This document shows positions 1 through 64,000 of a DNA stretch of 64,000 bases, piece by piece (position 1 is the first letter of the stretch; every line of letters begins with the position of its first letter). The translations under genes were made by a program, and so were the position numbers. This DNA comes from Allomuricauda ruestringensis DSM 13258 (GTDB lineage: Bacteria > Bacteroidota > Bacteroidia > Flavobacteriales > Flavobacteriaceae). The stretch spans positions 1,685,501 through 1,749,500 of the forward strand of contig NC_015945.1 of NCBI RefSeq assembly GCF_000224085.1, read 5' to 3'. The notes below the pieces were generated by a model. It did not search any database. It was not told the origin of the DNA and saw nothing but the letters and a program-made list of their open reading frames with translations.

Positions 1-927
1 CTTTTCATGGTATTCAGATAACGGTTTGCCTGCTTTTAAATGTTCCACCAATTTGGGTATTTGCCTACTTGTATTATAGAAGGTATATCCCGTACTCGGT
101 TTGGCCCACCCACCAGCAATCCCAATATTAAAAATACGTTCTGTATTATGTTGATGAAACGGGTAGCAGGTCATGGGGATACTGCCAAATTCGGTTTCTT
201 CAATGGTGTATTTGGTATCGTTGTAGTTTTCCTTAATGTACCTTTTGATGGCTTCCTCGTACTCGGGTTTTTCCAAAAGATGTTCGGAAAACAAAGTGTA
301 TTCCACCAAAGCTTCGGTATCCGAAAATGGAAGCACGTACATAAATCGCGTGTTGCCCTTTTGCGGAATGGAAAAATCCATAAAAGTAGCTTCATCCGAA
401 TTGAAGACCGGTTCCTCTGTTTTAACGAACCAGCCCAAAAAATGCTGTTGCAGAACGGGGAACTCCTTCTGTTTAGTTGGAATTGATGCATCATACAAGC
501 TGGAAAATACCTTTTTACCTGTATAAATCTGTGATGGGGTAGTGACCGAAACCTCGTTTGCCTGCTCTTTAATATGGGTTACCTCTTCCTGAACCCAAGT
601 AATGTTCGGATAGGCTTTTACCTTTGGTAAAAAGTGGTTGTAGAAGTCAATGCCGCGGAGCATTTTATAGGTGTAGGGTGCAATGGGTGTTGATTTTTGA
701 AGCTGTTGTCCGCCCACATAAATGTTGTCCCAAGTTTTGTGTATCAAATCATCAAATGGCCCTTTGCCCTGTTCCCAAAAGCACCAGGTACGGTCATTTT
801 TTGTTTTATCGTCCCTGTCCAACACCAAAATGGATTTGGAGGCAAAGAATTTGTCCTTGCCCATGGCATCGGCCAACAAAAGGCCAGCAGCTCCCGCTCC
901 TATAATGATGTAATCGTAGTTGGGCAT
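1..927 (-). CDS. crtY: Lycopene beta-cyclase, 5' part (runs off the left edge)
   Basis: My translation from the ATG at 927 gives 309 residues open to the window edge, so the C-terminus is missing only because the window stops. Residues 5-16 form an N-terminal dinucleotide-binding loop (IIIGAGAAGLLL), followed by the NDRTWCFWE segment of CrtY-type cyclases. Further on is AGGWAKPSTGYTF, which matches the conserved G-x-x-P-S-T-G-Y region of that family. The enzyme cyclises the psi-ends of lycopene to beta-rings on the way to beta-carotene and zeaxanthin-type pigments. Full-length homologues are near 380 residues, so roughly 70 should lie to the left. It sits 41 nt downstream of hepT on the same strand. 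The identification rests on motifs and length and I regard it as secure at family level. Confidence 0.86.
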   Translation of the reverse strand, partial: MPNYDYIIIGAGAAGLLLADAMGKDKFFASKSILVLDRDDKTKNDRTWCFWEQGKGPFDDLIHKTWDNIYVGGQQLQKSTPIAPYTYKMLRGIDFYNHFLPKVKAYPNITWVQEEVTHIKEQANEVSVTTPSQIYTGKKVFSSLYDASIPTKQKEFPVLQQHFLGWFVKTEEPVFNSDEATFMDFSIPQKGNTRFMYVLPFSDTEALVEYTLFSEHLLEKPEYEEAIKRYIKENYNDTKYTIEETEFGSIPMTCYPFHQHNTERIFNIGIAGGWAKPSTGYTFYNTSRQIPKLVEHLKAGKPLSEYHEK

Positions 928-968
928 GGGTTCAAAGATAGGGGAAAGGGGAAATTGGCTATGGACTT

Positions 969-1304
969 TTAATGGGATTTCTTAATCAAAGCCTGATTGA
1001 GTCTTGGTAAATCATCTTCAATAATTTGCCAAACTATTTCCAGGTCAATTCCAAAATATTCATGAACAATACGATTTCTGAAACCTCTTAAATAATCCCA
1101 TTCAATTTCTGGATTATCTGTTTTGTACTCTTCATCCAATCGATTGGCTGCTTCACCAATGATTTCAAAGTTTCTGATGACAGCATCAACAGTCTTGCTA
1201 TCACCTTCAAAGTCGGTAAAGCCCATGTCTTTAGTGTAGAACATGATTTTTTGTGCAGATTCAATCATATCACGAATCAAAAGGGCATTATCTCTTTTAG
1301 ACAT
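969..1304 (-). CDS. hepT: HepT-like HEPN-domain toxin (DUF86)
   Basis: This 111-residue all-alpha protein starts at ATG 1304. Near the C-terminus it carries R-N-R-I-V-H-E-Y, an exact match to the R-x4-H-x-Y signature of HEPN ribonucleases of the HepT family. HepT toxins cleave RNA and are neutralised by the partner MntA nucleotidyltransferase, which is known in studied systems to AMPylate the tyrosine of this motif. The upstream gene is such a partner, and the two reading frames overlap by 8 nt, so they are translationally coupled. The catalytic residues are intact, so the toxin is predicted to be active. Function comes from the family; the motif and overlap are seen directly. Confidence 0.88.
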   Translation of the reverse strand: MSKRDNALLIRDMIESAQKIMFYTKDMGFTDFEGDSKTVDAVIRNFEIIGEAANRLDEEYKTDNPEIEWDYLRGFRNRIVHEYFGIDLEIVWQIIEDDLPRLNQALIKKSH

Positions 1305-1602
1305 AGATCAAGTCGGATAGAATGGTGTTAAGATATTGTTCTTTGATACCTTTTTTTGAAACCAAATCTACTTTTAAACCCAAAGCTTTTTCAATCTCGT
1401 TGGCCAAATCGATAAATCTGATTCCTATTTTCCCATCAAATTCTACCATAATATCAACGTCGCTGGTATCTGTTTGCTCATTACGAGCATAGGAACCAAA
1501 CAAAGCCATAGAGGATATGGGGTAGCGCTCTTTTAAACGTACCTTAAGCTTTGAAAGCTTGTTTGCTATGTTTTGGGTAGTTTCCACACTCAAAGTTAAC
1601 AA
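1297..1602 (-). CDS. mntA: MntA-like minimal nucleotidyltransferase antitoxin
   Basis: A 101-residue protein with G-S-Y-A-R-N-E-Q-T-D-T-S-D-V-D, a perfect G-S-x10-D-x-D motif of minimal nucleotidyltransferases. These antitoxins transfer AMP from ATP to the tyrosine of HepT. It lies directly upstream of hepT and overlaps it. The frame has no ATG: the first plausible start is TTG at 1602, which is two codons after an in-frame stop, with a second TTG at 1593 and GTG at 1587 as alternatives. A 9-bp perfect inverted repeat (1607-1630) sits immediately upstream of the TTG and could affect initiation. The exact start is therefore uncertain; the family call is firm. Confidence 0.85.
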   Translation of the reverse strand: MLTLSVETTQNIANKLSKLKVRLKERYPISSMALFGSYARNEQTDTSDVDIMVEFDGKIGIRFIDLANEIEKALGLKVDLVSKKGIKEQYLNTILSDLIYV

Positions 1603-1606
1603 TTCC

Positions 1607-1630
1607 CTTCAAAAACCTTCTTTTTTGAAG
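1607..1630. repeat. 9-bp perfect inverted repeat before mntA
   Basis: The arms CTTCAAAAA and TTTTTGAAG are separated by 6 nt. The repeat lies between the end of the TonB receptor gene (1661) and the TTG start of mntA (1602). In the direction of transcription it has no T-run after it, so it is a poor intrinsic terminator. It could be an operator or a hairpin near the mntA ribosome-binding region. Confidence 0.5.
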
Positions 1631-1660
1631 ACTCAAGTAGCAAGTTATATCGTTTTGGCA

Positions 1661-3931
1661 TTAGAAAACCGTATACCGCAACCCAAAAAAACCTCGAATA
1701 CCTTGGTTGGGTCCGTATACATAGGTAGGGTCGAACGTAAGCGCATTTGGATTGTTGGGCGTGGCCACGGCATTACCGCTGCTGTCGAATGTAACATCTC
1801 TGTCAAAAGGGTCGTTGGCACGGGCGATGATAAAGGGATTGCCTCGGTTCGGCGTCCAATCCAATAGGTTTTTGATGCCTCCATATACTTCAACATTGTT
1901 CAGTCCCTTATATGTAAACTGAATATTCTGGATGCTCCAAGTAGGGGAGTACTCTCGTCTGGGGTCCAGTTCGCCCAAGAGCGGCAATCGCATCGGACCG
2001 TATAAATTTCCCGTATAATCGGCTGTAAGCTTTAACGAGTGAAAGGTGTATGACAAATTCCACGTAGCGGTAATGCTTTCGGTAAGGATTTGCTGTTGGG
2101 CAACTCCGTTTTCCGTATTGCTCACATCTTGCCAAGTAGCGCCCACCATAATCTTGAAACTGCTGGGAAAAGCAATATCCAAATTGGCACTAACCCCTTG
2201 AGAAACGGATTTTCCATCCAGATTGTCATAAATGATTTGGTTGGGATTGGTTTCATAATCGGGCAGGATAACGTTAGAGAATCGGGTATAAAACGCCGAA
2301 GCATCAACCCCGATAAAGGTACCGTTGTCGCTATAAATTTTCTTTAAATAGTTGATGTTGACATTAACCGAGCGCTCGGGTTTTAGTTCTTCTGCAATGA
2401 TAACTTCCCGAGCCCCTGTGAGGGCAGCATGATCTTCGGTAAACAAGTTCACTACGCGAAATCCTGTACCTGCATTCACTCGAAAAATATCGTTTTTGGA
2501 GACCTTCCATTTGTATGCGACACGGGGTGTAAAAATATTGCCGTGTCTTTGGTCATAATCATACCGAAGCCCGCCCAAAAAGGAATGCTTCGGCGCAAAG
2601 CTATACTCGTCTTGAGCAAAGAGACTGGGAATCCAAATGTTGTCAGCTTCGGTGGTAGCAGGGGTATTGTCATCGTAATAATTGTAGCGAATCGCACTTC
2701 CGAACAGCAAATCGTGATTGCCCGCGGTTTTGTCCCAAGTCAATTGAGCAAAACCAATGCGCTGGTCTGCCAAATACTCCGTGTCGCCATACACCGAGTT
2801 CTGGTTATGGTCATTATAGGAGACCGACAACAACATTTTTTCTTCAAACGGCAACTGATATTTTCCGAGCACCTCCCATCTTCGGGTGTAGATGCTTTCC
2901 CCATAAATTTCATCACCACCACGAAATTCAGGTGTCCATTGCATTTCGCCTCCCCAACGATCCTCATAAAAAAAGCGTCCCGCCAAAGAGAATAAACGAT
3001 TGTCGCTTCGTTCAAAATCCCACTTTTGAAATATGGAAATGCGATCTTGTAGCGTTAAATCGGTAAAATTATCGCCATTGTTGTCCACGGGTACATCATA
3101 ATTGAAGTAGTTGAGACCCAAAAGCAGGTTTGTTTTGTCCCCAACCGATATTTTACTTCCCACATCCAGATTGTATTCCCCCCAACCCGTAGCAAATCCA
3201 TCGGCAAAAAATTCGGGAGCACTTAAGGCGTTTTTAGTGATAATATTGATCAAACCGCCAACTGCTTCACTACCATAAAGTGAGGACGCAGGACCTTTTA
3301 CGATTTCAATCTGTTCAATCAGGGAATTTGGAATGCCCGTAAGGCCATACACGGTACCCAAACCACTTACAATCGGCATCCCGTCGATAAGAACCAAAGT
3401 GTATGGTCCCTCTAACCCGTTGATATGGATATCTCCCGTGTTGCACACGTTGCAATTGATTTGTGGTCGTACCCCGTTTACGTTTTGAAGCGCATCAAAA
3501 ACACTCGCCGTAGGGTTCTTTTTTAGAAAAGTAGGGGAATAGACCTCGACGGGCACGGGGCTTTCCAATCGGCTAACGGGTTTGAGGGTGCCCGTCACCA
3601 CGGTTTCATCCAAACTTTGTGCCGAGGGTTCCAGTTGTATGTTGATGGTTTTGGATTCATTGGCACTTAAGCTGATTTTGGTTTGATACGATTGAAATCC
3701 CAAAGAAGTCACCAATACTACATAGTCGCCTGGCTTAATGTTGTTCAACTCAAATAAACCATCAATATCCGTGGCGGCTCCCATTTCTGTTCCATTAAGC
3801 TGCACATTTGCCAGCGGCAACGGTTCTCCATTGTCCGTAACCTTTCCGCTTACCGAAGCTGTTTGGCCAAAACAATGACTGCTGACTATTGCTATCCAAG
3901 AAAGAGCGATATGCCTACAAATTATTTTCAA
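1661..3931 (-). CDS. TonB-dependent outer-membrane receptor, probably for metal or metallophore
   Basis: A 756-residue protein with an N-terminal signal peptide. A CarboxypepD regulatory-like domain (about 25-110) carries the SGKVTDNGEPLPLANV pattern. The plug domain includes a GPASSLYGSEAVGG segment, and a beta-barrel ends in the aromatic C-terminus GLRYTVF. A Cys pair (NCNVCNTG) sits in the plug, a pattern I associate with metal-linked Bacteroidota receptors. No ATG begins the frame; TTG at 3931 fits the signal peptide best. The gene is divergent from a DtxR-family regulator, with 79 nt between the start codons and an inverted repeat in the gap, so metal-dependent repression is likely. The substrate is inferred from context only; iron or manganese is plausible. 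Confidence 0.85.
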   Translation of the reverse strand: MKIICRHIALSWIAIVSSHCFGQTASVSGKVTDNGEPLPLANVQLNGTEMGAATDIDGLFELNNIKPGDYVVLVTSLGFQSYQTKISLSANESKTINIQLEPSAQSLDETVVTGTLKPVSRLESPVPVEVYSPTFLKKNPTASVFDALQNVNGVRPQINCNVCNTGDIHINGLEGPYTLVLIDGMPIVSGLGTVYGLTGIPNSLIEQIEIVKGPASSLYGSEAVGGLINIITKNALSAPEFFADGFATGWGEYNLDVGSKISVGDKTNLLLGLNYFNYDVPVDNNGDNFTDLTLQDRISIFQKWDFERSDNRLFSLAGRFFYEDRWGGEMQWTPEFRGGDEIYGESIYTRRWEVLGKYQLPFEEKMLLSVSYNDHNQNSVYGDTEYLADQRIGFAQLTWDKTAGNHDLLFGSAIRYNYYDDNTPATTEADNIWIPSLFAQDEYSFAPKHSFLGGLRYDYDQRHGNIFTPRVAYKWKVSKNDIFRVNAGTGFRVVNLFTEDHAALTGAREVIIAEELKPERSVNVNINYLKKIYSDNGTFIGVDASAFYTRFSNVILPDYETNPNQIIYDNLDGKSVSQGVSANLDIAFPSSFKIMVGATWQDVSNTENGVAQQQILTESITATWNLSYTFHSLKLTADYTGNLYGPMRLPLLGELDPRREYSPTWSIQNIQFTYKGLNNVEVYGGIKNLLDWTPNRGNPFIIARANDPFDRDVTFDSSGNAVATPNNPNALTFDPTYVYGPNQGIRGFFGLRYTVF

Positions 3932-3951
3932 TATGTATAAAATTAAATTTA

Positions 3952-3976
3952 GACAAAACTAAAAATAGATTTTGTC
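3952..3976. promoter_or_regulatory. Candidate DtxR/MntR-family operator between divergent genes
   Basis: The perfect inverted repeat GACAAAA (3952-3958) and TTTTGTC (3970-3976) has an 11-bp AT-rich spacer and partly matching flanks (ATTTA on the left, CAAAT on the right). It lies between the TTG start of the TonB receptor (3931) and the ATG of the regulator (4011), where a repressor would control both. The sequence is not a textbook DtxR or MntR box, so assignment to the adjacent regulator rests on position and symmetry. Confidence 0.5.
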
Positions 3977-4010
3977 AAATAAAAATGTATTTTTGAAAAA
4001 ATATTTTTTG

Positions 4011-4667
4011 ATGACTAGATCAGAGGAAAACTATTTAAAGACGATTTTTCATTTGGGTGGTGGGGATTCCAAATCCATTACCACCAATGCCATTGCAGAG
4101 CAAATGGAAACAAAACCATCTTCCGTAACCGATATGGCCAAGAAACTATCGGAAAAAGGATTGGTGGACTATGTACGGTACCAAGGCATTTCATTGACCG
4201 ATGCAGGGGTGAAAACAGCTTTGTCCATCATTAGAAAACACCGATTATGGGAGGTTTTTTTGGTGGAAAAATTGGATTTTTCTTGGGACGAGGTGCACGA
4301 GGTTGCGGAGCAACTGGAACACATCAAAAGTGAAAAGTTGATTGACAAAATTGACGAACTCTTGGAATTCCCCAAATATGACCCTCACGGTGACCCCATT
4401 CCCACCAAGGATGGAAAGTTTCAGGAACGTGATGAAAAATTGCTCAGCGAAATGGCCATCAATTCCAAAGGAATATGTGTTGGGGTAAAGGATTCCTCCG
4501 TACCCTTTCTTAAATTTTTGGACAAGAACAAAATTGCTCTGGGAAACACCATCACAATAATAGACAAGGAAGATTTTGACAATTCCCTTCGTATTCAAAT
4601 GGAAGGGAAGGAAATGCGCATATCACACCAAATAGCATCTAATTTATATGTAAAAAAGAACGACTGA
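4011..4667 (+). CDS. DtxR-family metal-dependent transcriptional regulator (MntR/IdeR type)
   Basis: The protein has 218 residues from ATG 4011. An upstream in-frame TTG at 3972 would put the start codon inside the palindromic operator, so I prefer the ATG. The N-terminal winged helix-turn-helix opens with TRSEENYLKTIFHL and contains TNAIAEQMETKPSSVTDMAKKL, typical of the family. A dimerisation and metal-binding region with E/H residues (EVHEVAEQLEHI) follows, then a C-terminal FeoA/SH3-like domain. Such proteins repress metal uptake or activate export when loaded with Fe or Mn. The stop codon overlaps the ATG of the ZIP transporter by 1 nt, so the two are co-translated. The divergent TonB receptor is the likely second target. 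The metal sensed cannot be told from sequence. Confidence 0.88.
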   Translation: MTRSEENYLKTIFHLGGGDSKSITTNAIAEQMETKPSSVTDMAKKLSEKGLVDYVRYQGISLTDAGVKTALSIIRKHRLWEVFLVEKLDFSWDEVHEVAEQLEHIKSEKLIDKIDELLEFPKYDPHGDPIPTKDGKFQERDEKLLSEMAINSKGICVGVKDSSVPFLKFLDKNKIALGNTITIIDKEDFDNSLRIQMEGKEMRISHQIASNLYVKKND

Positions 4668-5488
4668 TGGAACAAGTAATACACTATTTTCAGGAAATAG
4701 ACCCAGTTTTGGCAGCCTTTTATGCTACGTTGTTTACCTGGGGACTGACAGCTGCAGGGGCAGGCCTTGTGTTTTTGTTCAAAAGCCCAAAGAGGGCTTT
4801 GATGGATGGAATGTTGGGCTTTACGGGAGGTGTTATGGTCGCTGCCAGTTTTTGGAGCCTTTTGGCACCGGGCATTGAGATGAGCGAAGGTGAAGGCTTT
4901 GTAAAAGTGATTCCAGCAGCCGTTGGCTTTTTGCTTGGAGCGGGTTTTATTTTTGGTTTGGATAAAATTTTGCCCCATTTGCACATCAATTTTAAAATAG
5001 ATGAAGCAGAAGGGGTAAAGACGCCCTGGCACCGTACCACGCTGCTGGTCTTGGCCATTACCTTGCACAATATTCCCGAAGGATTGGCCGTAGGTGTTCT
5101 GTTTGGAGGTGTTGCTTCTGGCTTTGAAGGTGCAACTATTGGAGGGGCTGTTGCCTTGGCCTTGGGTATCGGGTTACAAAATTTCCCAGAGGGTTTTGCC
5201 GTTGCCGTACCCATGCGCAGGCATGGTCTGAGCCGAAGAAAAAGTTGGATGTACGGTCAGGCATCGGCCTTGGTAGAACCTATTGCTGGTGTATTGGGGG
5301 CTTGGGCCGTATTAACATTTGAGCCTATTCTTCCCTACGCACTTTCGTTTGCCGCGGGTGCCATGATTTTTGTGGTGGTCGAGGAGGTAATCCCCGAAAC
5401 GCAACAAGACAAATACACCGATATCGCCACAATGGGTTTTATCGGTGGATTTATAATTATGATGACCTTGGATGTTGGGCTGGGATAG
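4667..5488 (+). CDS. ZIP-family divalent metal transporter
   Basis: A 273-residue polytopic membrane protein with about eight predicted helices and a hydrophilic loop between TM3 and TM4. The signature metal-binding helices are present: HNIPEGLAVG in TM4 and NFPEGFAVAVP in TM5, as in ZupT/ZIP importers of Zn, Fe or Mn. It starts on the last base of the dtxR-family gene and is surely cotranscribed with it. Its 3' end lies 6 nt from the convergent stop of the RND adaptor gene. ZIP members usually import metal into the cytoplasm, which fits a unit of regulator, inner-membrane importer and divergent outer-membrane receptor. Confidence 0.9.
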   Translation: MEQVIHYFQEIDPVLAAFYATLFTWGLTAAGAGLVFLFKSPKRALMDGMLGFTGGVMVAASFWSLLAPGIEMSEGEGFVKVIPAAVGFLLGAGFIFGLDKILPHLHINFKIDEAEGVKTPWHRTTLLVLAITLHNIPEGLAVGVLFGGVASGFEGATIGGAVALALGIGLQNFPEGFAVAVPMRRHGLSRRKSWMYGQASALVEPIAGVLGAWAVLTFEPILPYALSFAAGAMIFVVVEEVIPETQQDKYTDIATMGFIGGFIIMMTLDVGLG

Positions 5489-5494
5489 ATTTAT

Positions 5495-6622
5495 TTACCC
5501 CCCTATCAAATCAAAAACACCCTTGGTCAAGAACTGATCGGCTTTGTTCAGGTCTGTTGAGATGATTTCGGTATACCCACCATAGGTATTGCCTTGTTTT
5601 ACGGCGATACGTTCAAAAGTATAGCCTGCACCTTGTTTATTTACCAATTTAAGTACGTAGGAGGTACCTTCTGATTCAATGACCGCTTCTTCCGGCAAAG
5701 AGAGTGTTTTGATGGTATCCGTCATAATTTTGGCATCCACGAACATACCGGGCAGGAAGTTCGCCTCTTCTTCGTGTTCCAGATGCCCGTGTACTTTAAT
5801 AGATCTTTTGGCATCGTCAATAGAGGTGCCCACCAAGTAAACTTCACCATTAAAGGCTTCTTCGGAGGCTTCAGGAATCCTAAATTGAATTTTTTGTCCC
5901 TTCTTCACTTTTAGGATGTCTTTCTCAAAAACGGTAAGTTCCAAATGTACGTGGTCGTTGTCCACAATCTCCAAAATCTCCGTGGCAGGAGAAACATAGC
6001 TTCCTTTGGCCACGTTCATTTTTGTGATGCTTCCCGAAATTGGTGCATAAATGGCGGCTTGTGACGATATATTGCCTTGTTCCACCTTGCTAGGAGAAAT
6101 GTTGAGCATTTGCAATTGCTCCCGCAAGCCTCGGTAACGTGCCTTGGCTGTTTCATAATTGCTCTTGGCCTGAAGAAAATTCTTTTGAGAGGCTATTTTT
6201 TCTTTAAAAAGCGTTTCGTTTCGTTCAAATTCTGCTTTTAAATAATCCAACTGATTAAAAACCTCCATATATTCTTGCTGCATTTTCAAAAACTCCTGAT
6301 TTTCCAAGACCACCAAAAGCTGTCCTTTTTTTACTTTGTCACCGACTAACAGCGACGTCTGTTTCACAAAACCGCCCATAAAGGCCATTACGCTAGCTCG
6401 GTTTTCGGGGGGCACATCGATCATCCCAGAAGTCTCCACCATTTTTGGGAAGGTTCTTTTTTCCATTGTACTAATCATGAGGTCATTGGTGTCGAATTGT
6501 TCCTGAGTTACCTTTATTCCTGTTTCTTCTCCTTGTTCTTGGGAAGCGGATTCCTTGTTGTTTTTATTGCCACAGCCCATCAATAGAAGGAAAACAGCGG
6601 CGATTTGAATTATATTTTTCAT
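5495..6622 (-). CDS. RND periplasmic adaptor (CusB/CzcB-like lipoprotein)
   Basis: A 375-residue membrane-fusion protein. The N-terminus has a lipoprotein signal ending in LLLMGCGN, so Cys17 is the predicted lipidation site. A first lipoyl half-motif (KVKKGQLLVVLENQE) is followed by an alpha-helical hairpin rich in Glu, Lys and Gln, then a second lipoyl half (YAPISGSITKMNVAKGSYV) and beta-barrel domains. It bridges the inner-membrane pump and the outer-membrane channel. It lies 2 nt downstream of the fused pump gene and forms one operon with it. No metal-binding His cluster is obvious at the C-terminus. Confidence 0.88.
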   Translation of the reverse strand: MKNIIQIAAVFLLLMGCGNKNNKESASQEQGEETGIKVTQEQFDTNDLMISTMEKRTFPKMVETSGMIDVPPENRASVMAFMGGFVKQTSLLVGDKVKKGQLLVVLENQEFLKMQQEYMEVFNQLDYLKAEFERNETLFKEKIASQKNFLQAKSNYETAKARYRGLREQLQMLNISPSKVEQGNISSQAAIYAPISGSITKMNVAKGSYVSPATEILEIVDNDHVHLELTVFEKDILKVKKGQKIQFRIPEASEEAFNGEVYLVGTSIDDAKRSIKVHGHLEHEEEANFLPGMFVDAKIMTDTIKTLSLPEEAVIESEGTSYVLKLVNKQGAGYTFERIAVKQGNTYGGYTEIISTDLNKADQFLTKGVFDLIGG

Positions 6623-6624
6623 GG

Positions 6625-9600
6625 TTAAAATGTTATTGTCAAGTAATTAATGGCGATTACCGTTTGATTGTATTGGTTCAGCACATCCAAATAGTTGAGT
6701 TGGATGTCGTATGCGTTTTCTAAACTTAGGATGTATTGGAAAAAGTCGATTTCCCCATTTTGAAAGTTTCCAGTGGCCGCTTTCAAAATTTGATCGGAAA
6801 GATGACCGCCTTCGTCCTCGTAATAAGAGAGTTCTTTGGTCTGCTGTTTCAATTGTCCCAGCAAGGTTTTATAGCGTTGGTTCATGGCAACAGTGATTTC
6901 GGTATTTTCCATCTCCGTGATCTTGGTCTGAATCTTGGACGATTTCAGCTTGCTGCTGTGCCCGAAGAAAAAGATGGGAACGCGAACCCCCAGTTGAATA
7001 CCGTACAATGATGTTCCCAGACCACTGTTGGTCCCTTGGAAATACTCCAGGTTAAGGTCGGGCAGTAATCTATTTTCTTCCAGACTCTTTTGGGCATTGC
7101 TCAGCTCTTGGCGGTTATCTAAAAATGATGCTTCCGTTTCCAGCATACCTACGGCATTCAGTACCGAAAGCTTTTCGGGTTTTTCCACAGCGATGTTCAA
7201 GGTGTCTTCACTTTGCACCAAACTCACAATTTGATTATAAGTGGTGAGTAGTTGCTGCTTTATTTTGGAATAGGTGTTCATGATTTGCCTTTGTTTTGCC
7301 TGGGCCGTCACTTTTTCCAGATAATTGGTTTCTCCCAGTTCAAACCTCCTATCGGCTGCACTGGAAAATTTACCATAAATACTATCCAATGTACTATAAA
7401 GCTCTGCTTTTTGCTGCAAGGTCTGATACTCATAGTAAGCTATGCTCAGCGATTGGAACAATTGTTTCTTCTTTATTTCAAAGGATGATTTTTGAAGCTC
7501 ATAATTCGATTTTTGAAGTCTGCTTTTTGCGCCATACACTGTAGGAAACTCAAACTGCTGTTGCGCACCAAAAACTTTGAGCGGTGCCCCGTTCAATGCT
7601 AGATTGTTTTCATCATATTGGTAGTAAATATCCGTTTTGTCGAACATAAAGGCAGTTCCCTTGAGGGTTTTCGCCTGGTCCACCATTAAGGATTCTGCTT
7701 GGATTCCCTTATTGTTTTCCAGGCAAAGTGCCATTAAATCTTCCAAATCCAATTTGGTTTGGGAAAATCCTGAAACTGAAATCAGTAGCAATATGACGGT
7801 CAATGTGTTCTTTTTCATCATTTTACGTTCTTTCCTTCTTTTTCTCATTCCACGGAATTTAATATTGTGTGAATACGCATATAAAACAGGTAATACCACC
7901 AAGGTCAGTATCGTTGCCGTTACCAATCCACCGATAACCACAGTGGCAAGCGGTCGTTGTACTTCGGCACCAGCATTGGTGGAAACCGCCATGGGCAAGA
8001 AACCTAAAGCTGCAGCTGAGGCGGTTAAAAGCACGGCGCGGAGCCTATCTTTGGTCCCCTGTTTGATGAGATCCTCCATAGAATTGAAATCACTGCCCTT
8101 CAGTTCCTTAAAATGTTCAATGAGCACAATGCCGTTCAGTACGGCGATACCAAAAAGGGCAATGAAACCGACCCCAGCAGAAATACTAAAAGGCATATCC
8201 CTTAACCAAAGTAATAGAACCCCTCCAACGGCAGATAACGGAATGGCCGAGAAAATAAGCAAGGCTTCCTTAACAGAGCCGAAAGCAAAATAGAGCATAA
8301 TAAAGATGAGCAACAAAGCAATGGGCACGGCAATCATTAATCTGGCTTTTGCATTTTGAAGGTTCTCAAACTGTCCGCCATAGGTGATGGTGTAGCCTGG
8401 AGGTAATGTGATGTTTTCATTGACCAATAATTGTACATCATCCACCACAGATTGAAGGTCTCGATTCCTTACGTTGATACCGACAACAATTCTTCTTTTG
8501 GTATCATCTCTTGAGATTTTTGCAGCCCCTTTTTGATAAGTGATTTCGGCCAGTTCGCTCATAGGGATTTTACCGCCGTTAGGAATATCGACATAAAGGT
8601 TTTTTAGGTTCGAAATATCTTTACGGTTTTCGGAATCCAAACGAACGGCCAAATCAAACTGTCGCTCACCCTCGAATACACTGCCTACTACCTTGCCTGC
8701 AAAGCCCATGGAAATCATTTCGTTAAGGTCGGCGATATTGAGTCCGTGGCGTGCAATTTTGGCCCGGTCAAAGGAAACGTTCATTTGTGGAAGACCTTCC
8801 ACTTTTTCCACCACGATATCAGATGCTCCCTCTACATTTTGAATAAGGTCTTTGATTTCGTTGGCCTTTTTGTTCAATGTTTCCAAGTTTTCACCAAAAA
8901 TCTTGATAGCGATGTCCGCTCGTACCCCAGTTATCAATTCATTGAAACGCATTTCAATGGGCTGGGTAAACTCAAGCTCCATTCCTGGAATTACGGCAAG
9001 GGCCTCTTTGAACTTATCAGCCAACTCATCCTTGGTTTCAGCCGATACCCATTCATCTTTGGGTTTAAGGGAAATTATCACGTCACTTTCTTCCATGGAC
9101 ATGGGGTCCGTGGGTACTTCCGCAGCGCCTATACGACTTACTACCTGTTTGACCTCGGGAAATTGATCTATTAATATCTGTTCGATTTTTGTGGTAGTTT
9201 CTACAGTTTTAGACAAAGTGGTACCTGTTTTTAGCACGGGTTGAATCACAAAATCCCCTTCGTCCAAGGTGGGCACAAATTCACCTCCCATGGAGGAGAA
9301 CAGCAAAATGGCTCCTACTAAAAGTGCTGCAGCTGCAGAAAGCACCAGTTTTTTACTTTTCAAGGCCCATTCGATGACCGGTTCGTATTGTTTATTGATC
9401 CAGTTGACCAAACGTGTGGAGATACTTTTTGCTGATTCCTTGGATGGCTTTAGGAACATAGCCGATGCAACGGGTACATAAGTAAAGCATAACAGAATAG
9501 CTCCCAATAAGGCAAAACTGAAGGTCAATGCCATTGGCTTGAACATTTTTCCCTCCACACCACTCAGTGAAAGGATAGGGATAAAGACAATCAAGATGAT

Positions 9601-10974
9601 CAACTGCCCAAAAACGGCTGAATTCATCATCTTGGAAGCACCTTCCAAGGTTATTTTATCCTTAATTGTTTGTGTTTCATTCTTGCTCAATTGGGTAAGT
9701 TCTCCTTGCCTTTGGGTGATTTGGTAGGCGATATATTCCACTATGATCACAGCGCCATCTATAATAATTCCAAAATCGATAGCCCCAAGGCTCAACAAAT
9801 TGGCATCCACACCAAAAACATTCATCAGGGTAAGTGCAAACAACAAACAGAGTGGTATTACCGATGCCACTACAAGACCCGAACGCCAGTTGCCCAAGAG
9901 CAAGACCACTACAAAAATGACAATCAAACAACCCAAGACCAAGTTTTCGGTCACCGTGAAGGTTGTCCGCCCAATGAGTTCACTACGGTCCAAAAACGGA
10001 TTAATGTAAACGCCTTCGGGCAAGGATTTGGAAATGGCCGCAACTCGTTCCTTAACGGCTTCGATTACTCGTTTGGAATCGGCATCCTTGAGCATCATAA
10101 TTTGCCCAAGGACTTTTTCACCCTCACCGTTGCCGGTTATCGCACCAAAGCGTGGTGCACTGCCAAAACCAACTTTCGCCACATCCTTAATATAAATAGG
10201 GATGCTGTTTCGGGTCGTTACCACTATATTTTCAATATCCTTTAGGCTGCTTACCAAACCTTCACCACGAATAAAATAGGCTTGGTTTACTTTTTCAATA
10301 TAACCACCACCGGTAACACTATTGTTCTTTTCCAAGGCGGTGAACACTTCTTTTGCGGTAATGTTGAAGGCGTTCAATTTTTGGGTCTGAATAGCTACCT
10401 CGTATTGTTTTAGGTGACCGCCCCATGTATTTACTTCTACTACACCTGGAATGCCCGAAAGCTGACGTTTTACGATCCAATCTTGGATGGTCCTAAGTTC
10501 CGTTGAGGTATATTGGTCTTTGTACTTTGGCTTTACATCCAAAATGTATTGATAGATTTCGCCCAAGCCAGTGGTAATCGGCCCCATTTCTGGGGAGCCA
10601 AACCCTTCGGGTATGCGGCTGGATGCAGACTTGATTTTTTCGGCAATGAGTTGTCTGGGCAAATAGGTGCCCATATCGTCTTCGAATACGATGGTTACAA
10701 CCGACAATCCAAACTTGGACACCGAACGGATTTCCTTAACGCCAGGAAGGTTTGCCATTTCCAGCTCTATGGGGTAAGTGACAAACTTTTCCATATCCTG
10801 AGTGGAGAGACTGTTTGATGTGGTTAATACCTGTACTTGATTGTTGGTTACATCGGGTACCGCTCCGATGGGTATTTGTGACAGGGAGTATAACCCCACA
10901 AGGGCTATAGCTGCTGTAAATAGAAGAACAATGAACTTGTTCTTTATACTAAAGTTGATAATTTTTGAAAACAT
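6625..10974 (-). CDS. CzcA/CusA-type heavy-metal RND pump fused to a TolC-like channel
   Basis: The protein has 1449 residues. The first ~1040 form a complete HME-RND permease, opening with KNKFIVLLFTAAIALVGLYSL. Its TM4 segment DFGIIIDGAVIIVE carries the D-D-E arrangement of CzcA-like (Zn/Co/Cd-type) pumps rather than the CusA copper/silver type. After a basic linker (RKRRKERK), a second signal-like stretch (MKKNTLTVILLLISVSGFSQ) begins an outer-membrane TolC/CusC-like domain of about 400 residues. Long fusions of this kind are known in Bacteroidota. The internal signal-like segment suggests either a membrane tether for the channel or processing into two proteins. The adaptor follows by 2 nt. 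A lost stop codon is the alternative to a true fusion, but the frame is clean throughout. Confidence 0.87.
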   Translation of the reverse strand: MFSKIINFSIKNKFIVLLFTAAIALVGLYSLSQIPIGAVPDVTNNQVQVLTTSNSLSTQDMEKFVTYPIELEMANLPGVKEIRSVSKFGLSVVTIVFEDDMGTYLPRQLIAEKIKSASSRIPEGFGSPEMGPITTGLGEIYQYILDVKPKYKDQYTSTELRTIQDWIVKRQLSGIPGVVEVNTWGGHLKQYEVAIQTQKLNAFNITAKEVFTALEKNNSVTGGGYIEKVNQAYFIRGEGLVSSLKDIENIVVTTRNSIPIYIKDVAKVGFGSAPRFGAITGNGEGEKVLGQIMMLKDADSKRVIEAVKERVAAISKSLPEGVYINPFLDRSELIGRTTFTVTENLVLGCLIVIFVVVLLLGNWRSGLVVASVIPLCLLFALTLMNVFGVDANLLSLGAIDFGIIIDGAVIIVEYIAYQITQRQGELTQLSKNETQTIKDKITLEGASKMMNSAVFGQLIILIVFIPILSLSGVEGKMFKPMALTFSFALLGAILLCFTYVPVASAMFLKPSKESAKSISTRLVNWINKQYEPVIEWALKSKKLVLSAAAALLVGAILLFSSMGGEFVPTLDEGDFVIQPVLKTGTTLSKTVETTTKIEQILIDQFPEVKQVVSRIGAAEVPTDPMSMEESDVIISLKPKDEWVSAETKDELADKFKEALAVIPGMELEFTQPIEMRFNELITGVRADIAIKIFGENLETLNKKANEIKDLIQNVEGASDIVVEKVEGLPQMNVSFDRAKIARHGLNIADLNEMISMGFAGKVVGSVFEGERQFDLAVRLDSENRKDISNLKNLYVDIPNGGKIPMSELAEITYQKGAAKISRDDTKRRIVVGINVRNRDLQSVVDDVQLLVNENITLPPGYTITYGGQFENLQNAKARLMIAVPIALLLIFIMLYFAFGSVKEALLIFSAIPLSAVGGVLLLWLRDMPFSISAGVGFIALFGIAVLNGIVLIEHFKELKGSDFNSMEDLIKQGTKDRLRAVLLTASAAALGFLPMAVSTNAGAEVQRPLATVVIGGLVTATILTLVVLPVLYAYSHNIKFRGMRKRRKERKMMKKNTLTVILLLISVSGFSQTKLDLEDLMALCLENNKGIQAESLMVDQAKTLKGTAFMFDKTDIYYQYDENNLALNGAPLKVFGAQQQFEFPTVYGAKSRLQKSNYELQKSSFEIKKKQLFQSLSIAYYEYQTLQQKAELYSTLDSIYGKFSSAADRRFELGETNYLEKVTAQAKQRQIMNTYSKIKQQLLTTYNQIVSLVQSEDTLNIAVEKPEKLSVLNAVGMLETEASFLDNRQELSNAQKSLEENRLLPDLNLEYFQGTNSGLGTSLYGIQLGVRVPIFFFGHSSKLKSSKIQTKITEMENTEITVAMNQRYKTLLGQLKQQTKELSYYEDEGGHLSDQILKAATGNFQNGEIDFFQYILSLENAYDIQLNYLDVLNQYNQTVIAINYLTITF

Positions 10975-11051
10975 GATTCATAGAAATAATAGCATTATTA
11001 AAGTGGAATAAGGCTTGCGAAAAGTGTTCAGCAAAACTGAAATACTATGAA

Positions 11052-11450
11052 TTATGCGTGTTTGGGCGGCTGGAAAAGATTGTCTCCCCAAATGTGGGAG
11101 TAAGACATTTGATAGTGAAAATTGCTTTTGGTGGTCACAGGAATTTCGGAGCGAGAATAGATAAAGTTGTCGGCTCCGAGAACAAAAACCAGGGACTGTG
11201 CACATTGCGATTGATGCTGAAAGGGTAGTTTTTCGTGCTCTTTCTGTTCCTCTTGGTGTTTTTCGCTGTGCGACGCTTTGAGTTCCCCGTAGTGTTTGGA
11301 AACAAAAACCATAAAGTTATCACCATATTCCTCGTTGTGGAATTGGTAATGCTCTACAAGTTGTCCAAGTTCTACCAAATCCTTAAAATGGATGTTGGCC
11401 CCTTGAAGCAAAATGAGCAGGGATATCCCTATGGTTACAATTTTATTCAT
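11052..11450 (-). CDS. Small secreted His-rich protein heading the metal-efflux operon
   Basis: A 132-residue protein with a short N-terminal hydrophobic segment (IVTIGISLLILLQG), a hydrophilic centre rich in His, Glu and Lys (residues ~55-85, including SEKHQEEQKEHEK and HQSQC), and a C-terminus ending QPPKHA. It lies 77 nt upstream of the fused RND pump on the same strand. Proteins of this size and composition are often found beside CusA/CzcA genes in flavobacteria. The His/Cys content would suit a periplasmic metal chaperone or sensor, but no characterised domain is recognisable and that role is inference from context. Confidence 0.65.
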   Translation of the reverse strand: MNKIVTIGISLLILLQGANIHFKDLVELGQLVEHYQFHNEEYGDNFMVFVSKHYGELKASHSEKHQEEQKEHEKLPFQHQSQCAQSLVFVLGADNFIYSRSEIPVTTKSNFHYQMSYSHIWGDNLFQPPKHA

Positions 11451-11541
11451 CCTAACAACGTAAAATTACGAAGAATGCGCTGTAGAATATATAGCTCACC
11501 ACTAATTTAGAATGAGTCTGATTCTTGAAAACCATGAGGCC

Positions 11542-14500
11542 CTATTGGGCCTCGATGGTTGAAATTCCGTTGTCTTCTAAAATAGCGTTCACCTTTGGAA
11601 GCTCTTTTTCCAATACGGTGTTCAGCTTGGCCATGTGGCCGTCCAACTCTGCTGTAAGCTCATCAAACACCACATAGGCAGCATCAGTTGGTCTGGCATC
11701 CCCGTTTTCAATACTTCTTTGGAGCGCATTGAATCTATTGTTCAATTTTATGGGGAAGTTCAATGGGTCTTGTCCCGATTGGTTCTTGGTTTGATAAAGG
11801 TCTTCCTCAATCTCTGTGAGGGTTCCCATAAATTCCTCTGAAAGCTTCTTGAATTTTCTACTGGAAACACCTTTGCCCAAACTATCCATTTGCTTACGGA
11901 TGCTTCTGATTTGAATCACAGCTTCGTTGGAAATAGTAGCTTTGTCGGTTATTTTGGAAGCCAATTCAAACTGTTTTTGAAGGTCTTCCGCAGAGATTCC
12001 TTTCAAGTTCGGATCCATTTCAATTTTAAATGGATAGCTTTTAATGACTTCGTCGCCCACTTTCATTTGCACAGTATAGGTGCCAAGAGGTGCTTTAGGA
12101 CCGGTAGTGGCCGATGCTCCCCAAATAATGATGCCATCAAAAGTGGTGGGCCCGGGATATCTGAGGTTCCAAGTAAAGGTATTGATGCCTTTGGCCGTAG
12201 TGGGTTTGGTACTGTTCCCTCGACTCCACCAAGATGCGTTGTCGTCCTTTTCATATTCTGGTTGGTTGCCACCAAAAGATTCGATAAGGTTGTTGTTCGC
12301 ATCAAAAATTGAAAAAGTGACCGTATCCACCTGCTCTTCCAAATAGTATTGGAAATTGGCTTTGTAAATGCCTCTTATGGCATCTGTGGGCTTAAAAAGT
12401 ACGTTTTTCTCATTTTTAAGGTCTTCGGAATATTCCCGAAAAGGTTGGATGTCGTCTAAAATCCAGAATCCTCTTCCGTGAGAGCCCAAAACCACATCGT
12501 TGTCCTTGATTACCAAATCCCTGATCGGGGTATCGGGCAAATTTAATTGGAGCGATTGCCATTCAGCACCATCGTTGATGGAGAAATAAACACCGTGTTC
12601 GGTAGCGAGAAACAATAGACCTTCTCTTTTATGGTCTTCGCGAATCGCCCTTGCAAAGTGTCCGTCCTCTATTCCTGTAATTATTTTGGTCCAAGTTTTC
12701 CCATAATCGTGTGTTTTGAAAACATAGGGTGCCCTGTCATCCACTTGGTATCTGTTGGCCGCCACATATAAAGTTCCAGGATTGTGAATGGATTCTTCGA
12801 TGATGCTTACCCTTGAATATTTTGGCAGTTCTTCAGGTGTAATATCTTCCCAGTTTTCACCGCCGTCTCTTGTGATGTGTATTTTTCCATCATCCGATCC
12901 TGCCCAAATGGTATTGATGTCGTGATTGGATGGTGCCAAAGCGAACACCGTGGCATAAATCTCCGGTCCGTTCATGTCCATGGTAATCACTCCACCGGTT
13001 TTCCCCAAGGTTTCTGGGTCGGCATAGGTAAGGTCTGGACTTATCTTTTCCCAAGTTTGTCCGTCGTTGGTGGTTTTCCAAACGTGTTGTGAACAGGTGT
13101 ACATTACGTTGGGATCTTTGGGAGCGAACATAATGGGGAATGTCCATTGCCAGCGCTCAGGAAGCGCACTTGCAGGTTCTCCAGAGAAAAATCTGGGGTA
13201 CACTTGAATGTCCCTGACCTGACCGTTGCTTCGATCGTAACGTGTTAAAAGAGCTCCTTGGCTTCCAGCATAAAAAATATCGGGGTTGGTAGGGCTTTGC
13301 GTGATCCAACCACTTTCGCCACCACCAACGGCGTAGTACCATTCGGAACTTGGACCTCTCGCTTGCATAAAGTCCCATCCATCGCTGGGCATGGCCAAGG
13401 TAGAATTGTCCTGCTGGGCACCTGCCACATGGTAAGGAATGTCACTAGTGGCCATTACATGATAAAATTGCGATGTAGGATAATCCTGCTCGGTCCATGT
13501 TTTACCTCCATTAATGCTCACCACACCTCCACCGTCGTTAGCGTTGATCATCCTGTTGGGATTGTTTGGGTCTATCCAAAGATCGTGGTTGTCACTATGG
13601 GGGGTGATTATTCTTTCGTCAAATGTTTTACCTCCATCGGTGGATTTAAAGAAACCGACATTCAAACCATAAACTACATCTTTGTCCTTGGGATCTGCGA
13701 CCAATCGGGAGTAGTAAAATGCTCGTTGTCTCAATTTACGTTCGTTATTGGCCAATTCCCAAGTCTTGCCTGCATCATCAGAACGAAAAACACCCCCTTC
13801 GTTGGCCTCTACAACGGCCCAAACTCGGTTGGAGTCCACTGGGGATACGGTTACGCCTATTTTACCAATGGGGCCTTTAGGCATTCCGTGGTTTTCGGTA
13901 AGGTCAGTCCATGTTTCTCCTCCATCTGTCGATTTCCATAGCTTACAATCGGGTCCGCCTCCCCACATTTTCCATGCTTTACGGTACACTTGCCACGTAC
14001 TGGCGTATAATACGTTGGGATTGTTTCGGTCTATGGTCAGGTCGGCAGCACCGGCCTTGTCGCTTACATAAAGGACTTTTTTCCAAGTTTTGCCCCCGTC
14101 CACAGATTTAAAAACACCGCGTTCTTCGTTTGCACCATAAGGGTGTCCCAGTGCGGCAACGTAAACAATATTTTCATTGGTGGGGTCAACACGAACTCTG
14201 GAAATGGCTTGGGTCTCTTCCAGACCAAGGTGTGTCCAGGTTTTACCACCATCCGTGGTTTTGTATACCCCATCACCTTGGGTAATACTACCACGAAGTT
14301 GGGTCTCGCCCATCCCGATATAGACTACATCTGGGTTGGTTTCGGCTATGGCCACAGCTCCCACGGAAGAGCTTGTTATTTGGCCATCGGTGACACATTC
14401 CCAAGTGTTTCCGCCGTCTATCGTCTTCCATAAACCTCCTCCGGTGGCACCGAAATAGTATTCGTTGGGTCTGGATGGACTTCCAGAAGCACCTAAGGAT

Positions 14501-14658
14501 CGTCCCCCTCGGTTGGGACCAATGTTCCTCCATTCGAAACCACTGTAAAAACTTGTGTCAACGGTAACGGGGGATACATTTTGTGCGTAAATACATAGTG
14601 TTGAAAGAAATATGGAAAGCAGTGTCCATATCTTTGTTGAGATTGTTGGTATTCTCAT
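11542..14658 (-). CDS. Secreted Asp-box (BNR) repeat beta-propeller protein, sortilin/sialidase-like
   Basis: The protein has 1038 residues with an N-terminal signal peptide ending ...CIYAQ. About eleven Asp-box motifs of the form (S/T)xDxGxTW recur through residues ~60-680, for example DGGNTW, DGGKTW (three times), DGGETW, DAGKTW, NDGQTW and DGGENW, so most of the protein forms one or more beta-propellers. The last ~350 residues include an Ig-like segment and a helical tail rich in Lys and Glu. Annotated relatives are called WD40/YVTN/BNR-repeat glycosyl hydrolase or VPS10-like proteins, and enzymatic activity has not been shown from sequence. No catalytic sialidase Arg triad could be identified, so I give no substrate. 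It appears monocistronic, with the upstream gene ending 77 nt before its ATG. Confidence 0.8.
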   Translation of the reverse strand: MRIPTISTKIWTLLSIFLSTLCIYAQNVSPVTVDTSFYSGFEWRNIGPNRGGRSLGASGSPSRPNEYYFGATGGGLWKTIDGGNTWECVTDGQITSSSVGAVAIAETNPDVVYIGMGETQLRGSITQGDGVYKTTDGGKTWTHLGLEETQAISRVRVDPTNENIVYVAALGHPYGANEERGVFKSVDGGKTWKKVLYVSDKAGAADLTIDRNNPNVLYASTWQVYRKAWKMWGGGPDCKLWKSTDGGETWTDLTENHGMPKGPIGKIGVTVSPVDSNRVWAVVEANEGGVFRSDDAGKTWELANNERKLRQRAFYYSRLVADPKDKDVVYGLNVGFFKSTDGGKTFDERIITPHSDNHDLWIDPNNPNRMINANDGGGVVSINGGKTWTEQDYPTSQFYHVMATSDIPYHVAGAQQDNSTLAMPSDGWDFMQARGPSSEWYYAVGGGESGWITQSPTNPDIFYAGSQGALLTRYDRSNGQVRDIQVYPRFFSGEPASALPERWQWTFPIMFAPKDPNVMYTCSQHVWKTTNDGQTWEKISPDLTYADPETLGKTGGVITMDMNGPEIYATVFALAPSNHDINTIWAGSDDGKIHITRDGGENWEDITPEELPKYSRVSIIEESIHNPGTLYVAANRYQVDDRAPYVFKTHDYGKTWTKIITGIEDGHFARAIREDHKREGLLFLATEHGVYFSINDGAEWQSLQLNLPDTPIRDLVIKDNDVVLGSHGRGFWILDDIQPFREYSEDLKNEKNVLFKPTDAIRGIYKANFQYYLEEQVDTVTFSIFDANNNLIESFGGNQPEYEKDDNASWWSRGNSTKPTTAKGINTFTWNLRYPGPTTFDGIIIWGASATTGPKAPLGTYTVQMKVGDEVIKSYPFKIEMDPNLKGISAEDLQKQFELASKITDKATISNEAVIQIRSIRKQMDSLGKGVSSRKFKKLSEEFMGTLTEIEEDLYQTKNQSGQDPLNFPIKLNNRFNALQRSIENGDARPTDAAYVVFDELTAELDGHMAKLNTVLEKELPKVNAILEDNGISTIEAQ

Positions 14659-14735
14659 AATGTCAAGGTTGGTTGTGGGTAGTTAGAATAAAGTTACAAT
14701 TTACTCAAACTTTTTGAATTGGATAAGTATTCCAA

Positions 14736-15227
14736 TCATAGTTCTGGATCGTCGTAATTGATTCCGGGTGGATTAAAGAGTCCCCAACGATCCAGTGAAT
14801 AGTTCCAAGGGTCGAAAGTTTGCACCCATTCTGCGAACAAAATCCTGAATTCTTCAATTTCTTTTCGCAACAACTCAAGATATTCGGTATGCTTGAAACC
14901 CCACATTTCCAATCCTGAGCAACCCGTCTGGACCTCTCGGGCTGCTTTTCTGATGATAGTGGCGTTTTCCATACGGATTGCATAAAGATCGCCACCTTCG
15001 GCACCTGCTATTTTTGGACATATAAGCATGGCATCGTTACGCAGTTGTTCAGCGTGGTGACGCAACAGGCCCAGTTCCGTTTCTTCGAGAGATGCATACT
15101 CCTCTTCATCATTTACCAAGGAAGCGATTTTATCGGCCAGATCAAAAATGAGCCACCCTTTTTTGTAAATGGGCATCTTTTCAAATTCCTCTCGGCGTTT
15201 GCCAGGTTCATCGTTGTCTTCGAACAT
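14736..15227 (-). CDS. Conserved hypothetical protein (helical, cytoplasmic)
   Basis: A 163-residue soluble protein starting at ATG 15227. It has no signal peptide or membrane segment and is mostly helical by composition. Features include an acidic N-terminus (MFEDNDEPGKRREEFEKMP), a central LRNDAMLICPKIAGAEGG stretch and a proline/aspartate-rich end (NPPGINYDDPEL). Two cysteines lie in the central part. I do not recognise a characterised family. It follows the next hypothetical gene by 6 nt, and these two plus the SDR gene form one tight transcription unit. Confidence 0.7.
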   Translation of the reverse strand: MFEDNDEPGKRREEFEKMPIYKKGWLIFDLADKIASLVNDEEEYASLEETELGLLRHHAEQLRNDAMLICPKIAGAEGGDLYAIRMENATIIRKAAREVQTGCSGLEMWGFKHTEYLELLRKEIEEFRILFAEWVQTFDPWNYSLDRWGLFNPPGINYDDPEL

Positions 15228-15233
15228 GGTTTT

Positions 15234-15710
15234 TTAGTGGTTTAGTTGTTGTAAAATCACTCCATAATCGTGTTGTAAGTCTTCGTGAAGCAATGGAATT
15301 TTTTTATTGATATACTCCAACTGCCTGTTGTATAGGTTTTTAAGGGTCGTATTCCTATTGATGGATGGCCGGAAAGATTTCAGCTTCTCACAGAAGTACA
15401 GCAACAGTTCCACCTCGGTGGCTTTATTTCCCGAATAGCGAATATACTTTTTGATGGTCCGTAGTATTTTTCGAACGCTTTTTTTGATGTAGAAATAACT
15501 GTTGATGTTGATATCTGAGAACATCACATCAACCTCTTCTTTTACGGTTTCGATATACCCTTCCTCACTGTCCGACTCAAAAAGAAGATAGGTGAGGAGC
15601 TCCTTGTTCTCTTTTTTGAATCTTGCCAATCGCAAACAAAGTTGCATGGTCTCTTCCTGGGATTTAAACTTCAGTTCTTTTTTGAGTTGTGCAACCGTAG
15701 CAGCTTTCAT
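15234..15710 (-). CDS. Conserved hypothetical protein
   Basis: The protein has 158 residues from ATG 15710. A possible extension to a TTG at 15716 would abut the SDR stop codon. It is helical, Lys- and Leu-rich and cytoplasmic, with no signal, TM segment or recognised motif. The middle has a basic stretch (KKSVRKILRTIKKYIRY). The gene is sandwiched between the SDR gene, whose stop is 6 nt upstream of the ATG, and another small hypothetical 6 nt downstream. The gene is supported by operon packing and uninterrupted coding character; its function is unknown. Confidence 0.7.
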   Translation of the reverse strand: MKAATVAQLKKELKFKSQEETMQLCLRLARFKKENKELLTYLLFESDSEEGYIETVKEEVDVMFSDININSYFYIKKSVRKILRTIKKYIRYSGNKATEVELLLYFCEKLKSFRPSINRNTTLKNLYNRQLEYINKKIPLLHEDLQHDYGVILQQLNH

Positions 15711-15716
15711 AATCAA

Positions 15717-16472
15717 CTATCTTAAATAAGAAGCTCCGTTCACGTCGATAATGGTTCCTGAAGAATAGGCCGCTTCGGAAGACGCCAAGAACAATATGGC
15801 ATGGGCTACCTCTTCGGGTTGTGCCATTCGTTTAAAGGGCGATTCGCGCAGCAGATTTTCCCGCTCAGCGGGGGTCAGGGTTTCTTTGGCCATTTCGGTT
15901 TCGGTGAATCCTGGGGCGACAACCCCTACATAAATGTGGTGTGGCGCCAATTTTTTGGCAAGGGATTGACTCATGGAATTCAATGCAGCTTTGCTGGCCC
16001 CGTAAGCTGGTTTGGTGGGCTCCCCCCGGAAGGCACCGCGAGAAGATACGCTTACGATATGTCCGCCTCCTGTTTTCATCATGGCTTTTGCACTCCAATA
16101 ACACAAATTGGCCACAGCAAAAAGATTGGTCTCAAAAGTTTTTTTCCAAGCGTTAGTCCAATGATCAAAATCAACTTGGTCTATTTCGTGGAAAATGGAA
16201 ATGCCAGCATTGTTCACCAATACATCGAGTTGACCAAATTCTTTTACGAAATCATTGATCAAGGCTTTGGTTTCTATCTTTTGGGAAATATCCCTTTTAA
16301 AAAGTTGATGTCCGTCCCCGGGCAATGCTGCCAAGGTTTTTTGGGCATCTTCGTCATTGCTTCTGTAATTGATGCCCACTTTGGCCCCTTTTTTGGCGAA
16401 GGCCATGGCCGTTGCTTTTCCGATGCCCCTTGAGGCACCTGTAATCAATACGTTTTTTCCTGTAAAATCCAT
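15717..16472 (-). CDS. Short-chain dehydrogenase/reductase (FabG-like)
   Basis: A 251-residue classical SDR from ATG 16472. Residues ~8-20 give the Rossmann motif TGASRGIGKA. NNAG appears in the central region (VLVNNAGISIF). The catalytic triad is the Ser of VSVSSRGAF with Y-x3-K in AYGASKAAL, and a PGFTETEMA loop follows the active site. Such enzymes reduce 3-oxoacyl chains or other carbonyls with NAD(P)H. The presence of an Arg after the glycine-rich motif (NYRSN) suggests NADPH. It is the first gene of a three-gene unit with two hypotheticals. The substrate cannot be assigned, and nothing around it indicates fatty-acid synthesis. Confidence 0.85.
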   Translation of the reverse strand: MDFTGKNVLITGASRGIGKATAMAFAKKGAKVGINYRSNDEDAQKTLAALPGDGHQLFKRDISQKIETKALINDFVKEFGQLDVLVNNAGISIFHEIDQVDFDHWTNAWKKTFETNLFAVANLCYWSAKAMMKTGGGHIVSVSSRGAFRGEPTKPAYGASKAALNSMSQSLAKKLAPHHIYVGVVAPGFTETEMAKETLTPAERENLLRESPFKRMAQPEEVAHAILFLASSEAAYSSGTIIDVNGASYLR

Positions 16473-16577
16473 AAACAATACTTAATACTTCAAATATACT
16501 AGGATCGTAGCTTCTTGACCCTTAAAAAGAATTGAACTACCTTTAAATCTTATCAAATAGCACCTGACTGTAAGAAG

Positions 16578-17003
16578 ATGAGCAAAAGAAAAAAACATTG
16601 GTTGTGGAACGTTTTGATAGTGCTTACCATAATACTTTGTATTCTATCCTTTGTGGAACACTATAAAAACTGGCACAAGATTGAAGAGGGCAACCTAAAA
16701 ATCTTCTCTGGTATTTATTATCAAAAAATACCCTTGACCGAATTGGACAGTGTATTGTTGGTGGACAAGTTGCCCGAAATGGAACGCTCCAGCGGGTTTT
16801 CCTGGATGGAAAAGGAAAAAGGAATCTTTAATGATTCCATTACCAATACAAAAGTGTACGTTTTTGTGGATGACCTGTATCAACAAAAGATAAAGGTGGT
16901 GCACCACGATTCCCTTAAAATGTACCTGAATCTTAAGGACAGTCTGGAAACCCAAAAATTATATGCTATTTTGCAGCGTAATTTGTTGGGTGAAACCGAG
17001 TAG
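16578..17003 (+). CDS. Hypothetical protein with one N-terminal membrane segment
   Basis: The protein has 141 residues from ATG 16578. A basic start (MSKRKKHW) precedes one hydrophobic helix (WNVLIVLTIILCILSFV), after which ~110 residues are probably outside the cytoplasm. The soluble part has alternating polar and hydrophobic residues, consistent with a beta-rich domain that includes the LTELDSVLLVDKLPEM segment. No known family is recognised. It is followed by a DUF2141 gene 33 nt downstream and a DUF423 gene on the same strand, and is divergent from the SDR unit. Confidence 0.65.
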   Translation: MSKRKKHWLWNVLIVLTIILCILSFVEHYKNWHKIEEGNLKIFSGIYYQKIPLTELDSVLLVDKLPEMERSSGFSWMEKEKGIFNDSITNTKVYVFVDDLYQQKIKVVHHDSLKMYLNLKDSLETQKLYAILQRNLLGETE

Positions 17004-17036
17004 CCCGAATAATTTACTAAATAGTCCTGGATTACC

Positions 17037-17444
17037 ATGAGAATACTCCTTATTGCCCTATTTCTAGCGCCTTGGACCATATTTTCACAAAATAACATTT
17101 CGGTTCATGTGCACAATGTGCCATCCAACAAAGGACATATTAACGTAGCCGTTTATAATTCGGACGCTACATTTTTGTCTTTTGACGGAGTGTTTAAAGC
17201 TGGGACAGAAGTTGCTCACGAAGGTATTGTGCAATTGCTGATCGAAGATTTACCTCCCGGGGAATATGCTCTGGCGGTTTTCCACGATGAGAACGGAAAT
17301 GGTGAATTGGACACGAATTGGTTGGGCGTGCCTAAAGAAAAAGTGGCTTTTTCCAAAGGAAAAATGAAAACCTTTGGGCCGCCGAAATATAATGAGTGTG
17401 CATTCCGAATCCATTCGGATTACGAAATCAACGTTGAACTTTAA
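17037..17444 (+). CDS. Secreted DUF2141 protein
   Basis: A 135-residue protein with a cleavable signal peptide (ILLIALFLAPWTIFSQ). The mature part shows the DUF2141 hallmarks: GHINVAVYNS near the start, LPPGEYALAVFHDENGNGELDTN in the middle (residues ~80-102) and a FGPPKYNECAF segment near the end. It has an all-beta, transthyretin-like character. The role of DUF2141 proteins is not established. It lies in a small same-strand cluster with the upstream single-TM protein and the downstream DUF423 gene, which begins 10 nt after its stop. Confidence 0.83.
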   Translation: MRILLIALFLAPWTIFSQNNISVHVHNVPSNKGHINVAVYNSDATFLSFDGVFKAGTEVAHEGIVQLLIEDLPPGEYALAVFHDENGNGELDTNWLGVPKEKVAFSKGKMKTFGPPKYNECAFRIHSDYEINVEL

Positions 17445-17454
17445 AAGTTAAAAG

Positions 17455-17847
17455 ATGGGAACAATTTTTATGGCCCAGCTCATGGGAGCCTTGTACGGAT
17501 TATTGGCTGTAATATTTGGTGCTTTTGGCGCCCATGCCCTAAAAAGGAAATTGACCCCCGAACTACTGCAAAGTTTTGAGACAGGGGTCAAATATCAGAT
17601 GTACCACGCAATTGTGCTATTGGTTTTGGCCTTTAACCTCAATTTTGATAGACCGCTGGATTCGGCAATTGTAAACTGCTTCATTTTTGGCACATTGTTA
17701 TTTTCTTTTAGTATTTATGCCCTTTGTTGGGGTGCTGCCAAAGGCAACAAACCCCGTTTTTTGGGACCCGTCACTCCAATTGGTGGCTTGCTTCTGGTTA
17801 TGGGATGGGCCTTGTTGCTCTATTCTTTTGTTTCCAATCTAATCTAG
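17455..17847 (+). CDS. DUF423 small membrane protein (YwdK/YgdD family)
   Basis: A 130-residue integral membrane protein with four predicted helices. The family motif GAFGAHALK occurs at residues ~22-30, followed by TGVKYQMYHAI. The C-terminal segment FLGPVTPIGGLLLVMGW is also typical. The family is widespread and biochemically uncharacterised. Its TAG stop shares the palindrome CTAG (17844-17847) with the TAG stop of the convergent DUF4097-like gene, so the two genes overlap by exactly four bases. Confidence 0.85.
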   Translation: MGTIFMAQLMGALYGLLAVIFGAFGAHALKRKLTPELLQSFETGVKYQMYHAIVLLVLAFNLNFDRPLDSAIVNCFIFGTLLFSFSIYALCWGAAKGNKPRFLGPVTPIGGLLLVMGWALLLYSFVSNLI

Positions 17848-18557
17848 AGACGCAGGTACATATTACCGTTTATTGTGTTGAGCTTTAATCGATGGGTTGC
17901 ATTGTCAAATCTGCCCTCCACTTTTTGGCCAACATAACGATCTATGACCTTAAGGTCAAGCTTTTCATCGGCATAGATGTTGCCGTGTATGGTCTCGGCA
18001 ATCAGGCGTGAATTCTTCATCACCAAATCGATTTCGCCGTTGATGGTCTGTAGGTCCATGTCACCGTCATATTTTTTGATGTCGATGTCACCATTGATCA
18101 AATCTGCGGTAAAATCCCCTTCAATAACTTCGGACCTTAGGTCGCCGTTTATGCTGCTAACCTTGAAGCTTGCATTTTTGGGGACATAGAGTACATAATT
18201 GAACTCGTAGGTATCTTCTTCCATGTACCCTCTGTGTTTTGAGTTGGGATTGTTTCTGTCCCACTCTTTCTGAAACGCCTTAAATAGAGGAATGGCGTCC
18301 GAGGCGATTTTGAGGCTAGAGCTTTTATCATCAATATCCAGCCCATAAAGATCAAGGAACTTTCCATTCTTTGTGGTAATGTCGGCCTTAAAATAGACCG
18401 TGGATTTATCCCAGGTCTTTACCTCGATGTTGTTGGCAAATTTTACATCCAAATCAATGGATTGTCCGGAATACTTAAAACTTTTTTCAATAATTTTTTG
18501 TGCACCCAGGGATAGGATGCCCAATCCCATAAATGCGGTGATGATTAATTTTTTCAT
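17844..18557 (-). CDS. Secreted DUF4097-like beta-helix protein
   Basis: The protein has 237 residues with a signal peptide (LIITAFMGLGILSLGAQ). The mature part has repeated short strands of the type found in DUF4097/auto-transporter-adhesin-head proteins: SSINGDLRSEVIEGDFTAD, LINGDIDIKKYDGDM, TINGEIDLVMKNS and TINGNMYLRL. It is the last gene of an ECF sigma, anti-sigma, DUF4097, DUF4097 cluster and is paralogous to the next gene upstream (both end in the same NGNMYLR motif). This arrangement implies an envelope-stress or surface-polymer role, but the function is unproven. Confidence 0.75.
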   Translation of the reverse strand: MKKLIITAFMGLGILSLGAQKIIEKSFKYSGQSIDLDVKFANNIEVKTWDKSTVYFKADITTKNGKFLDLYGLDIDDKSSSLKIASDAIPLFKAFQKEWDRNNPNSKHRGYMEEDTYEFNYVLYVPKNASFKVSSINGDLRSEVIEGDFTADLINGDIDIKKYDGDMDLQTINGEIDLVMKNSRLIAETIHGNIYADEKLDLKVIDRYVGQKVEGRFDNATHRLKLNTINGNMYLRL

Positions 18558-18605
18558 GACTGTTCAATTTTTGATTATATTTTTAATTGATGCTTTGTAA
18601 TGGTG

Positions 18606-18646
18606 AGTGCAGTCGAAGGATGAGTAGCAAACATCTCGACTGCGCT
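18606..18646. repeat. Dispersed palindromic repeat, copy 1
   Basis: The arms AGTGCAGTCGA (18606-18616) and TCGACTGCGCT (18636-18646) pair with one mismatch. The core TCTCGACTGCGCTCGA recurs in the intergenic region at 20917-20932, with close relatives near 43.7 kb and 44.1 kb. It lies between the two DUF4097-like genes. Confidence 0.6.
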
Positions 18647-18661
18647 CGATGGTTTTTGAGA

Positions 18662-19414
18662 TTATTTTTTTCTTAGGTACATATTTCCATTGGTCGATTT
18701 CATGGAAATTTTTACACCACCTCCGTTAATGGATGCCTTAATGTCTCTTCCCAAAACTGATTTTAATCCGTCTTTGTTCTCTGCTTGTACATCAAAGTCG
18801 GTATAAACGTTTCCGTTTAGGGTGCTCAAGGCCAAATTTGCCGGTGTACTACTGGGAAGACTCACATCTACCGCTCCGTTGGTGGAATACAGGGAAATAG
18901 GAGAGTTTTGGGCAACCTTTCCAAAAACCACTTCGAGTTGACCGTTCAAGGAGTTGGCGGTTACTGGCCCGTTTACGTTTAGTATTTTTACTCCCCCGTT
19001 AAGCTGGGCATCGGCCTCAATTTCTCCAGAAAAGCCATCGATTTCAATATCACCGTTCCATGTACTTTTTACGGCAACATTTTGTGAAGCGGGCAAATAA
19101 ATTTCGGCCCCCTTGTTTTTTCGGAGGTTGTAAACAATAAGAGTGTTGCCGTCCTGTACTACGGAAAATCCGATGTCGGTGTTGTCCGTGCCTCCTTCGC
19201 CGACCAATTTTAAGCCTTTGGCGCGCTCTGGCGTTTTTATCGCTGGGCCGGATTTGATCAACAGTTCGTTGGAGCTGTGGGTTTTTAACACAATGTCCGT
19301 TTTGGACTCTATTTTAACCCATTGGATGCCATTTAGGGATTTGGTGTAATCGCTTTGCGCTTTGGCAATACTGCCCATAAAAAGGGCCATTAAAATAAAT
19401 GTGATTTTTCTCAT
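18662..19414 (-). CDS. Secreted DUF4097-like beta-helix protein (paralogue)
   Basis: A 250-residue protein with a signal peptide (ITFILMALFMGSIAKAQ). The mature chain is a series of short beta-turn repeats, such as NGDIEIDGFSGEIEADAQLNG, NGQLEVVFG, NGAVDVSLPSS, NGNVYTDF and NGNMYLRKK, as expected for a right-handed beta-helix of the DUF4097 type. It lies 20 nt downstream of the anti-sigma gene, so it is probably in the sigma regulon. The downstream gene is a related copy separated by a palindromic repeat. Confidence 0.75.
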   Translation of the reverse strand: MRKITFILMALFMGSIAKAQSDYTKSLNGIQWVKIESKTDIVLKTHSSNELLIKSGPAIKTPERAKGLKLVGEGGTDNTDIGFSVVQDGNTLIVYNLRKNKGAEIYLPASQNVAVKSTWNGDIEIDGFSGEIEADAQLNGGVKILNVNGPVTANSLNGQLEVVFGKVAQNSPISLYSTNGAVDVSLPSSTPANLALSTLNGNVYTDFDVQAENKDGLKSVLGRDIKASINGGGVKISMKSTNGNMYLRKK

Positions 19415-19434
19415 GATATTCGCTTTTTTGATGT

Positions 19435-20220
19435 TTATGTTATGCTTGGCAATACTGCCCTGATTTGCTCTTTTATAAAGGGTTGTGTGTCTTCTTTTTC
19501 CAATAATTTCTTCATGGGTTCGGCCGCTTTTTTCTCCTGTATCTGCACCAATGCTTGTATTATGGCCACCTGAATACTTGGATTTTTCTCCTGTGCCAAG
19601 GCTTCAATAAAGGTGCTCTTTACCGTTTCGGAGGAGCTGAACTTCGCCAAGGCTTCAAAAGCGCTCATACGAACGTTGTCGTTTTCATCGTACAGCAATC
19701 GGTTGGCCAATGCTAGGATGATGGCTTTATCTGGCCGATCAAATTCCTCGATATAGTTGACCCCCTGTATGCGCTTACTTGCGGATTGATTTTCCATTAG
19801 CGACAGCATAGCTGTTTGCTTCATTTGATTGGTTTCATCCTGTAATTGAGCGATATTTTGATTTACTTTCCTTTGTTGAAACATACTTCCCATTTGAAAA
19901 GCGACTGCCAAAAGGGCAATGCTGGCAGCAATTTTCAATAGGTTTCCTGTCCAACCTGATGAAGTTTTTGATTCCATTTGAACCACCTTGCCTTGATTGT
20001 TCTTTTCTAGTTCAAGAGCTGCTTCAAACTTTGTTTTAAGCCTGTTCGTGGGGATTGGAATTTCTTTTTCAAAAACATTGAAGAAGGCTTTCATCTCCTC
20101 TAGCTCCTTTTTGCATTCGGTACATTGTTCTAGGTGTTGTTCAAACTTGGCTTTTTCAGACTTGTCCAATATGCCATCCAGATAATCCGGTATTTGGTCA
20201 AAAACATGTTGCTTTTCCAT
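19435..20220 (-). CDS. Anti-sigma factor with zinc finger, TM helix and HEAT-like repeats
   Basis: The protein has 261 residues from ATG 20220, 2 nt beyond the sigma-factor stop; the longer upstream frame would overlap the sigma gene and is rejected. The N-terminus carries the zf-HC2 signature H-x3-C-x2-C (EQHLEQCTECK, residues ~28-38). One membrane helix (LLKIAASIALLAVAF) precedes a C-terminal domain with HEAT-like helical repeats: NVRMSAFEALAKFSS, NPSIQVAIIQALVQI and KKLLEKE. Anti-sigma factors of this type hold the partner ECF sigma at the membrane. A HEAT-repeat sensor domain is a Bacteroidota variation. Cotranscription with the sigma gene is almost certain. Confidence 0.85.
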   Translation of the reverse strand: MEKQHVFDQIPDYLDGILDKSEKAKFEQHLEQCTECKKELEEMKAFFNVFEKEIPIPTNRLKTKFEAALELEKNNQGKVVQMESKTSSGWTGNLLKIAASIALLAVAFQMGSMFQQRKVNQNIAQLQDETNQMKQTAMLSLMENQSASKRIQGVNYIEEFDRPDKAIILALANRLLYDENDNVRMSAFEALAKFSSSETVKSTFIEALAQEKNPSIQVAIIQALVQIQEKKAAEPMKKLLEKEDTQPFIKEQIRAVLPSIT

Positions 20221-20222
20221 GG

Positions 20223-20768
20223 CTATATACTTTCTAAATAAATATTCTTCAATTTTTTTAAAATCCTGCACACTCGGGTTTTTACAGCTCCTGGGGTGCT
20301 CCCCATTATTTCGGCCAAATCTTCGTACCGCACTTCCTTGTATCGGTTCAAAATCACAAGCTCCCTGTCATATGGGTCAAGCTGGCTCAAGGCATACTTT
20401 AGGTGAGCATTGTTTTCAGAAGCATCCTCCTCATCTTCCACTGCTTTGTGTGCCAGAACTTCGATATCGTCATGCGGTCTTTGGTTCCTTGTGTAATGTG
20501 TTTTTAGGCTGTTCCGTGCTATGGTGAACATCCAAGACAAGAAAGACCCATTATTGTATGAGTTCCGATACTTGATCAGTTTGTAAAAAACATCCTGTGT
20601 AAGATCTTCGGCCAACATACGATCACCCGACATTTTGTACAGAAAATTGTACACGTGTTTGTGGTGTCGGTCAAAAAGTTCCTTGAGCAAATCCAAGTCG
20701 CCGTCGGATACTTTTTGCATGATCATTTCATCTGAAAGTGTTTCCAAATGCTGTTTTTTAGTTGGCAT
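20223..20768 (-). CDS. ECF-type RNA polymerase sigma factor
   Basis: A 181-residue two-domain sigma factor. Region 2 includes LFDRHHKHVYNFLYKMSGDRMLAEDLTQDVFYKL, and region 4 has a helix-turn-helix in RYEDLAEIMGSTPGAVKTRVCRI. It initiates its own gene cluster together with the anti-sigma and two DUF4097-like surface proteins. A sequence resembling ECF autoregulatory promoters lies 10-36 nt upstream of the ATG. It lacks additional domains, and no receptor-type transducer is adjacent, so control is most likely by the zf-HC2 anti-sigma. Confidence 0.9.
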   Translation of the reverse strand: MPTKKQHLETLSDEMIMQKVSDGDLDLLKELFDRHHKHVYNFLYKMSGDRMLAEDLTQDVFYKLIKYRNSYNNGSFLSWMFTIARNSLKTHYTRNQRPHDDIEVLAHKAVEDEEDASENNAHLKYALSQLDPYDRELVILNRYKEVRYEDLAEIMGSTPGAVKTRVCRILKKLKNIYLESI

Positions 20769-20776
20769 TTACTTTA

Positions 20777-20804
20777 TATAGTCAGGAAATTAAGAAAGGT
20801 TACA
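20777..20804 (-). promoter_or_regulatory. Candidate ECF autoregulatory promoter
   Basis: Reading toward the sigma gene, TGTAACCTTTC (20804-20794) is followed after 10 nt by GACTATA (20783-20777), with the ATG at 20768. A GTAAC-type -35 and a GAC-containing -10 is the general pattern of ECF promoters, and the position fits autoregulation. The call is tentative and unsupported by a second copy. Confidence 0.35.
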
Positions 20805-20876
20805 GAAAGGGGGTGAAAAAAATAAAAAATTGTTTGATGGAGTGGTAAGTTTGTAATAATCAAGGTTTAGTGGTGG

Positions 20877-20940
20877 GGTCTCGAACTTAGTCGAGCTAGG
20901 GTTATACGTGCCGAGGTCTCGACTGCGCTCGACCTGACAC
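20877..20940. repeat. Dispersed palindromic repeat, copy 2
   Basis: The left arm TCGAACTTAGTCGAG pairs imperfectly with CTCGACTGCGCTCGA on the right, and the end CGACCTGACAC is shared with the copy near 43.8 kb. It lies between the sigma gene promoter and the FeoB-associated gene, an intergenic stretch without coding potential. Confidence 0.6.
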
Positions 20941-20965
20941 TATTCACGTATAAATTTAAGGTAGA

Positions 20966-21109
20966 TTAACTACAGCCACAATTGTCCTGGCCACAGGAAT
21001 TGGAATTGTTGTTCCCTTTGCTGAAGAGTGATTTTGGAAGCAAGAATTTCCAAACCAAATAGCCTGCTGCAACGAGCAAGGTTCCGTATGCCAATATTTG
21101 TTGGATCAT
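20966..21109 (-). CDS. FeoB-associated Cys-rich membrane protein
   Basis: This is a short gene found by reading the gap downstream of feoB. ATG 21109 to TAA 20966 gives 47 residues: one hydrophobic helix (ILAYGTLLVAAGYLVWKFLL), a basic/polar linker and a cysteine-rich tail (SCGQDNCGCS). This matches the small proteins that accompany FeoB in many Bacteroidota. It starts 7 nt after the feoB stop, so it is part of the feo operon. The cysteines may bind Fe(II) or Fe-S during uptake, but the role is not established. Confidence 0.82.
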   Translation of the reverse strand: MIQQILAYGTLLVAAGYLVWKFLLPKSLFSKGNNNSNSCGQDNCGCS

Positions 21110-21116
21110 CTTTGTA

Positions 21117-23333
21117 TTAACTTAGGATTTGGTATGCTATCAAAGCTACAATATAAGCAAAAACACTCATAAAGCCCAATTGAATCATGGGCCATTTCCA
21201 TGAGTTGGTCTCTCTTTTTACAATCGCGAGCGTGCTCATACATTGCATGGCAAATGCATAAAAGAGCATCAAAGAAATACCCGAGGCCAAATTGAACAGC
21301 GGCTCGCCATCTTCATCCAGCTCAGCGGCCATTCTATTTTTAATGGTTTCTTCTTCGTCGTTGCCCACACTGTAAATGGTTGCCAAGGTTCCCACGAAAA
21401 CTTCGCGGGCGGCAAAGGAGGTCAAAACTGCGATGCCAATTTTCCAGTCGTACCCCAAAGGTCTTACCAAAGGTTCAAAGGCTTTTCCCGCTTGGCCAAT
21501 ATAGGAATGCTCCAACTTATAGCTCGATATTTCCTGCGCCACGGCTCTTTCGGAAAGTTCTGCGGTCAAAACCTGAATGGAATCCTGAAGGGCATTGGGC
21601 GCCATACCTTCCGTTTCTGCAGATTCACGATACGATGCTACGTTGTTTTGGATGTAATTTTTACTGTAGGTGCTCAACCCTTCATTTTCAATTCGCTTTG
21701 TCACGATACGGTCGGCATCCTGAAAATCATCGGAATAACCATTGGAACCTAAGAACCACAATACAATGGAGATGGCCAAGATGATTTTACCAGCACCTAG
21801 CACAAAACTCTTGGTTTTTTCTATTACGGTGTAGACCACATTTTTCACCAAAGGAAGGCGGTAAGTGGGCATTTCCATCATAAAAACGGACCTACTTTGT
21901 ATGTTGAGGATTTTATTCAACACCATTGCGGACAATAGGGCCATTCCAAAACCAATCATATACAAAAGCATCAAGGTCAATGCCTGGTAGCTAAGCCCTA
22001 AGAAACTGCCTTCTGGAATTACCAGGGCAATCAAAATCAAATACACGGGCAATCTGGCAGAACAGGTGGTAAATGGTGTCACCAAAATAGTAATCAGCCT
22101 TTCTTTCCAATTTTCTATAGTACGTGTGGCCATAATAGCGGGGATGGCACATGCATTTCCTGATATTAGGGGCACTACACTTTTTCCGCTCAATCCAAAC
22201 GGACGCATTAAACGATCCATTAAAAAGACGACACGGCTCATATACCCTGATTCTTCCAAAAGGGATATGAAAAGGAACAAAAAGGCTATCTGAGGTATAA
22301 AAATTACAATTCCGCCAATACCGGCGATGATACCTTCGGCCAACAAATCCGTAAACAAACCTGCTGGCAAGGTGTTTTTCACCCATTCACTGGCCAAGGC
22401 AAATTTTTCATCTATAAAATCCATCGGGTAGCCGCTCCAATCAAAAATAGCTTGGAATATCAGCAACAAAATGGCAAAAAAGATGAGGTAACCAAAAACT
22501 TTATGTGTCAGAATTTTGTCCAAGGAAGCTCGTAGGCCCTTGGCGGCCATAAAATCCACCTTATAGGTTTCCTTTAAAATATTGTTGATGAGCTGATATC
22601 GAAGTACGGTTTCCTTATGCTGTAATTTTTTGAGCTCGTCCTTGGACTTGGTGGCAAAATCCGTGGCATCTTGTATCCGCTTTTTTTCAATGGGCATAAA
22701 GTTCACGTCTTGCGTGATTACCAACCATAGTTTGTACAAGTCTTCTTGTGGGAAGGTCTTTTTCAGACGGTCAAAATATTCAGGGGAGATTCTGGTCGGG
22801 TCCAGTAAGGATTTGGAAGAAATGCTTTTATAGTCTGCAATGAGCTCCTTTATGCGTTCAATTCCCGTGTTTTTTCGTGTACTGACCAAAGCAATTTTGG
22901 TGTCCAACTTTGTTTCCATGGCATCAACGTCAAGCGATATCCCCTTGCGACCCATCCTATCTGCCATATTGATGACCAAAATGGTCGGAATCTTAAGATC
23001 TTTAATCTGGGTAAAAAGAAGTAGGTTCCTTTTCAGGTTTTCCACATCGCTGATCACCACGGCCACATCGGGGTAGTCCTTGTCATTTTTATTGAGCAGG
23101 AGCTCCACTACGAGGCTTTCGTCCAAAGAAGTAGTGTTTAAGCTGTAGGTGCCCGGAAGGTCGAGAATATGTGCTTTAACTCCTCGGGGAAGTTTACAGA
23201 TTCCTTCTTTTTTCTCTACGGTGATACCTGGATAGTTGCCTACTTTTTGCTTGAGTCCGGTAAGTTGATTAAAAACTGAGGTTTTTCCGGTATTGGGATT
23301 GCCGATGAGGGCTACGTTGATGTTTTTGCTCAT
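21117..23333 (-). CDS. feoB: Ferrous iron transporter FeoB
   Basis: The protein has 738 residues. The N-terminal G domain has G1 (GNPNTGKTSVFN), the G3 motif DLPGTYSL and the G4 motif NMAD, followed by a helical GDI-like region. The C-terminal membrane domain has two gate segments, including VPLISGNACAIPAIMATRTI and TPFTTCSARLPVYL with the conserved cysteines. It moves Fe(II) across the inner membrane using GTP hydrolysis for gating. FeoA is upstream with a 4-nt ATGA overlap, and the Cys-rich partner follows. Length and domain order are complete. Confidence 0.96.
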   Translation of the reverse strand: MSKNINVALIGNPNTGKTSVFNQLTGLKQKVGNYPGITVEKKEGICKLPRGVKAHILDLPGTYSLNTTSLDESLVVELLLNKNDKDYPDVAVVISDVENLKRNLLLFTQIKDLKIPTILVINMADRMGRKGISLDVDAMETKLDTKIALVSTRKNTGIERIKELIADYKSISSKSLLDPTRISPEYFDRLKKTFPQEDLYKLWLVITQDVNFMPIEKKRIQDATDFATKSKDELKKLQHKETVLRYQLINNILKETYKVDFMAAKGLRASLDKILTHKVFGYLIFFAILLLIFQAIFDWSGYPMDFIDEKFALASEWVKNTLPAGLFTDLLAEGIIAGIGGIVIFIPQIAFLFLFISLLEESGYMSRVVFLMDRLMRPFGLSGKSVVPLISGNACAIPAIMATRTIENWKERLITILVTPFTTCSARLPVYLILIALVIPEGSFLGLSYQALTLMLLYMIGFGMALLSAMVLNKILNIQSRSVFMMEMPTYRLPLVKNVVYTVIEKTKSFVLGAGKIILAISIVLWFLGSNGYSDDFQDADRIVTKRIENEGLSTYSKNYIQNNVASYRESAETEGMAPNALQDSIQVLTAELSERAVAQEISSYKLEHSYIGQAGKAFEPLVRPLGYDWKIGIAVLTSFAAREVFVGTLATIYSVGNDEEETIKNRMAAELDEDGEPLFNLASGISLMLFYAFAMQCMSTLAIVKRETNSWKWPMIQLGFMSVFAYIVALIAYQILS

Positions 23334-23572
23334 TTGGCCTGTGTTTCATCAATAATATCCAGCTCAATGAGTACTGCCAAGGACCTTCTTATTGCCAAAT
23401 GACTTCCGCTGAGATTAATGTAGATGGGATCGTTTAGGGGCGCAATTTGTAAAAGCTCGACGCTGTTCCCTGGAAGACAGCCCAACTCCATTAATTTTAC
23501 AGGGAGGATATGCTCGGTAAAATCCTTGATAATGCCCTTTTGTCCATATCGTAAATCTGCTACGGTCGCCAC
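23330..23572 (-). CDS. feoA: FeoA-family SH3-like protein
   Basis: An 80-residue protein with a FeoA core: G-x-KGIIKDF, then HILPVKLMELGCLPGNSVELLQIAPLNDPIYINLSGSHLAIRRS. FeoA assists FeoB in Fe(II) uptake, probably by binding its cytoplasmic domain. The frame opens with GTG at 23572 (no ATG in a suitable position), and its TGA overlaps the feoB ATG. Coupled translation with feoB is therefore likely. Confidence 0.92.
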   Translation of the reverse strand: MATVADLRYGQKGIIKDFTEHILPVKLMELGCLPGNSVELLQIAPLNDPIYINLSGSHLAIRRSLAVLIELDIIDETQAK

Positions 23573-23661
23573 TGTTCTTATTTAGAATAAATTTAATTAA
23601 GAGCAAAAATAAGTAAAAAAGTGAAATTACGAGGTGTATTCATAGAGAAAGGTGCCAGGAT

Positions 23662-24336
23662 TTACTCTTTGTAACTGGCTTCAAGTATTTTAATGTCTTC
23701 CAAAAGCTTGTCGATATCTTCACGATTGGTGCCATCATAAAAACCACGAATGCGTTTTTCCTTGTCCACCAAAATAAAGTTTTCTGTGTGGATCATATCA
23801 AAAGGCCCTCCATCACCATCATTTTTAACCGCTAGGTACGATTTTCGCGCCAACTCATAAATCTGTTTTTTATCCCCTGTTACCAAGTTCCATTTGCTAT
23901 CCACTACGCCTTTTTCCAAGGCATATCTTTTTAATTGGGCGACAGTATCGATTTCCGGGGTCACAGAGTGGGAGAGGAGCATAATATTGGGGTCATCCAG
24001 AAGAGCGTCCTGTATTTCCGTCATGTTTTTGGTCATGATCGGGCAAATGGTGAGGCATGTGGTAAAAAAGAAGTCGGCCACATAAATCTTGTCCTTGTAA
24101 TTTTCCTGGGTGATGGTATCCCCGTTTTGGTTCAACAAGGCAAAATCAGCCACTTTATGGTATTTTTTGGTGTAGTGCAAAGTGCTGTCCACTAAAGATT
24201 TATCCACCATAGAGGGTTGATATATGGGAAGCATTTTCTTGGGTTGCAGGGCATTATAGAAAAGATAGACTATAACTGCTGATAGCCCCAACATCACGAT
24301 TCCAAACAGCTTATACTTTGCAAAAAATAATCCCAT
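23662..24336 (-). CDS. SCO1/SenC-family copper chaperone/thioredoxin-like protein
   Basis: The protein has 224 residues from ATG 24336. A membrane anchor near the N-terminus (KLFGIVMLGLSAVIVYLFYNAL) is followed by a thioredoxin-fold domain. The metal motif C-x3-C is present (TCLTIC), and the later conserved His lies in MIHTENFILVDKEKRIRGFYDG. SCO proteins deliver copper to the CuA centre of cytochrome c oxidase or act as a thiol-disulfide reductase. It is divergent from rseP and appears monocistronic. No cytochrome aa3 genes lie in the window, so its target is elsewhere. Confidence 0.88.
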   Translation of the reverse strand: MGLFFAKYKLFGIVMLGLSAVIVYLFYNALQPKKMLPIYQPSMVDKSLVDSTLHYTKKYHKVADFALLNQNGDTITQENYKDKIYVADFFFTTCLTICPIMTKNMTEIQDALLDDPNIMLLSHSVTPEIDTVAQLKRYALEKGVVDSKWNLVTGDKKQIYELARKSYLAVKNDGDGGPFDMIHTENFILVDKEKRIRGFYDGTNREDIDKLLEDIKILEASYKE

Positions 24337-24456
24337 GTTTACAAAATTACGGCCCAAATGGCTATTCCTCAAGGATAAAGCCACTAATTGTTGCTAAATC
24401 TTTCTTAAATCATGAAGGGATCAAATTTGTCGTTTTTTTATCAATACCTAAAAGGT

Positions 24457-24464
24457 TACTTTTG
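24457..24464 (+). promoter_or_regulatory. -7 element of the rseP promoter
   Basis: TACTTTTG matches the Bacteroidota TAnnTTTG -7 consensus exactly. It ends 23 bp before the ATG of the protease gene at 24488, which rules out the earlier in-frame start at 24464. Confidence 0.6.
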
Positions 24465-24487
24465 TGCGTTTTAACAAAAGACGACGA

Positions 24488-25843
24488 ATGACCCCTATAG
24501 TAATAAAGACCATACAATTCTTTTTGAGCTTATCGCTTCTCATCGTGCTTCACGAGTTAGGGCATTTTATCCCTGCAAAGCTTTTTAAGACCAGGGTAGA
24601 GAAGTTTTATCTCTTTTTTGATGTCAAGTTTTCCCTTTTCAAAAAGAAAATAGGGGAAACCGTTTACGGAATTGGTTGGTTGCCCTTGGGCGGATATGTG
24701 AAGATATCCGGGATGATCGACGAGAGTATGGACAAGGAGCAGATGCAGCAAGAGCCAAAACCTTGGGAGTTTCGAAGTAAACCGGCTTGGCAGAGATTGA
24801 TCATTATGCTGGGCGGGGTTACGGTGAACTTTATTTTGGCTGTTGTAATTTACATTGGGATGGCCTATTCTTATGGCGACCAATATATTCCCATGGATAG
24901 TTTAAAAGATGGGGTTTGGGTAATAGAAAAGAAAATTGGGGATGAAGTAGGTATACAGACCGGGGATAAAATTATTGCTGTTGATGGCGAAGAGTTAAAA
25001 ACCTTTAATAGCGTATTTGTTGAGTTGATTAATGGAAACAATATTACTATAGAGAGGGACGGCCAGCGTATAGAAAAAGAAATCCCCATTGATTTTATCT
25101 CCACTTTGATTGAAGACGAGGATAAGATTCGGTTCCTAAGTTTTAGAGTTCCGTTCCAAGTAAATAAAATCCCCAAAGCATCACACAATAAAACAGCAGG
25201 GTTTCAATCCAAAGATAAATTCTTGACCATTAATGGTTCCGAAGCCGTTTACAGGGATCAAGTGATGGATATGCTGGAAAAGAACAAGGACAAAGACATC
25301 AACATTGTGGTAGAACGTGCTGATGGAACACGGTCCAATATTGTAGCCCATGTCGATGAGGAAGGTAAATTAGGTTTGGAGATTGGGGGATATACCATGG
25401 ATGATTTGCAAGAAGAAGGGTATTTAGAGGTAGAAACTGAAAAATATACCTTTTTGGAAGCCATTCCGGCAGGAATTGACAAAGGTGTTTCCACTCTATC
25501 CAGTTACGTAAAGCAATTAAAGAAGATTTTTAATCCTGAAACAGGAGCTTATAAGGGTGTGGGAGGTTTTGCCGCTATTGGTGGCATGTTCCCCGATACT
25601 TGGAACTGGCCTGCATTTTGGGCGACAACGGCATTTATTTCCATTATTTTGGCCTTTATGAACATTCTGCCTATCCCCGCATTGGACGGCGGACACGTTA
25701 TGTTCTTGTTGTACGAAATGGTTACGGGCCGTAAACCCAGCGATAGATTTTTGGAGTATGCCCAAATGGTCGGATTCTTTCTATTGATTGCTTTGTTGCT
25801 GTTTGCCAATGGAAATGATTTATATAAATGGCTTTTTAAATAG
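24488..25843 (+). CDS. rseP: RseP/site-2-type intramembrane zinc metalloprotease
   Basis: The protein has 451 residues from ATG 24488. The active-site motif HELGH is in the first membrane helix (LIVLHELGHFIPAKLF), and the second zinc ligand is in NILPIPALDGGHVMF near the C-terminus. Two PDZ-like regions lie between them (residues ~140-320). S2P proteases cleave membrane-bound anti-sigma factors. One substrate candidate in this window is the zf-HC2 anti-sigma at 19.4 kb, although that link is inference. The promoter and start are supported by the -7 element at 24457. The gene is monocistronic and followed by tRNA-Asn. Confidence 0.92.
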   Translation: MTPIVIKTIQFFLSLSLLIVLHELGHFIPAKLFKTRVEKFYLFFDVKFSLFKKKIGETVYGIGWLPLGGYVKISGMIDESMDKEQMQQEPKPWEFRSKPAWQRLIIMLGGVTVNFILAVVIYIGMAYSYGDQYIPMDSLKDGVWVIEKKIGDEVGIQTGDKIIAVDGEELKTFNSVFVELINGNNITIERDGQRIEKEIPIDFISTLIEDEDKIRFLSFRVPFQVNKIPKASHNKTAGFQSKDKFLTINGSEAVYRDQVMDMLEKNKDKDINIVVERADGTRSNIVAHVDEEGKLGLEIGGYTMDDLQEEGYLEVETEKYTFLEAIPAGIDKGVSTLSSYVKQLKKIFNPETGAYKGVGGFAAIGGMFPDTWNWPAFWATTAFISIILAFMNILPIPALDGGHVMFLLYEMVTGRKPSDRFLEYAQMVGFFLLIALLLFANGNDLYKWLFK

Positions 25844-25883
25844 AAAAGCAAATTTTTTGTTTGTGGTGTAAAAAAGATTCTTT

Positions 25884-25891
25884 TATATTTG
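25884..25891 (+). promoter_or_regulatory. tRNA-Asn promoter -7 element
   Basis: TATATTTG is a perfect TAnnTTTG element, 21 bp before the mature tRNA 5' end. A TTTG at 25860-25863 is 20 bp upstream of it, a suitable spacing for the -33 element. Confidence 0.65.
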
Positions 25892-25912
25892 CACCCGCTT
25901 AAGGTAAAATAT

Positions 25913-25986
25913 TCCTCCTTAGCTCAGTTGGTTAGAGCATCTGACTGTTAATCAGAGGGTCCTTGGTTCGAGCCCAAGAGGAGGAG
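25913..25986 (+). tRNA. tRNA-Asn (GTT)
   Basis: A 74-nt cloverleaf. The acceptor stem is TCCTCCT/AGGAGGA with discriminator G. The D arm contains AGCTCAGTTGGTTAGAGC. The anticodon loop is CTGTTAA (anticodon GTT), and the T arm is CTTGG-TTCGAGC-CCAAG. CCA is not fully encoded (GCA follows). Confidence 0.95.
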
Positions 25987-25995
25987 CAGAGATAA

Positions 25996-26025
25996 AAATC
26001 CAATACTAGAAATAGTGTTGGATTT
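25996..26025 (+). terminator. Rho-independent terminator of tRNA-Asn
   Basis: The 13-bp stem AAATCCAATACTA / TAGTGTTGGATTT (one G-U pair) has a GAAA tetraloop and is followed by a T-rich tail (TGTTGTTTTAT). It begins 10 nt after the tRNA. Confidence 0.8.
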
Positions 26026-26197
26026 TGTTGTTTTATAGGGTGTTACCATGATAGTGGAAACTCAAACATCCATCATAATTTCTGTAACCTAATAAAAAAA
26101 GGTGTACAAAAAGGTTACATCAAACACTTAAAAAGGTTGCAACCTCATTCCGAATTGTGTGCCAATTGTTTAATCAAAACAAATTATCTATTCGCTT

Positions 26198-26290
26198 TAT
26201 CATAAATAAGGCAAGACAAAAGCAAGTTCAAGTGTCATTCCTGTTGTTCCCTGAGCGAAGTTGATGGGAAGCAGGAATCCATTTATGATA
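26198..26290. repeat. Composite palindromic intergenic element
   Basis: The outer arms TATCATAAAT (26198-26207) and ATTTATGATA (26281-26290) are perfectly complementary. They enclose an inner pair, ATTCCTG and CAGGAAT, around a TTCCCTGAGCGAAG core. The nested-arm layout resembles the element at 56.7 kb. The element lies just outside the left island boundary, and the flanking bases 26026-26197 and 26291-26357 show no gene. Confidence 0.5.
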
Positions 26291-26357
26291 CAAGGAAACA
26301 GCTATCCACAAGCAAACTACTTAATTTGCAAATTGAGCCTATTGTTTCCAATATTAT

Positions 26358-26405
26358 TTTATTGAATCATTCGGAAGTCAAAAAGTAGCCCCGGCAAGAA
26401 TCGAA
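26358..26405. repeat. Left attachment-site repeat with displaced tRNA-Arg 3' end
   Basis: This 48-bp sequence is identical to 33507-33554 except G26373 versus A33522. Bases 26386-26405 equal the terminal 20 nt of tRNA-Arg(CCT) on the minus strand. No complete tRNA is present here, so this is the tail left by site-specific integration. Confidence 0.85.
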
Positions 26406-26457
26406 TTTTTCTCCCAGACCCCCAGTTTTATTGGGGTTTCCATTTTTTGATTTCAAT

Positions 26458-26480
26458 ATGTTGACGATTTGTGAACTTTT
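26458..26480 (+). repeat. Internal island repeat B, left copy
   Basis: A 23-bp block starting ATGTTGACGATTTGTG and identical to 33414-33436. Both copies are followed, after 20 and 6 nt respectively, by CATATCAAAG, so they are diverged copies of a longer sequence with a 14-bp indel. A 15-nt stretch just before this copy (26443-26457) reappears in inverted orientation at 33460-33474. The region 26481-26838 otherwise holds no gene I can support. Confidence 0.7.
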
Positions 26481-26838
26481 TTGACCGATTTGTCTTTCGT
26501 CATATCAAAGATAAACAAACAGCTGTAAAATGATTGATTCATAAATTGAAACCAATCGTTTATTTGAACTTTGTACAGGCCATTATGACTGAACTTTTCC
26601 ATTGTTCTTAGTTGTATACACCTCTAGAATGATTCTGGGTAAAGTATGATATTAATTGCTAACGTATCTCTTGTGCCCAATTACTCATGTGGTTAAACAA
26701 ATTTTTCTTGGACGTCATCATATTAATTAAACATGATGATGGATTCATTGTCTTTTGTGAAATAACCAATATAGATAGTATTCAATCAAAATAAATCACA
26801 TTGCCTTACTGATTGATAATGTCCAGGATTAATTAAAA

Positions 26839-26882
26839 GTGACCATTGTCATTTGATGGTTTCGCCTTACGAAGTAATTTTA
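26839..26882 (+). promoter_or_regulatory. Crp/Fnr-type site plus -7 element for the 26.9 kb gene
   Basis: GTGAC-CATT-GTCAT (26839-26852, one mismatch from GTNAC-N4-GTNAC) is centred 33 bp upstream of TAATTTTA (26875-26882). The ATG follows at 26903. The geometry is identical to the other members of the set described in the findings. Confidence 0.65.
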
Positions 26883-26902
26883 TGTGATTAAAGAGTCATG
26901 TT

Positions 26903-27226
26903 ATGAAAGAACCATATACAACATCGCAAACTAGGATTTATTGGATTCTTTTGATACTATCCTTAATTATCGGTTTCGTTTTGTACGGCTTTTTGCAAGA
27001 ACAATTTAGCTTGCAATTTCTTGTTTTTTTCTCTGGTGTTCCCTTTTTGTTATTTGTGACAGGAGTTTTTGGATTATTATGGCCCAAATTAAAGCCAGAA
27101 GGAGATGAGGTATATATTATTCATGCATTGCTAATAGGATTGTTATTTATCATTCTATTTTTCATTCACGTTTGGATTTTATTACCGCGAATTTGTCCGA
27201 ATTTTGGTGAGTGTTTGGGATTTTGA
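26903..27226 (+). CDS. Small membrane protein of the island, unknown function
   Basis: The protein has 107 residues with three predicted membrane helices (WILLILSLIIGFVLYGF, FLVFFSGVPFLLFVTGVFGLLW, ALLIGLLFIILFFIHVWILL). Two cysteines sit in the C-terminal tail (RICPNFGECLGF). No family is recognised. It is the first gene inside the island, and its promoter carries the shared Crp/Fnr-type palindrome at the canonical spacing, so it probably belongs to the same sulfur/redox regulon. A CxxxxxC tail on a membrane protein would fit a thiol role, but this is speculation. Confidence 0.7.
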   Translation: MKEPYTTSQTRIYWILLILSLIIGFVLYGFLQEQFSLQFLVFFSGVPFLLFVTGVFGLLWPKLKPEGDEVYIIHALLIGLLFIILFFIHVWILLPRICPNFGECLGF

Positions 27227-27364
27227 TTTAGAATATGCAATAAATCAAAATTGATATGGAATCAATTCTTACAATTGTTGAATTGAACTTTGGCAATGAT
27301 TTCCTATTTACCGTCAATAACGGAGTACGTTTGTTATTGCAACCATGAAAGAAGAAACCGTTTC

Positions 27365-27388
27365 ATTGACCGTGGTAGACCGGTCAAT
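27365..27388. repeat. 8-bp perfect inverted repeat
   Basis: ATTGACCG (27365-27372) and CGGTCAAT (27381-27388) are separated by 8 bp, in the non-coding stretch 27227-27607. There is no T-run after it. It may be an operator relic; nothing else in that stretch looks like a gene. Confidence 0.4.
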
Positions 27389-27607
27389 CAGTTAAAGAAA
27401 GTAGCTTAATTATTTTATTGATTTTTATAGTAAGCTTGTCCTAAGGATTTAGATACCTAAAATACCGCCATTCTCCAATTACTAAAAAATAATATATCAA
27501 TTTAACTTGAAGAACAAAAAGACTGATGATGCTATTGAAAGTTTGGTCAACTTTAAGCAGTTTTCATCCCTAAATCCTTAACCAGAAAATATTCTCGGAA
27601 GAAATAA

Positions 27608-27778
27608 AACAAATCTAATAAACGAATTGAATTGCTTAAAGCAAGAGATGTAGATGGAATAATTTTAGGCTGTACAGAATTACCGTTACCGATACAACAA
27701 GGAGATGTTGACATTCCAACCTTGGCAACCACCAATCCACATGCGCAAATGGCGGTTGACTTTATTTTTAATAAGTAG
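27608..27778 (+). pseudogene. Aspartate/glutamate racemase family, C-terminal remnant
   Basis: Reading the plus strand gives an open stretch of 56 codons after a stop, with no start codon. It contains KARDVDGIILGCTELPLPI and ends ...TTNPHAQMAVDFIFNK. The GCTE motif with the following LP is the C-terminal active-site signature of the Asp/Glu/hydantoin racemase superfamily. The N-terminal two thirds are absent from the window. It is therefore a decayed fragment within the island, evidence that gene erosion has followed the insertion. Confidence 0.75.
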
Positions 27779-27831
27779 TTCATTGAATTAGAGCCTGTGT
27801 AATCGTTAAACAACCGTTAAAGTTCAGTAGT

Positions 27832-27875
27832 GTAACATTCGTTACTGCAAAGATCTTTATCATAAGTTATTTTTA
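27832..27875 (+). promoter_or_regulatory. Crp/Fnr-type site plus -7 element of the peroxiredoxin operon
   Basis: GTAAC-ATTC-GTTAC (27832-27845) is a perfect palindromic pair centred exactly 33 bp from TATTTTTA (27868-27875). The ATG is at 27914. It is one of the exact matches to the shared motif. Confidence 0.75.
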
Positions 27876-27913
27876 TCATGAATTAAACATTGATAAATAT
27901 AATTTATAACACT

Positions 27914-28579
27914 ATGGAAAATTCTTATTCAGAAAACGAAAAAGTAAATCAAATGCCCCGAATTGGGGATATGGCTCCAGATTTTGAGGCCGTGACCACT
28001 AAAGGAAAGATTAAGTTCTCGGAATTTGCCAAGGATAAATGGATCGTAATGTTCTCCCACCCTGCAGATTTTACACCTGTATGCACAACGGAAATGAGCG
28101 GGTTCGCACAAAGAAAAGATGAATTTGATGCCTTAAATACTGAACTTCTTGGTTTAAGTATCGATAGTATTCACGCCCACTTGGGTTGGGTTCAAAATGT
28201 AAGGGAAAACACTGGTGTATACTTCGATTTCCCAATTATTGCAGATTTGGACATGAAGGTATCCAAATTGTACGGAATGCTTCAACCCAACGAAAGTGAA
28301 ACCGCAGCAGTACGCGCTGTTTTCTTTATCGATCCAGCTAAAAAAATCAGATTGATCATGTACTATCCTTTAAATGTTGGTAGGAACATGGATGAAATAT
28401 TAAGGGCCTTGGAAGCGCTACAAACCTCGGATGAGTACAAAGTTGCCATGCCTTTGGATTGGAAAAAAGGAGATAAGGTTATTGTTTCCCCTCCTAAGAC
28501 TCTAGATGAACTTAATGAAAGACTTGCGGACGATACACTTGAAAAAGTGGATTGGTACCTTGCCAAGAAAGAAATCTAA
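27914..28579 (+). CDS. 1-Cys peroxiredoxin (Prx6 type)
   Basis: The protein has 221 residues from ATG 27914; the upstream in-frame start at 27890 lies too close to the -7 element. The peroxidatic Cys57 is in PADFTPVC, and I see no other cysteine in the protein, so it must be a 1-Cys enzyme needing an external thiol. The long C-terminal arm (FPIIADLDMKVSKLYGM to KGDKVIVSPP) is typical of Prx6. Substrates are hydrogen and organic peroxides. It heads the island operon with the CstB-like and Dps genes and is under the shared Crp/Fnr-type site. Confidence 0.93.
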   Translation: MENSYSENEKVNQMPRIGDMAPDFEAVTTKGKIKFSEFAKDKWIVMFSHPADFTPVCTTEMSGFAQRKDEFDALNTELLGLSIDSIHAHLGWVQNVRENTGVYFDFPIIADLDMKVSKLYGMLQPNESETAAVRAVFFIDPAKKIRLIMYYPLNVGRNMDEILRALEALQTSDEYKVAMPLDWKKGDKVIVSPPKTLDELNERLADDTLEKVDWYLAKKEI

Positions 28580-28597
28580 AAAATAATGTTGAATACG

Positions 28598-28620
28598 GGG
28601 CGCCTTGTTCCAAGGTGCCC
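28598..28620 (+). terminator. Hairpin between peroxiredoxin and CstB-like genes
   Basis: The 10-bp stem GGGCGCCTTG / CAAGGTGCCC (one G-U) has a 3-nt loop TTC and is followed by TTTAAACCCTATTTT. It is strong enough for partial termination, and could make the peroxiredoxin the dominant product of the operon. Confidence 0.65.
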
Positions 28621-28635
28621 TTTAAACCCTATTTT

Positions 28636-29976
28636 ATGGAAATAAAACAGTTTGAATATAAACCTTTAGCCCACTATTCCTATGCTATTGTGGATAATGG
28701 TGAAATGGCCGTTATAGATCCAGAAAGGGATCCTATGCAGTACTATGTGTTTGCACAAGAACATGGTGCAAAAATAGTAGCCGTTATTGAAACCCATCCA
28801 CACGCTGATTTTGTGAGTTCCCACTTGCAAATACACCAAGAAACCGGAGCACCTATTTATCACAGCAAAGATTTGGGTGCCGACTATGAATATGAGCCTT
28901 TTGATGAAGGTCAAAGTATTATGGTCGGGGATATCAAGGTTTCTGCCTTAAATACTCCAGGACACTCACCAGACAGTATTACCGTTGTAGCCGAAAAAGA
29001 CGGAAAAACAGCACTCTTTACAGGGGACACCCTTTTTATTGGGGACGTAGGACGACCAGATTTACGTGAAAAAGCCGGTAATATGACCGCAAAGCGTCAA
29101 GAACTGGCCGAAATGATGTATGATACCGTCCAAAATAAATTCAAGGATCTGCCCGATGGAGCTTTGGTGTACCCCGCTCATGGGGCCGGTTCCTTATGTG
29201 GAAAAAACCTGAGTTCTGACAATAGCAGTACTCTCGGCAACGAAAGAATGGGTAACTGGGCCTTTAAACCTCAATCAAAAGAAGAATTTGTAAATACCCT
29301 TTTGGATAGCCAACCCTTTATCCCATCTTATTTTGGATTTGATGTGGATATCAATAGACGAGGTCCAGAAAATCTAAGAACCTCCATTGCAAAAGTGCCT
29401 CTACAATTAAATACAAGTATCAGTGGATTAATTGTGGATGTCAGGGACGAAACAGAATTTAAAAAAGGGCACCTGCCAGGGAGCATCAATATTATGGCCG
29501 TTTCGGAAGACTCAAAGTTTGAAACCTGGCTGGGTGCCATAGTTAATCCAGGAGAACCCTTTAGTTTGGTTATCGATAAACCGGATGACATGGAAAAAAT
29601 ATTGGAAAGGGTTGCTAAAATCGGATATGAGAAGCAAGTGAATTTGGTTTTGACGTTGGATGAAACCGAGCTTTTACAAAGTGATAAAATTGACCTGACA
29701 CATTTTAAAAACAACCCCGATGAGTATACTATTGTGGATATCCGTAACCAAAGTGAAACCAATGAGGGAAAGTATTTTGAAAACGCCATACACATACCAT
29801 TGAATGAACTACGAAATTCAAAAAACCATATCCCAACTGATAGGCCAATTGTAGTTCATTGTGAAGGTGGTTATAGAAGTGCTATCGGAAGCAGCATTGT
29901 AGGGAATATGCATGACAAAGCAAATGTCTTCGATTTAAGCGAAAATATAGATAACTTTAAAAAAACAAAAAGATGA
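28636..29976 (+). CDS. CstB-like persulfide dioxygenase-rhodanese fusion (island copy)
   Basis: The protein has 446 residues from ATG 28636. The N-terminal metallo-beta-lactamase domain is ETHE1-like: ETHPHADFVSSH, FTGDTLFIGDVGRPDL and YPAHGAGS carry the iron ligands. Two rhodanese-like domains follow. The first (LIVDVRDETEFKKGHLPGS) lacks the catalytic Cys, whereas the second has HCEGGYRSAIG with it. This layout matches CstB of staphylococci (about 444 residues). The enzyme is expected to oxidise low-molecular-weight persulfide to sulfite/thiosulfate. It overlaps the Dps gene by 4 nt. A paralogue lies at 46.7-48.1 kb. Confidence 0.88.
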   Translation: MEIKQFEYKPLAHYSYAIVDNGEMAVIDPERDPMQYYVFAQEHGAKIVAVIETHPHADFVSSHLQIHQETGAPIYHSKDLGADYEYEPFDEGQSIMVGDIKVSALNTPGHSPDSITVVAEKDGKTALFTGDTLFIGDVGRPDLREKAGNMTAKRQELAEMMYDTVQNKFKDLPDGALVYPAHGAGSLCGKNLSSDNSSTLGNERMGNWAFKPQSKEEFVNTLLDSQPFIPSYFGFDVDINRRGPENLRTSIAKVPLQLNTSISGLIVDVRDETEFKKGHLPGSINIMAVSEDSKFETWLGAIVNPGEPFSLVIDKPDDMEKILERVAKIGYEKQVNLVLTLDETELLQSDKIDLTHFKNNPDEYTIVDIRNQSETNEGKYFENAIHIPLNELRNSKNHIPTDRPIVVHCEGGYRSAIGSSIVGNMHDKANVFDLSENIDNFKKTKR

Positions 29977-30452
29977 AAAAATCCGAATTAAACAACATTG
30001 GTCTAGAAATTAATGACTCAAAGCAAGTTGCAGAAAAGTTAAACGACCTGTTATCAAACTACCAACAATTCTATATGAATTTAAGGGGATTTCATTGGAA
30101 CATTAAAGGAAAAAAATTCTTTGAACTACATTTAAAATTTGAAGAACTGTATAACGATGCTTTAGAAAAAGTAGATGAGATAGCAGAGCGTATACTCACT
30201 TTAAGTCAATCGCCATATCATACATTTTCAAAATACCTAAACCATTCAGAAATTAAGGAAGCAGAAAATGTTTCGGATGGTGAAACAGCAATTGACAATG
30301 TTTTAAAAGCTCTAAAAATTTTACTTTCAAAAGAAAGAGTGATCTTAAAAGAAGCAGCTGACGCAGACGACGAAGGTACCGTAGCCCTTATGAGTGAATA
30401 CATTGTGGAGCAAGAAAAATTGGTTTGGATGTTATCTGCATATAAGAGTTGA
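29973..30452 (+). CDS. dps: Dps-family DNA-protecting ferritin-like protein
   Basis: The protein has 159 residues. The ferroxidase ligands of Dps lie in LRGFHWNIKG and in the following LHLKFEELYNDALEKVDEIAERI. Dps forms 12-mers that bind DNA, oxidise Fe(II) with peroxide and store iron, limiting Fenton chemistry. Its ATG overlaps the stop of the CstB-like gene (ATGA), so it belongs to the same operon. Combined with the peroxiredoxin this is a peroxide/persulfide-protection cassette. A terminator follows at 30475. Confidence 0.94.
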   Translation: MKKSELNNIGLEINDSKQVAEKLNDLLSNYQQFYMNLRGFHWNIKGKKFFELHLKFEELYNDALEKVDEIAERILTLSQSPYHTFSKYLNHSEIKEAENVSDGETAIDNVLKALKILLSKERVILKEAADADDEGTVALMSEYIVEQEKLVWMLSAYKS

Positions 30453-30474
30453 CCAATATTGGAATAAAGCAAAA

Positions 30475-30498
30475 GGGGCATTTTAAATGTCTCTTTTT
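30475..30498 (+). terminator. Terminator after Dps
   Basis: GGGGCAT (30475-30481) and ATGTCTC (30487-30493) pair with G-U wobbles across a 5-nt loop, followed by TTTTTATTT. It separates the peroxiredoxin-CstB-Dps unit from cydAB. Confidence 0.6.
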
Positions 30499-30547
30499 AT
30501 TTATATAATTCACAAAAATAGATTAAAAACCAAACATCCGATCTCAT

Positions 30548-31882
30548 ATGGAAGATATGCTTTTCTATGACCGAATGCAATTTGCATTTACTATTACCTT
30601 TCACTATCTCTTCCCTCAATTGACAATGGGATTATCCCTAATGATTGTCTATTTTAAGTGGAAGTTTTTAAGAACTAAAATCGACACATACAATGATGCA
30701 GCAAAGTTTTGGATGAAAATCTTTGCACTCAATTTTGCTATGGGTGTAGTTACAGGAATCCCCATGGAGTTTCAATTTGGCACAAATTGGGCTAAATTCT
30801 CTGAACTTACCGGAGGGATAATTGGACAGACTTTAGCAATGGAAGGGATGTTTTCCTTTTTCTTGGAATCATCATTTCTTGGGCTTTTTCTGTTTGGGGA
30901 AAAGCTACTTGGACATAAGCTTCATTTTGTCACCGGGTTTTTGGTATTTCTTGGCTCATGGGCAAGCGGGTATCTCATTATCGCCACACATTCTTGGATG
31001 CAACATCCTGTAGGTTACGAAATCCTTGAAAACGGCAAGTTTGTTTTAAACAATTTTTCCGCATTATTTTCCAATCCTTGGTTACTTCCAGCTTATTTAC
31101 ACAATCAATTGGCTTCACTTATTACAGCATCCTTTGTAGTGGCAGCTATTGGAGCTTTCTATCTATTGAATAACAAACATGGTGAGTTTGGAAAATTATT
31201 TGTTAAAACAGGAGTGGTCTTTGGTTTGGTCTCTAGCATCTTGGTTGCATTTCCAACAGGGGATTGGACCGCTAAAAATGTTGTTAAGCACCAACCTGTA
31301 ACCTTTGCAGCTATGGAAGGAATTTTTGAGACAGAAAAAGGTGGTTCTGAAATTATTTTGATCGGACAACCTGATATGGAAAATAAAAAACTGGACAATA
31401 AGGTTGCAGTACCGAATATATTGAGTTTTTTAACTTATCAAAGTTGGGATGCCGAAATTAAAGGCTTAAATGAATTTGATAAAAGCCTATACCCAACCAA
31501 TGTCCCAGGGCTATATTATGCCTATCATATTATGGTAGGACTTGGCACCATATTTATAGGGTTAATGTTGGCAGCTTCAATTCAACTGTATAGAAAAAGA
31601 CTTTATAAAACAAAATGGATTCTCTGGTCATTGTTATTAATGTTACCTCTTCCATACATTGCCAATACAACAGGTTGGTACACCGCCGAATTAGGCCGTC
31701 AACCATGGTTGGTTTACAACCTTTTAAAAACTGGAGACGGTATATCGCCAACAGTATCTTCAGGTAATACTTTATTTACACTTCTAGGGTTTATTGGACT
31801 TTACTTATTATTGGGACTCTTATTTTTAATATTAGTGGGCAAAATCATCAATAAAGGACCTCTTGCCTTAAAACACAATTAA
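30548..31882 (+). CDS. cydA: Cytochrome bd ubiquinol oxidase subunit I
   Basis: The protein has 444 residues with about nine membrane helices. His19 in TFHYLFPQL is the conserved haem ligand of CydA, and HSWMQHP and GRQPW are further signatures. It is about 80 residues shorter than E. coli CydA, consistent with the short Q-loop class. Together with CydB it forms a high-affinity quinol oxidase that is relatively insensitive to sulfide and resistant to peroxide, which suits the rest of the island. A second in-frame ATG is 9 nt downstream. No shared Crp/Fnr motif is present before this gene. Confidence 0.94.
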   Translation: MEDMLFYDRMQFAFTITFHYLFPQLTMGLSLMIVYFKWKFLRTKIDTYNDAAKFWMKIFALNFAMGVVTGIPMEFQFGTNWAKFSELTGGIIGQTLAMEGMFSFFLESSFLGLFLFGEKLLGHKLHFVTGFLVFLGSWASGYLIIATHSWMQHPVGYEILENGKFVLNNFSALFSNPWLLPAYLHNQLASLITASFVVAAIGAFYLLNNKHGEFGKLFVKTGVVFGLVSSILVAFPTGDWTAKNVVKHQPVTFAAMEGIFETEKGGSEIILIGQPDMENKKLDNKVAVPNILSFLTYQSWDAEIKGLNEFDKSLYPTNVPGLYYAYHIMVGLGTIFIGLMLAASIQLYRKRLYKTKWILWSLLLMLPLPYIANTTGWYTAELGRQPWLVYNLLKTGDGISPTVSSGNTLFTLLGFIGLYLLLGLLFLILVGKIINKGPLALKHN

Positions 31883-31884
31883 CT

Positions 31885-32961
31885 ATGGAATTATTCTGGT
31901 ACATTGTTTTAATGACTATGCTGGCCATATATGTTATTTTAGATGGCTATGATTTTGGGGCAGGGATCATTCACTTGTTCTTTGCTAAAAACGAAAAAGA
32001 TAAAAAAGCCATTACGAATGCCATTGGTCCTTTTTGGGATGCCAATGAAGTTTGGTTGATTGCAGCTGGCGGTGTATTATTTTTTGCATTTCCTACCTTA
32101 TATGCTTCCTCGTTCAGTGGTTTTTATTTACCGCTCATAATAATACTTTGGCTACTTATTTTCAGGGCAATCGGATTGGAATTAAGAGGACAAATACACA
32201 ATAAAATTTGGGAAATTGTATGGGATAAAGCCTTTGGAATAGCGAGTTTTTTATTGGCTTTGTTTTTTGGTGTTGCCTTGGGAAATGTGGTTAGAGGTGT
32301 CAATCTGGGCATGGTTGCAAATGGGGTTTCAACTCAAGAAGCCCATTATTTTTTCTTGCCACTGTGGAACCCGACTTTTAGTCCGAAAGCCGAACATTTG
32401 GGTATTATTGATTGGTTTACACTGCTGTTAGGGGTCATCGGTGTTGTCTCATTGACTATCCATGGTGCAAATTGGATTATTTTCAAAACAAATTCATCGT
32501 TAAATAAAAAGCTTAAGAGAGTAGTATTCCGCCTAAATATAGCCCTTATCATTTTAGTGATCATATCACTGTTAGTTTGGCATATCATTGAGCCCAAGCC
32601 TTTTCATAATTTTATTGAAACACCTTGGTTATGGGTATTTCCCATAATCACTTTCACGGGATTATTTGGTCTATTTAAAGTGAGGTCTTTCAAAAAAGAT
32701 GGCATGGGATTCCTGTTTTCATCTTTGTTTTTGTTGGGAGGGTTCACATCTACTGCAGCCTCAATTTTTCCAAACCTACTACCATCAAGCAATGGTATTA
32801 ATCCATCCCTAACAATCGAAAATGTTGCAGCCCATGAATATGGTTTATCCGTTGGTATCAACTGGTTTGTTCTGGCAGTTTTGTTAGTGATTATTTATAT
32901 GGCCATCCAGTATAGGGTGTTTAAGGGTAAGATGGATGATGTTGGTTATGGAGAACATTAA
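31885..32961 (+). CDS. cydB: Cytochrome bd ubiquinol oxidase subunit II
   Basis: A 358-residue, eight-to-nine-helix membrane protein. The N-terminus has the family signature LDGYDFGAGIIHLF, and GPFWDANEVWLI follows. It begins 2 nt after the cydA stop. CydB stabilises the haem-bearing CydA subunit, and the pair is complete. No cydX- or cydDC-like gene lies in this window. It is the last gene of the island; beyond it are about 570 nt without coding potential up to the tRNA-Arg gene. Confidence 0.94.
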   Translation: MELFWYIVLMTMLAIYVILDGYDFGAGIIHLFFAKNEKDKKAITNAIGPFWDANEVWLIAAGGVLFFAFPTLYASSFSGFYLPLIIILWLLIFRAIGLELRGQIHNKIWEIVWDKAFGIASFLLALFFGVALGNVVRGVNLGMVANGVSTQEAHYFFLPLWNPTFSPKAEHLGIIDWFTLLLGVIGVVSLTIHGANWIIFKTNSSLNKKLKRVVFRLNIALIILVIISLLVWHIIEPKPFHNFIETPWLWVFPIITFTGLFGLFKVRSFKKDGMGFLFSSLFLLGGFTSTAASIFPNLLPSSNGINPSLTIENVAAHEYGLSVGINWFVLAVLLVIIYMAIQYRVFKGKMDDVGYGEH

Positions 32962-33291
32962 TTATATGTGCACATGATTGGCCTATTTTACTGTGAACTT
33001 AACTTTCTTAAATAATATACCGTCTGTTATTATTTATTGCCAACTGACTTTTTTCAATTGTCTAACCTACAACACTTAGCGGAAGACCAATGTTAATGAG
33101 ATGTCAAAATCTTGTTTGGATTAAAACCTTGATGGTTAAGCCACCATAAAGAACAATCATAACTAAATACTTTTTTACTATGTAACACGGATTAATGTTT
33201 ATTTAATTCTAAAAAGCAAAATTTACTCTGAAGGGGCTTTGCCATTTTTTGACCTACCGGAATAAAGCCAAAAAAGGACGGAAAAAGTGGA

Positions 33292-33348
33292 ATTTGACCT
33301 CATATTTGTCTTCTTTATGTTAAACGTTGACGAAGACGAAGGTCAAAT
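33292..33348. repeat. Long inverted repeat at the right end of the island
   Basis: The outer arms are ATTTGACCT (33292-33300) and AGGTCAAAT (33340-33348); the inner arms are GTCTTC (33308-33313) and GAAGAC (33332-33337). The stretch 32962-33413 otherwise shows no gene. Similar but degenerate sequence (TTTGACC ... TTTGTCTT) occurs near the left end at about 26480-26496. Confidence 0.5.
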
Positions 33349-33413
33349 CAAATCGAGTGTTCCAACTAAATTACTGAATTTTAATTACTTAGTTTAAAAC
33401 AATAACCTAAAAA

Positions 33414-33436
33414 ATGTTGACGATTTGTGAACTTTT
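33414..33436 (+). repeat. Internal island repeat B, right copy
   Basis: Identical over 23 bp to 26458-26480. At the left end it comes after the att repeat, and at the right end it comes before it, so the pair is direct and nested inside the att repeats. Confidence 0.7.
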
Positions 33437-33506
33437 AAAGCACATATCAAAGGAATTCAATTGAAATCAAAAAACATTAAATGTCTGATTTTCATTTATT
33501 TAATGA

Positions 33507-33554
33507 TTTATTGAATCATTCAGAAGTCAAAAAGTAGCCCCGGCAAGAATCGAA
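33507..33554. repeat. Right attachment-site repeat overlapping tRNA-Arg
   Basis: The right copy of the 48-bp repeat. Bases 33535-33554 are the last 20 nt of the functional tRNA-Arg gene and 33507-33534 lie just beyond its 3' end. Confidence 0.85.
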
Positions 33555-33606
33555 CTTGCATCTAAAGTTTAGGAAACTTCTATTCTATCCATTGAACTAC
33601 GGGGCC
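33535..33606 (-). tRNA. tRNA-Arg (CCT)
   Basis: A 72-nt cloverleaf on the minus strand. The acceptor is GGCCCCG/CGGGGCT, and the anticodon stem GAAGT/ACTTT closes the loop TTCCTAA (anticodon CCT). The T arm is GCAAG-TTCGATT-CTTGC with discriminator A. CCA is not encoded. This gene is the integration target of the island. Confidence 0.93.
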
Positions 33607-33624
33607 ATCCATAAAAATGGACTG

Positions 33625-33632
33625 CAAAAATA
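33625..33632 (-). promoter_or_regulatory. -7 element of tRNA-Arg
   Basis: On the minus strand TATTTTTG is an exact TAnnTTTG element, 18 bp before the tRNA 5' end. Confidence 0.55.
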
Positions 33633-33708
33633 GGTTTTTTTAAAAACTTTATGCAACCGTGGGAATCAAATTAGCTTGATTTACTTTTAAGCCATTGGAG
33701 AGGTCAGG

Positions 33709-34113
33709 CTAAGCCCGTTTTTTCTCTTCTTCTTTCAATATTTTTTCCAGATAGGAACGTGACAAAGGCTTGTCCACGTAACCGGAAATCAACCCATTCT
33801 TTTTGGCTATGGCGCGATCCTTAGCATTGGTAAAGGCTGAAAGTACATATACACTTGGAAGTTCGTGCTCCACGAACAAATTTTTAAGGTTTTGTAAAAA
33901 ATCCCATCCGTTCATATCATCCATAACAAGATCTAAAAAGACAATGTCAGGTAATCTGTCGTGCTTCTCAATGGAACTGAAACAGGCTTGTATACCTTCT
34001 TCGCCACTGGAACAGGTAACAATATCAAAATTACCTTGGGATTGTTGTATACAGTACCGGGTTGCGAACTGTGACACCAAATCATCATCTATGATAAACG
34101 TGGTAAGCTTCAT
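33709..34113 (-). CDS. Stand-alone response regulator receiver domain
   Basis: The protein has 134 residues from ATG 34113. It is a CheY-like receiver with acidic pocket IIDDDLVS, phosphoacceptor Asp in VFLDLVMDDMNGW, the Ser switch in VLSAF and the conserved Lys in VDKPLS. No output domain follows. A -7 box (TAGCTTTG, minus strand 34151-34144) provides its own promoter. Such single-domain receivers may serve a phosphorelay or interact directly with a partner protein. No kinase is adjacent, so the pathway is unknown. Confidence 0.88.
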   Translation of the reverse strand: MKLTTFIIDDDLVSQFATRYCIQQSQGNFDIVTCSSGEEGIQACFSSIEKHDRLPDIVFLDLVMDDMNGWDFLQNLKNLFVEHELPSVYVLSAFTNAKDRAIAKKNGLISGYVDKPLSRSYLEKILKEEEKKRA

Positions 34114-34143
34114 TATTTGTGCATTAAGTAGGTTTGGGACAGG

Positions 34144-34151
34144 CAAAGCTA
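34144..34151 (-). promoter_or_regulatory. -7 element of the receiver gene
   Basis: TAGCTTTG on the minus strand matches TAnnTTTG and lies 31 bp before ATG 34113. There is no GTNAC-N4-GTNAC site at the 33-bp position, so this gene is outside the shared regulon. Confidence 0.5.
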
Positions 34152-34215
34152 GAGGCTGGACTCCAATGAGCCATTCATTTTCGTTGTTTTGCCCAAATAT
34201 CCCGTTAAGTCACTC

Positions 34216-34629
34216 TTAGTGTGGTAATTTACTCCTTAAAACGCCATACGCAAAGGCTCCAAGTAACGCTCCAACCAAAACAATGACTATGGGCCAATAC
34301 CCAGCTCCCACCAAAATATAGATAGGTCCGGGACAAGCTCCGGCCAAGGCCCACCCCAATCCAAAGAGTGCTCCTCCCAAAATGTATCTGGCAATTGATT
34401 TTTCTTTGTCCAGTATAGTAATTGTTTCTCCTGAAAATGATTTTAGCTTCGATTTTTTGATCCATTGCACCAAAACAATGCCCACTGCCAATGCCGAGCC
34501 AATGATTCCGTACATGTGGAACGAATCAAACTGGAACATTTCATATATCCTAAACCACGAAGCAGCTTCCGATTTATACAAAACAATTCCCAAAAAGATG
34601 CCCAATATGATGTATACTACATTCTTCAT
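34216..34629 (-). CDS. YeeE/YedE-family sulfur transporter, C-terminal half protein
   Basis: The protein has 137 residues from ATG 34629. A longer frame running upstream is out of register with the real partner gene and is rejected. Four or so membrane helices are predicted. The sulfur-transport motif is present as GWALAGACPGPIYILVGAGY, with the Cys used in TsuA-type thiosulfate uptake. It overlaps the preceding YeeE half gene by 4 nt. The two proteins together would make one complete transporter. It is the last gene of the RND/sulfur operon. Confidence 0.85.
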   Translation of the reverse strand: MKNVVYIILGIFLGIVLYKSEAASWFRIYEMFQFDSFHMYGIIGSALAVGIVLVQWIKKSKLKSFSGETITILDKEKSIARYILGGALFGLGWALAGACPGPIYILVGAGYWPIVIVLVGALLGAFAYGVLRSKLPH

Positions 34630-35183
34630 ACCGTAAAAATTAAGGGAAACAACAAGTGAACCATGATCAATCCTCCGATAAAAAATCCGATAACTGCAAT
34701 CAAGGAAGGTCGCTGTAAATTGCTCAAACCAGAAATAGCATGCCCAGAGGTACAACCTCCCGCATATCTTGTGCCAAATCCTACCAAAAAGCCAGCCACC
34801 AAAAGAATGATCCACACTTTAGGATCGGCAAGGGATTCCACACTAAAAAGTTCCGTGGGCAAATAGGCTGTACCAGCACTATCAAACCCGAGTTCTTGCA
34901 ATTTGGTAACGGTTTTATCTGAAATGTTTACTGCTGGATTGGGGGAAAGCAGCTGAGCTCCAACAAACCCCCCGATTACAGAGCCAAGGACAACCAAAAG
35001 GTTCCAGCGTTTGGATTTTACATCTATTTTGAAGTAATCCGAAAACTTTCCAGCACCACCAATGGAACAAAAAGTCTCAAGGTTGGACGACATTCCAAAA
35101 CGTTTGCCCATAAGAATAAGCAAAGCCATGATCAGGGCAATGAGTGGGCCCGATACATACCAAGGCCAAGGTTGATAAAGCAT
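34626..35183 (-). CDS. YeeE/YedE-family sulfur transporter, N-terminal half protein
   Basis: The protein has 185 residues from ATG 35183, with GTG 35210 as an in-frame alternative. It is a membrane protein with the motif GTRYAGGCTSGHAISGLSNLQ, the conserved Cys-containing sulfur-relay signature of the YeeE/TsuA family. Split YeeE halves next to rhodaneses or MBL persulfide dioxygenases are common in Bacteroidota. Together with the next gene, which overlaps it, this forms the predicted pore for thiosulfate or a related sulfur species. Direction of transport (probably import) is inferred from TsuA. Confidence 0.87.
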   Translation of the reverse strand: MLYQPWPWYVSGPLIALIMALLILMGKRFGMSSNLETFCSIGGAGKFSDYFKIDVKSKRWNLLVVLGSVIGGFVGAQLLSPNPAVNISDKTVTKLQELGFDSAGTAYLPTELFSVESLADPKVWIILLVAGFLVGFGTRYAGGCTSGHAISGLSNLQRPSLIAVIGFFIGGLIMVHLLFPLIFTV

Positions 35184-35242
35184 TTTCGTGAGATTTTGGG
35201 CAAAGATCACGAAAATGCCTTAAATAACAAACTTATGGGATA

Positions 35243-35446
35243 TCAACAACAGTTCTTATCAGAATCTTGAACTCCGAATTTCTTCAAAATATCTTCCAAC
35301 AAGCACCATCTGGTCAAGGATGACTGAAGCAAGTTGGCCCCGACAAAAGCGGTAAACCAAAGCCAATTTTGACTTACATAAATAGCCAAAATCAGACTTA
35401 TTAATATAAACGTTCCCGCTACGCCTCTTACAATTCTATTTCTCAT
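35243..35446 (-). CDS. DUF2892 small membrane protein (YgaP-like TM domain)
   Basis: The protein has 67 residues with an opening RIVRGVAGTFILISLILAI, a second helix, and a C-terminal segment SLTRWCLLEDILKKFGVQDS ending in CC. DUF2892 is the membrane part of the rhodanese YgaP in E. coli, and it is often found free next to sulfur genes. The gene lies 10 nt after the PII-like gene and 59 nt before the first YeeE half, so is likely part of the same operon. A second DUF2892 gene is at 43.9 kb. The three cysteines could handle persulfide, but this is unproven. Confidence 0.82.
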   Translation of the reverse strand: MRNRIVRGVAGTFILISLILAIYVSQNWLWFTAFVGANLLQSSLTRWCLLEDILKKFGVQDSDKNCC

Positions 35447-35456
35447 AATTTAATTT

Positions 35457-35762
35457 TTATACAGTTCTTTCAATAGGTACCTCAACCGCCCGAATGGGGT
35501 TTGTGGTCTCACTTTTTTGGTTGAATTCTTCCAACAATTTGAAAAACTCGGTGACTTTTTCTTCCTCGGTGAAGGAAAAAAACAGGTTGGAAGCCGCTCC
35601 ACCCTTTTCACTTGGGAACCAACTATTGGTGTAGAACATAGGCGGAGTGTTTTTGTACCCATCTATGTCCGACCCGCTAAAATTTTCTATACCTGCCTTT
35701 TTGAAGAGTTTGAACACTTCCTTTTCATACTCTTCTACCGTGGTAACGATGATCATTTTCAT
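35457..35762 (-). CDS. Small PII/ferredoxin-like-fold protein of the RND operon
   Basis: A 101-residue cytoplasmic protein with an alternating beta-alpha-beta pattern: MKMIIVTTVEEYEKEVFKLF, then a loop, then ASNLFFSFTEEEKVTEFFKLLEE, and a terminal IRAVEVPIERTV. The fold resembles PII/DUF3240-type proteins that often sit beside RND pump genes, but a strict motif match is missing, so family membership is moderate. It lies 105 nt after the RND permease and 10 nt before a DUF2892 gene. It may modulate transport by binding a small ligand. Confidence 0.6.
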   Translation of the reverse strand: MKMIIVTTVEEYEKEVFKLFKKAGIENFSGSDIDGYKNTPPMFYTNSWFPSEKGGAASNLFFSFTEEEKVTEFFKLLEEFNQKSETTNPIRAVEVPIERTV

Positions 35763-35867
35763 GTGCTTATTTTTATAGTTTTTTCAATGGTCACATGGAA
35801 CCTTTGACGACTAAAAGAATCATTGTACTGTGTGTCCAAAGATTATTTTAGTCGTGTCGGTTTCATT

Positions 35868-38800
35868 TTACTTGTAGTTTTTGCGTTCAATTAGATAATA
35901 AACCAATGGCACCACCAATAGCGTCAAGACGGTGGATACTATGGTTCCTCCCATAAGCGATATGGCCAATCCCTGAAAAATAGGGTCGAACAAGATCACA
36001 AAGGCTCCAATAACCACGGTTCCTGCAGTCAATAAAATTGGTGTGGTACGAACGGCACCCGCTTCTATCACAGCTTGTTTCAAGGGAACCCCGTCATCCA
36101 ATCTTAAATTGACGAAGTCAATCAGTAGCACCGAGTTCCGTACCATGATTCCCGCAAGGGCAATCATACCGATAAAAGATGTTGCTGTAAAGAATGCACC
36201 GAGCAACCAGTGTCCGAGCACAATCCCAATCAATGACAATGGTATGGCTACCATCATCACCATAGGTGCCTTAAAGTTTTGGAACCACCCCACGATCAAC
36301 ATATAAATAATGACAATCACACCCAAGAATGCGATTCCCAAATCGCGGAACACCTCCAAGGTAATTTGCCATTCTCCATCCCACTTTACGGTGTAATCAT
36401 CTTCAAATTGGGGCTGTTCCATGTAAAGCTCATTGATGGAGTATCCCTGCGGAAGTTTCAATTGATTCAGCTTATCGGTCATCCCCAAAATGGCATAAAC
36501 CGGACTTTCCAATTCCCCCGCCATATCGGACATTACATACACCACTCTTTTTTGATTTTTTCTGTAGATACTTTTGGCTTTGATTCCTTCTTTCACCGAA
36601 ACCAAATCACCAACAGATACCATATTGCCCTGCTGTGATGCTATTTTCAGTTGCTTGATTTCCTCCAAGCTGGATTTATCCTTCTCACTAATGGAAAGTA
36701 CAATTCCAATTTGGTCAAAGGCATCTTCACGGTAGATATGCGATACGGGCTGTTCACGGAAGGCCATGGCCATCACCTGTACAATTTGTTGCGGAGTAAT
36801 GCCATAAAGCATCGCTTTTTCCTTATCGATCACAAAATCATACTCCACTTGATCATCTTCGACCATCCAATCCACATCCACCACATCGGCAGTGTTGTTC
36901 AAGATGCCCTTCACCTTGTCGGCCAAGGCAATCTGCTTGTCGTAATCGGGACCGTAAACCTCAGCCACAATGGTAGATAATACGGGAGGCCCTGGGGGTA
37001 CTTCAACAATTTTGATGTTCGCATCGTATTTTTTGCCCAATTCCTGGATTTTTGGTCTGAGCAATTTGGCAATGTCGTGACTTTGCTCGCTTCTGTCGTG
37101 CTTGTCCACCAAATTGACTTGAATATCGGCCATATTACTACCTCCCCGAAGGTCGTAGTGCCTTACCAATCCATTGAAGGTAATCGGAGCCGATGTACCT
37201 ACGTAGGTTTGATAGTTGACCACTTCCGGACGAGTGGACAGATACGCTCCAATTTCTTTGGTTACAGCCGATGTCCTTTCCAAGGTCGTTCCTTCGGGAA
37301 GGTCTATCACTACTTGGAACTCGTTCTTGTTATCAAAAGGAAGCATTTTTACGGCTACCGATTTGGTAAAGAACATTCCTATGGAGGCAAGCAGCAAGAA
37401 GAAGGTAATCCCCAAGAACAACCATCTTTTTTTCTTGCTCTCGATCAAAGGACTTTCAAAGCGCGAATAGGCTTTGTAGATAAACGTATCTTGGATTTCG
37501 ACCGGTTTTTCTTCTTTTTTCTTCTTTTTGTCTTTCTCTCTCAGGAAGATGTAGCCCAAATACGGGGTTATCGTCAATGCCACAAACAATGATAGCAACA
37601 TCGCAATCGAAGCTCCAATGGGCATGGGCGACATATAAGGTCCCATCAAGCCAGATACAAATGCCATGGGCAACACCGATGCAATTACCGTGAAGGTGGC
37701 CAAAATTGTCGGGTTCCCTACCTCGTTGATGGCATAAATCGCAGCATCTTTAAACGGCAACCGTTTCATTTTAAAGTGACGGTGCATGTTCTCCGCAATG
37801 ATGATGGAGTCGTCCACCACGATACCGGTTACAAAAACCAAAGCGAACAAGGTGATTCGGTTTAAGGTGTAATCCAGCATATAGTAACTGAGCAAAGTCA
37901 ATGCAAAGGTAATGGGCACCGATAGGAACACCACGAGTCCACCTCTCCACCCCATGGCCAACATGACCACAAAGGTCACGGCAATGATGGCGCCGATCAA
38001 GTGCATCAACAATTCAGATACTTTTTGCGATGCAGTCTGTCCATAGTTTCGGGTCACCTCAACCTTTACCTCATCTGGAATCAGGGTTGTTTTTAAATGA
38101 TCCACTTTCTCCAACACCACATCGGCAATCTTCATCGCATCGGCACCTTTGCGCTTGGCAATGGATATGGTTACCGCCGGATATTCTGATTTATAGGTCT
38201 CTGCTTTTTCACTTGCTTCTCCAAATCCAAGGGAAACATAGTTTTTAGGTAGTTCTGGGCCATCCAATACCTTTGCAATCTGTTTTAGATAGATGGGTTG
38301 ACTTTGTTTGGTGCCTACAATCAGGTTTTCAAGGTCTTCTTTGGTCTCCAAAAAATTTCCTGTGCTGATGTGGAACTCGGTATCGTTGGAAATGAAGTTA
38401 CCGGAATCCATCTGTTGGTTATTGGCTTTTATCATTTGGGCCACGGCCAACATATCAATGCCAGATTCGGCCATTTTATCCTTGTCCACCACCACACGAA
38501 GCTGGGGACTGCGTCCTCCTATCTTTTTGGTGATGGAAACACCATTAACTTTTTCGATCTCGTTGATGAGCTCTCCTGAAATTTGCCTTAACTGAAAATC
38601 ATTGTACTCCTCGCTCCAAAGTGTCAAGGCCAGCATGGGTACATCATCAATGGCACGTGTTTTTACCAAAGGCATGGTAACTCCAGCCGGCATTTGGTCC
38701 ATGTGCTTGTTGATCTCATCGTACAAGCGTACCAAAGACCTTTCGATATCTTCTCCCACGTAGAACTGTACAATGGCCATTCCCTGCTCTTGCATGGAAG

Positions 38801-39062
38801 TGGTGTACACATATTCTACGCCTTTAATGTTCGATATAATTTTTTCCAGTGGTTTTGTAATCCTGGATTCCACCTCTGTTGGGCTGGCTCCGGGATACCC
38901 CACAAATATGTCCGCCATGGGCACGTCTATCTGGGGCTCTTCTTCCCTTGGAATCAGAAAAGAACTGTACACCCCAATCACCATAAATACGATCATTAAG
39001 AGTACAGTTAGTTTGGAGCTTATAAACCCTTTGGCTATTCTACCTGCAAGTCCTTCTTTCAT
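35868..39062 (-). CDS. RND-family efflux permease in the sulfur operon
   Basis: The protein has 1064 residues and about twelve membrane helices in two halves. The N-terminal signature is LTVLLMIVFMVIGVYSSFLIPREEEP. TM4 contains VTGIVVDDSIIIAEN with two adjacent Asp, the proton relay of HAE-type RND proteins, rather than the D-D-E spacing of metal pumps. Periplasmic porter loops occur in each half (for example GASPTEVESRITKPLEKI). It forms a tripartite pump with the MFP and TolC genes upstream. The presence of PII-like, DUF2892 and YeeE genes after it, and the sulfur-regulon site before the operon, points to a sulfur-related substrate rather than a drug. The substrate remains unknown. Confidence 0.9.
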   Translation of the reverse strand: MKEGLAGRIAKGFISSKLTVLLMIVFMVIGVYSSFLIPREEEPQIDVPMADIFVGYPGASPTEVESRITKPLEKIISNIKGVEYVYTTSMQEQGMAIVQFYVGEDIERSLVRLYDEINKHMDQMPAGVTMPLVKTRAIDDVPMLALTLWSEEYNDFQLRQISGELINEIEKVNGVSITKKIGGRSPQLRVVVDKDKMAESGIDMLAVAQMIKANNQQMDSGNFISNDTEFHISTGNFLETKEDLENLIVGTKQSQPIYLKQIAKVLDGPELPKNYVSLGFGEASEKAETYKSEYPAVTISIAKRKGADAMKIADVVLEKVDHLKTTLIPDEVKVEVTRNYGQTASQKVSELLMHLIGAIIAVTFVVMLAMGWRGGLVVFLSVPITFALTLLSYYMLDYTLNRITLFALVFVTGIVVDDSIIIAENMHRHFKMKRLPFKDAAIYAINEVGNPTILATFTVIASVLPMAFVSGLMGPYMSPMPIGASIAMLLSLFVALTITPYLGYIFLREKDKKKKKEEKPVEIQDTFIYKAYSRFESPLIESKKKRWLFLGITFFLLLASIGMFFTKSVAVKMLPFDNKNEFQVVIDLPEGTTLERTSAVTKEIGAYLSTRPEVVNYQTYVGTSAPITFNGLVRHYDLRGGSNMADIQVNLVDKHDRSEQSHDIAKLLRPKIQELGKKYDANIKIVEVPPGPPVLSTIVAEVYGPDYDKQIALADKVKGILNNTADVVDVDWMVEDDQVEYDFVIDKEKAMLYGITPQQIVQVMAMAFREQPVSHIYREDAFDQIGIVLSISEKDKSSLEEIKQLKIASQQGNMVSVGDLVSVKEGIKAKSIYRKNQKRVVYVMSDMAGELESPVYAILGMTDKLNQLKLPQGYSINELYMEQPQFEDDYTVKWDGEWQITLEVFRDLGIAFLGVIVIIYMLIVGWFQNFKAPMVMMVAIPLSLIGIVLGHWLLGAFFTATSFIGMIALAGIMVRNSVLLIDFVNLRLDDGVPLKQAVIEAGAVRTTPILLTAGTVVIGAFVILFDPIFQGLAISLMGGTIVSTVLTLLVVPLVYYLIERKNYK

Positions 39063-39078
39063 TGTTAGCGTTTTTGGG

Positions 39079-40170
39079 TTATTGAATGCTTACTTTAGCT
39101 CCGTTGTACAACTTACCCTCTGCCGAGACGATATATTGGTCTCCTTCGGACAGGCCGGACAAAACTTCTACTTCATCGCCATAGGTATCGCCCAGTCTCA
39201 ACCAACGTAAAAGAGCGACATTGTCTTGCCCCAGGGTATAAACACCCGTTAACTGACCTTTATGCACCAAGGCTTTGGACGGAACGGTAACAACTGTTTT
39301 ACCATTGCTCTCATTTTCCGCCTCGAGCCTTACGGTTGCATACATACCTGACAAAATCTTGGTTTCTGTTCTGTCCAATAATACTTTCATTACATATTGT
39401 CCTCCTGTATTTTGTGCCGAGGCACTCAACTCCGATACTTTACCTGTAATCGTGGTATCCAAAGCCTTTACCAGAATGTGTGCTTTGGTTCCCACTTCTA
39501 TACCGGAAATATTATTCTCTGAAACCTTCGCAACTACTTCAAAACCTCCTCCAGCTGATTCAATGGATACCAACGGAACACCTGGATTGGCCATATCGCC
39601 TTCTTCAATGTAGGTGTTGGTGACCACCCCACTGAAAGGGGTCCTAATGTTCGCGTAGGCGAATTGGGAATTCACTTCGTTCTTCATTTGGTTTGCGGCT
39701 TCCAATCTGGCTTTAGCCATTTCGTAGCGTGCGGTCATATCATCCAGCTCTTTTTGTGAAGCACTGTTTTGCTCAAAAAGATTCTGAAATCTTTCATAGT
39801 CCTTCTTTGCATTATTGAAGGCCGCAGTAGCCTCTGTAATGGATGCCTCCACCTGTGCTTTTTTGGCACGTAGGTCTACATTGTTGATTGAAATCAAAAG
39901 GTCTCCCTTGTTTACTTTCTGACCTATTTTTACAGGAAGTGATTCCACATGACCCATTATTCTAGTACTCAAGGTGGCGCTATTCACGGCCTTAATTTGA
40001 CCACTACCCGCCAAAATGGTGGAACTATCGCCCATGTCCACATCGGCAATGGTTACCTTTACAGCCTCTGAGGTCGTTGCGGCTTGTTTTTCATCACTCC
40101 CACACCCTGCAAGGGTCAATCCCAAAGCAAGAATTAAAGTGAAGCTTTTATATATCGTAGTGTTTTTCAT
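39079..40170 (-). CDS. RND periplasmic adaptor lipoprotein
   Basis: The protein has 363 residues. The lipoprotein signal ends in LTLAGCGSDEK, so a lipidated Cys is predicted at about residue 23. The two lipoyl half motifs are VNKGDLLISINNVDLRAK and RTPFSGVVTNTYIEEGDMA, separated by a helical hairpin (VEASITEATAAFNNAKKDYERFQNLFEQNSASQ). It lies 16 nt before the permease and 7 nt after the TolC gene, in the same operon. It connects the permease at 35.9 kb to the outer-membrane channel. Confidence 0.9.
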   Translation of the reverse strand: MKNTTIYKSFTLILALGLTLAGCGSDEKQAATTSEAVKVTIADVDMGDSSTILAGSGQIKAVNSATLSTRIMGHVESLPVKIGQKVNKGDLLISINNVDLRAKKAQVEASITEATAAFNNAKKDYERFQNLFEQNSASQKELDDMTARYEMAKARLEAANQMKNEVNSQFAYANIRTPFSGVVTNTYIEEGDMANPGVPLVSIESAGGGFEVVAKVSENNISGIEVGTKAHILVKALDTTITGKVSELSASAQNTGGQYVMKVLLDRTETKILSGMYATVRLEAENESNGKTVVTVPSKALVHKGQLTGVYTLGQDNVALLRWLRLGDTYGDEVEVLSGLSEGDQYIVSAEGKLYNGAKVSIQ

Positions 40171-40177
40171 GTTGCAA

Positions 40178-41482
40178 TTATTCTTTGGTTAAAAATGTTA
40201 ATAAGGATTGTGCTTGATTGTATTCAAAAATGGTTTGATAATAGGCCAATTGTTTTTCGGCATAGGTGGCTTCGGCCATCAATAGATCCGTTGTTTTTTC
40301 CAAACCTTCCTTGAATCTGTTGGTACGAATCCTTAAGGATTCTTCGGATTGCTCCATAGCCAATTTTGAGGTCTGGAGTCTACTCGCGGCATCCTCGACC
40401 ATCCGTTTGGTGCGTTGTAGCTCCATAGTACTTTTGGCGATGTACTGTTCGTATTCCTGTTTCGCTTTTTCATAACTTGTTTTGCTCTTTCCTACTTTGG
40501 CAAAGCGTTGGGATCCTTTAAAAACATCCCAGCTCAGACTTGCCCCAATAATGTATCCTTTGGCATCGGCCTGAAAAATTTGATCGTCGTACATTTCGTA
40601 GCTGGCAAATGCATTCAGTCTTGGCAAAAAGGTCATATTGTCGGCCTTCATGTTTGCTTTGTAGGCTTCGGACACCAAATCCATGGCTTTTACATCGGCC
40701 CTGTTTTCCAGTGAAACTTCCACTGATTCGCCCAAATTATCAGGCACCAATTCTTCGGAGGGTTCATAGACCACATCTCCCTGTTCGTTCATTAAAAAGG
40801 CTAGGTAGTCCGATGCATTTTTCACATTGCTTTTAGCAGTATTCAGTTGATCGGAAACCTCAGTTACTCGAACCTTTACTTCCAACAGATCTGCTTTTTG
40901 AAGCAAGCCTTGGTCGAAGCTGTTCTGTGCCATATTCAAATTGGCATTGGCGGCATCGTAGGCTTTTTGAAGTACGGCCACAGCTCTGTGCGCCAATTGC
41001 AGTTGACCATAAGCCTTTTGGGCTTCAAAATCCAGATAGTCCCTAGTTCTCATGGCCTGAAGCTCTTTGGCTTCCATAGTGGTCTTGGCGGCTTTACGCT
41101 GATAAAATCCATCTAAATTGATCAAGGGCTGTTCCACCGAAACTTTGGTGGTGTAGTTCTCAATCTGATCTGGGTCGTTCAACAAAGCAGGGTTGAAATC
41201 TGCCTGGGTCAAAATCTCCTGGTTGAGTTTGGAACCAAAGGCCATCAATGGATTCGTGGTTGCCATTCCTGTATGCGACACAGCAATCTGTGGCAAAAAG
41301 ATGGAGTTGGAGAACCTATAATCGTATTTTGCCATTTTGGCTTCCTGTTCGGACACCTTGATGCTGGCATTGGACTCTTGCACCTTTGTCAATACTTCTT
41401 CCAAAGAAATTTTGACAGGGTCTTGGGCAAATAGTTGTCCCTGGATCCAAATGAGTATTGTTAATGTAATTATTCGTTTCAT
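40178..41482 (-). CDS. TolC-family outer-membrane efflux channel
   Basis: The protein has 434 residues with a signal peptide (IITLTILIWIQGQLFAQ). Two homologous helical-coil repeats are typical of TolC: SNASIKVSEQEAKMAKYDYR in the first, and ENRADVKAMDLVSEAYKANM in the second, with heptad-like Ala, Gln and Lys runs. It is the first gene of the operon and its promoter carries a perfect shared Crp/Fnr-type palindrome at 41532-41545. It is distinct from the channel fused to the metal pump at 6.6-11 kb. Confidence 0.9.
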   Translation of the reverse strand: MKRIITLTILIWIQGQLFAQDPVKISLEEVLTKVQESNASIKVSEQEAKMAKYDYRFSNSIFLPQIAVSHTGMATTNPLMAFGSKLNQEILTQADFNPALLNDPDQIENYTTKVSVEQPLINLDGFYQRKAAKTTMEAKELQAMRTRDYLDFEAQKAYGQLQLAHRAVAVLQKAYDAANANLNMAQNSFDQGLLQKADLLEVKVRVTEVSDQLNTAKSNVKNASDYLAFLMNEQGDVVYEPSEELVPDNLGESVEVSLENRADVKAMDLVSEAYKANMKADNMTFLPRLNAFASYEMYDDQIFQADAKGYIIGASLSWDVFKGSQRFAKVGKSKTSYEKAKQEYEQYIAKSTMELQRTKRMVEDAASRLQTSKLAMEQSEESLRIRTNRFKEGLEKTTDLLMAEATYAEKQLAYYQTIFEYNQAQSLLTFLTKE

Positions 41483-41501
41483 GTATTTAAATAATTTGAA
41501 G

Positions 41502-41545
41502 CAAAATTAAATTTGGCTATTCAACTGCACAGTAACCTTGGTTAC
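41502..41545 (-). promoter_or_regulatory. Crp/Fnr-type site plus -7 element of the RND/YeeE operon
   Basis: GTAAC-CTTG-GTTAC (41532-41545) is a perfect palindromic pair. Its centre is exactly 33 bp from the minus-strand -7 TAATTTTG (41509-41502), with the tolC ATG at 41482. The remainder of the gap 41546-41787 holds no gene; only the 3' side of the flavoprotein gene follows. Confidence 0.78.
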
Positions 41546-41787
41546 CGAGAAAAATGTCCTGTTTTCCTAAAAAAATGAACCTCAACATGCCCCGATTACC
41601 AAAGAAATGGGTCATATTGAGGCTTGTCCAATAAGGAGGACATGTTTTAAGCGTTCCGGGTTCCCCCGTGTCCCCCGGCAACAATGACCAATACTTTTAT
41701 GCTCAAATAGATGAACTTAAAGAACTGGATTATGGGGTTCATCATAACAAATCGTTTGTATTTGGATATTCTTCGTGTCATAACTGT

Positions 41788-43245
41788 CTATTCTGGAATT
41801 AACCACCAAAAGGGTTTCATTTTTGCTTTGTAAAGGAAGGCGTGGTGCAATGCCAACTTCAGCCAATGTCCGGCAAGACCAATGGTACCAAAGGTTTTGC
41901 CCAATTTTCTGCCGTGTGTGTCTGGATATTTCTTAAAATCCGGCACAATGGGGTAGGTGGTTATGCTGATACCACTGCCCTTCGTCATCCCAAATCCTGC
42001 CGATGCTATGCATGCTGCGCCCATATTACCCATAGACCCTTTGTGATGGAGTTCATCATTGGAATGCTTGATCATTTCTATGATGTTGTCGGCCACCAAT
42101 TTTGCAGTGATGCCCGATGGCATTCCCGTTCTTGGAGGAGCGGGTGAAATATCGGTGCCATTTTTGCTCTTTCTGGGTTTGGAAATACTGTGTGGTGGTG
42201 CAAAGGCAATTCCTGGGGCAAAAATATTGGGATAGGAAGGGTTTTGATAGGTTTCCGGCCAATCCTGTACACTCCACTCTTCATAAGGTTTGGGTGTGTA
42301 GTCGGCATCCACGATCATGAATCCCCTAAAAAGTCTGTCCGTGATATCGCCCCCTGTTTTGTCGTAGGCCTTAAAACCATGACCTGAAAAGGAAGGAATC
42401 AACATGGCAAAATCAAAAGATTCCTGTTTTTGCTCCCCTCCAAGGTTTTCATAATGGGCCACCCCATCTTCCACTTTATGGACACCAGCTCCCAAAATCC
42501 ATTTGATTCCCCTATCCTCAAAAACCATTTCCACCATTTCACTGGACTTCATAATGTTGCTTCCATAACTCAACAACATACCGTCCATGCCAAAATCTCC
42601 AAGATTATATTCATTGGCAATCCAGGTGATCTCAGCCATATCCCTCACTTTGTGCCTACGCAGCTCTTGTTCCACGTTCAGGATGTATTCGAAGGCTGCA
42701 CCCTGGCAGGTTGATTTCGCATGCCCGGTCCCAATCAAAATTTTGGCCTTTTTCCCCTGTTTCATTTGTTGGATAAGATCATTCAGGGCGTTCCATGCCT
42801 CATCGGCATGGGTATAGGTGCAAACGGAATGGGCTTTATTTTTTCCGGGGGACAGTCCTTCAGTGGCTTCAAAATTGAGTTTTGGCCCAGTGGCATTGAT
42901 CAGGTAATCATAGGTCACTTTTTCCGTGGCTCCTTTTTCGTTCCCTGACACATATTCTGCCAACACATAAGGTTTTGGCTCTTGCTGGTCGCCTTCGGGA
43001 TGGAAACTGACGGCCTTGGCCTGTTTATAATCGATATGTTTTTTTGCATACAAGGGTGCCAATGGGAACAGGATGTCCTTCGGTTTCATTCTGCCAATTC
43101 CCACCCAGATATTGGAAGGGATCCATTGGTAGTTACTGTTGGGTGACACCACCACTACTTCATGCGCTTTGGAGAGCTTTCTTCTGAGATGGGATGCGGC
43201 CACATGACCTGCTATACCAGCTCCAAGGACGACTATTTTGGCCAT
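41788..43245 (-). CDS. Sulfide:quinone oxidoreductase-like FAD-dependent enzyme
   Basis: A 485-residue two-dinucleotide-fold flavoprotein with the N-terminal FAD site VVLGAGIAGHVAA. Cysteines sit in SVCTYTH, STCQGAAFEY and GAACIASAG, as in sulfide:quinone oxidoreductases, which oxidise sulfide to sulfane sulfur and reduce the quinone pool. Its C-terminus has a hydrophobic region (WLKLALHHAFLYKAK) for membrane association. It fits with CstB-like persulfide dioxygenases downstream in sulfide detoxification. Its promoter carries a shared site. The substrate is inferred from fold, cysteines and context; related type II NADH dehydrogenases or flavocytochrome c-type enzymes are the alternative. Confidence 0.78.
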   Translation of the reverse strand: MAKIVVLGAGIAGHVAASHLRRKLSKAHEVVVVSPNSNYQWIPSNIWVGIGRMKPKDILFPLAPLYAKKHIDYKQAKAVSFHPEGDQQEPKPYVLAEYVSGNEKGATEKVTYDYLINATGPKLNFEATEGLSPGKNKAHSVCTYTHADEAWNALNDLIQQMKQGKKAKILIGTGHAKSTCQGAAFEYILNVEQELRRHKVRDMAEITWIANEYNLGDFGMDGMLLSYGSNIMKSSEMVEMVFEDRGIKWILGAGVHKVEDGVAHYENLGGEQKQESFDFAMLIPSFSGHGFKAYDKTGGDITDRLFRGFMIVDADYTPKPYEEWSVQDWPETYQNPSYPNIFAPGIAFAPPHSISKPRKSKNGTDISPAPPRTGMPSGITAKLVADNIIEMIKHSNDELHHKGSMGNMGAACIASAGFGMTKGSGISITTYPIVPDFKKYPDTHGRKLGKTFGTIGLAGHWLKLALHHAFLYKAKMKPFWWLIPE

Positions 43246-43262
43246 TTTTATATCATTTTACC

Positions 43263-43306
43263 CAAAGTTAGCTTTTGGTTACCAGATATAAAGTGACCTA
43301 GGTCAC
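43263..43306 (-). promoter_or_regulatory. Crp/Fnr-type site plus -7 element of the SQR-like gene
   Basis: GTGAC-CTAG-GTCAC (43293-43306) is a fully symmetric palindrome centred exactly 33 bp from the minus-strand -7 TAACTTTG (43270-43263), with the ATG at 43245. Confidence 0.78.
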
Positions 43307-43430
43307 ATTACATAAAACAAGTATGGGTAAGTCACAAATATCCAATGATTGCAAAAATTATCGATCAAAAACAGTTTTAACACAACGATAAACATCATCG
43401 TTTAAAAACTGCTATATACAAAGAAGTTGT

Positions 43431-43559
43431 TTATTTTTTGCCACTGTTCATCATGGCCAAGACTGCAATTACGAGAACAACGACCACAAGAGCGAACACA
43501 CCTATCATCCAGATGCCGTTCTCCCATGATACCAATGGAATACTAAAGAGTGTTTTCAC
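43431..43559 (-). CDS. Small membrane protein (42 residues)
   Basis: My translation from GTG 43559 to TAA 43431 gives 42 residues: a short amphipathic start (VKTLFSIPLVSWENGIW), one strong hydrophobic helix (MIGVFALVVVVLVIAVLAMM) and a basic end (NSGKK). A minus-strand -7 element TAATTTTG (43591-43584) lies 25 bp upstream of the start. It is oriented like a cytochrome-oxidase or CydX-type single-TM accessory protein, but no family is established. It is downstream of the palindromic element at 43.7 kb and upstream of the SQR-like gene. Confidence 0.55.
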   Translation of the reverse strand: MKTLFSIPLVSWENGIWMIGVFALVVVVLVIAVLAMMNSGKK

Positions 43560-43694
43560 AACGTATTGGTTTTAAGTTTAAATCAAAATTAACTACTGTG
43601 CTGTAACCAAAACATGATAATCCTCATAAAGCCCTTAACCAACTTTCTGGATTTTAATGCGTAAAACTCAAATTCCTGCATTTTAAACACAAAA

Positions 43695-43845
43695 AAGAGG
43701 GTTATCTAAAAGTTCGTTATCTGTCAGTTCGAGCGTCCCGAAAACTTTCTGGAAGAACCTGAATTATATTGGTAATCAATGGGTTTCGACTGCGCTCAAC
43801 CTGACACATTCAAACTTTTGTTGTTTTTTAGAAGGTAGCCTCTTC
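43695..43845. repeat. Composite palindromic intergenic element, copy 3
   Basis: The outer arms AAGAGGGTTATCTAAAA and TTTTAGAAGGTAGCCTCTT are imperfectly complementary. The inner arms CTGTCAGTTCGAGCG (43721-43735) and CGCTCAACCTGACAC (43793-43807) pair with two mismatches. The inner sequence TTCGACTGCGCTC is shared with the copies at 18.6 and 20.9 kb. It may also act as the terminator of the DUF2892 gene. Confidence 0.6.
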
Positions 43846-43866
43846 CTTTTCAACCATCAAAAAAAT

Positions 43867-44073
43867 CTAATTCTTGACCTTACATGTACTAATCCCCAAA
43901 AGGGTGTACAAAGGACAAAAACTAACAAAGCTCGTTAAGACAAACATGACAGCTAATGCCAGCAATATATACGCTAATGTTCCTGTAATCACATTAAAAT
44001 AATACAGTGCCCCTACACCAAGTGCCAGGATAATCCGAATTGTGCGGTCTGCACCGCCCATGTTTTTTTTCAT
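43867..44073 (-). CDS. DUF2892 small membrane protein (second copy)
   Basis: The protein has 68 residues with the DUF2892 opening MGGADRTIRIILALGVGALYYF, a second helix (LLALAVMFVLTSFVSF) and the family ending CPLYTLLGISTCK. It is flanked by composite palindromic elements on both sides and lies between the SQR-like gene and the fatty acid hydroxylase gene. Membership in the sulfur set is suggested by location and by the paralogue in the RND operon. I see no shared promoter motif before it. Confidence 0.85.
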   Translation of the reverse strand: MKKNMGGADRTIRIILALGVGALYYFNVITGTLAYILLALAVMFVLTSFVSFCPLYTLLGISTCKVKN

Positions 44074-44124
44074 AATTGATAGTTTATGATTCTTGCTACC
44101 CGTTGTGCATTATGATTGAAATTC

Positions 44125-44235
44125 GTCATTTCGATTAGATTTCACGACAGCATGAATGAAATTTGTATCGAGAAAGGAATTTTTATCTAAAAAAGGTTCT
44201 CGATACGATTTTTCGTTCCTCAAAATCGAACTGAC
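44125..44235. repeat. Composite palindromic intergenic element, copy 4
   Basis: The outer arms GTCATTTCGATT (44125-44136) and AATCGAACTGAC (44224-44235) pair with one mismatch. The inner arms GTATCGAGAA (44165-44174) and TTCTCGATAC (44207-44216) are perfect. It shares the end motif GTCAGTTCGA with copy 3. It lies between the DUF2892 and hydroxylase genes. Confidence 0.6.
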
Positions 44236-44376
44236 GCCCAGAACTAAATTTTATGTTCAAAATGCACAATGGGTTCTTGCTATACAATTTACCAAAAATT
44301 GGATCAGCTTGTGCAGCTTCTTTTTGATTTTCAAAGAATTGTTTTAAAAAAGTAGAGGTTCATTGCAAACCGGATA

Positions 44377-44419
44377 GTAAACTTGGTTGCACAGATGCAC
44401 TATTTTTAAAGTATTTTTG
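44377..44419 (+). promoter_or_regulatory. Weak Crp/Fnr-type site plus -7 element before the hydroxylase gene
   Basis: GTAAA-CTTG-GTTGC (44377-44390, two mismatches from GTNAC-N4-GTNAC) is centred 32 bp from TATTTTTG (44412-44419). The ATG is at 44463. It is a weaker member of the set and possibly chance. Confidence 0.35.
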
Positions 44420-44462
44420 TTTTTGAATCAGTTTTTAGCTTTTTTAACGACTCAATACAAGT

Positions 44463-45341
44463 ATGCTGGATTATTTTGATGCTTTTATCAACGGTTTTTT
44501 GGGAACGGTCAGGTGGACTTGGAAATCAATCATTTTTGAAGTCCCCTGGTACACCAACTATTTCTGGGGCCTGATCCTAATTTCTGTTTTAGTTTGGGTT
44601 TTGGAGATTTTGTTTCCTTGGCGTAAGGAACAATCCATTTTTAGAAAGGATTTTTGGTTGGACACATTTTACATGTTTTTCAACTTTTTCATTTTTGCCA
44701 TTGTAATAAATGGGGTTTACAAAGTACTCGGTGTATTTTTTGCCGATGTGGGAATTACTTCAAAAACATTGACCATTGTAGATATTGCACATTGGTCACA
44801 ATGGGTTCAATTGCTAGTCTTTTTTGTGGTTCTCGATTTTGTGCAGTGGTTTACCCACGTGTTACTGCACAGGTATCCCGTGCTTTGGGAGTTCCATAAA
44901 GTGCACCATAGTGTTAAAGAAATGGGTTTTGCGGCCCATATGCGTTTCCATTGGATGGAAAATGTTCTTTACAAGCCTTTAAAAACATTGGGGGTGATGG
45001 TTCTTGGTGGTTTTGAACCTGAACAGGCCTATATTGTACATTTTGCGGCTATTGCTATTGGGCATTTCAACCATTCTAACATCAAATTGACCTACGGACC
45101 ATTAAAATATATCTTGAACAATCCCGTGATGCACCTGTACCACCATGCATACAATCTACCAGAAGGACATCGGTATGGAATGAATTATGGCATAAGTCTC
45201 AGTGTCTGGGATTATCTTTTCAAAACCAATTACATTCCGGAAAGTGGCGGAAAAATTGAATTGGGGTTCCCTGGTGATGATAAATTGCCCAAAGGATTTT
45301 GGGGCCAGTTGGTTCACGGATTCAAAAAGCCCAAAAAATAA
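44463..45341 (+). CDS. Sterol desaturase / fatty acid hydroxylase family protein
   Basis: A 292-residue membrane protein with about four helices and the three His-box clusters of the non-haem di-iron FA_hydroxylase family: HVLLHRYPVLWEFHKVHHS, a later HFNHSN, and HLYHHAYNLP. The enzymes hydroxylate or desaturate lipid substrates with oxygen. It is convergent with the DUF3365 gene 3 nt away. Its promoter has a weak version of the shared motif. The natural substrate is unknown; carotenoid hydroxylase or alkylglycerol monooxygenase-like relatives use the same His boxes. Confidence 0.87.
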   Translation: MLDYFDAFINGFLGTVRWTWKSIIFEVPWYTNYFWGLILISVLVWVLEILFPWRKEQSIFRKDFWLDTFYMFFNFFIFAIVINGVYKVLGVFFADVGITSKTLTIVDIAHWSQWVQLLVFFVVLDFVQWFTHVLLHRYPVLWEFHKVHHSVKEMGFAAHMRFHWMENVLYKPLKTLGVMVLGGFEPEQAYIVHFAAIAIGHFNHSNIKLTYGPLKYILNNPVMHLYHHAYNLPEGHRYGMNYGISLSVWDYLFKTNYIPESGGKIELGFPGDDKLPKGFWGQLVHGFKKPKK

Positions 45342-45344
45342 AAT

Positions 45345-45944
45345 CTAATCAGAAGAGCTTTTTGAAGCATCGAAAACTATACTCCAAATACCTCGTACCT
45401 CATCGGGCCCATAACCAACTGCCTTGTCTTCTGGATAAAGTTTTGATAAATGGGTTAGCACCTCTGGAGCAATATTTTTTTCTGGGATTCCATGACAATT
45501 CAAGCACAAACCTGTGGTAATAATAGGGTAGTAGAAATAAACTTCCCCGTTTGCCTTATCCAAAATAGGTGCGATTGAATCACCTGATGCAACTGCTTTC
45601 TTAAATGTTTCTATATATGTCAATTCTGTGGCATTGGCCTTATTGTTGGGATTTCGGGGTTTATCGGAAACCCTTTTTATTCGGGCGTTAAACTTTGTAG
45701 CCATGCTATCCGTTAATGGATAGGCTTTCTCGTTACAGAAAACAACAGCCTCCTCTACACCCTTGTTCTGTATAGTTTCCATTAATGTTTTTCCCAAAAC
45801 TTTCTGGGTTCCTTGGGCATAGGACATGCCTATTTCTGCATAATCAGGATTTTCGGGCGATACTTTTTTATCCGATATTTTTGGCCCCTGCTTACAGGAA
45901 AGGAGCAGCAGAAAAATTAATATGGAAATTGGAGAAAATCGCAT
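45345..45944 (-). CDS. DUF3365 c-haem lipoprotein
   Basis: A 199-residue protein with a lipoprotein signal (ISILIFLLLLSCKQG). A DUF3365/Tll0287-like domain follows, with one haem-binding CxxCH motif in LCLNCHG near residue 150 and earlier single Cys in VVFCNEKAY. It is a predicted periplasmic, lipid-anchored, haem-containing sensor or electron carrier. The ATG overlaps the stop of the upstream HMA gene by one base (TAATG), so translation is coupled with it. The rhodanese-HMA-DUF3365 trio forms one operon under a shared Crp/Fnr-type site. Confidence 0.83.
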   Translation of the reverse strand: MRFSPISILIFLLLLSCKQGPKISDKKVSPENPDYAEIGMSYAQGTQKVLGKTLMETIQNKGVEEAVVFCNEKAYPLTDSMATKFNARIKRVSDKPRNPNNKANATELTYIETFKKAVASGDSIAPILDKANGEVYFYYPIITTGLCLNCHGIPEKNIAPEVLTHLSKLYPEDKAVGYGPDEVRGIWSIVFDASKSSSD

Positions 45945-46234
45945 TATTTGGATATTTTACCACTGGCACAACTTACAAAATATTTTGCTTTTTCCACAAA
46001 ACCATTTTCCTCATCATTAGTGGGGTAGCCCATTTGTTTGAGGGTTTCCTTAACCAAGGAAGCATCATCGGTGCTTTGATGTTCAAAGCTGACCGATGAG
46101 CTATCCTTCTCCACAATCACATCTTTTATTTCTTTTATTTCTGATAATTCCTTCGAAATGGTATTGATACACCCTCCGCATTTGAGGTTTTGTAGCCGGA
46201 ATGTTGTTTTTATATTGACTATATCCAGATCAAT
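45944..46234 (-). CDS. HMA-domain metallochaperone with non-standard start
   Basis: My translation of the gap between the rhodanese and haem-protein genes gives 96 residues with the HMA motif LKCGGCINTI (the C-x2-C of heavy-metal-associated domains) and a beta-alpha-beta-beta-alpha-beta character. It ends ...SCASGKISK. No ATG, GTG or TTG opens the frame before the HMA motif. The in-frame codon ATT (46234-46232) overlaps the rhodanese TGA by one base, in the position where ATG would normally give an ATGA overlap; the next near-start codon is CTG at 46228. Both ends are translationally coupled, so the gene is real. Use of ATT or CTG as start, or a frameshifted rhodanese-HMA fusion, are the alternatives. 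Confidence 0.7.
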   Translation of the reverse strand: MDLDIVNIKTTFRLQNLKCGGCINTISKELSEIKEIKDVIVEKDSSSVSFEHQSTDDASLVKETLKQMGYPTNDEENGFVEKAKYFVSCASGKISK

Positions 46235-46574
46235 AGCACCAACCCATGTATCCGCCTTTTAAATCGTAAACCTTGGTGAAGCCCAAACTCACCAGCTTTT
46301 TTGCTGCTTTTTGACTTCTATTTCCAGATTGGCAATAAATGTACACGGGAACATCTTTTTTCAATTTTGAAAAAGCCGATTCAAATACAGGCCCTTGGAA
46401 AAAATCAATGTTCTTGGCTCCTTTTATATGACCGGACATAAATTCTCTCTTTGTTCTAACATCAACCAATTGGACCTTAGCTTTGGAAATGGCTTCTTTA
46501 TATTTATCCCTATCCAAAATATTGATTTCATCAGGGAGATTTTGTTCTTTGAACAAAAAACTGAATATTGACAT
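46230..46574 (-). CDS. Single-domain rhodanese
   Basis: The protein has 114 residues. The rhodanese signatures are VQLVDVRTKREFMSGHIKGAKNID and the active-site loop YCQSGNRSQKA with the catalytic Cys. It transfers sulfane sulfur between donors and acceptors such as glutathione or thiols. It is the first gene of the rhodanese-HMA-DUF3365 operon under the shared Crp/Fnr-type site at 46626-46639. The C-terminus is GGYMGWCY, with a Cys right before the stop, which overlaps the HMA gene. Confidence 0.9.
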   Translation of the reverse strand: MSIFSFLFKEQNLPDEINILDRDKYKEAISKAKVQLVDVRTKREFMSGHIKGAKNIDFFQGPVFESAFSKLKKDVPVYIYCQSGNRSQKAAKKLVSLGFTKVYDLKGGYMGWCY

Positions 46575-46594
46575 AGTATCGTTATTTTAAGGGG

Positions 46595-46639
46595 CTAAAA
46601 TACCTCAACCAACCTATGAGGGTCAGTAACGATAGTTAC
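46595..46639 (-). promoter_or_regulatory. Crp/Fnr-type site plus -7 element of the rhodanese operon
   Basis: GTAAC-GATA-GTTAC (46626-46639) is a perfect palindromic pair centred 34 bp from the minus-strand -7 TATTTTAG (46602-46595). The ATG is at 46574. Confidence 0.72.
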
Positions 46640-46681
46640 ACAAAAACAACTTTAATGCTTTTTTATGAAGTTATCCCCACC

Positions 46682-48091
46682 TTACTTCAAAGTAGTAGGA
46701 CATACGTAATCCGTAACCGGAATTCCCGCATTTTTAATGTCGGCAAAACCGCCTGTTACATCAACTAGGTTATGAATCCCCCTACTTTTTAAGATAGAAG
46801 AAGCTATCATGCTCCTATAACCTCCTGCACAATGGACATAGAACGTTTCTTGTTCTGGAAATTCTGCCATATGATTGTTGATAAAATCCAAAGGGGTTAA
46901 ATGAGCATCTTCCACGTGCTCTGCTTTAAATTCAGATTCTTTTCTAACATCATAAACGGGCACACCTTTATCCACTAATGCTTTTAGCGCTTCGGCATTA
47001 ACGCTGTCCACGGTATCAACTTCTTTCCTCGCTTTTTTCCAAGCCTCGATTCCTCCTTTCAAATAACCAAGGGTCTTGTCAAAACCTACCCTTGACAATC
47101 TGGTAATGGTTTCCTCTTCCCGTCCTTCGGGGGTTACGAGCAGAATCGGTTGTTTTACATCGGCAACCAGGGCACCGACCCAAGGAGCAAAACTTCCGTC
47201 CAGCCCAATAAATATGGAACGGGGCACATGGCCTTTGGCAAATTCATCTTGATGGCGCACATCGAGCACAATGGCCCCTGTTTCGTTGGCAGCAGTTTCA
47301 AAAGCCTCTGGAGATAGGGCTTGGGTTCCCCTTTCCAATATTTTGTCGATATCCTCGTAACCTTCTTTGTTCATTTTCACATTGAGTGGAAAGTATTGCG
47401 GTGGTGGCAAAAGGCCTTCTGTTACTTCCTCGATAAATTCATCTCTCGTCATATCTGCCCTGAGAGCGTAGTTCATTTTTTTCTGGTTGCCCAAGGTATC
47501 CACGGTTTCTTTCATCATGTTTTTTCCGCAAGCGGAACCGGCTCCGTGTGCCGGATAAACAATCACATCATCGGCCAATGGCATAATCTTGTTGCGAAGG
47601 CTATCAAACAAAGTACCGGCCAACTCTTCTTGCGTCATGTGGGCTGCCTTTTGGGCAAGGTCAGGCCTTCCCACATCTCCCAGGAACAAGGTGTCCCCGC
47701 TGAAAATGGCATGGTCTTTTCCATTTTCATCCTTCAACAAATAGGTTGTGCTTTCCATGGTATGCCCAGGCGTGTGCATAGCTGTTATGGTAATTTTCCC
47801 CAACTTAAACTCTTGCCCATCTTCAGCGATAATTGCATCAAAAGATGGTTTTGCCGTTGGGCCGTATACGATAGGTGCTCCTGTTTCTTTGGACAGCGTT
47901 ACGTGCCCGCTCACAAAATCCGCATGGAAATGGGTCTCAAAAATGTACTTGATGGTTGCCCTATCTTCCTTGGCCTTTTTTATGTAGGGCTGCACTTCCC
48001 TGAGTGGGTCTATAATGGCGGCTTCCCCTTCACTTTCTATATAATAGGCTCCTTGGGCCAAGCACCCTGTGTATATTTGTTCAATTTTCAT
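46682..48091 (-). CDS. CstB-like persulfide dioxygenase-rhodanese fusion (chromosomal copy)
   Basis: The protein has 469 residues with the same three-part layout as the island copy at 28636. The MBL domain carries ETHFHADFVSGH, FSGDTLFLGDVGRPDL and YPAHGAGS. The first rhodanese-like domain (IVLDVRHQDEFAKGHVPRS) has no catalytic Cys. The second has HCAGGYRSMI with Cys. It oxidises persulfide sulfur to sulfite and can produce thiosulfate by the rhodanese. Between the two copies the MBL motifs are conserved but not identical (ETHFHAD here, ETHPHAD in the island). It is monocistronic under a shared site that overlaps the end of the SulP gene. Confidence 0.9.
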   Translation of the reverse strand: MKIEQIYTGCLAQGAYYIESEGEAAIIDPLREVQPYIKKAKEDRATIKYIFETHFHADFVSGHVTLSKETGAPIVYGPTAKPSFDAIIAEDGQEFKLGKITITAMHTPGHTMESTTYLLKDENGKDHAIFSGDTLFLGDVGRPDLAQKAAHMTQEELAGTLFDSLRNKIMPLADDVIVYPAHGAGSACGKNMMKETVDTLGNQKKMNYALRADMTRDEFIEEVTEGLLPPPQYFPLNVKMNKEGYEDIDKILERGTQALSPEAFETAANETGAIVLDVRHQDEFAKGHVPRSIFIGLDGSFAPWVGALVADVKQPILLVTPEGREEETITRLSRVGFDKTLGYLKGGIEAWKKARKEVDTVDSVNAEALKALVDKGVPVYDVRKESEFKAEHVEDAHLTPLDFINNHMAEFPEQETFYVHCAGGYRSMIASSILKSRGIHNLVDVTGGFADIKNAGIPVTDYVCPTTLK

Positions 48092-48107
48092 TTCTTATGG
48101 TTTTTCC

Positions 48108-48151
48108 CAAAAATAAATTTACCTCTTGCACTTTTCAGTCACCAAAGTTAC
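48108..48151 (-). promoter_or_regulatory. Crp/Fnr-type site plus -7 element of the chromosomal CstB-like gene
   Basis: GTCAC-CAAA-GTTAC (48138-48151) matches GTNAC-N4-GTNAC and is centred exactly 33 bp from the minus-strand -7 TATTTTTG (48115-48108); the ATG is at 48091. The site overlaps the last 4 bases of the upstream SulP coding region. Confidence 0.75.
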
Positions 48152-49881
48152 AAACTCTTTGTCTTGGACTGTAAGGATACTTTTTTTTGCATAAGGCTTC
48201 GCTCCTTTTGTTCGCTACAAGAGTCCACCGCATCAAAAGTCTGGACAAACAGGTTTTCTTCCCCAAGAATATCAACGATTCCGCTACTGTACAGAATATC
48301 CCTTGTGGGACCTATGGCGGCTGCAATAAAAAAATGGATACCTCTTTTCCTCAAGTCGAGTATGATCCGTTCCAACATGCTCGCAGCACTGCTATCAATA
48401 TAATTGATGGGTTCTGCATTTAGGATGATGTACTTGAGGACAGGGCCTTTTTTTTCGATCTGTCGATAGAGTTGTTTTTTAAAATAATCCTTATTGCCAA
48501 AATACAACTGGGCATCGAACCGTATAACCAATTTATCTGCATCCACTTCCACATCTTCCGAGAAACGGTCAATGTTCTTATAATAGTGGGTTCCCCTGAC
48601 TTTTCCCAAAACGGCCATGTGAGGTTTGGATATTCTATATACGAGCAACATTAGGGAGAGCAATACTCCCAAAAGGATTCCCTCCATCAAACCAATAAAA
48701 AGGGTCATCAAAAAAGTGGCCGTCAACAGGAAAAACTCGTCCTTTCTGTTTTTCCACAATACCGAGGGGTATCTTATATCTATAAGGCCAACCACCGAAA
48801 CTATGATGATGGCACCCAAGACCACTGTGGGTAATTTGTAAAACAAGGGAGTGAGGAAGAGCAGTACGCCCGCTATAATAAGTGTGCTAAAGATAAGTGA
48901 CATCCCCGTTTTTGCCCCGGCCTGATCATTGACCGCGGTCCTTGAAAAACTGCCGGAAACTGAAAAAGACTGAAAGAATGAGCCCAAAATATTGGAAAGG
49001 CCCAAAGCTCGTAGCTCTTGGTCGGCATCCAGTTCGTATTCCGGATGTTTTTCCTCAACTGTCTTTGCTATGGAAACGGACTCCATAAACCCATAAAGCG
49101 CCACTGTTATGGCAATGGGCATGAGCTGTCCTATTTTGTCCCATTGGAATTGTGGGGGCTGAAAATCGGGAAGACCCTTTGGAATATCGCCCACAATATA
49201 GATTCCCTTTGTTTCCAAATTAAAAATCACTACTGCCAAGATACCGAGCACCACGATCAACAAGGGGGTGGGCAACTTTTTGTTGATGCTTTTTAGTAGA
49301 AACATCAAAAATATGGAAGCTGCGCCTAGCCCCAAGGTCAATAGGTCGACATTGTCCAGACTTCCAATAATATTGCCCAACAGTTCATAAATTTTACTGG
49401 ACTGTGCAAAGCTTGTCCCTAATATGTGTTTCAATTGTCCCAGACCTATCAATATGGCAGCAGCGGATGTAAATCCGCTAATGACCGGTTTGGACAAAAA
49501 ATTGACAAAAAAGCCCATTCTCAAAATACCCAAAAGAAGCTGTATTCCTCCTATGAGCAGGGTCAAAAAAAGTACGGTGGAAATATATTCCTCTGTGTTT
49601 ACCAGTTGTAGTGCGCCAACCCCTGCGGCCACCAACAACGAATCCATGGCCACAGGCCCCACGCCCAATTGCCTTGATGTTCCCATGAGAGCATATACCA
49701 AGGGAGGCACCAATGCAGCATATAGCCCATAGATCGGAGGCATTCCCGCGATCATCGCATAGGCCATTCCTTGTGGCACCAACATGATTCCTACGGTAAG
49801 GCCCGCAACCAAGTCTCCTCGGAGCAATGATTTGTTGTATGTGGCCATCCAAGATAAAAATGGCAAGTACCGTTTGATCAT
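48148..49881 (-). CDS. SulP-family anion transporter with STAS domain
   Basis: The protein has 577 residues from ATG 49881; the upstream in-frame extension to 49956 overlaps the regulator gene and is rejected. The SulP signature includes RGDLVAGLTVGIMLVPQGMAYA and the following GLYAALVPPLVYALMGTSRQ. About 12 helices precede a C-terminal STAS domain (YIDSSAASMLERIILDL). Members carry sulfate, bicarbonate or other anions. In this sulfur context sulfate or a related oxyanion is the likely cargo. Its promoter has a one-mismatch copy of the shared motif. Confidence 0.88.
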   Translation of the reverse strand: MIKRYLPFLSWMATYNKSLLRGDLVAGLTVGIMLVPQGMAYAMIAGMPPIYGLYAALVPPLVYALMGTSRQLGVGPVAMDSLLVAAGVGALQLVNTEEYISTVLFLTLLIGGIQLLLGILRMGFFVNFLSKPVISGFTSAAAILIGLGQLKHILGTSFAQSSKIYELLGNIIGSLDNVDLLTLGLGAASIFLMFLLKSINKKLPTPLLIVVLGILAVVIFNLETKGIYIVGDIPKGLPDFQPPQFQWDKIGQLMPIAITVALYGFMESVSIAKTVEEKHPEYELDADQELRALGLSNILGSFFQSFSVSGSFSRTAVNDQAGAKTGMSLIFSTLIIAGVLLFLTPLFYKLPTVVLGAIIIVSVVGLIDIRYPSVLWKNRKDEFFLLTATFLMTLFIGLMEGILLGVLLSLMLLVYRISKPHMAVLGKVRGTHYYKNIDRFSEDVEVDADKLVIRFDAQLYFGNKDYFKKQLYRQIEKKGPVLKYIILNAEPINYIDSSAASMLERIILDLRKRGIHFFIAAAIGPTRDILYSSGIVDILGEENLFVQTFDAVDSCSEQKERSLMQKKVSLQSKTKSL

Positions 49882-49896
49882 GTGATAGGTTTTATA

Positions 49897-49940
49897 CAAA
49901 AATAGGGTGACCCATGAAGAACCAATGTAACAAAGGACAC
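49897..49940 (-). promoter_or_regulatory. Crp/Fnr-type site plus -7 element of the SulP gene
   Basis: GTAAC-AAAG-GACAC (49927-49940, one mismatch from GTNAC-N4-GTNAC) is centred exactly 33 bp from the minus-strand -7 TATTTTTG (49904-49897). The ATG is at 49881. The site begins 2 bp after the stop of the Crp/Fnr gene. Confidence 0.65.
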
Positions 49941-49942
49941 AC

Positions 49943-50575
49943 TTATAAATCCACAATTTGGATGTAACTTCGATGGAGCACCAGTTTCTTCATTTTTTCC
50001 AATTTTTTCAATAATCTGGAAACCACAACCCTTGAGGTGTGAAGATCATAGGCAATTTCTTGGTGTGTGTTTCGAATGCGGTTATCGTTGGTTACCTCGA
50101 CTTTCTTTTGGAGGTAGTCCACCAATCTTTGATCTAAATTCTTGAACGCTATGCTGTCCACGGTCTGCAACAACTCGTTCAAACGGTTGTGGTAACTTTC
50201 AAAGACATAGTTCCGCCACCCTTTGTACTTGGCCATCCACTCTTCCATTTTCTGAACGGGAACCATTATCATTTCGGTTTCGGTTTCTGTTATGGCCCTG
50301 ATCTCACTTTTGGTTTGCCCCATGCAACACGCCATGGTTACGGAACAGGTTTCGCCTTGTTCCAGATAATACAAGAGCAATTCATCTCCTTCATCATCTT
50401 CCCTGAGTACTTTTATGGCTCCTGACAACAGCAAGGGTATGCTTCTTATGTATTGTCCGATATCCATTATGGTTTCGCCTGCTGGGACTTCCACTAATTT
50501 CCCCGCTTCAAGAATCTCATCAATAAGGGGTTGTTCAAAATGGTTGCTAAATGTTGCTAAAAGCTCTTCTTTCAT
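49943..50575 (-). CDS. Crp/Fnr-family regulator, candidate reactive-sulfur sensor
   Basis: The protein has 210 residues from ATG 50575. The N-terminal cyclic-nucleotide-binding-type beta roll includes EVPAGETIMDIGQYI, but the cAMP-binding motif is missing. Three cysteines stand in EQGETCSVTMACCMGQ (residues ~75-90). The long dimerisation helix is followed by a winged HTH with recognition helix TSRVVVSRLLKKLE, similar to the STRVTVTRLL of cyanobacterial NtcA, whose target is GTA-N8-TAC. The shared motif GTAAC-N4-GTTAC is a GTA-N8-TAC palindrome. It lies next to the SulP gene it probably controls. I propose thiol-based sensing through the cysteines; direct evidence is absent. Confidence 0.8.
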   Translation of the reverse strand: MKEELLATFSNHFEQPLIDEILEAGKLVEVPAGETIMDIGQYIRSIPLLLSGAIKVLREDDEGDELLLYYLEQGETCSVTMACCMGQTKSEIRAITETETEMIMVPVQKMEEWMAKYKGWRNYVFESYHNRLNELLQTVDSIAFKNLDQRLVDYLQKKVEVTNDNRIRNTHQEIAYDLHTSRVVVSRLLKKLEKMKKLVLHRSYIQIVDL

Positions 50576-50689
50576 GTTATTAAAATACACTCCCCTAAGG
50601 TAACTATTTTAGTAAAACTGGGGTGTCCTTCAATAGCTTTAAAAGCAAAACCAGTACTCTTGGCACGGGTCTGTTGCTTTAACACAAAC

Positions 50690-51766
50690 TTATAATTTTA
50701 TTGGCTCTCCCTTAATTTCTTTTGCGACGGGCATTCCCATTATCTGCAGAATAGTCGGTGCAAATTGGTTGGAATACAATTGTTCTTCTCGCTCGACTTC
50801 TCCCAACGGTGTAATATTCTTTCCAAAAGCCATCATCCAAACAGCGCCGGCCCCTTTAATGTCGCTTCCATGGCTACGCCACGTACCCAAAGGCTCTGTT
50901 CCCCTGCCATGGTCGGTTGTGATGATAAAAACGGTTTGGCCTTTATAAAAATCGTCTTGTTGGGTAAATTCCCAAACTTCTTTGATCAAGGTATCCGTAT
51001 TATGTGCTGATTTTAAATACGCTTGATAATCGCCATCATGGGCAAAATCATCCGTTTCACCGTAGGAGATATAGACCAGCTTTGGGTGCTCCTTTTTCAT
51101 ATATTCCAAGGCATAATGATGCGTGAATGCATCCAACCTTACCGAACCCCATGGACTTGGTATTTGCTCCTGAAGTTGATTCAAGAACTTTTCCCTTTCG
51201 TTCAAATTTTCTGTGGCAGCTTCAAAACCTGCATTTACGGGAACTCCAGAACGTTCTTCATTTATAATGAAGGGAAACACATCCCAACTACCAAAAGCGG
51301 CTACTTTGCCTTTTCCTTCGGGAGTGTTATTGTACCGCTCCAAAATAGTAATGTTGGGGTTTGGTATTTTATCATTGCTTTGGATAAGTGCATCGTCAGC
51401 GGCTCCCGTCAAAATTTCATTGTAACCTGGGTAGGAAAACCACATCGAGTTGGTCAAGTTTACTTTGCTGCCCAACTTTCGGTTGCCACGGATTTGCCCC
51501 ATTTTTTCCACTTGGCCCCAGATAAATGGCAATAGTGCTTCTCTTCTTTCTTTAGGAATTTCTCTCCAGAAAGCTTCTTTCAACATGTCGGTTTCATGGA
51601 CATAATCTTTATTGGCTATCAAAAGGGAATCTGCTCCTGTGAACAATTCCTGCCAACGAAAACCGTCCAAAGTAATCAATACCACTTTCGTGTCTTCTGT
51701 GTTTTGGGCGTTGCCAACCATTAAAGTTGCCAATACTGCGATTAAAAATAAAATATTGTTTCTCAT
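50690..51766 (-). CDS. Secreted alkaline-phosphatase-superfamily hydrolase
   Basis: The protein has 358 residues from ATG 51766, with the signal peptide ILFLIAVLATLMVGNAQ. The alkaline-phosphatase superfamily metal sites are visible: LITLDGFRWQELF near the start, SYGETDDFAHDGDY in the middle and ITTDHGRGTEPL toward the end, with Asp and His ligands. The nucleophile is probably the Thr or Ser of NLTNSMWFSYPGYNE. Such proteins include phosphodiesterases, nucleotide pyrophosphatases and sulfatase-like enzymes. It stands alone, divergent from the xylose operon. The substrate is not predictable. Confidence 0.82.
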   Translation of the reverse strand: MRNNILFLIAVLATLMVGNAQNTEDTKVVLITLDGFRWQELFTGADSLLIANKDYVHETDMLKEAFWREIPKERREALLPFIWGQVEKMGQIRGNRKLGSKVNLTNSMWFSYPGYNEILTGAADDALIQSNDKIPNPNITILERYNNTPEGKGKVAAFGSWDVFPFIINEERSGVPVNAGFEAATENLNEREKFLNQLQEQIPSPWGSVRLDAFTHHYALEYMKKEHPKLVYISYGETDDFAHDGDYQAYLKSAHNTDTLIKEVWEFTQQDDFYKGQTVFIITTDHGRGTEPLGTWRSHGSDIKGAGAVWMMAFGKNITPLGEVEREEQLYSNQFAPTILQIMGMPVAKEIKGEPIKL

Positions 51767-52106
51767 TTTCTTTTTTGTTTGGTTATGGTGAATGGGGTGA
51801 TAGTTGTAACACATTTCCTTTGGAAACTTTAAACCTCAACCATTGTTTTGAGGTGCCAAAAGTAGCAGGCGAAGAAGGTGGAACAAAAACTAAACTTGGT
51901 CGCTTTCCGACCTTGCTTTCATTAATCAATGTTTACAAAAAATAAAGGTTTGGTTTCAAATTACTCAAATTTATAAGAAGGTAACCGTACTTTTTAGTTT
52001 AAATTTTTGTTAGCAAACGATTATTGATTTATATGTTGAATTATTGAAACAATAAGGTACACTTCATAATAATTAGCTATTTTCATTGCCATTTTAATCT
52101 TGTTAT
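51767..52106. promoter_or_regulatory. Divergent promoter region with an inverted repeat
   Basis: Between the hydrolase gene and xylB there is no gene. An inverted repeat CCTCAA (51834-51839) / TTGAGG (51848-51853) with an 8-bp spacer lies within it and could be an operator for either gene. The xylB-proximal half is very AT-rich (for example TTATTGATTTATATG near 52020). Confidence 0.4.
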
Positions 52107-53588
52107 ATGTATTGGATAGGTTTCGATATTGGTAGTTCTTCCATAAAAGCTGCTTTGATCAGTGCTGACGATGGGAGTTTTGTAAGTATGGCCCAATATC
52201 CCGAGAAAGAAATGTCCATAACCTCGATCAATCCAGGTTGGGCAGAGCAAGATCCAGAGGTTTGGTGGAAAAACCTGTGTATCGCTACCAAAAAATTACT
52301 TTCAGAAAATAATGTCGATAAAAACAATATTAAGGGAATAGGCATTTCCTACCAAATGCACGGACTTGTAGTGGTGGACAAAGACCTTAATCCATTGAGG
52401 CCTTCCATTATTTGGTGCGATAGCAGGGCTGTAGCAACTGGGGAAAATTTGTTCCAAAAGGTTGGAAAGGAAAAATGTGTAGATCATTTGCTCAATTCAC
52501 CCGGTAATTTTACACTATCCAAGCTAAAATGGGTCAAGGATAACGAATCTGATATATACCAAAAAATCCACAAGTTTATGCTTCCAGGTGATTTTATTGC
52601 CTTACGGTTATCCGGGGAGTGCGTTACCACCCCCTCGGGACTTTCCGAAGGGATAATGTGGGACTTTAAAAAGAACGACCTTGCCGATTGGCTTTTGGAA
52701 GCGGCAGAAATAGACCCTAAGCTTGTTTCCAAAATTTGTCCCTCGTTTTCAGAACAAGGATATGTGAACAAGCAGGGAGCCATGGAAAGTGGCCTGCCCG
52801 AAGGCATTCCCATAATGTACAGGGCCGGGGACCAACCCAACAACGCCCTTTCCCTCAATGTAATGGAGCCAGGGCAAATTGCCGCCACCGGAGGAACTTC
52901 CGGGGTTGTATATGCCATATCTGGACAGGAAAATACACGGGAGCATACAAGAATCAACAGTTTTGCGCACACCAACCATACAGCTCAAAAAACGCGAATA
53001 GGGAAACTATTGTGCATCAACGGTACAGGAATCCAGTACAGTTGGATCAAAAACGAACTGACCCATGGACTTTCTTACAATGATATGAACCAACAGGCCG
53101 AAACCATTCCGATCGGTTCCAATGGCCTTTGCATTCTTCCCTTTGGGAACGGTGCAGAACGCATGTTGGAAAATTGTAGAAAAGGCTCAAGGATCCTTAA
53201 CCTCAACTTCAACATCCATAAAACGCCACATCTATTCCGGGCAGCACTCGAGGGCATTGCATTTGCGTTTGTGTACGGCATGGAAATATTACAAAACGAC
53301 GGCGTTGATATTCAATCCATAAAAGCTGGAAACGACAACCTTTTTAGGGCAGGAATATTTTCCAAAACCATTTCTATACTCACACAGAGCCGGATTGACA
53401 TTGTGGAAACCACTGGCGCCGTAGGGGCAGCCAGGGCTGCAGCCTATGCCTTTGGGGATTTTTCGAGTATTGCCGAAGCTACGGCATCTGACGCCATCCA
53501 ATTAACCTACGAACCAGACAATAACCTTAACGAGTACAAACAGGTCTATGAAACATGGAAAAAGGCCTTAAATGATTATATTGATTAA
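52107..53588 (+). CDS. xylB: Xylulokinase
   Basis: A 493-residue FGGY carbohydrate kinase. The N-terminal ATPase motif is GFDIGSSSIKAAL, the substrate-binding segment is ISYQMHGLVVVDKD, and the second ATP motif is AATGGTSGVVYA. The C-terminal AGNDNLFRAGIFSKT region is typical of this subfamily. It phosphorylates D-xylulose to xylulose 5-phosphate for the pentose phosphate pathway. It is followed by xylA 15 nt downstream and by a sodium:solute symporter, which together confirm the xylose assignment. Confidence 0.93.
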   Translation: MYWIGFDIGSSSIKAALISADDGSFVSMAQYPEKEMSITSINPGWAEQDPEVWWKNLCIATKKLLSENNVDKNNIKGIGISYQMHGLVVVDKDLNPLRPSIIWCDSRAVATGENLFQKVGKEKCVDHLLNSPGNFTLSKLKWVKDNESDIYQKIHKFMLPGDFIALRLSGECVTTPSGLSEGIMWDFKKNDLADWLLEAAEIDPKLVSKICPSFSEQGYVNKQGAMESGLPEGIPIMYRAGDQPNNALSLNVMEPGQIAATGGTSGVVYAISGQENTREHTRINSFAHTNHTAQKTRIGKLLCINGTGIQYSWIKNELTHGLSYNDMNQQAETIPIGSNGLCILPFGNGAERMLENCRKGSRILNLNFNIHKTPHLFRAALEGIAFAFVYGMEILQNDGVDIQSIKAGNDNLFRAGIFSKTISILTQSRIDIVETTGAVGAARAAAYAFGDFSSIAEATASDAIQLTYEPDNNLNEYKQVYETWKKALNDYID

Positions 53589-53603
53589 CTGAACATAAAA
53601 ATT

Positions 53604-54929
53604 ATGATTACAAAAGGAGACAAAGAATTTTTTAAAGGCATAGGCAAAATTCCTTTCGAGGGGAAAGAATCGGATAACCCTTTGGCTTTTAAATATTATG
53701 ATGAAAATAAGATGGTAGGCGGCAAAACCATGAAAGAACATTTCAAATTTGCCATCGCCTACTGGCATACTTTTAACGACACGGGTAGCGACCCCTTTGG
53801 GGCACCCACCAAAAATTTCCCGTGGTTGATCAATACAGACCCTGTTCAGCAGGCCAAGGACAAAATGGATGCCGCCTTCGAATTCATCACAAAAATTGGT
53901 GCGCCCTATTACTGTTTCCACGATATTGACCTGATTGATGAGGGCAGTACCTTGGCCGAATCGGAAAAAAGATTGGACATCATAACGGATTATGCCCAAG
54001 AAAAGATGAAGGAATCCGGAGTTAAATTGCTCTGGGGAACGGCAAACTGTTTCAGCCATCCACGCTACATGAACGGAGCCGCTACCAACCCCGATTTTGA
54101 CGTGGTAGCCACTGCAGGAGCCCAAGTTAAAAATGCACTCGATGCCACCATCAAACTTGGAGGGGAAAACTATGTGTTCTGGGGAGGACGCGAAGGGTAC
54201 ATGTCATTGCTCAACACCGATATGGGCCGCGAACAGGACCATATGGCACGCTTCCTGCACATGGCAAAGGATTATGCCCGTGCGCAAGGGTTTAAAGGAA
54301 CATTCTTTATTGAGCCCAAACCCATGGAACCCACAAAGCACCAATACGACTTTGATTCGGCCACTGTTATCGGGTTCCTTACCAAATACGATTTATTGGA
54401 CGATTTTAAACTCAATATTGAGGTAAACCACGCAACTCTGGCACAACATACCTTTGAGCATGAACTGCAAGTGGCAGCGGACAACAATCTTTTGGGAAGC
54501 ATTGATGCCAATAGGGGCGATTACCAAAACGGTTGGGACACAGACCAGTTCCCTGTTGATGTTTACGAGCTGGCCCAAGCTATGTTGGTAATCCTGCAAG
54601 CAGGTGGTTTCCAAGGTGGAGGCATTAATTTTGATGCCAAACTGAGAAGAAACTCCACCGATCTGGAAGACATTTTCTATGCGCACATTGGGGGAATGGA
54701 TGCATTTTCAAGGGCATTGTTGGCGGCCAACGCCATTTTGGAAAATTCCAATTACCTTAGCTTGCGAAAAAATCGCTACGCATCTTTTGATACCGGTTCT
54801 GGGAAGGCATTCGAGGAAGGTGAACTTTCTTTGGAAGACCTTTATGCACATGCTACAACCCATCAGGACATCAAAAAAATCAGCGGTAAGCAAGAATTGT
54901 TCGAAAATATTATCAACCAGTATATTTGA
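53604..54929 (+). CDS. xylA: Xylose isomerase
   Basis: A 441-residue class II xylose isomerase. The catalytic His/Asp motif is [22 protein letters not shown] holds further active-site residues, and the metal-binding Lys region [17 protein letters not shown] follows. [13 protein letters not shown] near residue 275 carries more metal ligands. It converts D-xylose to D-xylulose and depends on divalent metal. It lies between xylB and the symporter in one operon on the same strand. Length and motifs are complete. Confidence 0.96.
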
Positions 54930-54988
54930 TCAAACAATCGACTAAACAAACCGTTTTGGTCTAAAGCCGAAACATCAAACTTTATTTT

Positions 54989-56638
54989 ATGGCACTTATT
55001 TCGTTTTTAGGATTCACACTTTTAGTGGGGATAATATCCTGGTGGTCCGTTAGAAAAACAGATGAATCTTCCTCCGACGGCTACTTTTTGGGAGGCAGGA
55101 GTCTTACCGCAGGGGTCATTGCCGGCTCCCTGTTATTGACCAATCTGTCCACGGAACAAATAGTGGGCCTTAATGGGAGCGCCTATAAAGATGGTCTTTC
55201 GGTAATGGCCTGGGAAACCTTGGCCGCGCTTGCCATTGTGGTCACAGCATTATTTTTGCTGCCACGCTATTTAAAAGGCGGGCTAACTACGGTACCCCAG
55301 TTTTTGGCCAAGCGTTTTGATGTTACCACAAAAACCATAACCTCTGGATTGTTCCTAACGGGGTATGTGGTGGTATTGCTGCCAGTAATTCTTTATTCTG
55401 GATCGGTGGCCATAAGCGGCATGTTCGATGTTCCTGGATTACTTGGGGTCTCGGATTCCACTGCCTTGGTAATTTGTATCTGGGGAATTGGTATCATAGG
55501 ATCCATTTATGCCGTTTTTGGTGGATTGAAAGCAGTTGCCGTTTCGGACAGTATCAACGCGGTCGGACTTATAATCGGGGGAATACTGATTCCTGTTTTT
55601 GGTTTGATGGCGATAGGCGATGGAAGTGTTTTGGGAGGGCTGGAAACCTTAATGGCCGCCAACCCCGAACGTTTCGATTCTACAGGAAACCCCGGACAAG
55701 AAGTCCCCTTTGCCACTATTTTTACCGGAATGATGCTGGTTCAGCTTTTTTATTGGGGCACCAACCAACAGATCATTCAGCGTGGATTGGGCGCCAAAAA
55801 CTTGGCGGAAGGGCAAAAAGGACTTTTATTGGCGGCATTCTTAAAAATTTTGGGACCAATCATTTTGGTATTGCCCGGAATGATCGCCTACTACTATTTT
55901 GAAGGAGGACTTGCAAGCAGCGACCTTGCTTATCCGGAACTGGTTAGGGCAGTACTGCCAAAACCGCTGATGGGCTTTTTTGCGGCAGTTCTGTTCGGTG
56001 CTATCCTGAGCTCTTTTAATAGTGTGCTCAACAGTTCGGTTACCTTGTTCGGGATAGATATCTACAAACAGCACATCAATAAAAATGCATCTGAAACGAC
56101 CGTGGTAAAATATGGTAAGGTGTTTGGCGTATGTTTGGCACTAGCAGCCATGTTTATCGCCCCGCTCATTGCCAATGCTGGTAGTTTGTTCAACTATCTA
56201 CAAGAAATCAACGGAATATACAGTATCCCGATTTTCACGATCATTGTAGTTGGATATCTTACAAAAAGGGTCCCTGCCATTGCAGCTAAAATCGGTATCC
56301 TTTCAGGATCCGTTCTTTATATCATCAGCCAATTTATTATTGGTCCCAAAATGGTAGCTAATGCCCTTGCCGAAGCTAAGGCAAATGGAATTACCGACCC
56401 TGCTGAACTAAACATGGTAGAGGCTGGAGCATATCCGCATTATCTTCATGTAATGGCCATATTGTTCGTTTCCAACATCATTATTATGCTGATTATTGGA
56501 AAATTCTATCCAAGAAAGGAACCTTTCCAACTGGAGTACACCAAACAGGTATCCATAGAGCCTTGGAAACATGTAAAACTGGCAAGTGGGTTTATCGCTT
56601 TTATTGTAATTGCCATCTATATCTACTTTGCTAAGTAG
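54989..56638 (+). CDS. Sodium:solute symporter (SSS family), probable xylose importer
   Basis: A 549-residue membrane protein with about 14 helices. The family signature includes ISWWSVRKTDESSSDGYFLGGRSL near the N-terminus, then LLLTNLSTEQIVGLNGSAY with the sodium-binding region, and QLFYWGTNQQIIQRGLGAKNLAEGQ in the centre. SSS sugar members (SglT-like) import sugar with Na+. It is 59 nt downstream of xylA, so xylose is the likely substrate. A composite palindromic terminator-like element follows, convergent with the LytTR gene. Confidence 0.87.
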   Translation: MALISFLGFTLLVGIISWWSVRKTDESSSDGYFLGGRSLTAGVIAGSLLLTNLSTEQIVGLNGSAYKDGLSVMAWETLAALAIVVTALFLLPRYLKGGLTTVPQFLAKRFDVTTKTITSGLFLTGYVVVLLPVILYSGSVAISGMFDVPGLLGVSDSTALVICIWGIGIIGSIYAVFGGLKAVAVSDSINAVGLIIGGILIPVFGLMAIGDGSVLGGLETLMAANPERFDSTGNPGQEVPFATIFTGMMLVQLFYWGTNQQIIQRGLGAKNLAEGQKGLLLAAFLKILGPIILVLPGMIAYYYFEGGLASSDLAYPELVRAVLPKPLMGFFAAVLFGAILSSFNSVLNSSVTLFGIDIYKQHINKNASETTVVKYGKVFGVCLALAAMFIAPLIANAGSLFNYLQEINGIYSIPIFTIIVVGYLTKRVPAIAAKIGILSGSVLYIISQFIIGPKMVANALAEAKANGITDPAELNMVEAGAYPHYLHVMAILFVSNIIIMLIIGKFYPRKEPFQLEYTKQVSIEPWKHVKLASGFIAFIVIAIYIYFAK

Positions 56639-56663
56639 AACCGATTGAATGGAAACAAAAGAG

Positions 56664-56782
56664 GTCTAAAAAGTCAATTGTCGTCAACCTGAACTTGTTT
56701 CAGGTTCTCATGATTGTTTGTTTACCAACGTGATGGGATTCTGAAATAAATTCAGAATGACGCGTTTCAATACTTTTTAGAC
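56664..56782. repeat. Composite palindromic element acting as a bidirectional terminator
   Basis: The outer arms GTCTAAAAAGT (56664-56674) and ACTTTTTAGAC (56772-56782) are perfectly complementary across a 97-bp insert. The insert contains smaller palindromes such as CTGAAATAAATTCAG. On the plus strand the right arm is followed by TTTTTTTATT. It sits between the convergent symporter and LytTR genes. Its nested structure resembles the element at 26.2 kb. Confidence 0.6.
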
Positions 56783-56787
56783 TTTTT

Positions 56788-57480
56788 TTATTGCAATATG
56801 TTTTTTAAGAAATTGTCTTTGTATGCCCTCCCCATAGGTATTTTGGCACCATTGGTCAACAAAACTAAATTACCCGAGATCCTATCAATCTTTTTGGTGT
56901 TGATGATATGGGATTTGTGTATTTGATAAAATTGGCTGCCGCCCAATACCTCTACCCAGTGGCGTAGTGGCTCATTGGACAATATTTTCTTTTCCTTGAA
57001 GTGGATTTCGGTATAATCGGAATCTGAAGTAATCGTAAAAATGTCCTTTATCAATACCTTGATATGTTCGTGGCTGGATTTTACGTAGATTTCCGCAAGG
57101 GGCGGAGTATCGTTTTTAGATATGATATGTTCGTGCTTGGCGTTTACTTTGTTTATGGCCTGCAAAAAACGCTGGAAAGAAAATGGTTTTAGCAGGTAAT
57201 CCACAACATTCAGGTCGTATCCTTCAAGGGCGTATTCGGAAAAAGCAGTGGTCAAGATAACCTGTGGCGGTTCCGGAATACTTTTTAAGAAATCCAACCC
57301 GTTAATTTTAGGCAAATGGATGTCCAAAAACATCAAATCCACCGAATCGGTATTCAAGAATTCCATCGCCTTCAGCCCATCGGAAAATACATCTACCAAC
57401 TCCAAGGTGGGTACATCTTGGATAAATTTTCTTAAAATTCGCTGTGCAGGCGGTTGGTCTTCAACAATAATACACCTCAT
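56788..57480 (-). CDS. LytTR-family response regulator
   Basis: A 230-residue protein. The receiver domain (residues 1-120) has IIVEDQP, phosphoacceptor Asp in LMFLDIHLPKINGL, the switch Thr in ILTTAFSEYA and the Lys in YLLKPFSFQ. The DNA-binding LytTR domain (residues 130-230) includes IYVKSSHEHIKVL and QIHKSHIINTKKI. It is 3 nt after the partner histidine kinase gene. Its regulon is unknown, though the xylose operon lies immediately beside it. Confidence 0.92.
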   Translation of the reverse strand: MRCIIVEDQPPAQRILRKFIQDVPTLELVDVFSDGLKAMEFLNTDSVDLMFLDIHLPKINGLDFLKSIPEPPQVILTTAFSEYALEGYDLNVVDYLLKPFSFQRFLQAINKVNAKHEHIISKNDTPPLAEIYVKSSHEHIKVLIKDIFTITSDSDYTEIHFKEKKILSNEPLRHWVEVLGGSQFYQIHKSHIINTKKIDRISGNLVLLTNGAKIPMGRAYKDNFLKNILQ

Positions 57481-57483
57481 AAC

Positions 57484-58506
57484 CTATACTTTTTCCAATT
57501 CCAATCTTAGGAACACATTATAGGAATTGTCGGCCTCTTCTATTTTTAAAACATGTTTTTTAGGGTACAACAGTTCAAGGCGTTTTCGTACGTTCTTTAA
57601 ACCTATCCCCTTTGCAACACTGTCCAGGCTAAATCCCGGTTCATAGTTGTTCTTGCAACTAAACTCCAATGTAGCATTACTCAGTTTTACGGATATGTCT
57701 ATTTCGATATCGGATGATTGGCCGGACTGACTGTGCTTAAAAGCATTTTCAATAAATACAATCAAGATCAAGGGTGCGATCTTATACTCCCCTTCAATCT
57801 TGTCCACATCAAACCGAACCTCGCCCCTATCCTCTATCTGCAGTTTGTACAACCGGATAAAGTTGCCCAATTGCTCCAATTCCTTTTTTAAAGGTACAAA
57901 CTGTTCCTTGGATTCGTACAACATATACCGCAGTACCCCGCTCATTTCAAGAATGATCTCTGGGGTCTTTGGCGATTCCTGCAAGGCATAAGAATAAAGG
58001 TTGTTCAAATTATTGAACAAAAAATGGGGGTTTATCTGACTTCGCAAAAATTGCAGTTCGCTTTCTTGTATGGTCGTTTCGAGTTCATCTATTTGAGCTT
58101 GTTTTTTTAGGGCATCCCAACCAAATTTGCACCCAGAAAGAATGAACATTACGGGCAAAACCCCTAAAAGGGAGATATAGATCCCTGGGAAAGTATCCGC
58201 CCTTTTTGTATTGGGAAATATAAGAGGCTCCAAAACCGTTTCTTCTATGGTAATTATCATCGCTACGACCATGCCGGCTCCTAAAAAGAATTGCCAATAT
58301 TTTTTTTTGTACAAAAATTTGGGCATGAGGTAATACGTAATCGCTACAGTGGCAAGGGCGTAAAACAAAAGGAATATAGCCCGGTGCACAACTATGCTTC
58401 CTGTATGTCTTTCAAAAGAAAAAAACAGCAGCACTAGTATGTGGAGCACTATTTGAAAAAGAAGTTCTTTTTTAGAAATCAATACACAATAATTAATTAG
58501 AGCCAA
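57484..58506 (-). CDS. LytS/YehU-type sensor histidine kinase
   Basis: A 340-residue protein with about four N-terminal membrane helices. The His_kinase domain has the phosphoacceptor His in QINPHFLFNNLNNLYSYAL, and a HATPase domain has the N-box FIENAFKHS and the G-box GIGLKNVRKRLELL. Its frame opens with TTG: 58506 or 58482 are candidates, and there is no ATG before the second membrane helix. It is followed by the LytTR regulator, a standard pair. The N-terminal sensor has no recognisable ligand-binding domain. Confidence 0.9.
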   Translation of the reverse strand: MALINYCVLISKKELLFQIVLHILVLLFFSFERHTGSIVVHRAIFLLFYALATVAITYYLMPKFLYKKKYWQFFLGAGMVVAMIITIEETVLEPLIFPNTKRADTFPGIYISLLGVLPVMFILSGCKFGWDALKKQAQIDELETTIQESELQFLRSQINPHFLFNNLNNLYSYALQESPKTPEIILEMSGVLRYMLYESKEQFVPLKKELEQLGNFIRLYKLQIEDRGEVRFDVDKIEGEYKIAPLILIVFIENAFKHSQSGQSSDIEIDISVKLSNATLEFSCKNNYEPGFSLDSVAKGIGLKNVRKRLELLYPKKHVLKIEEADNSYNVFLRLELEKV

Positions 58507-58749
58507 AACTATAGATAAAACTGTTGTAAATGAAAAGCAGTTTTACCAACAACCAAATTTACCCCCTAAACGACATTTTACTTCTTGTCATTCATAATTA
58601 ATTGGTTGATTGAGGGTTAACCTATGTCGTTCACGGAAAATATTTACAATTCACATTCTGATGGTCCATATTTAAACCGGGTCATCGTCAAATATGAAGA
58701 CTCACAAGTTTAAAAAAAACAATATCACTAACACTTAAATCACTCAACA

Positions 58750-59310
58750 ATGAAGAAGACATTTCTCGCACTGGCATTCTTAACCTCTTTTATGGTTGTG
58801 GCACAATCTACATGGAAATCGGATGGAGCACACTCCAAGGTAGGTTTTGGCATTACCCATTTAATGATATCGGAAATAGAAGGACATTTTAGCGACTTTG
58901 ACATAATAGCGACCGCAACCGATACCTTTGACGAGGCTGAATTTACCGTTGACATTAAAACAACCAGTATTGATACGGATAACGATAGACGCGACGACCA
59001 TTTAAGAAGTGCTGATTTTTTTGATGCTGAAAAGTATCCTTCCATTACCTTTAAAAGCACCAATTTTGAAAAAACAGGGGACAATACCTTTAAACTGACC
59101 GGAGACCTTAGTATGCACGGTGTTACCAAACCGGTAAGCTTGGAAGGAAAAGTGAACGGGATAATTACTGACCAGCGAAGCCAAAAATTGAAAGCAGGGC
59201 TCAAACTGACCGGAACTATTAACCGATTGGAGTTTGGTGTTGGTGGCGACACGCCTACTTTGGGCGATGAGGTGGAAATTACCATTAACCTAGAAATGGC
59301 CCAACAGTAA
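58750..59310 (+). CDS. YceI-family periplasmic lipocalin-like protein
   Basis: A 186-residue protein with a signal peptide (TFLALAFLTSFMVVAQ). The YceI signature is WKSDGAHSKVGFGITHLMISEIEGHFSDFD, followed by DRRDDHLRSADFFDAEKYPSITF and the GDLSMHGVTKPVSLEG segment. YceI proteins bind isoprenoid quinones or other hydrophobic molecules. It is monocistronic with a terminator at 59339. The region 58507-58749 upstream is AT-rich and holds its promoter but no other gene. Confidence 0.92.
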   Translation: MKKTFLALAFLTSFMVVAQSTWKSDGAHSKVGFGITHLMISEIEGHFSDFDIIATATDTFDEAEFTVDIKTTSIDTDNDRRDDHLRSADFFDAEKYPSITFKSTNFEKTGDNTFKLTGDLSMHGVTKPVSLEGKVNGIITDQRSQKLKAGLKLTGTINRLEFGVGGDTPTLGDEVEITINLEMAQQ

Positions 59311-59338
59311 CATATAATCCTTCGTGTAGCATATAAAG

Positions 59339-59370
59339 AGGTCGCCTAAAAATATATAGGCGGTCTTTTT
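59339..59370 (+). terminator. Terminator after the YceI gene
   Basis: AGGTCGCCTA (59339-59348) and TAGGCGGTCT (59357-59366) form a 10-bp stem with two G-U pairs and an 8-nt loop, followed by TTTTTAATT. Confidence 0.75.
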
Positions 59371-59938
59371 AATTAAGGTTTTTGTGGGTGTATGCTTTAC
59401 TGTTTCGATTTCATTTGGATAAAATTGGGCTAGAGGGTCTACATGCCCTAAAAGTTATTTCTTTAAGGTTGTGTACCGTGACAATGAGCCCTAATTCGGT
59501 CTCCACCTTATTGATGCTCCCTTAACAGTTCTCATCTCTTGCTCTTTTTTAATACTATCTTCTGGTCGATTGGGGACCCTGTTAGGCACAAATCTGGGGC
59601 AGTCCATTTTTTTTGTTTGTATTTGCCGATTATGCATTTACAATTGATAGCAAGTGCTTATCAAAGCTTTCCAGTATAAATTTTGAAAGCAATGAGTCTT
59701 AAATACTAATCCAACATTTTTTTGCATGAATTTTAAAAAGATTCCTCTAGAATTCGTTTGAGTAAAGGTGAGCAGGAAAATATTTTATGAATTTTGTGGG
59801 ATTCAAATAAATAGCTACAGCTTTAAAATAACTAAAATCTTATATTTACCATTGAAAATAGTTTTATCCAGATTGATAAAAAATAACAACAAGAGACATA
59901 ATGTTAGCACTTTCAAGAGGGATACTTCTATTCAGTTG
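59371..59938. other. Intergenic stretch without supported gene
   Basis: These ~570 nt contain no RNA gene or conserved motif that I can support. An in-frame extension of the next gene reaches back to 59768 but lacks a signal-peptide start there. Confidence 0.5.
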
Positions 59939-60646
59939 ATGGTTCTTATACTTATCTTTTCTACCTCTTTGTTGGCACAAGGCCAAACAAATAAAATAAC
60001 AGCACCTAAAGTTTACTCAACGTTCGACTCTATTGTCGGGGAGCAAAACATGGCATTGTACAATGGTCCCATATTTAAGGAAAGGTCGACAGGTGCTTCC
60101 GATACACATGCATATTTTTTAGAAACCAATTTTTTGAAAGGGGACATCATCTTTGATGAACAACCCTATTTTGAGCAAAATCTCAAATACAATGTTCATT
60201 TGGATGAGCTTTTGATCACCCCAAAATTTAACCCGACCGGGCTGTTGGTCCGACTTGTAAAAAACAAGGTTAAAGAATTTACAATCGATGGGCACCGTTT
60301 TATACGCCTGCCTTCTACATTGAGGGACAGCCAACAATATGGATATTTGGAGGTTCTGGAAAGCGAAGAAGGTAATTTGTTGCTAAAAAAGTATAGAAAG
60401 AAGAGCGTGCAATCAAGACGGGAAAGTCAAGTGATCACTGAATATGAAGAAAGCATAGATTACATTTTGTTGTTTGGGGAAGAACTTATAAAAGCAAACA
60501 CAAAAAACCAATGGAACAATGTTTTTGTTGACCAAAAGAAAGAGCTTAGGGATTTATTTAAGCAGAATAGGATAGCATTTAAAACTGACAAGGATACCTT
60601 TTTTAAACTGTTGTTCAATAAATTGGTAAACCCAACAGAATTATGA
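59939..60646 (+). CDS. Secreted hypothetical protein upstream of a TonB receptor
   Basis: The protein has 235 residues from ATG 59939, with a short hydrophobic signal (VLILIFSTSLLAQ). An upstream GTG or TTG in the same frame (to 59768) is possible but would add a poorly hydrophobic leader. The mature part is mixed alpha/beta with LYNGPIFKERSTG, LDELLITPKFNPTGLLV and an acidic/basic end. No family is recognised. Its stop overlaps the ATG of the TonB receptor gene (ATGA), so they are cotranslated. It may be an extracellular or periplasmic partner of that receptor. Confidence 0.65.
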   Translation: MVLILIFSTSLLAQGQTNKITAPKVYSTFDSIVGEQNMALYNGPIFKERSTGASDTHAYFLETNFLKGDIIFDEQPYFEQNLKYNVHLDELLITPKFNPTGLLVRLVKNKVKEFTIDGHRFIRLPSTLRDSQQYGYLEVLESEEGNLLLKKYRKKSVQSRRESQVITEYEESIDYILLFGEELIKANTKNQWNNVFVDQKKELRDLFKQNRIAFKTDKDTFFKLLFNKLVNPTEL

Positions 60647-63408
60647 GAAATTATTTAGTCTTGATTCTGTTTGTCTTGGTTTTCAAGATATCATATTCCC
60701 AATTTAACGAAAAGGAGCTGTCTTTCACTTTTGAGAACGTTTCCCATTTAGAAGCTCTGCAAAAAATTAATTCGGACACAGATTATCAAATTTATTATCT
60801 GCAGAATTGGTTTACGGACAGTCTAATTCAAAAAAAATATACCAATGAAAATATAGAGTATATTGTGGCAGACCTATTGAAAGGCACAATGGTGAATTAT
60901 TTTCTGTATCCGCCCAATAAAATAATACTTACCAACAATAACAATATTTACAGTAACCTTCCCGAAGGATTTTTTGGAAAAGATTCAGCAGAAGTCCAGA
61001 CTGTGTCAGCTTCCAGAAAGGTGGCTCCAATATTTTATGCAAAAGGAGATGAAAGCGTTTCCAAAAGTATGGAAACCATCAGGGTGGGTCGAGAAACTGG
61101 CGATAAATCAAAGGAAACGTACACGCTTAGCGGCTATATCACAAACTTTGAGTCTGGAGATCCAATTCCAGATATGACCATTTCAACCAATGACAACCGA
61201 TTGCTTGCCGTAACTAGTTTTGAGGGGTTTTATCGTATTGAATTACCAATAGGATCCAATATTTTAAAGTTTAGGGCGCTGGGCATAGAGAGGACCGAAA
61301 AGGAAATCATCATTTTTAACGATGGCACTTTGGATTTGGAGTTCAATGAAAGTATTGAGCAGCTGGATGAAGTGGTAGTGGAGGGAGATATTTACAAAAA
61401 TATTGAAGAAACTGTAAGCGGAACAGAAGAAATCGATAGTGAAGAAAGCAAAACTATTCCTTTGGTCCTTGGTGAAAGGGATGTCTTAAAAGTTGCAACG
61501 GCATTGCCGGGAATATCATCGGCCGGTGAAGGGGCAACAGGATTTAATGTTAGGGGAGGAAAGGCAGACCAAAATTTGGTATTGTTTGATGGTGCCACCA
61601 TGTACAACCCCCAGCACTTCTTTGGAATATTTTCAGCCATTAATCCTTTTTCAATAGGGCAATTGGAGGTGTATAAGGGAAATATTCCAGCAAAATTTGG
61701 AGGTCGTTTATCTTCAGTTTTTGATATTAAAACAAAAGATGGCGACAATTCCGAGTTTAAGGGTGAAGCCTCATTGGGTCCTGTAACGGGCAATTTGGTT
61801 TTGGAAACTCCGGTGGTAAAGGGAAAATCCTCGTTTATGTTTGGTGCCAGAGGTGCTTATGCTAACTGGATCTTACGATCTATGAAAGAGGAATCTTTGA
61901 GTAAAAGTCGCGCAACATTTTATGATGGAGTGGCCAATTATACCCATCAGGTGAATGAGAACAACAAAATAAAGGCTACGGCATACTACAGTAAGGACAA
62001 TTTTAGTATTTCCTCTGACTCCCTTTACATTTATGATAACAGGTTGGTATCACTAAGATGGCAGCATAAGTTCAACGACAAGCACTTATCCGAGGTTCAG
62101 ATTGCCAATAGCGGTTACACTTTTAATATAGAATATGAAAGAGGGGCCAACAATGATTTTGACTTAGGTTATAAAATCAACGAAACAGAAGCGAGGATAA
62201 ACTTGGATTACTTGCACAGCACCGACCTCAAATTTAACTACGGGGTCGAAGGAAAGCTATATGCCGTAGCGCCTGGAACTTTGGAACCCTTAAACGAAGA
62301 ATCCTCGGTGGAATACAATTCCTTGGAAAAGGAGAGGGCTTTGGAATCGGCAGCATATATATCGGCAAATTATAGTATAACCAAAAAGTTTGCCGTCGAT
62401 TTGGGGTTGAGGTATTCCACGTTCATGGCTTTGGGAGAACAAACCCAGTATGAGTACGAAGAGGGAGCTCCGAAGAATCAGGGTACTGTTCGGGACACGA
62501 TCCAATATGGCAACAATGAAGTAATAGAAACCTACGGTGGCCCCGAGATAAGGGCAGGAGCACGATACCTACTTACCCCCAGTCTATCTTTAAAAGCAGG
62601 ATACAACAGATCCATTCAGTACGTTCACATACTTACCAATAACACTACAATTTCGCCAATTGATACATGGAAACTCTCCGATTTGAACATTGAACCTCAA
62701 ACAGGACATCAATATTCCTTTGGAGTATTTAAAAACCTGGATGCCAATGCCTACGAAATAAGCTTGGAAGGGTTTTATAAAACAAGCGACAAGGTATTGG
62801 ATTTTAAAACGGGAGCACAGCTATTGATGAATGAGAATGTGGAAACCGAAGTATTGCAAGGGGAAGGGAAATCTTATGGGGTAGAATTCTTGTTAAGAAA
62901 AAACAGGGGTAAATTAAACGGTTGGCTGGGTTATACCTATTCACGTTCCTTTTTAAAATTGGATAGTGAGTTCGAAGAGGAAAGAGTGAACAATGGAGAG
63001 TTTTTCCCCTCGAATTTTGATAAACCTCACGATTTGAGTATGGTGGCCAATTACAAGTTTACCAAAAGATTTAGTCTGTCCGCAAATTTTGTGTACCAAA
63101 CCGGTAGACCTGTTACTGTTCCCGTGGGCAATTTTACTTTTAATGATGCTGAATATGCCGTTTATAGTGATAGAAACAGCTACCGAATCCCTGATTTTTA
63201 TAGGTTGGACCTCGGTTTTAATATAGAAGGGAACCACAAGCTCAATAAGGTTGGACATAGCTTTTGGACCATTTCTGTATACAATGTTTTGGGCAGGAAC
63301 AACCCTTACTCGGTTTTTTATGTCACAGAGAATGGAAATGTTGAGGCTTATAAGAGCTCTATTTTCTCAATACCGGTTCCTTCCATAACCTACAATTTTA
63401 AATTTTGA
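60643..63408 (+). CDS. TonB-dependent receptor with N-terminal STN-like and CarboxypepD-like domains
   Basis: A 921-residue protein with signal peptide YLVLILFVLVFKISYSQ. Residues ~25-95 form an STN-like domain (FTFENVSHLEALQKINSD), then comes a CarboxypepD-like domain (YTLSGYITNFESGDPIPDM), the plug with FNVRGGKADQNLVLFDGATMYNPQH, and a barrel ending SITYNFKF. An STN domain usually signals to an anti-sigma factor, but no sigma/anti-sigma pair is adjacent. A small secreted protein overlaps its start, and a DUF4249 lipoprotein gene begins 11 nt downstream, a common Bacteroidota unit of unknown substrate. The ligand is not predictable. Confidence 0.87.
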   Translation: MRNYLVLILFVLVFKISYSQFNEKELSFTFENVSHLEALQKINSDTDYQIYYLQNWFTDSLIQKKYTNENIEYIVADLLKGTMVNYFLYPPNKIILTNNNNIYSNLPEGFFGKDSAEVQTVSASRKVAPIFYAKGDESVSKSMETIRVGRETGDKSKETYTLSGYITNFESGDPIPDMTISTNDNRLLAVTSFEGFYRIELPIGSNILKFRALGIERTEKEIIIFNDGTLDLEFNESIEQLDEVVVEGDIYKNIEETVSGTEEIDSEESKTIPLVLGERDVLKVATALPGISSAGEGATGFNVRGGKADQNLVLFDGATMYNPQHFFGIFSAINPFSIGQLEVYKGNIPAKFGGRLSSVFDIKTKDGDNSEFKGEASLGPVTGNLVLETPVVKGKSSFMFGARGAYANWILRSMKEESLSKSRATFYDGVANYTHQVNENNKIKATAYYSKDNFSISSDSLYIYDNRLVSLRWQHKFNDKHLSEVQIANSGYTFNIEYERGANNDFDLGYKINETEARINLDYLHSTDLKFNYGVEGKLYAVAPGTLEPLNEESSVEYNSLEKERALESAAYISANYSITKKFAVDLGLRYSTFMALGEQTQYEYEEGAPKNQGTVRDTIQYGNNEVIETYGGPEIRAGARYLLTPSLSLKAGYNRSIQYVHILTNNTTISPIDTWKLSDLNIEPQTGHQYSFGVFKNLDANAYEISLEGFYKTSDKVLDFKTGAQLLMNENVETEVLQGEGKSYGVEFLLRKNRGKLNGWLGYTYSRSFLKLDSEFEEERVNNGEFFPSNFDKPHDLSMVANYKFTKRFSLSANFVYQTGRPVTVPVGNFTFNDAEYAVYSDRNSYRIPDFYRLDLGFNIEGNHKLNKVGHSFWTISVYNVLGRNNPYSVFYVTENGNVEAYKSSIFSIPVPSITYNFKF

Positions 63409-63419
63409 AACCGCTCAGT

Positions 63420-64000
63420 ATGCCAACAGGAAATCGTTTTATCTTTTTGTTAGTCACAGGAGTTTTACTGGCCATTAGCGCCTGTACTGAGCCTTTTGAA
63501 GTAGAGACAACGGACTTTGAAGATATCCTGATAATCAATGCCAGTATTACCACAGAGACCAAACGCCACGAAATTTTTATTACCAGAAGCTACGAAGAAG
63601 GTGATGACGAAGTACAGGTTTCCGGAGCAATGGTGGAGGTTCTGGTAAATAATGCCAGTTCAATTCAATTTGAGGAAGCATCGCCCGGGGTTTACCGATC
63701 TACTGTTGGGTTCGCGGCAGAGACGGGGATAGATTATCAATTAAGGGTTACGGATGAAAAGGGTGAAACGTTTGCTTCGCCCCAAGTACAATTAACGGCC
63801 CCAACAACAATAGATGAGATAACGGCCAAGAGGGTTTTGAACGAGGATGGAGAAGATGGGGTCGAAATTTATGTGGATGGAACATCCACGGGCGATAATG
63901 AAGGATATTTTAGATATGAGTACGAGGAAACCTATAGATGGGAATCTTTTTATAAGCCATTGCAGGGCTTTAGGATTGTTTCCGAGTCACCGCCGCTTCT
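63420..64000 (+). CDS. DUF4249 lipoprotein, 5' part (runs off the right edge)
   Basis: My translation from ATG 63420 gives 193 residues to the window edge. The N-terminus is a lipoprotein signal (FIFLLVTGVLLAISACTEP) with lipidated Cys. The following beta-rich segment begins DILIINASITTETKRHEIFITRSYEEG and matches the DUF4249 start. Such proteins accompany STN-type TonB receptors in Bacteroidota and may be surface-exposed partners. It begins 11 nt after the receptor stop. Its 3' end lies to the right of this window. Confidence 0.8.
   Translation, partial: MPTGNRFIFLLVTGVLLAISACTEPFEVETTDFEDILIINASITTETKRHEIFITRSYEEGDDEVQVSGAMVEVLVNNASSIQFEEASPGVYRSTVGFAAETGIDYQLRVTDEKGETFASPQVQLTAPTTIDEITAKRVLNEDGEDGVEIYVDGTSTGDNEGYFRYEYEETYRWESFYKPLQGFRIVSESPPL

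Follow-up and report, generated by a model that had tools for sequence, protein, structure and literature searches.

A Crp/Fnr-type operator at a fixed promoter position appears to join sulfide-detoxifying enzymes and an RND efflux pump in Allomuricauda ruestringensis

Persulfide-sensing regulons have been described for CstR in S. aureus, for SqrR/BigR in Proteobacteria and for FisR in Cupriavidus and Acinetobacter (available portions of PMC9774590 and PMC7315123). The NtcA box reads GTAN8TAC and is centred at about -41.5 (available portion of PMC3898017), and the TAnnTTTG -7 element occupies -12 to -5 in F. psychrophilum (PMC9723704). A search of the open literature, in which the slash spelling 'Crp/Fnr' can partly be missed, returned no account of a sulfide response in Bacteroidota. 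Here we analyse a window of 64,000 nucleotides of Allomuricauda ruestringensis DSM 13258 (NC_015945.1, 1,685,501-1,749,500; 1.7% of the 3.84-Mb genome), in which a set of operators appears, from its sequence, to place an efflux pump under common activation with enzymes that detoxify sulfide.

The first-pass annotation had reported exact copies of the palindrome GTNAC-N4-GTNAC at 27832, 41532, 43293, 46626 and 48138 as well as copies at 26839 and 49927 that deviate at one base; all seven are present. Its chance rate of about one exact match per 64 kb was too high: the computed expectation is 0.31, and at least five copies occurred in none of 100 shuffles. The genome contains 24 exact copies in total, the five in the window comparing with 0.40 expected (binomial P 4e-5). 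A single mismatch is by itself no evidence, since the whole window holds 17 matches with at most one mismatch against 12.65 expected; this is what could be said for an artefact of chance or composition, a reading that is contradicted by the fixed offset and the orthologue footprints described below and that the counts, the offset and the matrix scores together rule out, leaving it next to no probability. A weight matrix trained on promoters of relatives only, whose noise level was set by 20 simulated windows (top score 13.0), found six of the seven sites and an additional one at 44377-44390 (- strand). The seven-site observation therefore stands for six sites, with their positions and spacing, 26839 being a box of another type.

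The motif is not equally common before unrelated genes: in a whole-genome scan with a composite promoter model, the best four matches all fell inside the window. Most of the 19 exact sites elsewhere in the genome lie within long open frames; apparently intergenic ones are found at 71027 (short membrane protein; -7 element with one mismatch), 634273 (thioredoxin; -7 element with two mismatches) and 2596668. Model matches outside the window include 912370 (DUF983, E 0.043) and 290558 (Dps, E 5.7). The DUF983 promoter carries the site in 26 of 29 genus loci (drawn from 39 other genomes with the gene), compared with 59 of 1160 random stretches.

The sites proposed within the window are kept in relatives, as judged from footprints of orthologue-like genes that covered at least 60% of the subject and had 150 or more bases of locus ahead of their start, one best gene being taken from each locus. 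The operator GTAACATTCGTTAC (27832-27845, + strand; -7 element TATTTTTA at 27868-27875; matrix score 35.7; whole-genome E 7.2e-6) precedes, on the same strand, genes for a peroxiredoxin with AhpC/TSA and 1-cysPrx_C domains (27914-28579), a CstB1-like metallo-beta-lactamase (MBL)/rhodanese enzyme (28636-29976) and a Dps/ferritin-like protein (29973-30452), and is retained in 6/6 peroxiredoxin orthologues. For the cytochrome bd oxidase CydAB (30548-32961, +), the weight matrix found no site of its own in the window; CydA orthologues in the loci of relatives have one in 10 of 11 cases. The SQR-like flavoprotein gene (485 aa; 41788-43245, -) follows the operator GTGACCTAGGTCAC (43293-43306, -; -7 element TAACTTTG at 43263-43270; score 32.7), which is kept in all nine orthologues. 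Upstream of a DUF2892/YgaP-like membrane protein gene (43867-44073, -) lies the additional operator, absent from the first-pass annotation: GCAACCAAGTTTAC (44377-44390, -; -7 element TACTTTTT at 44347-44354) is weak, with two mismatches and a score of 16.3, and gave no match in a covariance model search; its equivalent has an exact core at the same offset in 48/55 orthologues.

The rhodanese operon (45345-46574, -) comprises a rhodanese (46230-46574), an HMA-like ORF and a haem protein (45345-45944). Its operator (46626-46639, -; -7 element TATTTTAG at 46595-46602) has a spacer longer by one base and scores 17.5, or 29.5 when that spacer is allowed; among 68 orthologue-like genes, 35 are preceded by a site, and in 12 of these 35 the spacer is the longer one. 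The CstB2 operator (48138-48151, -; -7 element TATTTTTG at 48108-48115; score 37.0) is kept in 70/70 loci and precedes a CstB2-like protein with an MBL and two rhodanese domains (46682-48091, -). This protein thus combines in one chain the domains that characterize CstB, and it matches 3tp9 and 3r2u across almost its full length. Finally, the SulP permease with STAS domain (48148-49881, -) has an imperfect operator, GTGTCCTTTGTTAC (49927-49940, -; -7 element TATTTTTG at 49897-49904; score 20.1; whole-genome E 0.077), kept in 51 of 57 orthologues, always at the same offset and with an exact core in only one.

The best model match of the genome (41532-41545, -; -7 element TAATTTTG at 41502-41509; score 41.4; E 2.8e-7), kept in 19/20 TolC orthologues, stands before an operon (34216-41482, -) encoding TolC (40178-41482), an MFP (39079-40170), an RND permease (35868-39062), a 101-aa PII-like protein (35457-35762), a DUF2892 protein (35243-35446) and two YeeE/YedE halves (34626-35183 and 34216-34629). 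The permease belongs to the RND family (ACR_tran, 1e-162; paired aspartates D417-D418 in GIVVDDS) and falls below the NCBIfam cut-offs of the named multidrug subfamilies, reaching at best 476 of 1250 bits. A pump of this kind has no known place in sulfur defence. Among the gene names given earlier, those of the HMA-like ORF (LKCGGC) and of the c-haem protein (CLNCH; Pfam Tll0287-like) hold, and the label PII-like is weakly backed: PF00543 matched one of ten orthologues of the 35457 protein, weakly (E 0.00099), and not the window's own copy, and neither the 101-aa protein nor its family matched any PDB entry when searched.

The inclusion of the pump in the regulon is strengthened by promoters remote from the regulator gene. 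Twenty strong ones in 18 genomes, located on another contig or at least about 18 kb away and hand-picked among the matches listed, were inspected: 19 of them had a site with its gene and one had none, and the TolC-MFP-RND operon was the target in 9/20. The operon was thus found behind the operator, far from the regulator, in nine further genera (the 9/9 recorded in the nine TolC loci measures operon integrity only; the frequency of TolC as target is the 9/20), and the pump is a strongly conserved member. Most targets are sulfur-related (SQR, CstB, rhodanese, TauE, YeeE, SorA-like, SoxA/TsdA-like and DsrE proteins), which supports the proposal of a reactive-sulfur regulon as far as gene functions can be predicted; other targets or operon partners include peroxiredoxin, Dps, HemN and cytochrome bd.

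The spacing between operator and core promoter is highly constrained. Among 312 distinct sites from 80 regulator-bearing loci, 196 are accompanied at offset 29 by an exact TAnnTTTG, read in one or both orientations, and 264 by one with at most one mismatch; the second-best offset accounts for 13 sites, and chance predicts about 0.4 exact elements per offset (background frequency 0.00063). Note that a first count, which took both orientations, gave 205 exact elements at offset 29, the recount by distinct sites giving the 196, and that 52 of the 312 sites have a -7 element with at most one mismatch on both sides. The promoter alignment comprised 101 of 187 distinct promoters, and the operator consensus is GTAAC-N4-GTTAC. 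In the window, the centre-to-centre distance is 33 bp at six of the seven sites first proposed and 34 bp at 46626, with the correct orientation. The ATG had been placed 46 to 68 bp after the site, which is right for the five exact sites (46-68 nt) and for 26839 (50 nt) and slightly off for 49927 (45 nt, ATG 49881).

Because TAnnTTTG is placed at -12 to -5, the site would be centred at -41.5 if this placement is also valid here, in agreement with the predicted binding of an activator near -41. Both this centre and the fixed spacing to the core promoter characterize class II Crp-type promoters and, judged from the DNA, the operator lies where class II activators bind. Repression by a protein that covers part of the -33 element would account for the extension of the site into the -33 region, and CstR, SqrR and BigR are repressors according to the available portions of PMC9774590 and PMC7315123; we nevertheless regard repression as improbable, since class II activation is expected to fix the position to 1 bp, as seen over hundreds of promoters, whereas a repressor has no need of such precision.

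The box GTGACCATTGTCAT (26839-26852, +), in front of the island membrane protein gene, was excluded from the regulon. Its matrix score is only 7.7, below the simulated maximum of 13.0, and what is conserved in seven promoters of this gene family (seven of eight loci, the one cut by a contig end being omitted) is TGAY-N4-RTCA, an FNR-like box, instead of GTNAC-N4-GTNAC. This box also occupies the -41.5 position. The island is therefore wired into the regulon through the peroxiredoxin-CstB-Dps promoter at 27832 only, and not through 26839 as first proposed, which belongs to the FNR-like operator class.

The regulator of the operator set is most likely the Crp/Fnr-family protein encoded in the window at 49943-50575 (-; 210 aa). 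It contains PF00027 (1.8e-9) and PF13545 (4.1e-7), both above cut-off, and its Pfam matches are to Crp/Fnr domains only, none being to the CsoR, ArsR or sigma54-activator families of CstR, SqrR/BigR and FisR. It stays below the NCBIfam equivalogs for CRP (60.3 of 266 bits) and NtcA (42.8 of 244.95 bits) and below the FNR subfamily (24.2 of 228 bits). Its recognition helix, HTSRVVVSR, is NtcA-like (R-V-x-V-x-R). Among family genomes, the promoter was present in 97/110 with the regulator and in 0/10 without it (120 genomes, among the matches listed; Fisher 1e-8); phylum-wide, the figures were 23/57 and 1/91 (1.8e-10), and outside Flavobacteriaceae 8/42 and 1/91. These P values are overstated, as the genomes are related and those without the regulator mostly small. 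Thirteen of the 110 regulator-bearing family genomes lacked a promoter at E <= 0.001 among the matches listed, and 11 of these 13 had diverged regulators (split at E 1e-77, set after inspecting the table; the family promoter listing used stricter filters, and three of the genomes without promoter, which that listing does not name, were deduced by elimination); of the 42 regulator-bearing genomes from outside the family, 34 were without promoter.

Half-site and helix also covary: GTGAC half-sites made up 9/16 with Glu-type helices versus 73/756 with Val-type helices (P 4.6e-6), or versus 17/136 in matched loci (P 2e-4), with only eight informative Glu-type loci, three of them from one genus. 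One mixed-helix locus and duplicate sites were dropped, and two loci of unread helix type were kept separate. The Glu of these variants is that of CRP. Co-occurrence, covariation and linkage all support the predicted control by the 49943-50575 protein. That the operator is genuine and recognised instead by a different Crp/Fnr paralogue, or by more than one, seems very improbable to us: several family genomes do encode two or more related Crp/Fnr proteins, and the FNR-like box at 26839 shares the -41.5 position, but the genome has a single NtcA-like R-V helix, its other three proteins above the PF13545 cut-off carrying ATESAIR, ATESLIR and AKETAIR, and both promoter presence and half-site sequence track the 49943-50575 family, the latter through its helix. 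The regulator's own gene has a site in 2/80 loci (3/77 distinct sites in further loci), and the stretch upstream of it in the window has a half-site only; autoregulation is thus not favoured.

In CRP, cAMP is contacted by Glu72 and Arg82. The aligned residues of the regulator are Val79 and Lys89, and the cAMP pocket so lost contains Cys77, which is present in 164/164 distinct homologues (from 170 loci). With Cys83 and Cys84 it forms a triple found in 80/80 close orthologues and in 135/164 distinct homologues; Cys83 and/or Cys84 are replaced in the other 29, some of whose genomes keep the promoter, and a strict three-cysteine rule is accordingly weak. Across the 80 orthologues, the conserved cysteines are 77, 83 and 84 only, and no FNR-type N-terminal cysteine cluster was found. 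The protein thus has the conserved cysteine(s) expected of a thiol-based persulfide sensor. Its AlphaFold model is of moderate quality (pLDDT 78.6, below 50 at residues 80-88 around Cys83/84), a first model having been poor (64.1), and fold comparison, with tied top rows, supports Crp/Fnr only.

The haem ligand of CooA, Cys75, occupies the corresponding part of the fold. The three clustered cysteines could likewise be ligands of a cofactor (metal, haem or Fe-S), as in CooA or FNR, in a protein that controls the same regulon in response to O2, NO or redox state. The Crp-family HcpR of B. thetaiotaomicron binds haem (available portion of PMC13370916), and the targets or their operons include Dps, peroxiredoxin, HemN and cytochrome bd, which would be equally in keeping with O2, NO or peroxide as the signal. 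We find a cofactor rather unlikely, as most named targets are sulfur-related and the universality of Cys77 alone, 83 and 84 being variable, is more readily explained by a reactive thiol than by a cluster.

We therefore favour, with reasonable confidence, a Crp/Fnr activator whose DNA end resembles NtcA and whose ligand end resembles a thiol-switch persulfide sensor, governing a reactive-sulfur regulon that includes the RND pump. We infer reactive sulfur as the signal from the target functions and the cysteines, with persulfide presumably sensed through Cys77. The regulator would be produced probably without feedback, because its own gene so rarely has a site. A rise in sulfide-derived reactive sulfur would modify Cys77, along with Cys83/Cys84 in most homologues; the dimer would then bind GTAAC-N4-GTTAC centred at -41.5 (predicted target DNA, GTAACNNNNGTTAC) and, acting as a class II activator, recruit RNA polymerase with sigma-A. 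Going by protein families, SQR would form persulfide, which CstB-type MBL/rhodanese enzymes and rhodaneses would process; SorA-like sulfite dehydrogenase, TauE and SulP would handle sulfite and sulfate; cytochrome bd would sustain respiration when sulfide is present; and redox protection would come from peroxiredoxin, Dps and thioredoxins. The TolC-MFP-RND pump with its PII-like and DUF2892/YeeE partners would be a core member and probably export a toxic sulfur species or conjugate. More tentatively, the protein may represent an undescribed persulfide-sensing Crp/Fnr class of Flavobacteriaceae and the wider Bacteroidota, with Cys77-type sensing and a dedicated RND exporter of reactive sulfur, possibly gated by the PII-like protein.

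If this is true, an activator of the Crp/Fnr family whose former cAMP pocket carries a cysteine would add a further persulfide-sensing architecture to the CsoR-, ArsR- and sigma54-types. The operator and its spacing rule provide a ready regulon for about 100 genera (97/120 in the family sample, among the matches listed), which hints at roles for DUF983, DUF2892, the 101-aa PII-like protein and the unassigned RND pump, whose substrate becomes directly testable. The Val/Glu helix variants with their matching GTAAC/GTGAC half-sites would be a clean natural change of DNA specificity in the Crp family.

Among known systems, CstR, SqrR, BigR and FisR likewise control sulfide-oxidation genes (SQR, persulfide dioxygenase, TauE or YeeE), and CstR, SqrR and BigR share cysteine-based sensing; they are of CsoR, ArsR or sigma54 type instead of Crp/Fnr, and the available portions of PMC9774590 and PMC7315123 name no RND pump. 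The yeeE-yedE-pdo2 operon of A. baumannii, under BigR, similarly combines YeeE/YedE with a persulfide dioxygenase but has another regulator, and RND, MFP and TolC are not mentioned in the available portion of PMC7315123. CRP has the same fold and domain order, its cAMP contacts being lost in the regulator (60.3 versus 266 bits). The FNR/HcpR-type regulators of Bacteroidota are likewise members of the Crp/Fnr superfamily, with TGAY half-sites in place of GTAAC, and the helices of the other Crp-type proteins of the genome differ from that of the regulator. The Crp/Fnr protein 3dv8 of Eubacterium rectale has Ile at the Cys84 position and the helix HREVITR. With NtcA of cyanobacteria, the system shares the GTA-N8-TAC contacts, which the GTAACN4GTTAC consensus contains, the centre near -41.5, the R-V-x-V-x-R helix and the class II architecture; it differs in having sulfur instead of nitrogen targets, in the Cys77/83/84 of the regulator's pocket and in a score of 42.8 against 244.95 bits.

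The 3.84-Mb genome is a single contig, and the window (G000:C1:1685501-1749500), 1.7% of it, holds 5 of its 24 exact GTNAC-N4-GTNAC operators (P 4e-5; 27832, 41532, 43293, 46626 and 48138), against 0.31 expected in the window. The fixed spacing proposed in the first-pass annotation was borne out: operator and TAnnTTTG -7 element lie 33 bp apart, centre to centre (34 at 46626); measured from the operator centre, TAnnTTTG begins at offset 29 (30 at 46626). If the -12 to -5 position of this box in F. psychrophilum, as given in PMC9723704, applies here, the operator would be centred at -41.5 (-42.5 at 46626). The window targets are peroxiredoxin-CstB1-Dps, TolC-MFP-RND-PIIlike-DUF2892-YeeE, an SQR-like gene, a DUF2892 gene, rhodanese-HMA-haem protein, CstB2 (like CstB1, an MBL/rhodanese enzyme) and SulP.

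When a model of the 56-nt promoter, built on sequence only, was run over the whole genome, the four best matches all fell inside the window (E 2.8e-7 to 1.9e-5). The fifth (E 0.043) lies upstream of a DUF983 gene at G000:C1:912370 (L118). The operator there is imperfect, and 26 of 29 other genus loci (L242-L271) retain it; DUF983 (48% identity) is also a target, with perfect sites, in Maribacter loci. Operator-like promoters were also seen outside the window before a second Dps-like gene (G000:C1:290558, L141) and a thioredoxin-like gene (G000:C1:634273, L143), both named by sequence, and an exact operator precedes a short uncharacterised protein at G000:C1:71027 (L002, L125), where the offset-29 -7 element has one mismatch.

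A scan with the regulator alignment yielded 80 named loci (1.59 Mb in total) with 312 operator sites; since these loci were picked for regulator presence, site counts reflect linkage as well as structure. An exact TAnnTTTG flanks 196 of the 312 sites at offset 29, on one side or both; allowing one mismatch raises this to 264, of which 52 are flanked on both sides. Counted per orientation, the exact element occurs 205 times at offset 29, versus 13 at the runner-up offset and about 0.4 predicted by background frequency. Altered operator spacers are rare (N3, 3; N5, 16; N6, 3), and the motif read backwards occurs 99 times. The consensus of 300 distinct promoters is TnTGTAAC-N4-GTTACT...TAnTTTTG.

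Conservation of the sites was confirmed by footprinting; denominators count the loci where an orthologue-like gene is present, numerators those among them with a site: CstB2 70/70, SQR485 (the SQR-like gene) 9/9, peroxiredoxin 6/6, TolC 19/20, SulP 51/57, DUF2892b 48/55, rhodanese 35/68, YeeE 3/14, CstB1 1/5, the c-haem protein cyt199 7/47, Dps 0/1 and the operon-internal MFP 0/9. Control genes had no site (the 50690 gene beyond the regulator, 0/31; xylA and xylB, 0/6 each), and of 8000 random 320-nt segments drawn from these loci, 324 had one. The SulP pattern is telling: the core is imperfect in 50 of 51 sites, yet offset 29 is kept in all 51. For CydAB (30548-32961), adjoining the peroxiredoxin-CstB1-Dps operon, no site of its own was detected in the window, unlike CydA in relatives (10/11). 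Of 67 orthologues in relatives of a fatty-acid-hydroxylase-like gene (44463-45341), 35 have an upstream operator.

Targets added by relatives are an SQR close to mitochondrial SQOR, a SorA-like sulfite dehydrogenase (score under the NCBIfam cut-off), TauE, DsrE, a SoxA/TsdA-like cytochrome, DUF2202, HemN, thioredoxins and a di-haem cytochrome c peroxidase. Ninety further loci, again surrounding the regulator, gave 78 promoter-like sites (77 distinct), ahead of CstB2 (29), TauE (14), DUF983, rhodanese and YeeE (4 each), the regulator (3), DUF2892 (2), SulP, TolC, SQR and cyt199 (1 each) and genes without family assignment (5); nine had no ORF.

To avoid neighbourhood bias, 20 strong matches to the model were chosen that lie far from the regulator. 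TolC orthologues (55-64% identity) follow nine; the others precede CstB1 and thioredoxin (2 each), CstB2, TauE, YeeE, rhodanese, di-haem peroxidase and an unassigned 117-aa protein (1 each), or no gene (1). The nine TolC loci represent nine genera, and each has the full order TolC-MFP-RND-101 aa-DUF2892 with the site at the expected spacing, and their RND permeases (70-81% identity) are better conserved than TolC and MFP. The pump, whose inclusion had been proposed from the window, is therefore, as judged from these sequences, a core member of the predicted regulon.

The 26839 site, by contrast, initially counted as a member, probably lies outside the regulon. Counting its own genome, 7 of the 71 genus genomes encode a homologue of the 107-aa island membrane protein. 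Seven of eight loci (L234-L241) share an aligned TGAY-N4-RTCA, whose distance to a TAAtTTtA-like box equals that of the regulon operators to their -7 element. The box at 26839-26852 is thus probably a second, FNR-like class of Crp-type operator; partial cross-binding there is possible.

That the Crp/Fnr-family protein encoded at 49943-50575 (-) reads the operator, as first suggested, is supported by co-occurrence. Of 120 family genomes, 110 have the regulator, and the promoter model finds a match in 97 of them and in 0 of the 10 without it; for genomes with the closest orthologues the figure is 73 of 75. The regulator-less genomes are mostly small, but one is 5.1 Mb, and P values ignore relatedness. 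Phylum-wide, it is present in 23 of 57 genomes with the regulator versus 1 of 91 without; 15 of the 57 are family members, all matching, and outside the family 8 of 42 match. Helix and half-site also change together across 170 loci: Val-type helices go with GTAAC (GTGAC in 73 of 756 halves), and Glu-type helices have GTGAC in 9 of 16 halves (8 loci, three from one genus). This covariation is good sequence evidence that this protein would be the operator's reader. Its nearest named homologues are Muricauda/Allomuricauda/Flagellimonas proteins.

Only Cys77, Cys83 and Cys84 are conserved among 80 orthologues, each in 80/80; among 164 distinct homologues Cys77 is in all and the triple in 135. Homologues with Cys77 only (L171-L173, L174, L177-L179) have GG, HI, HL or HT at 83/84, and may be sister sensors for another signal. 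In alignment the three positions coincide with the cAMP-binding loop of CRP. Glu and Arg of CRP hold cAMP, and neither is kept in the regulator. The natural reading of the cysteines would be a thiol switch; binding of haem, a metal or a cluster by the same conserved residues is possible. The evidence throughout is sequence-based, and from it we infer which signal acts as inducer, which way the genes are regulated and what the pump would carry.

Five genes in the genome match PF13545, four over the cut-off, and the other three of those four have different helices. The regulator's helix, HTSRVVVSR, aligns with STRVTVTR of NtcA and CSRETVGR of CRP. The NtcA box, GTAN8TAC, bound at about -41.5 according to PMC3898017, is contained within the regulon promoter consensus.
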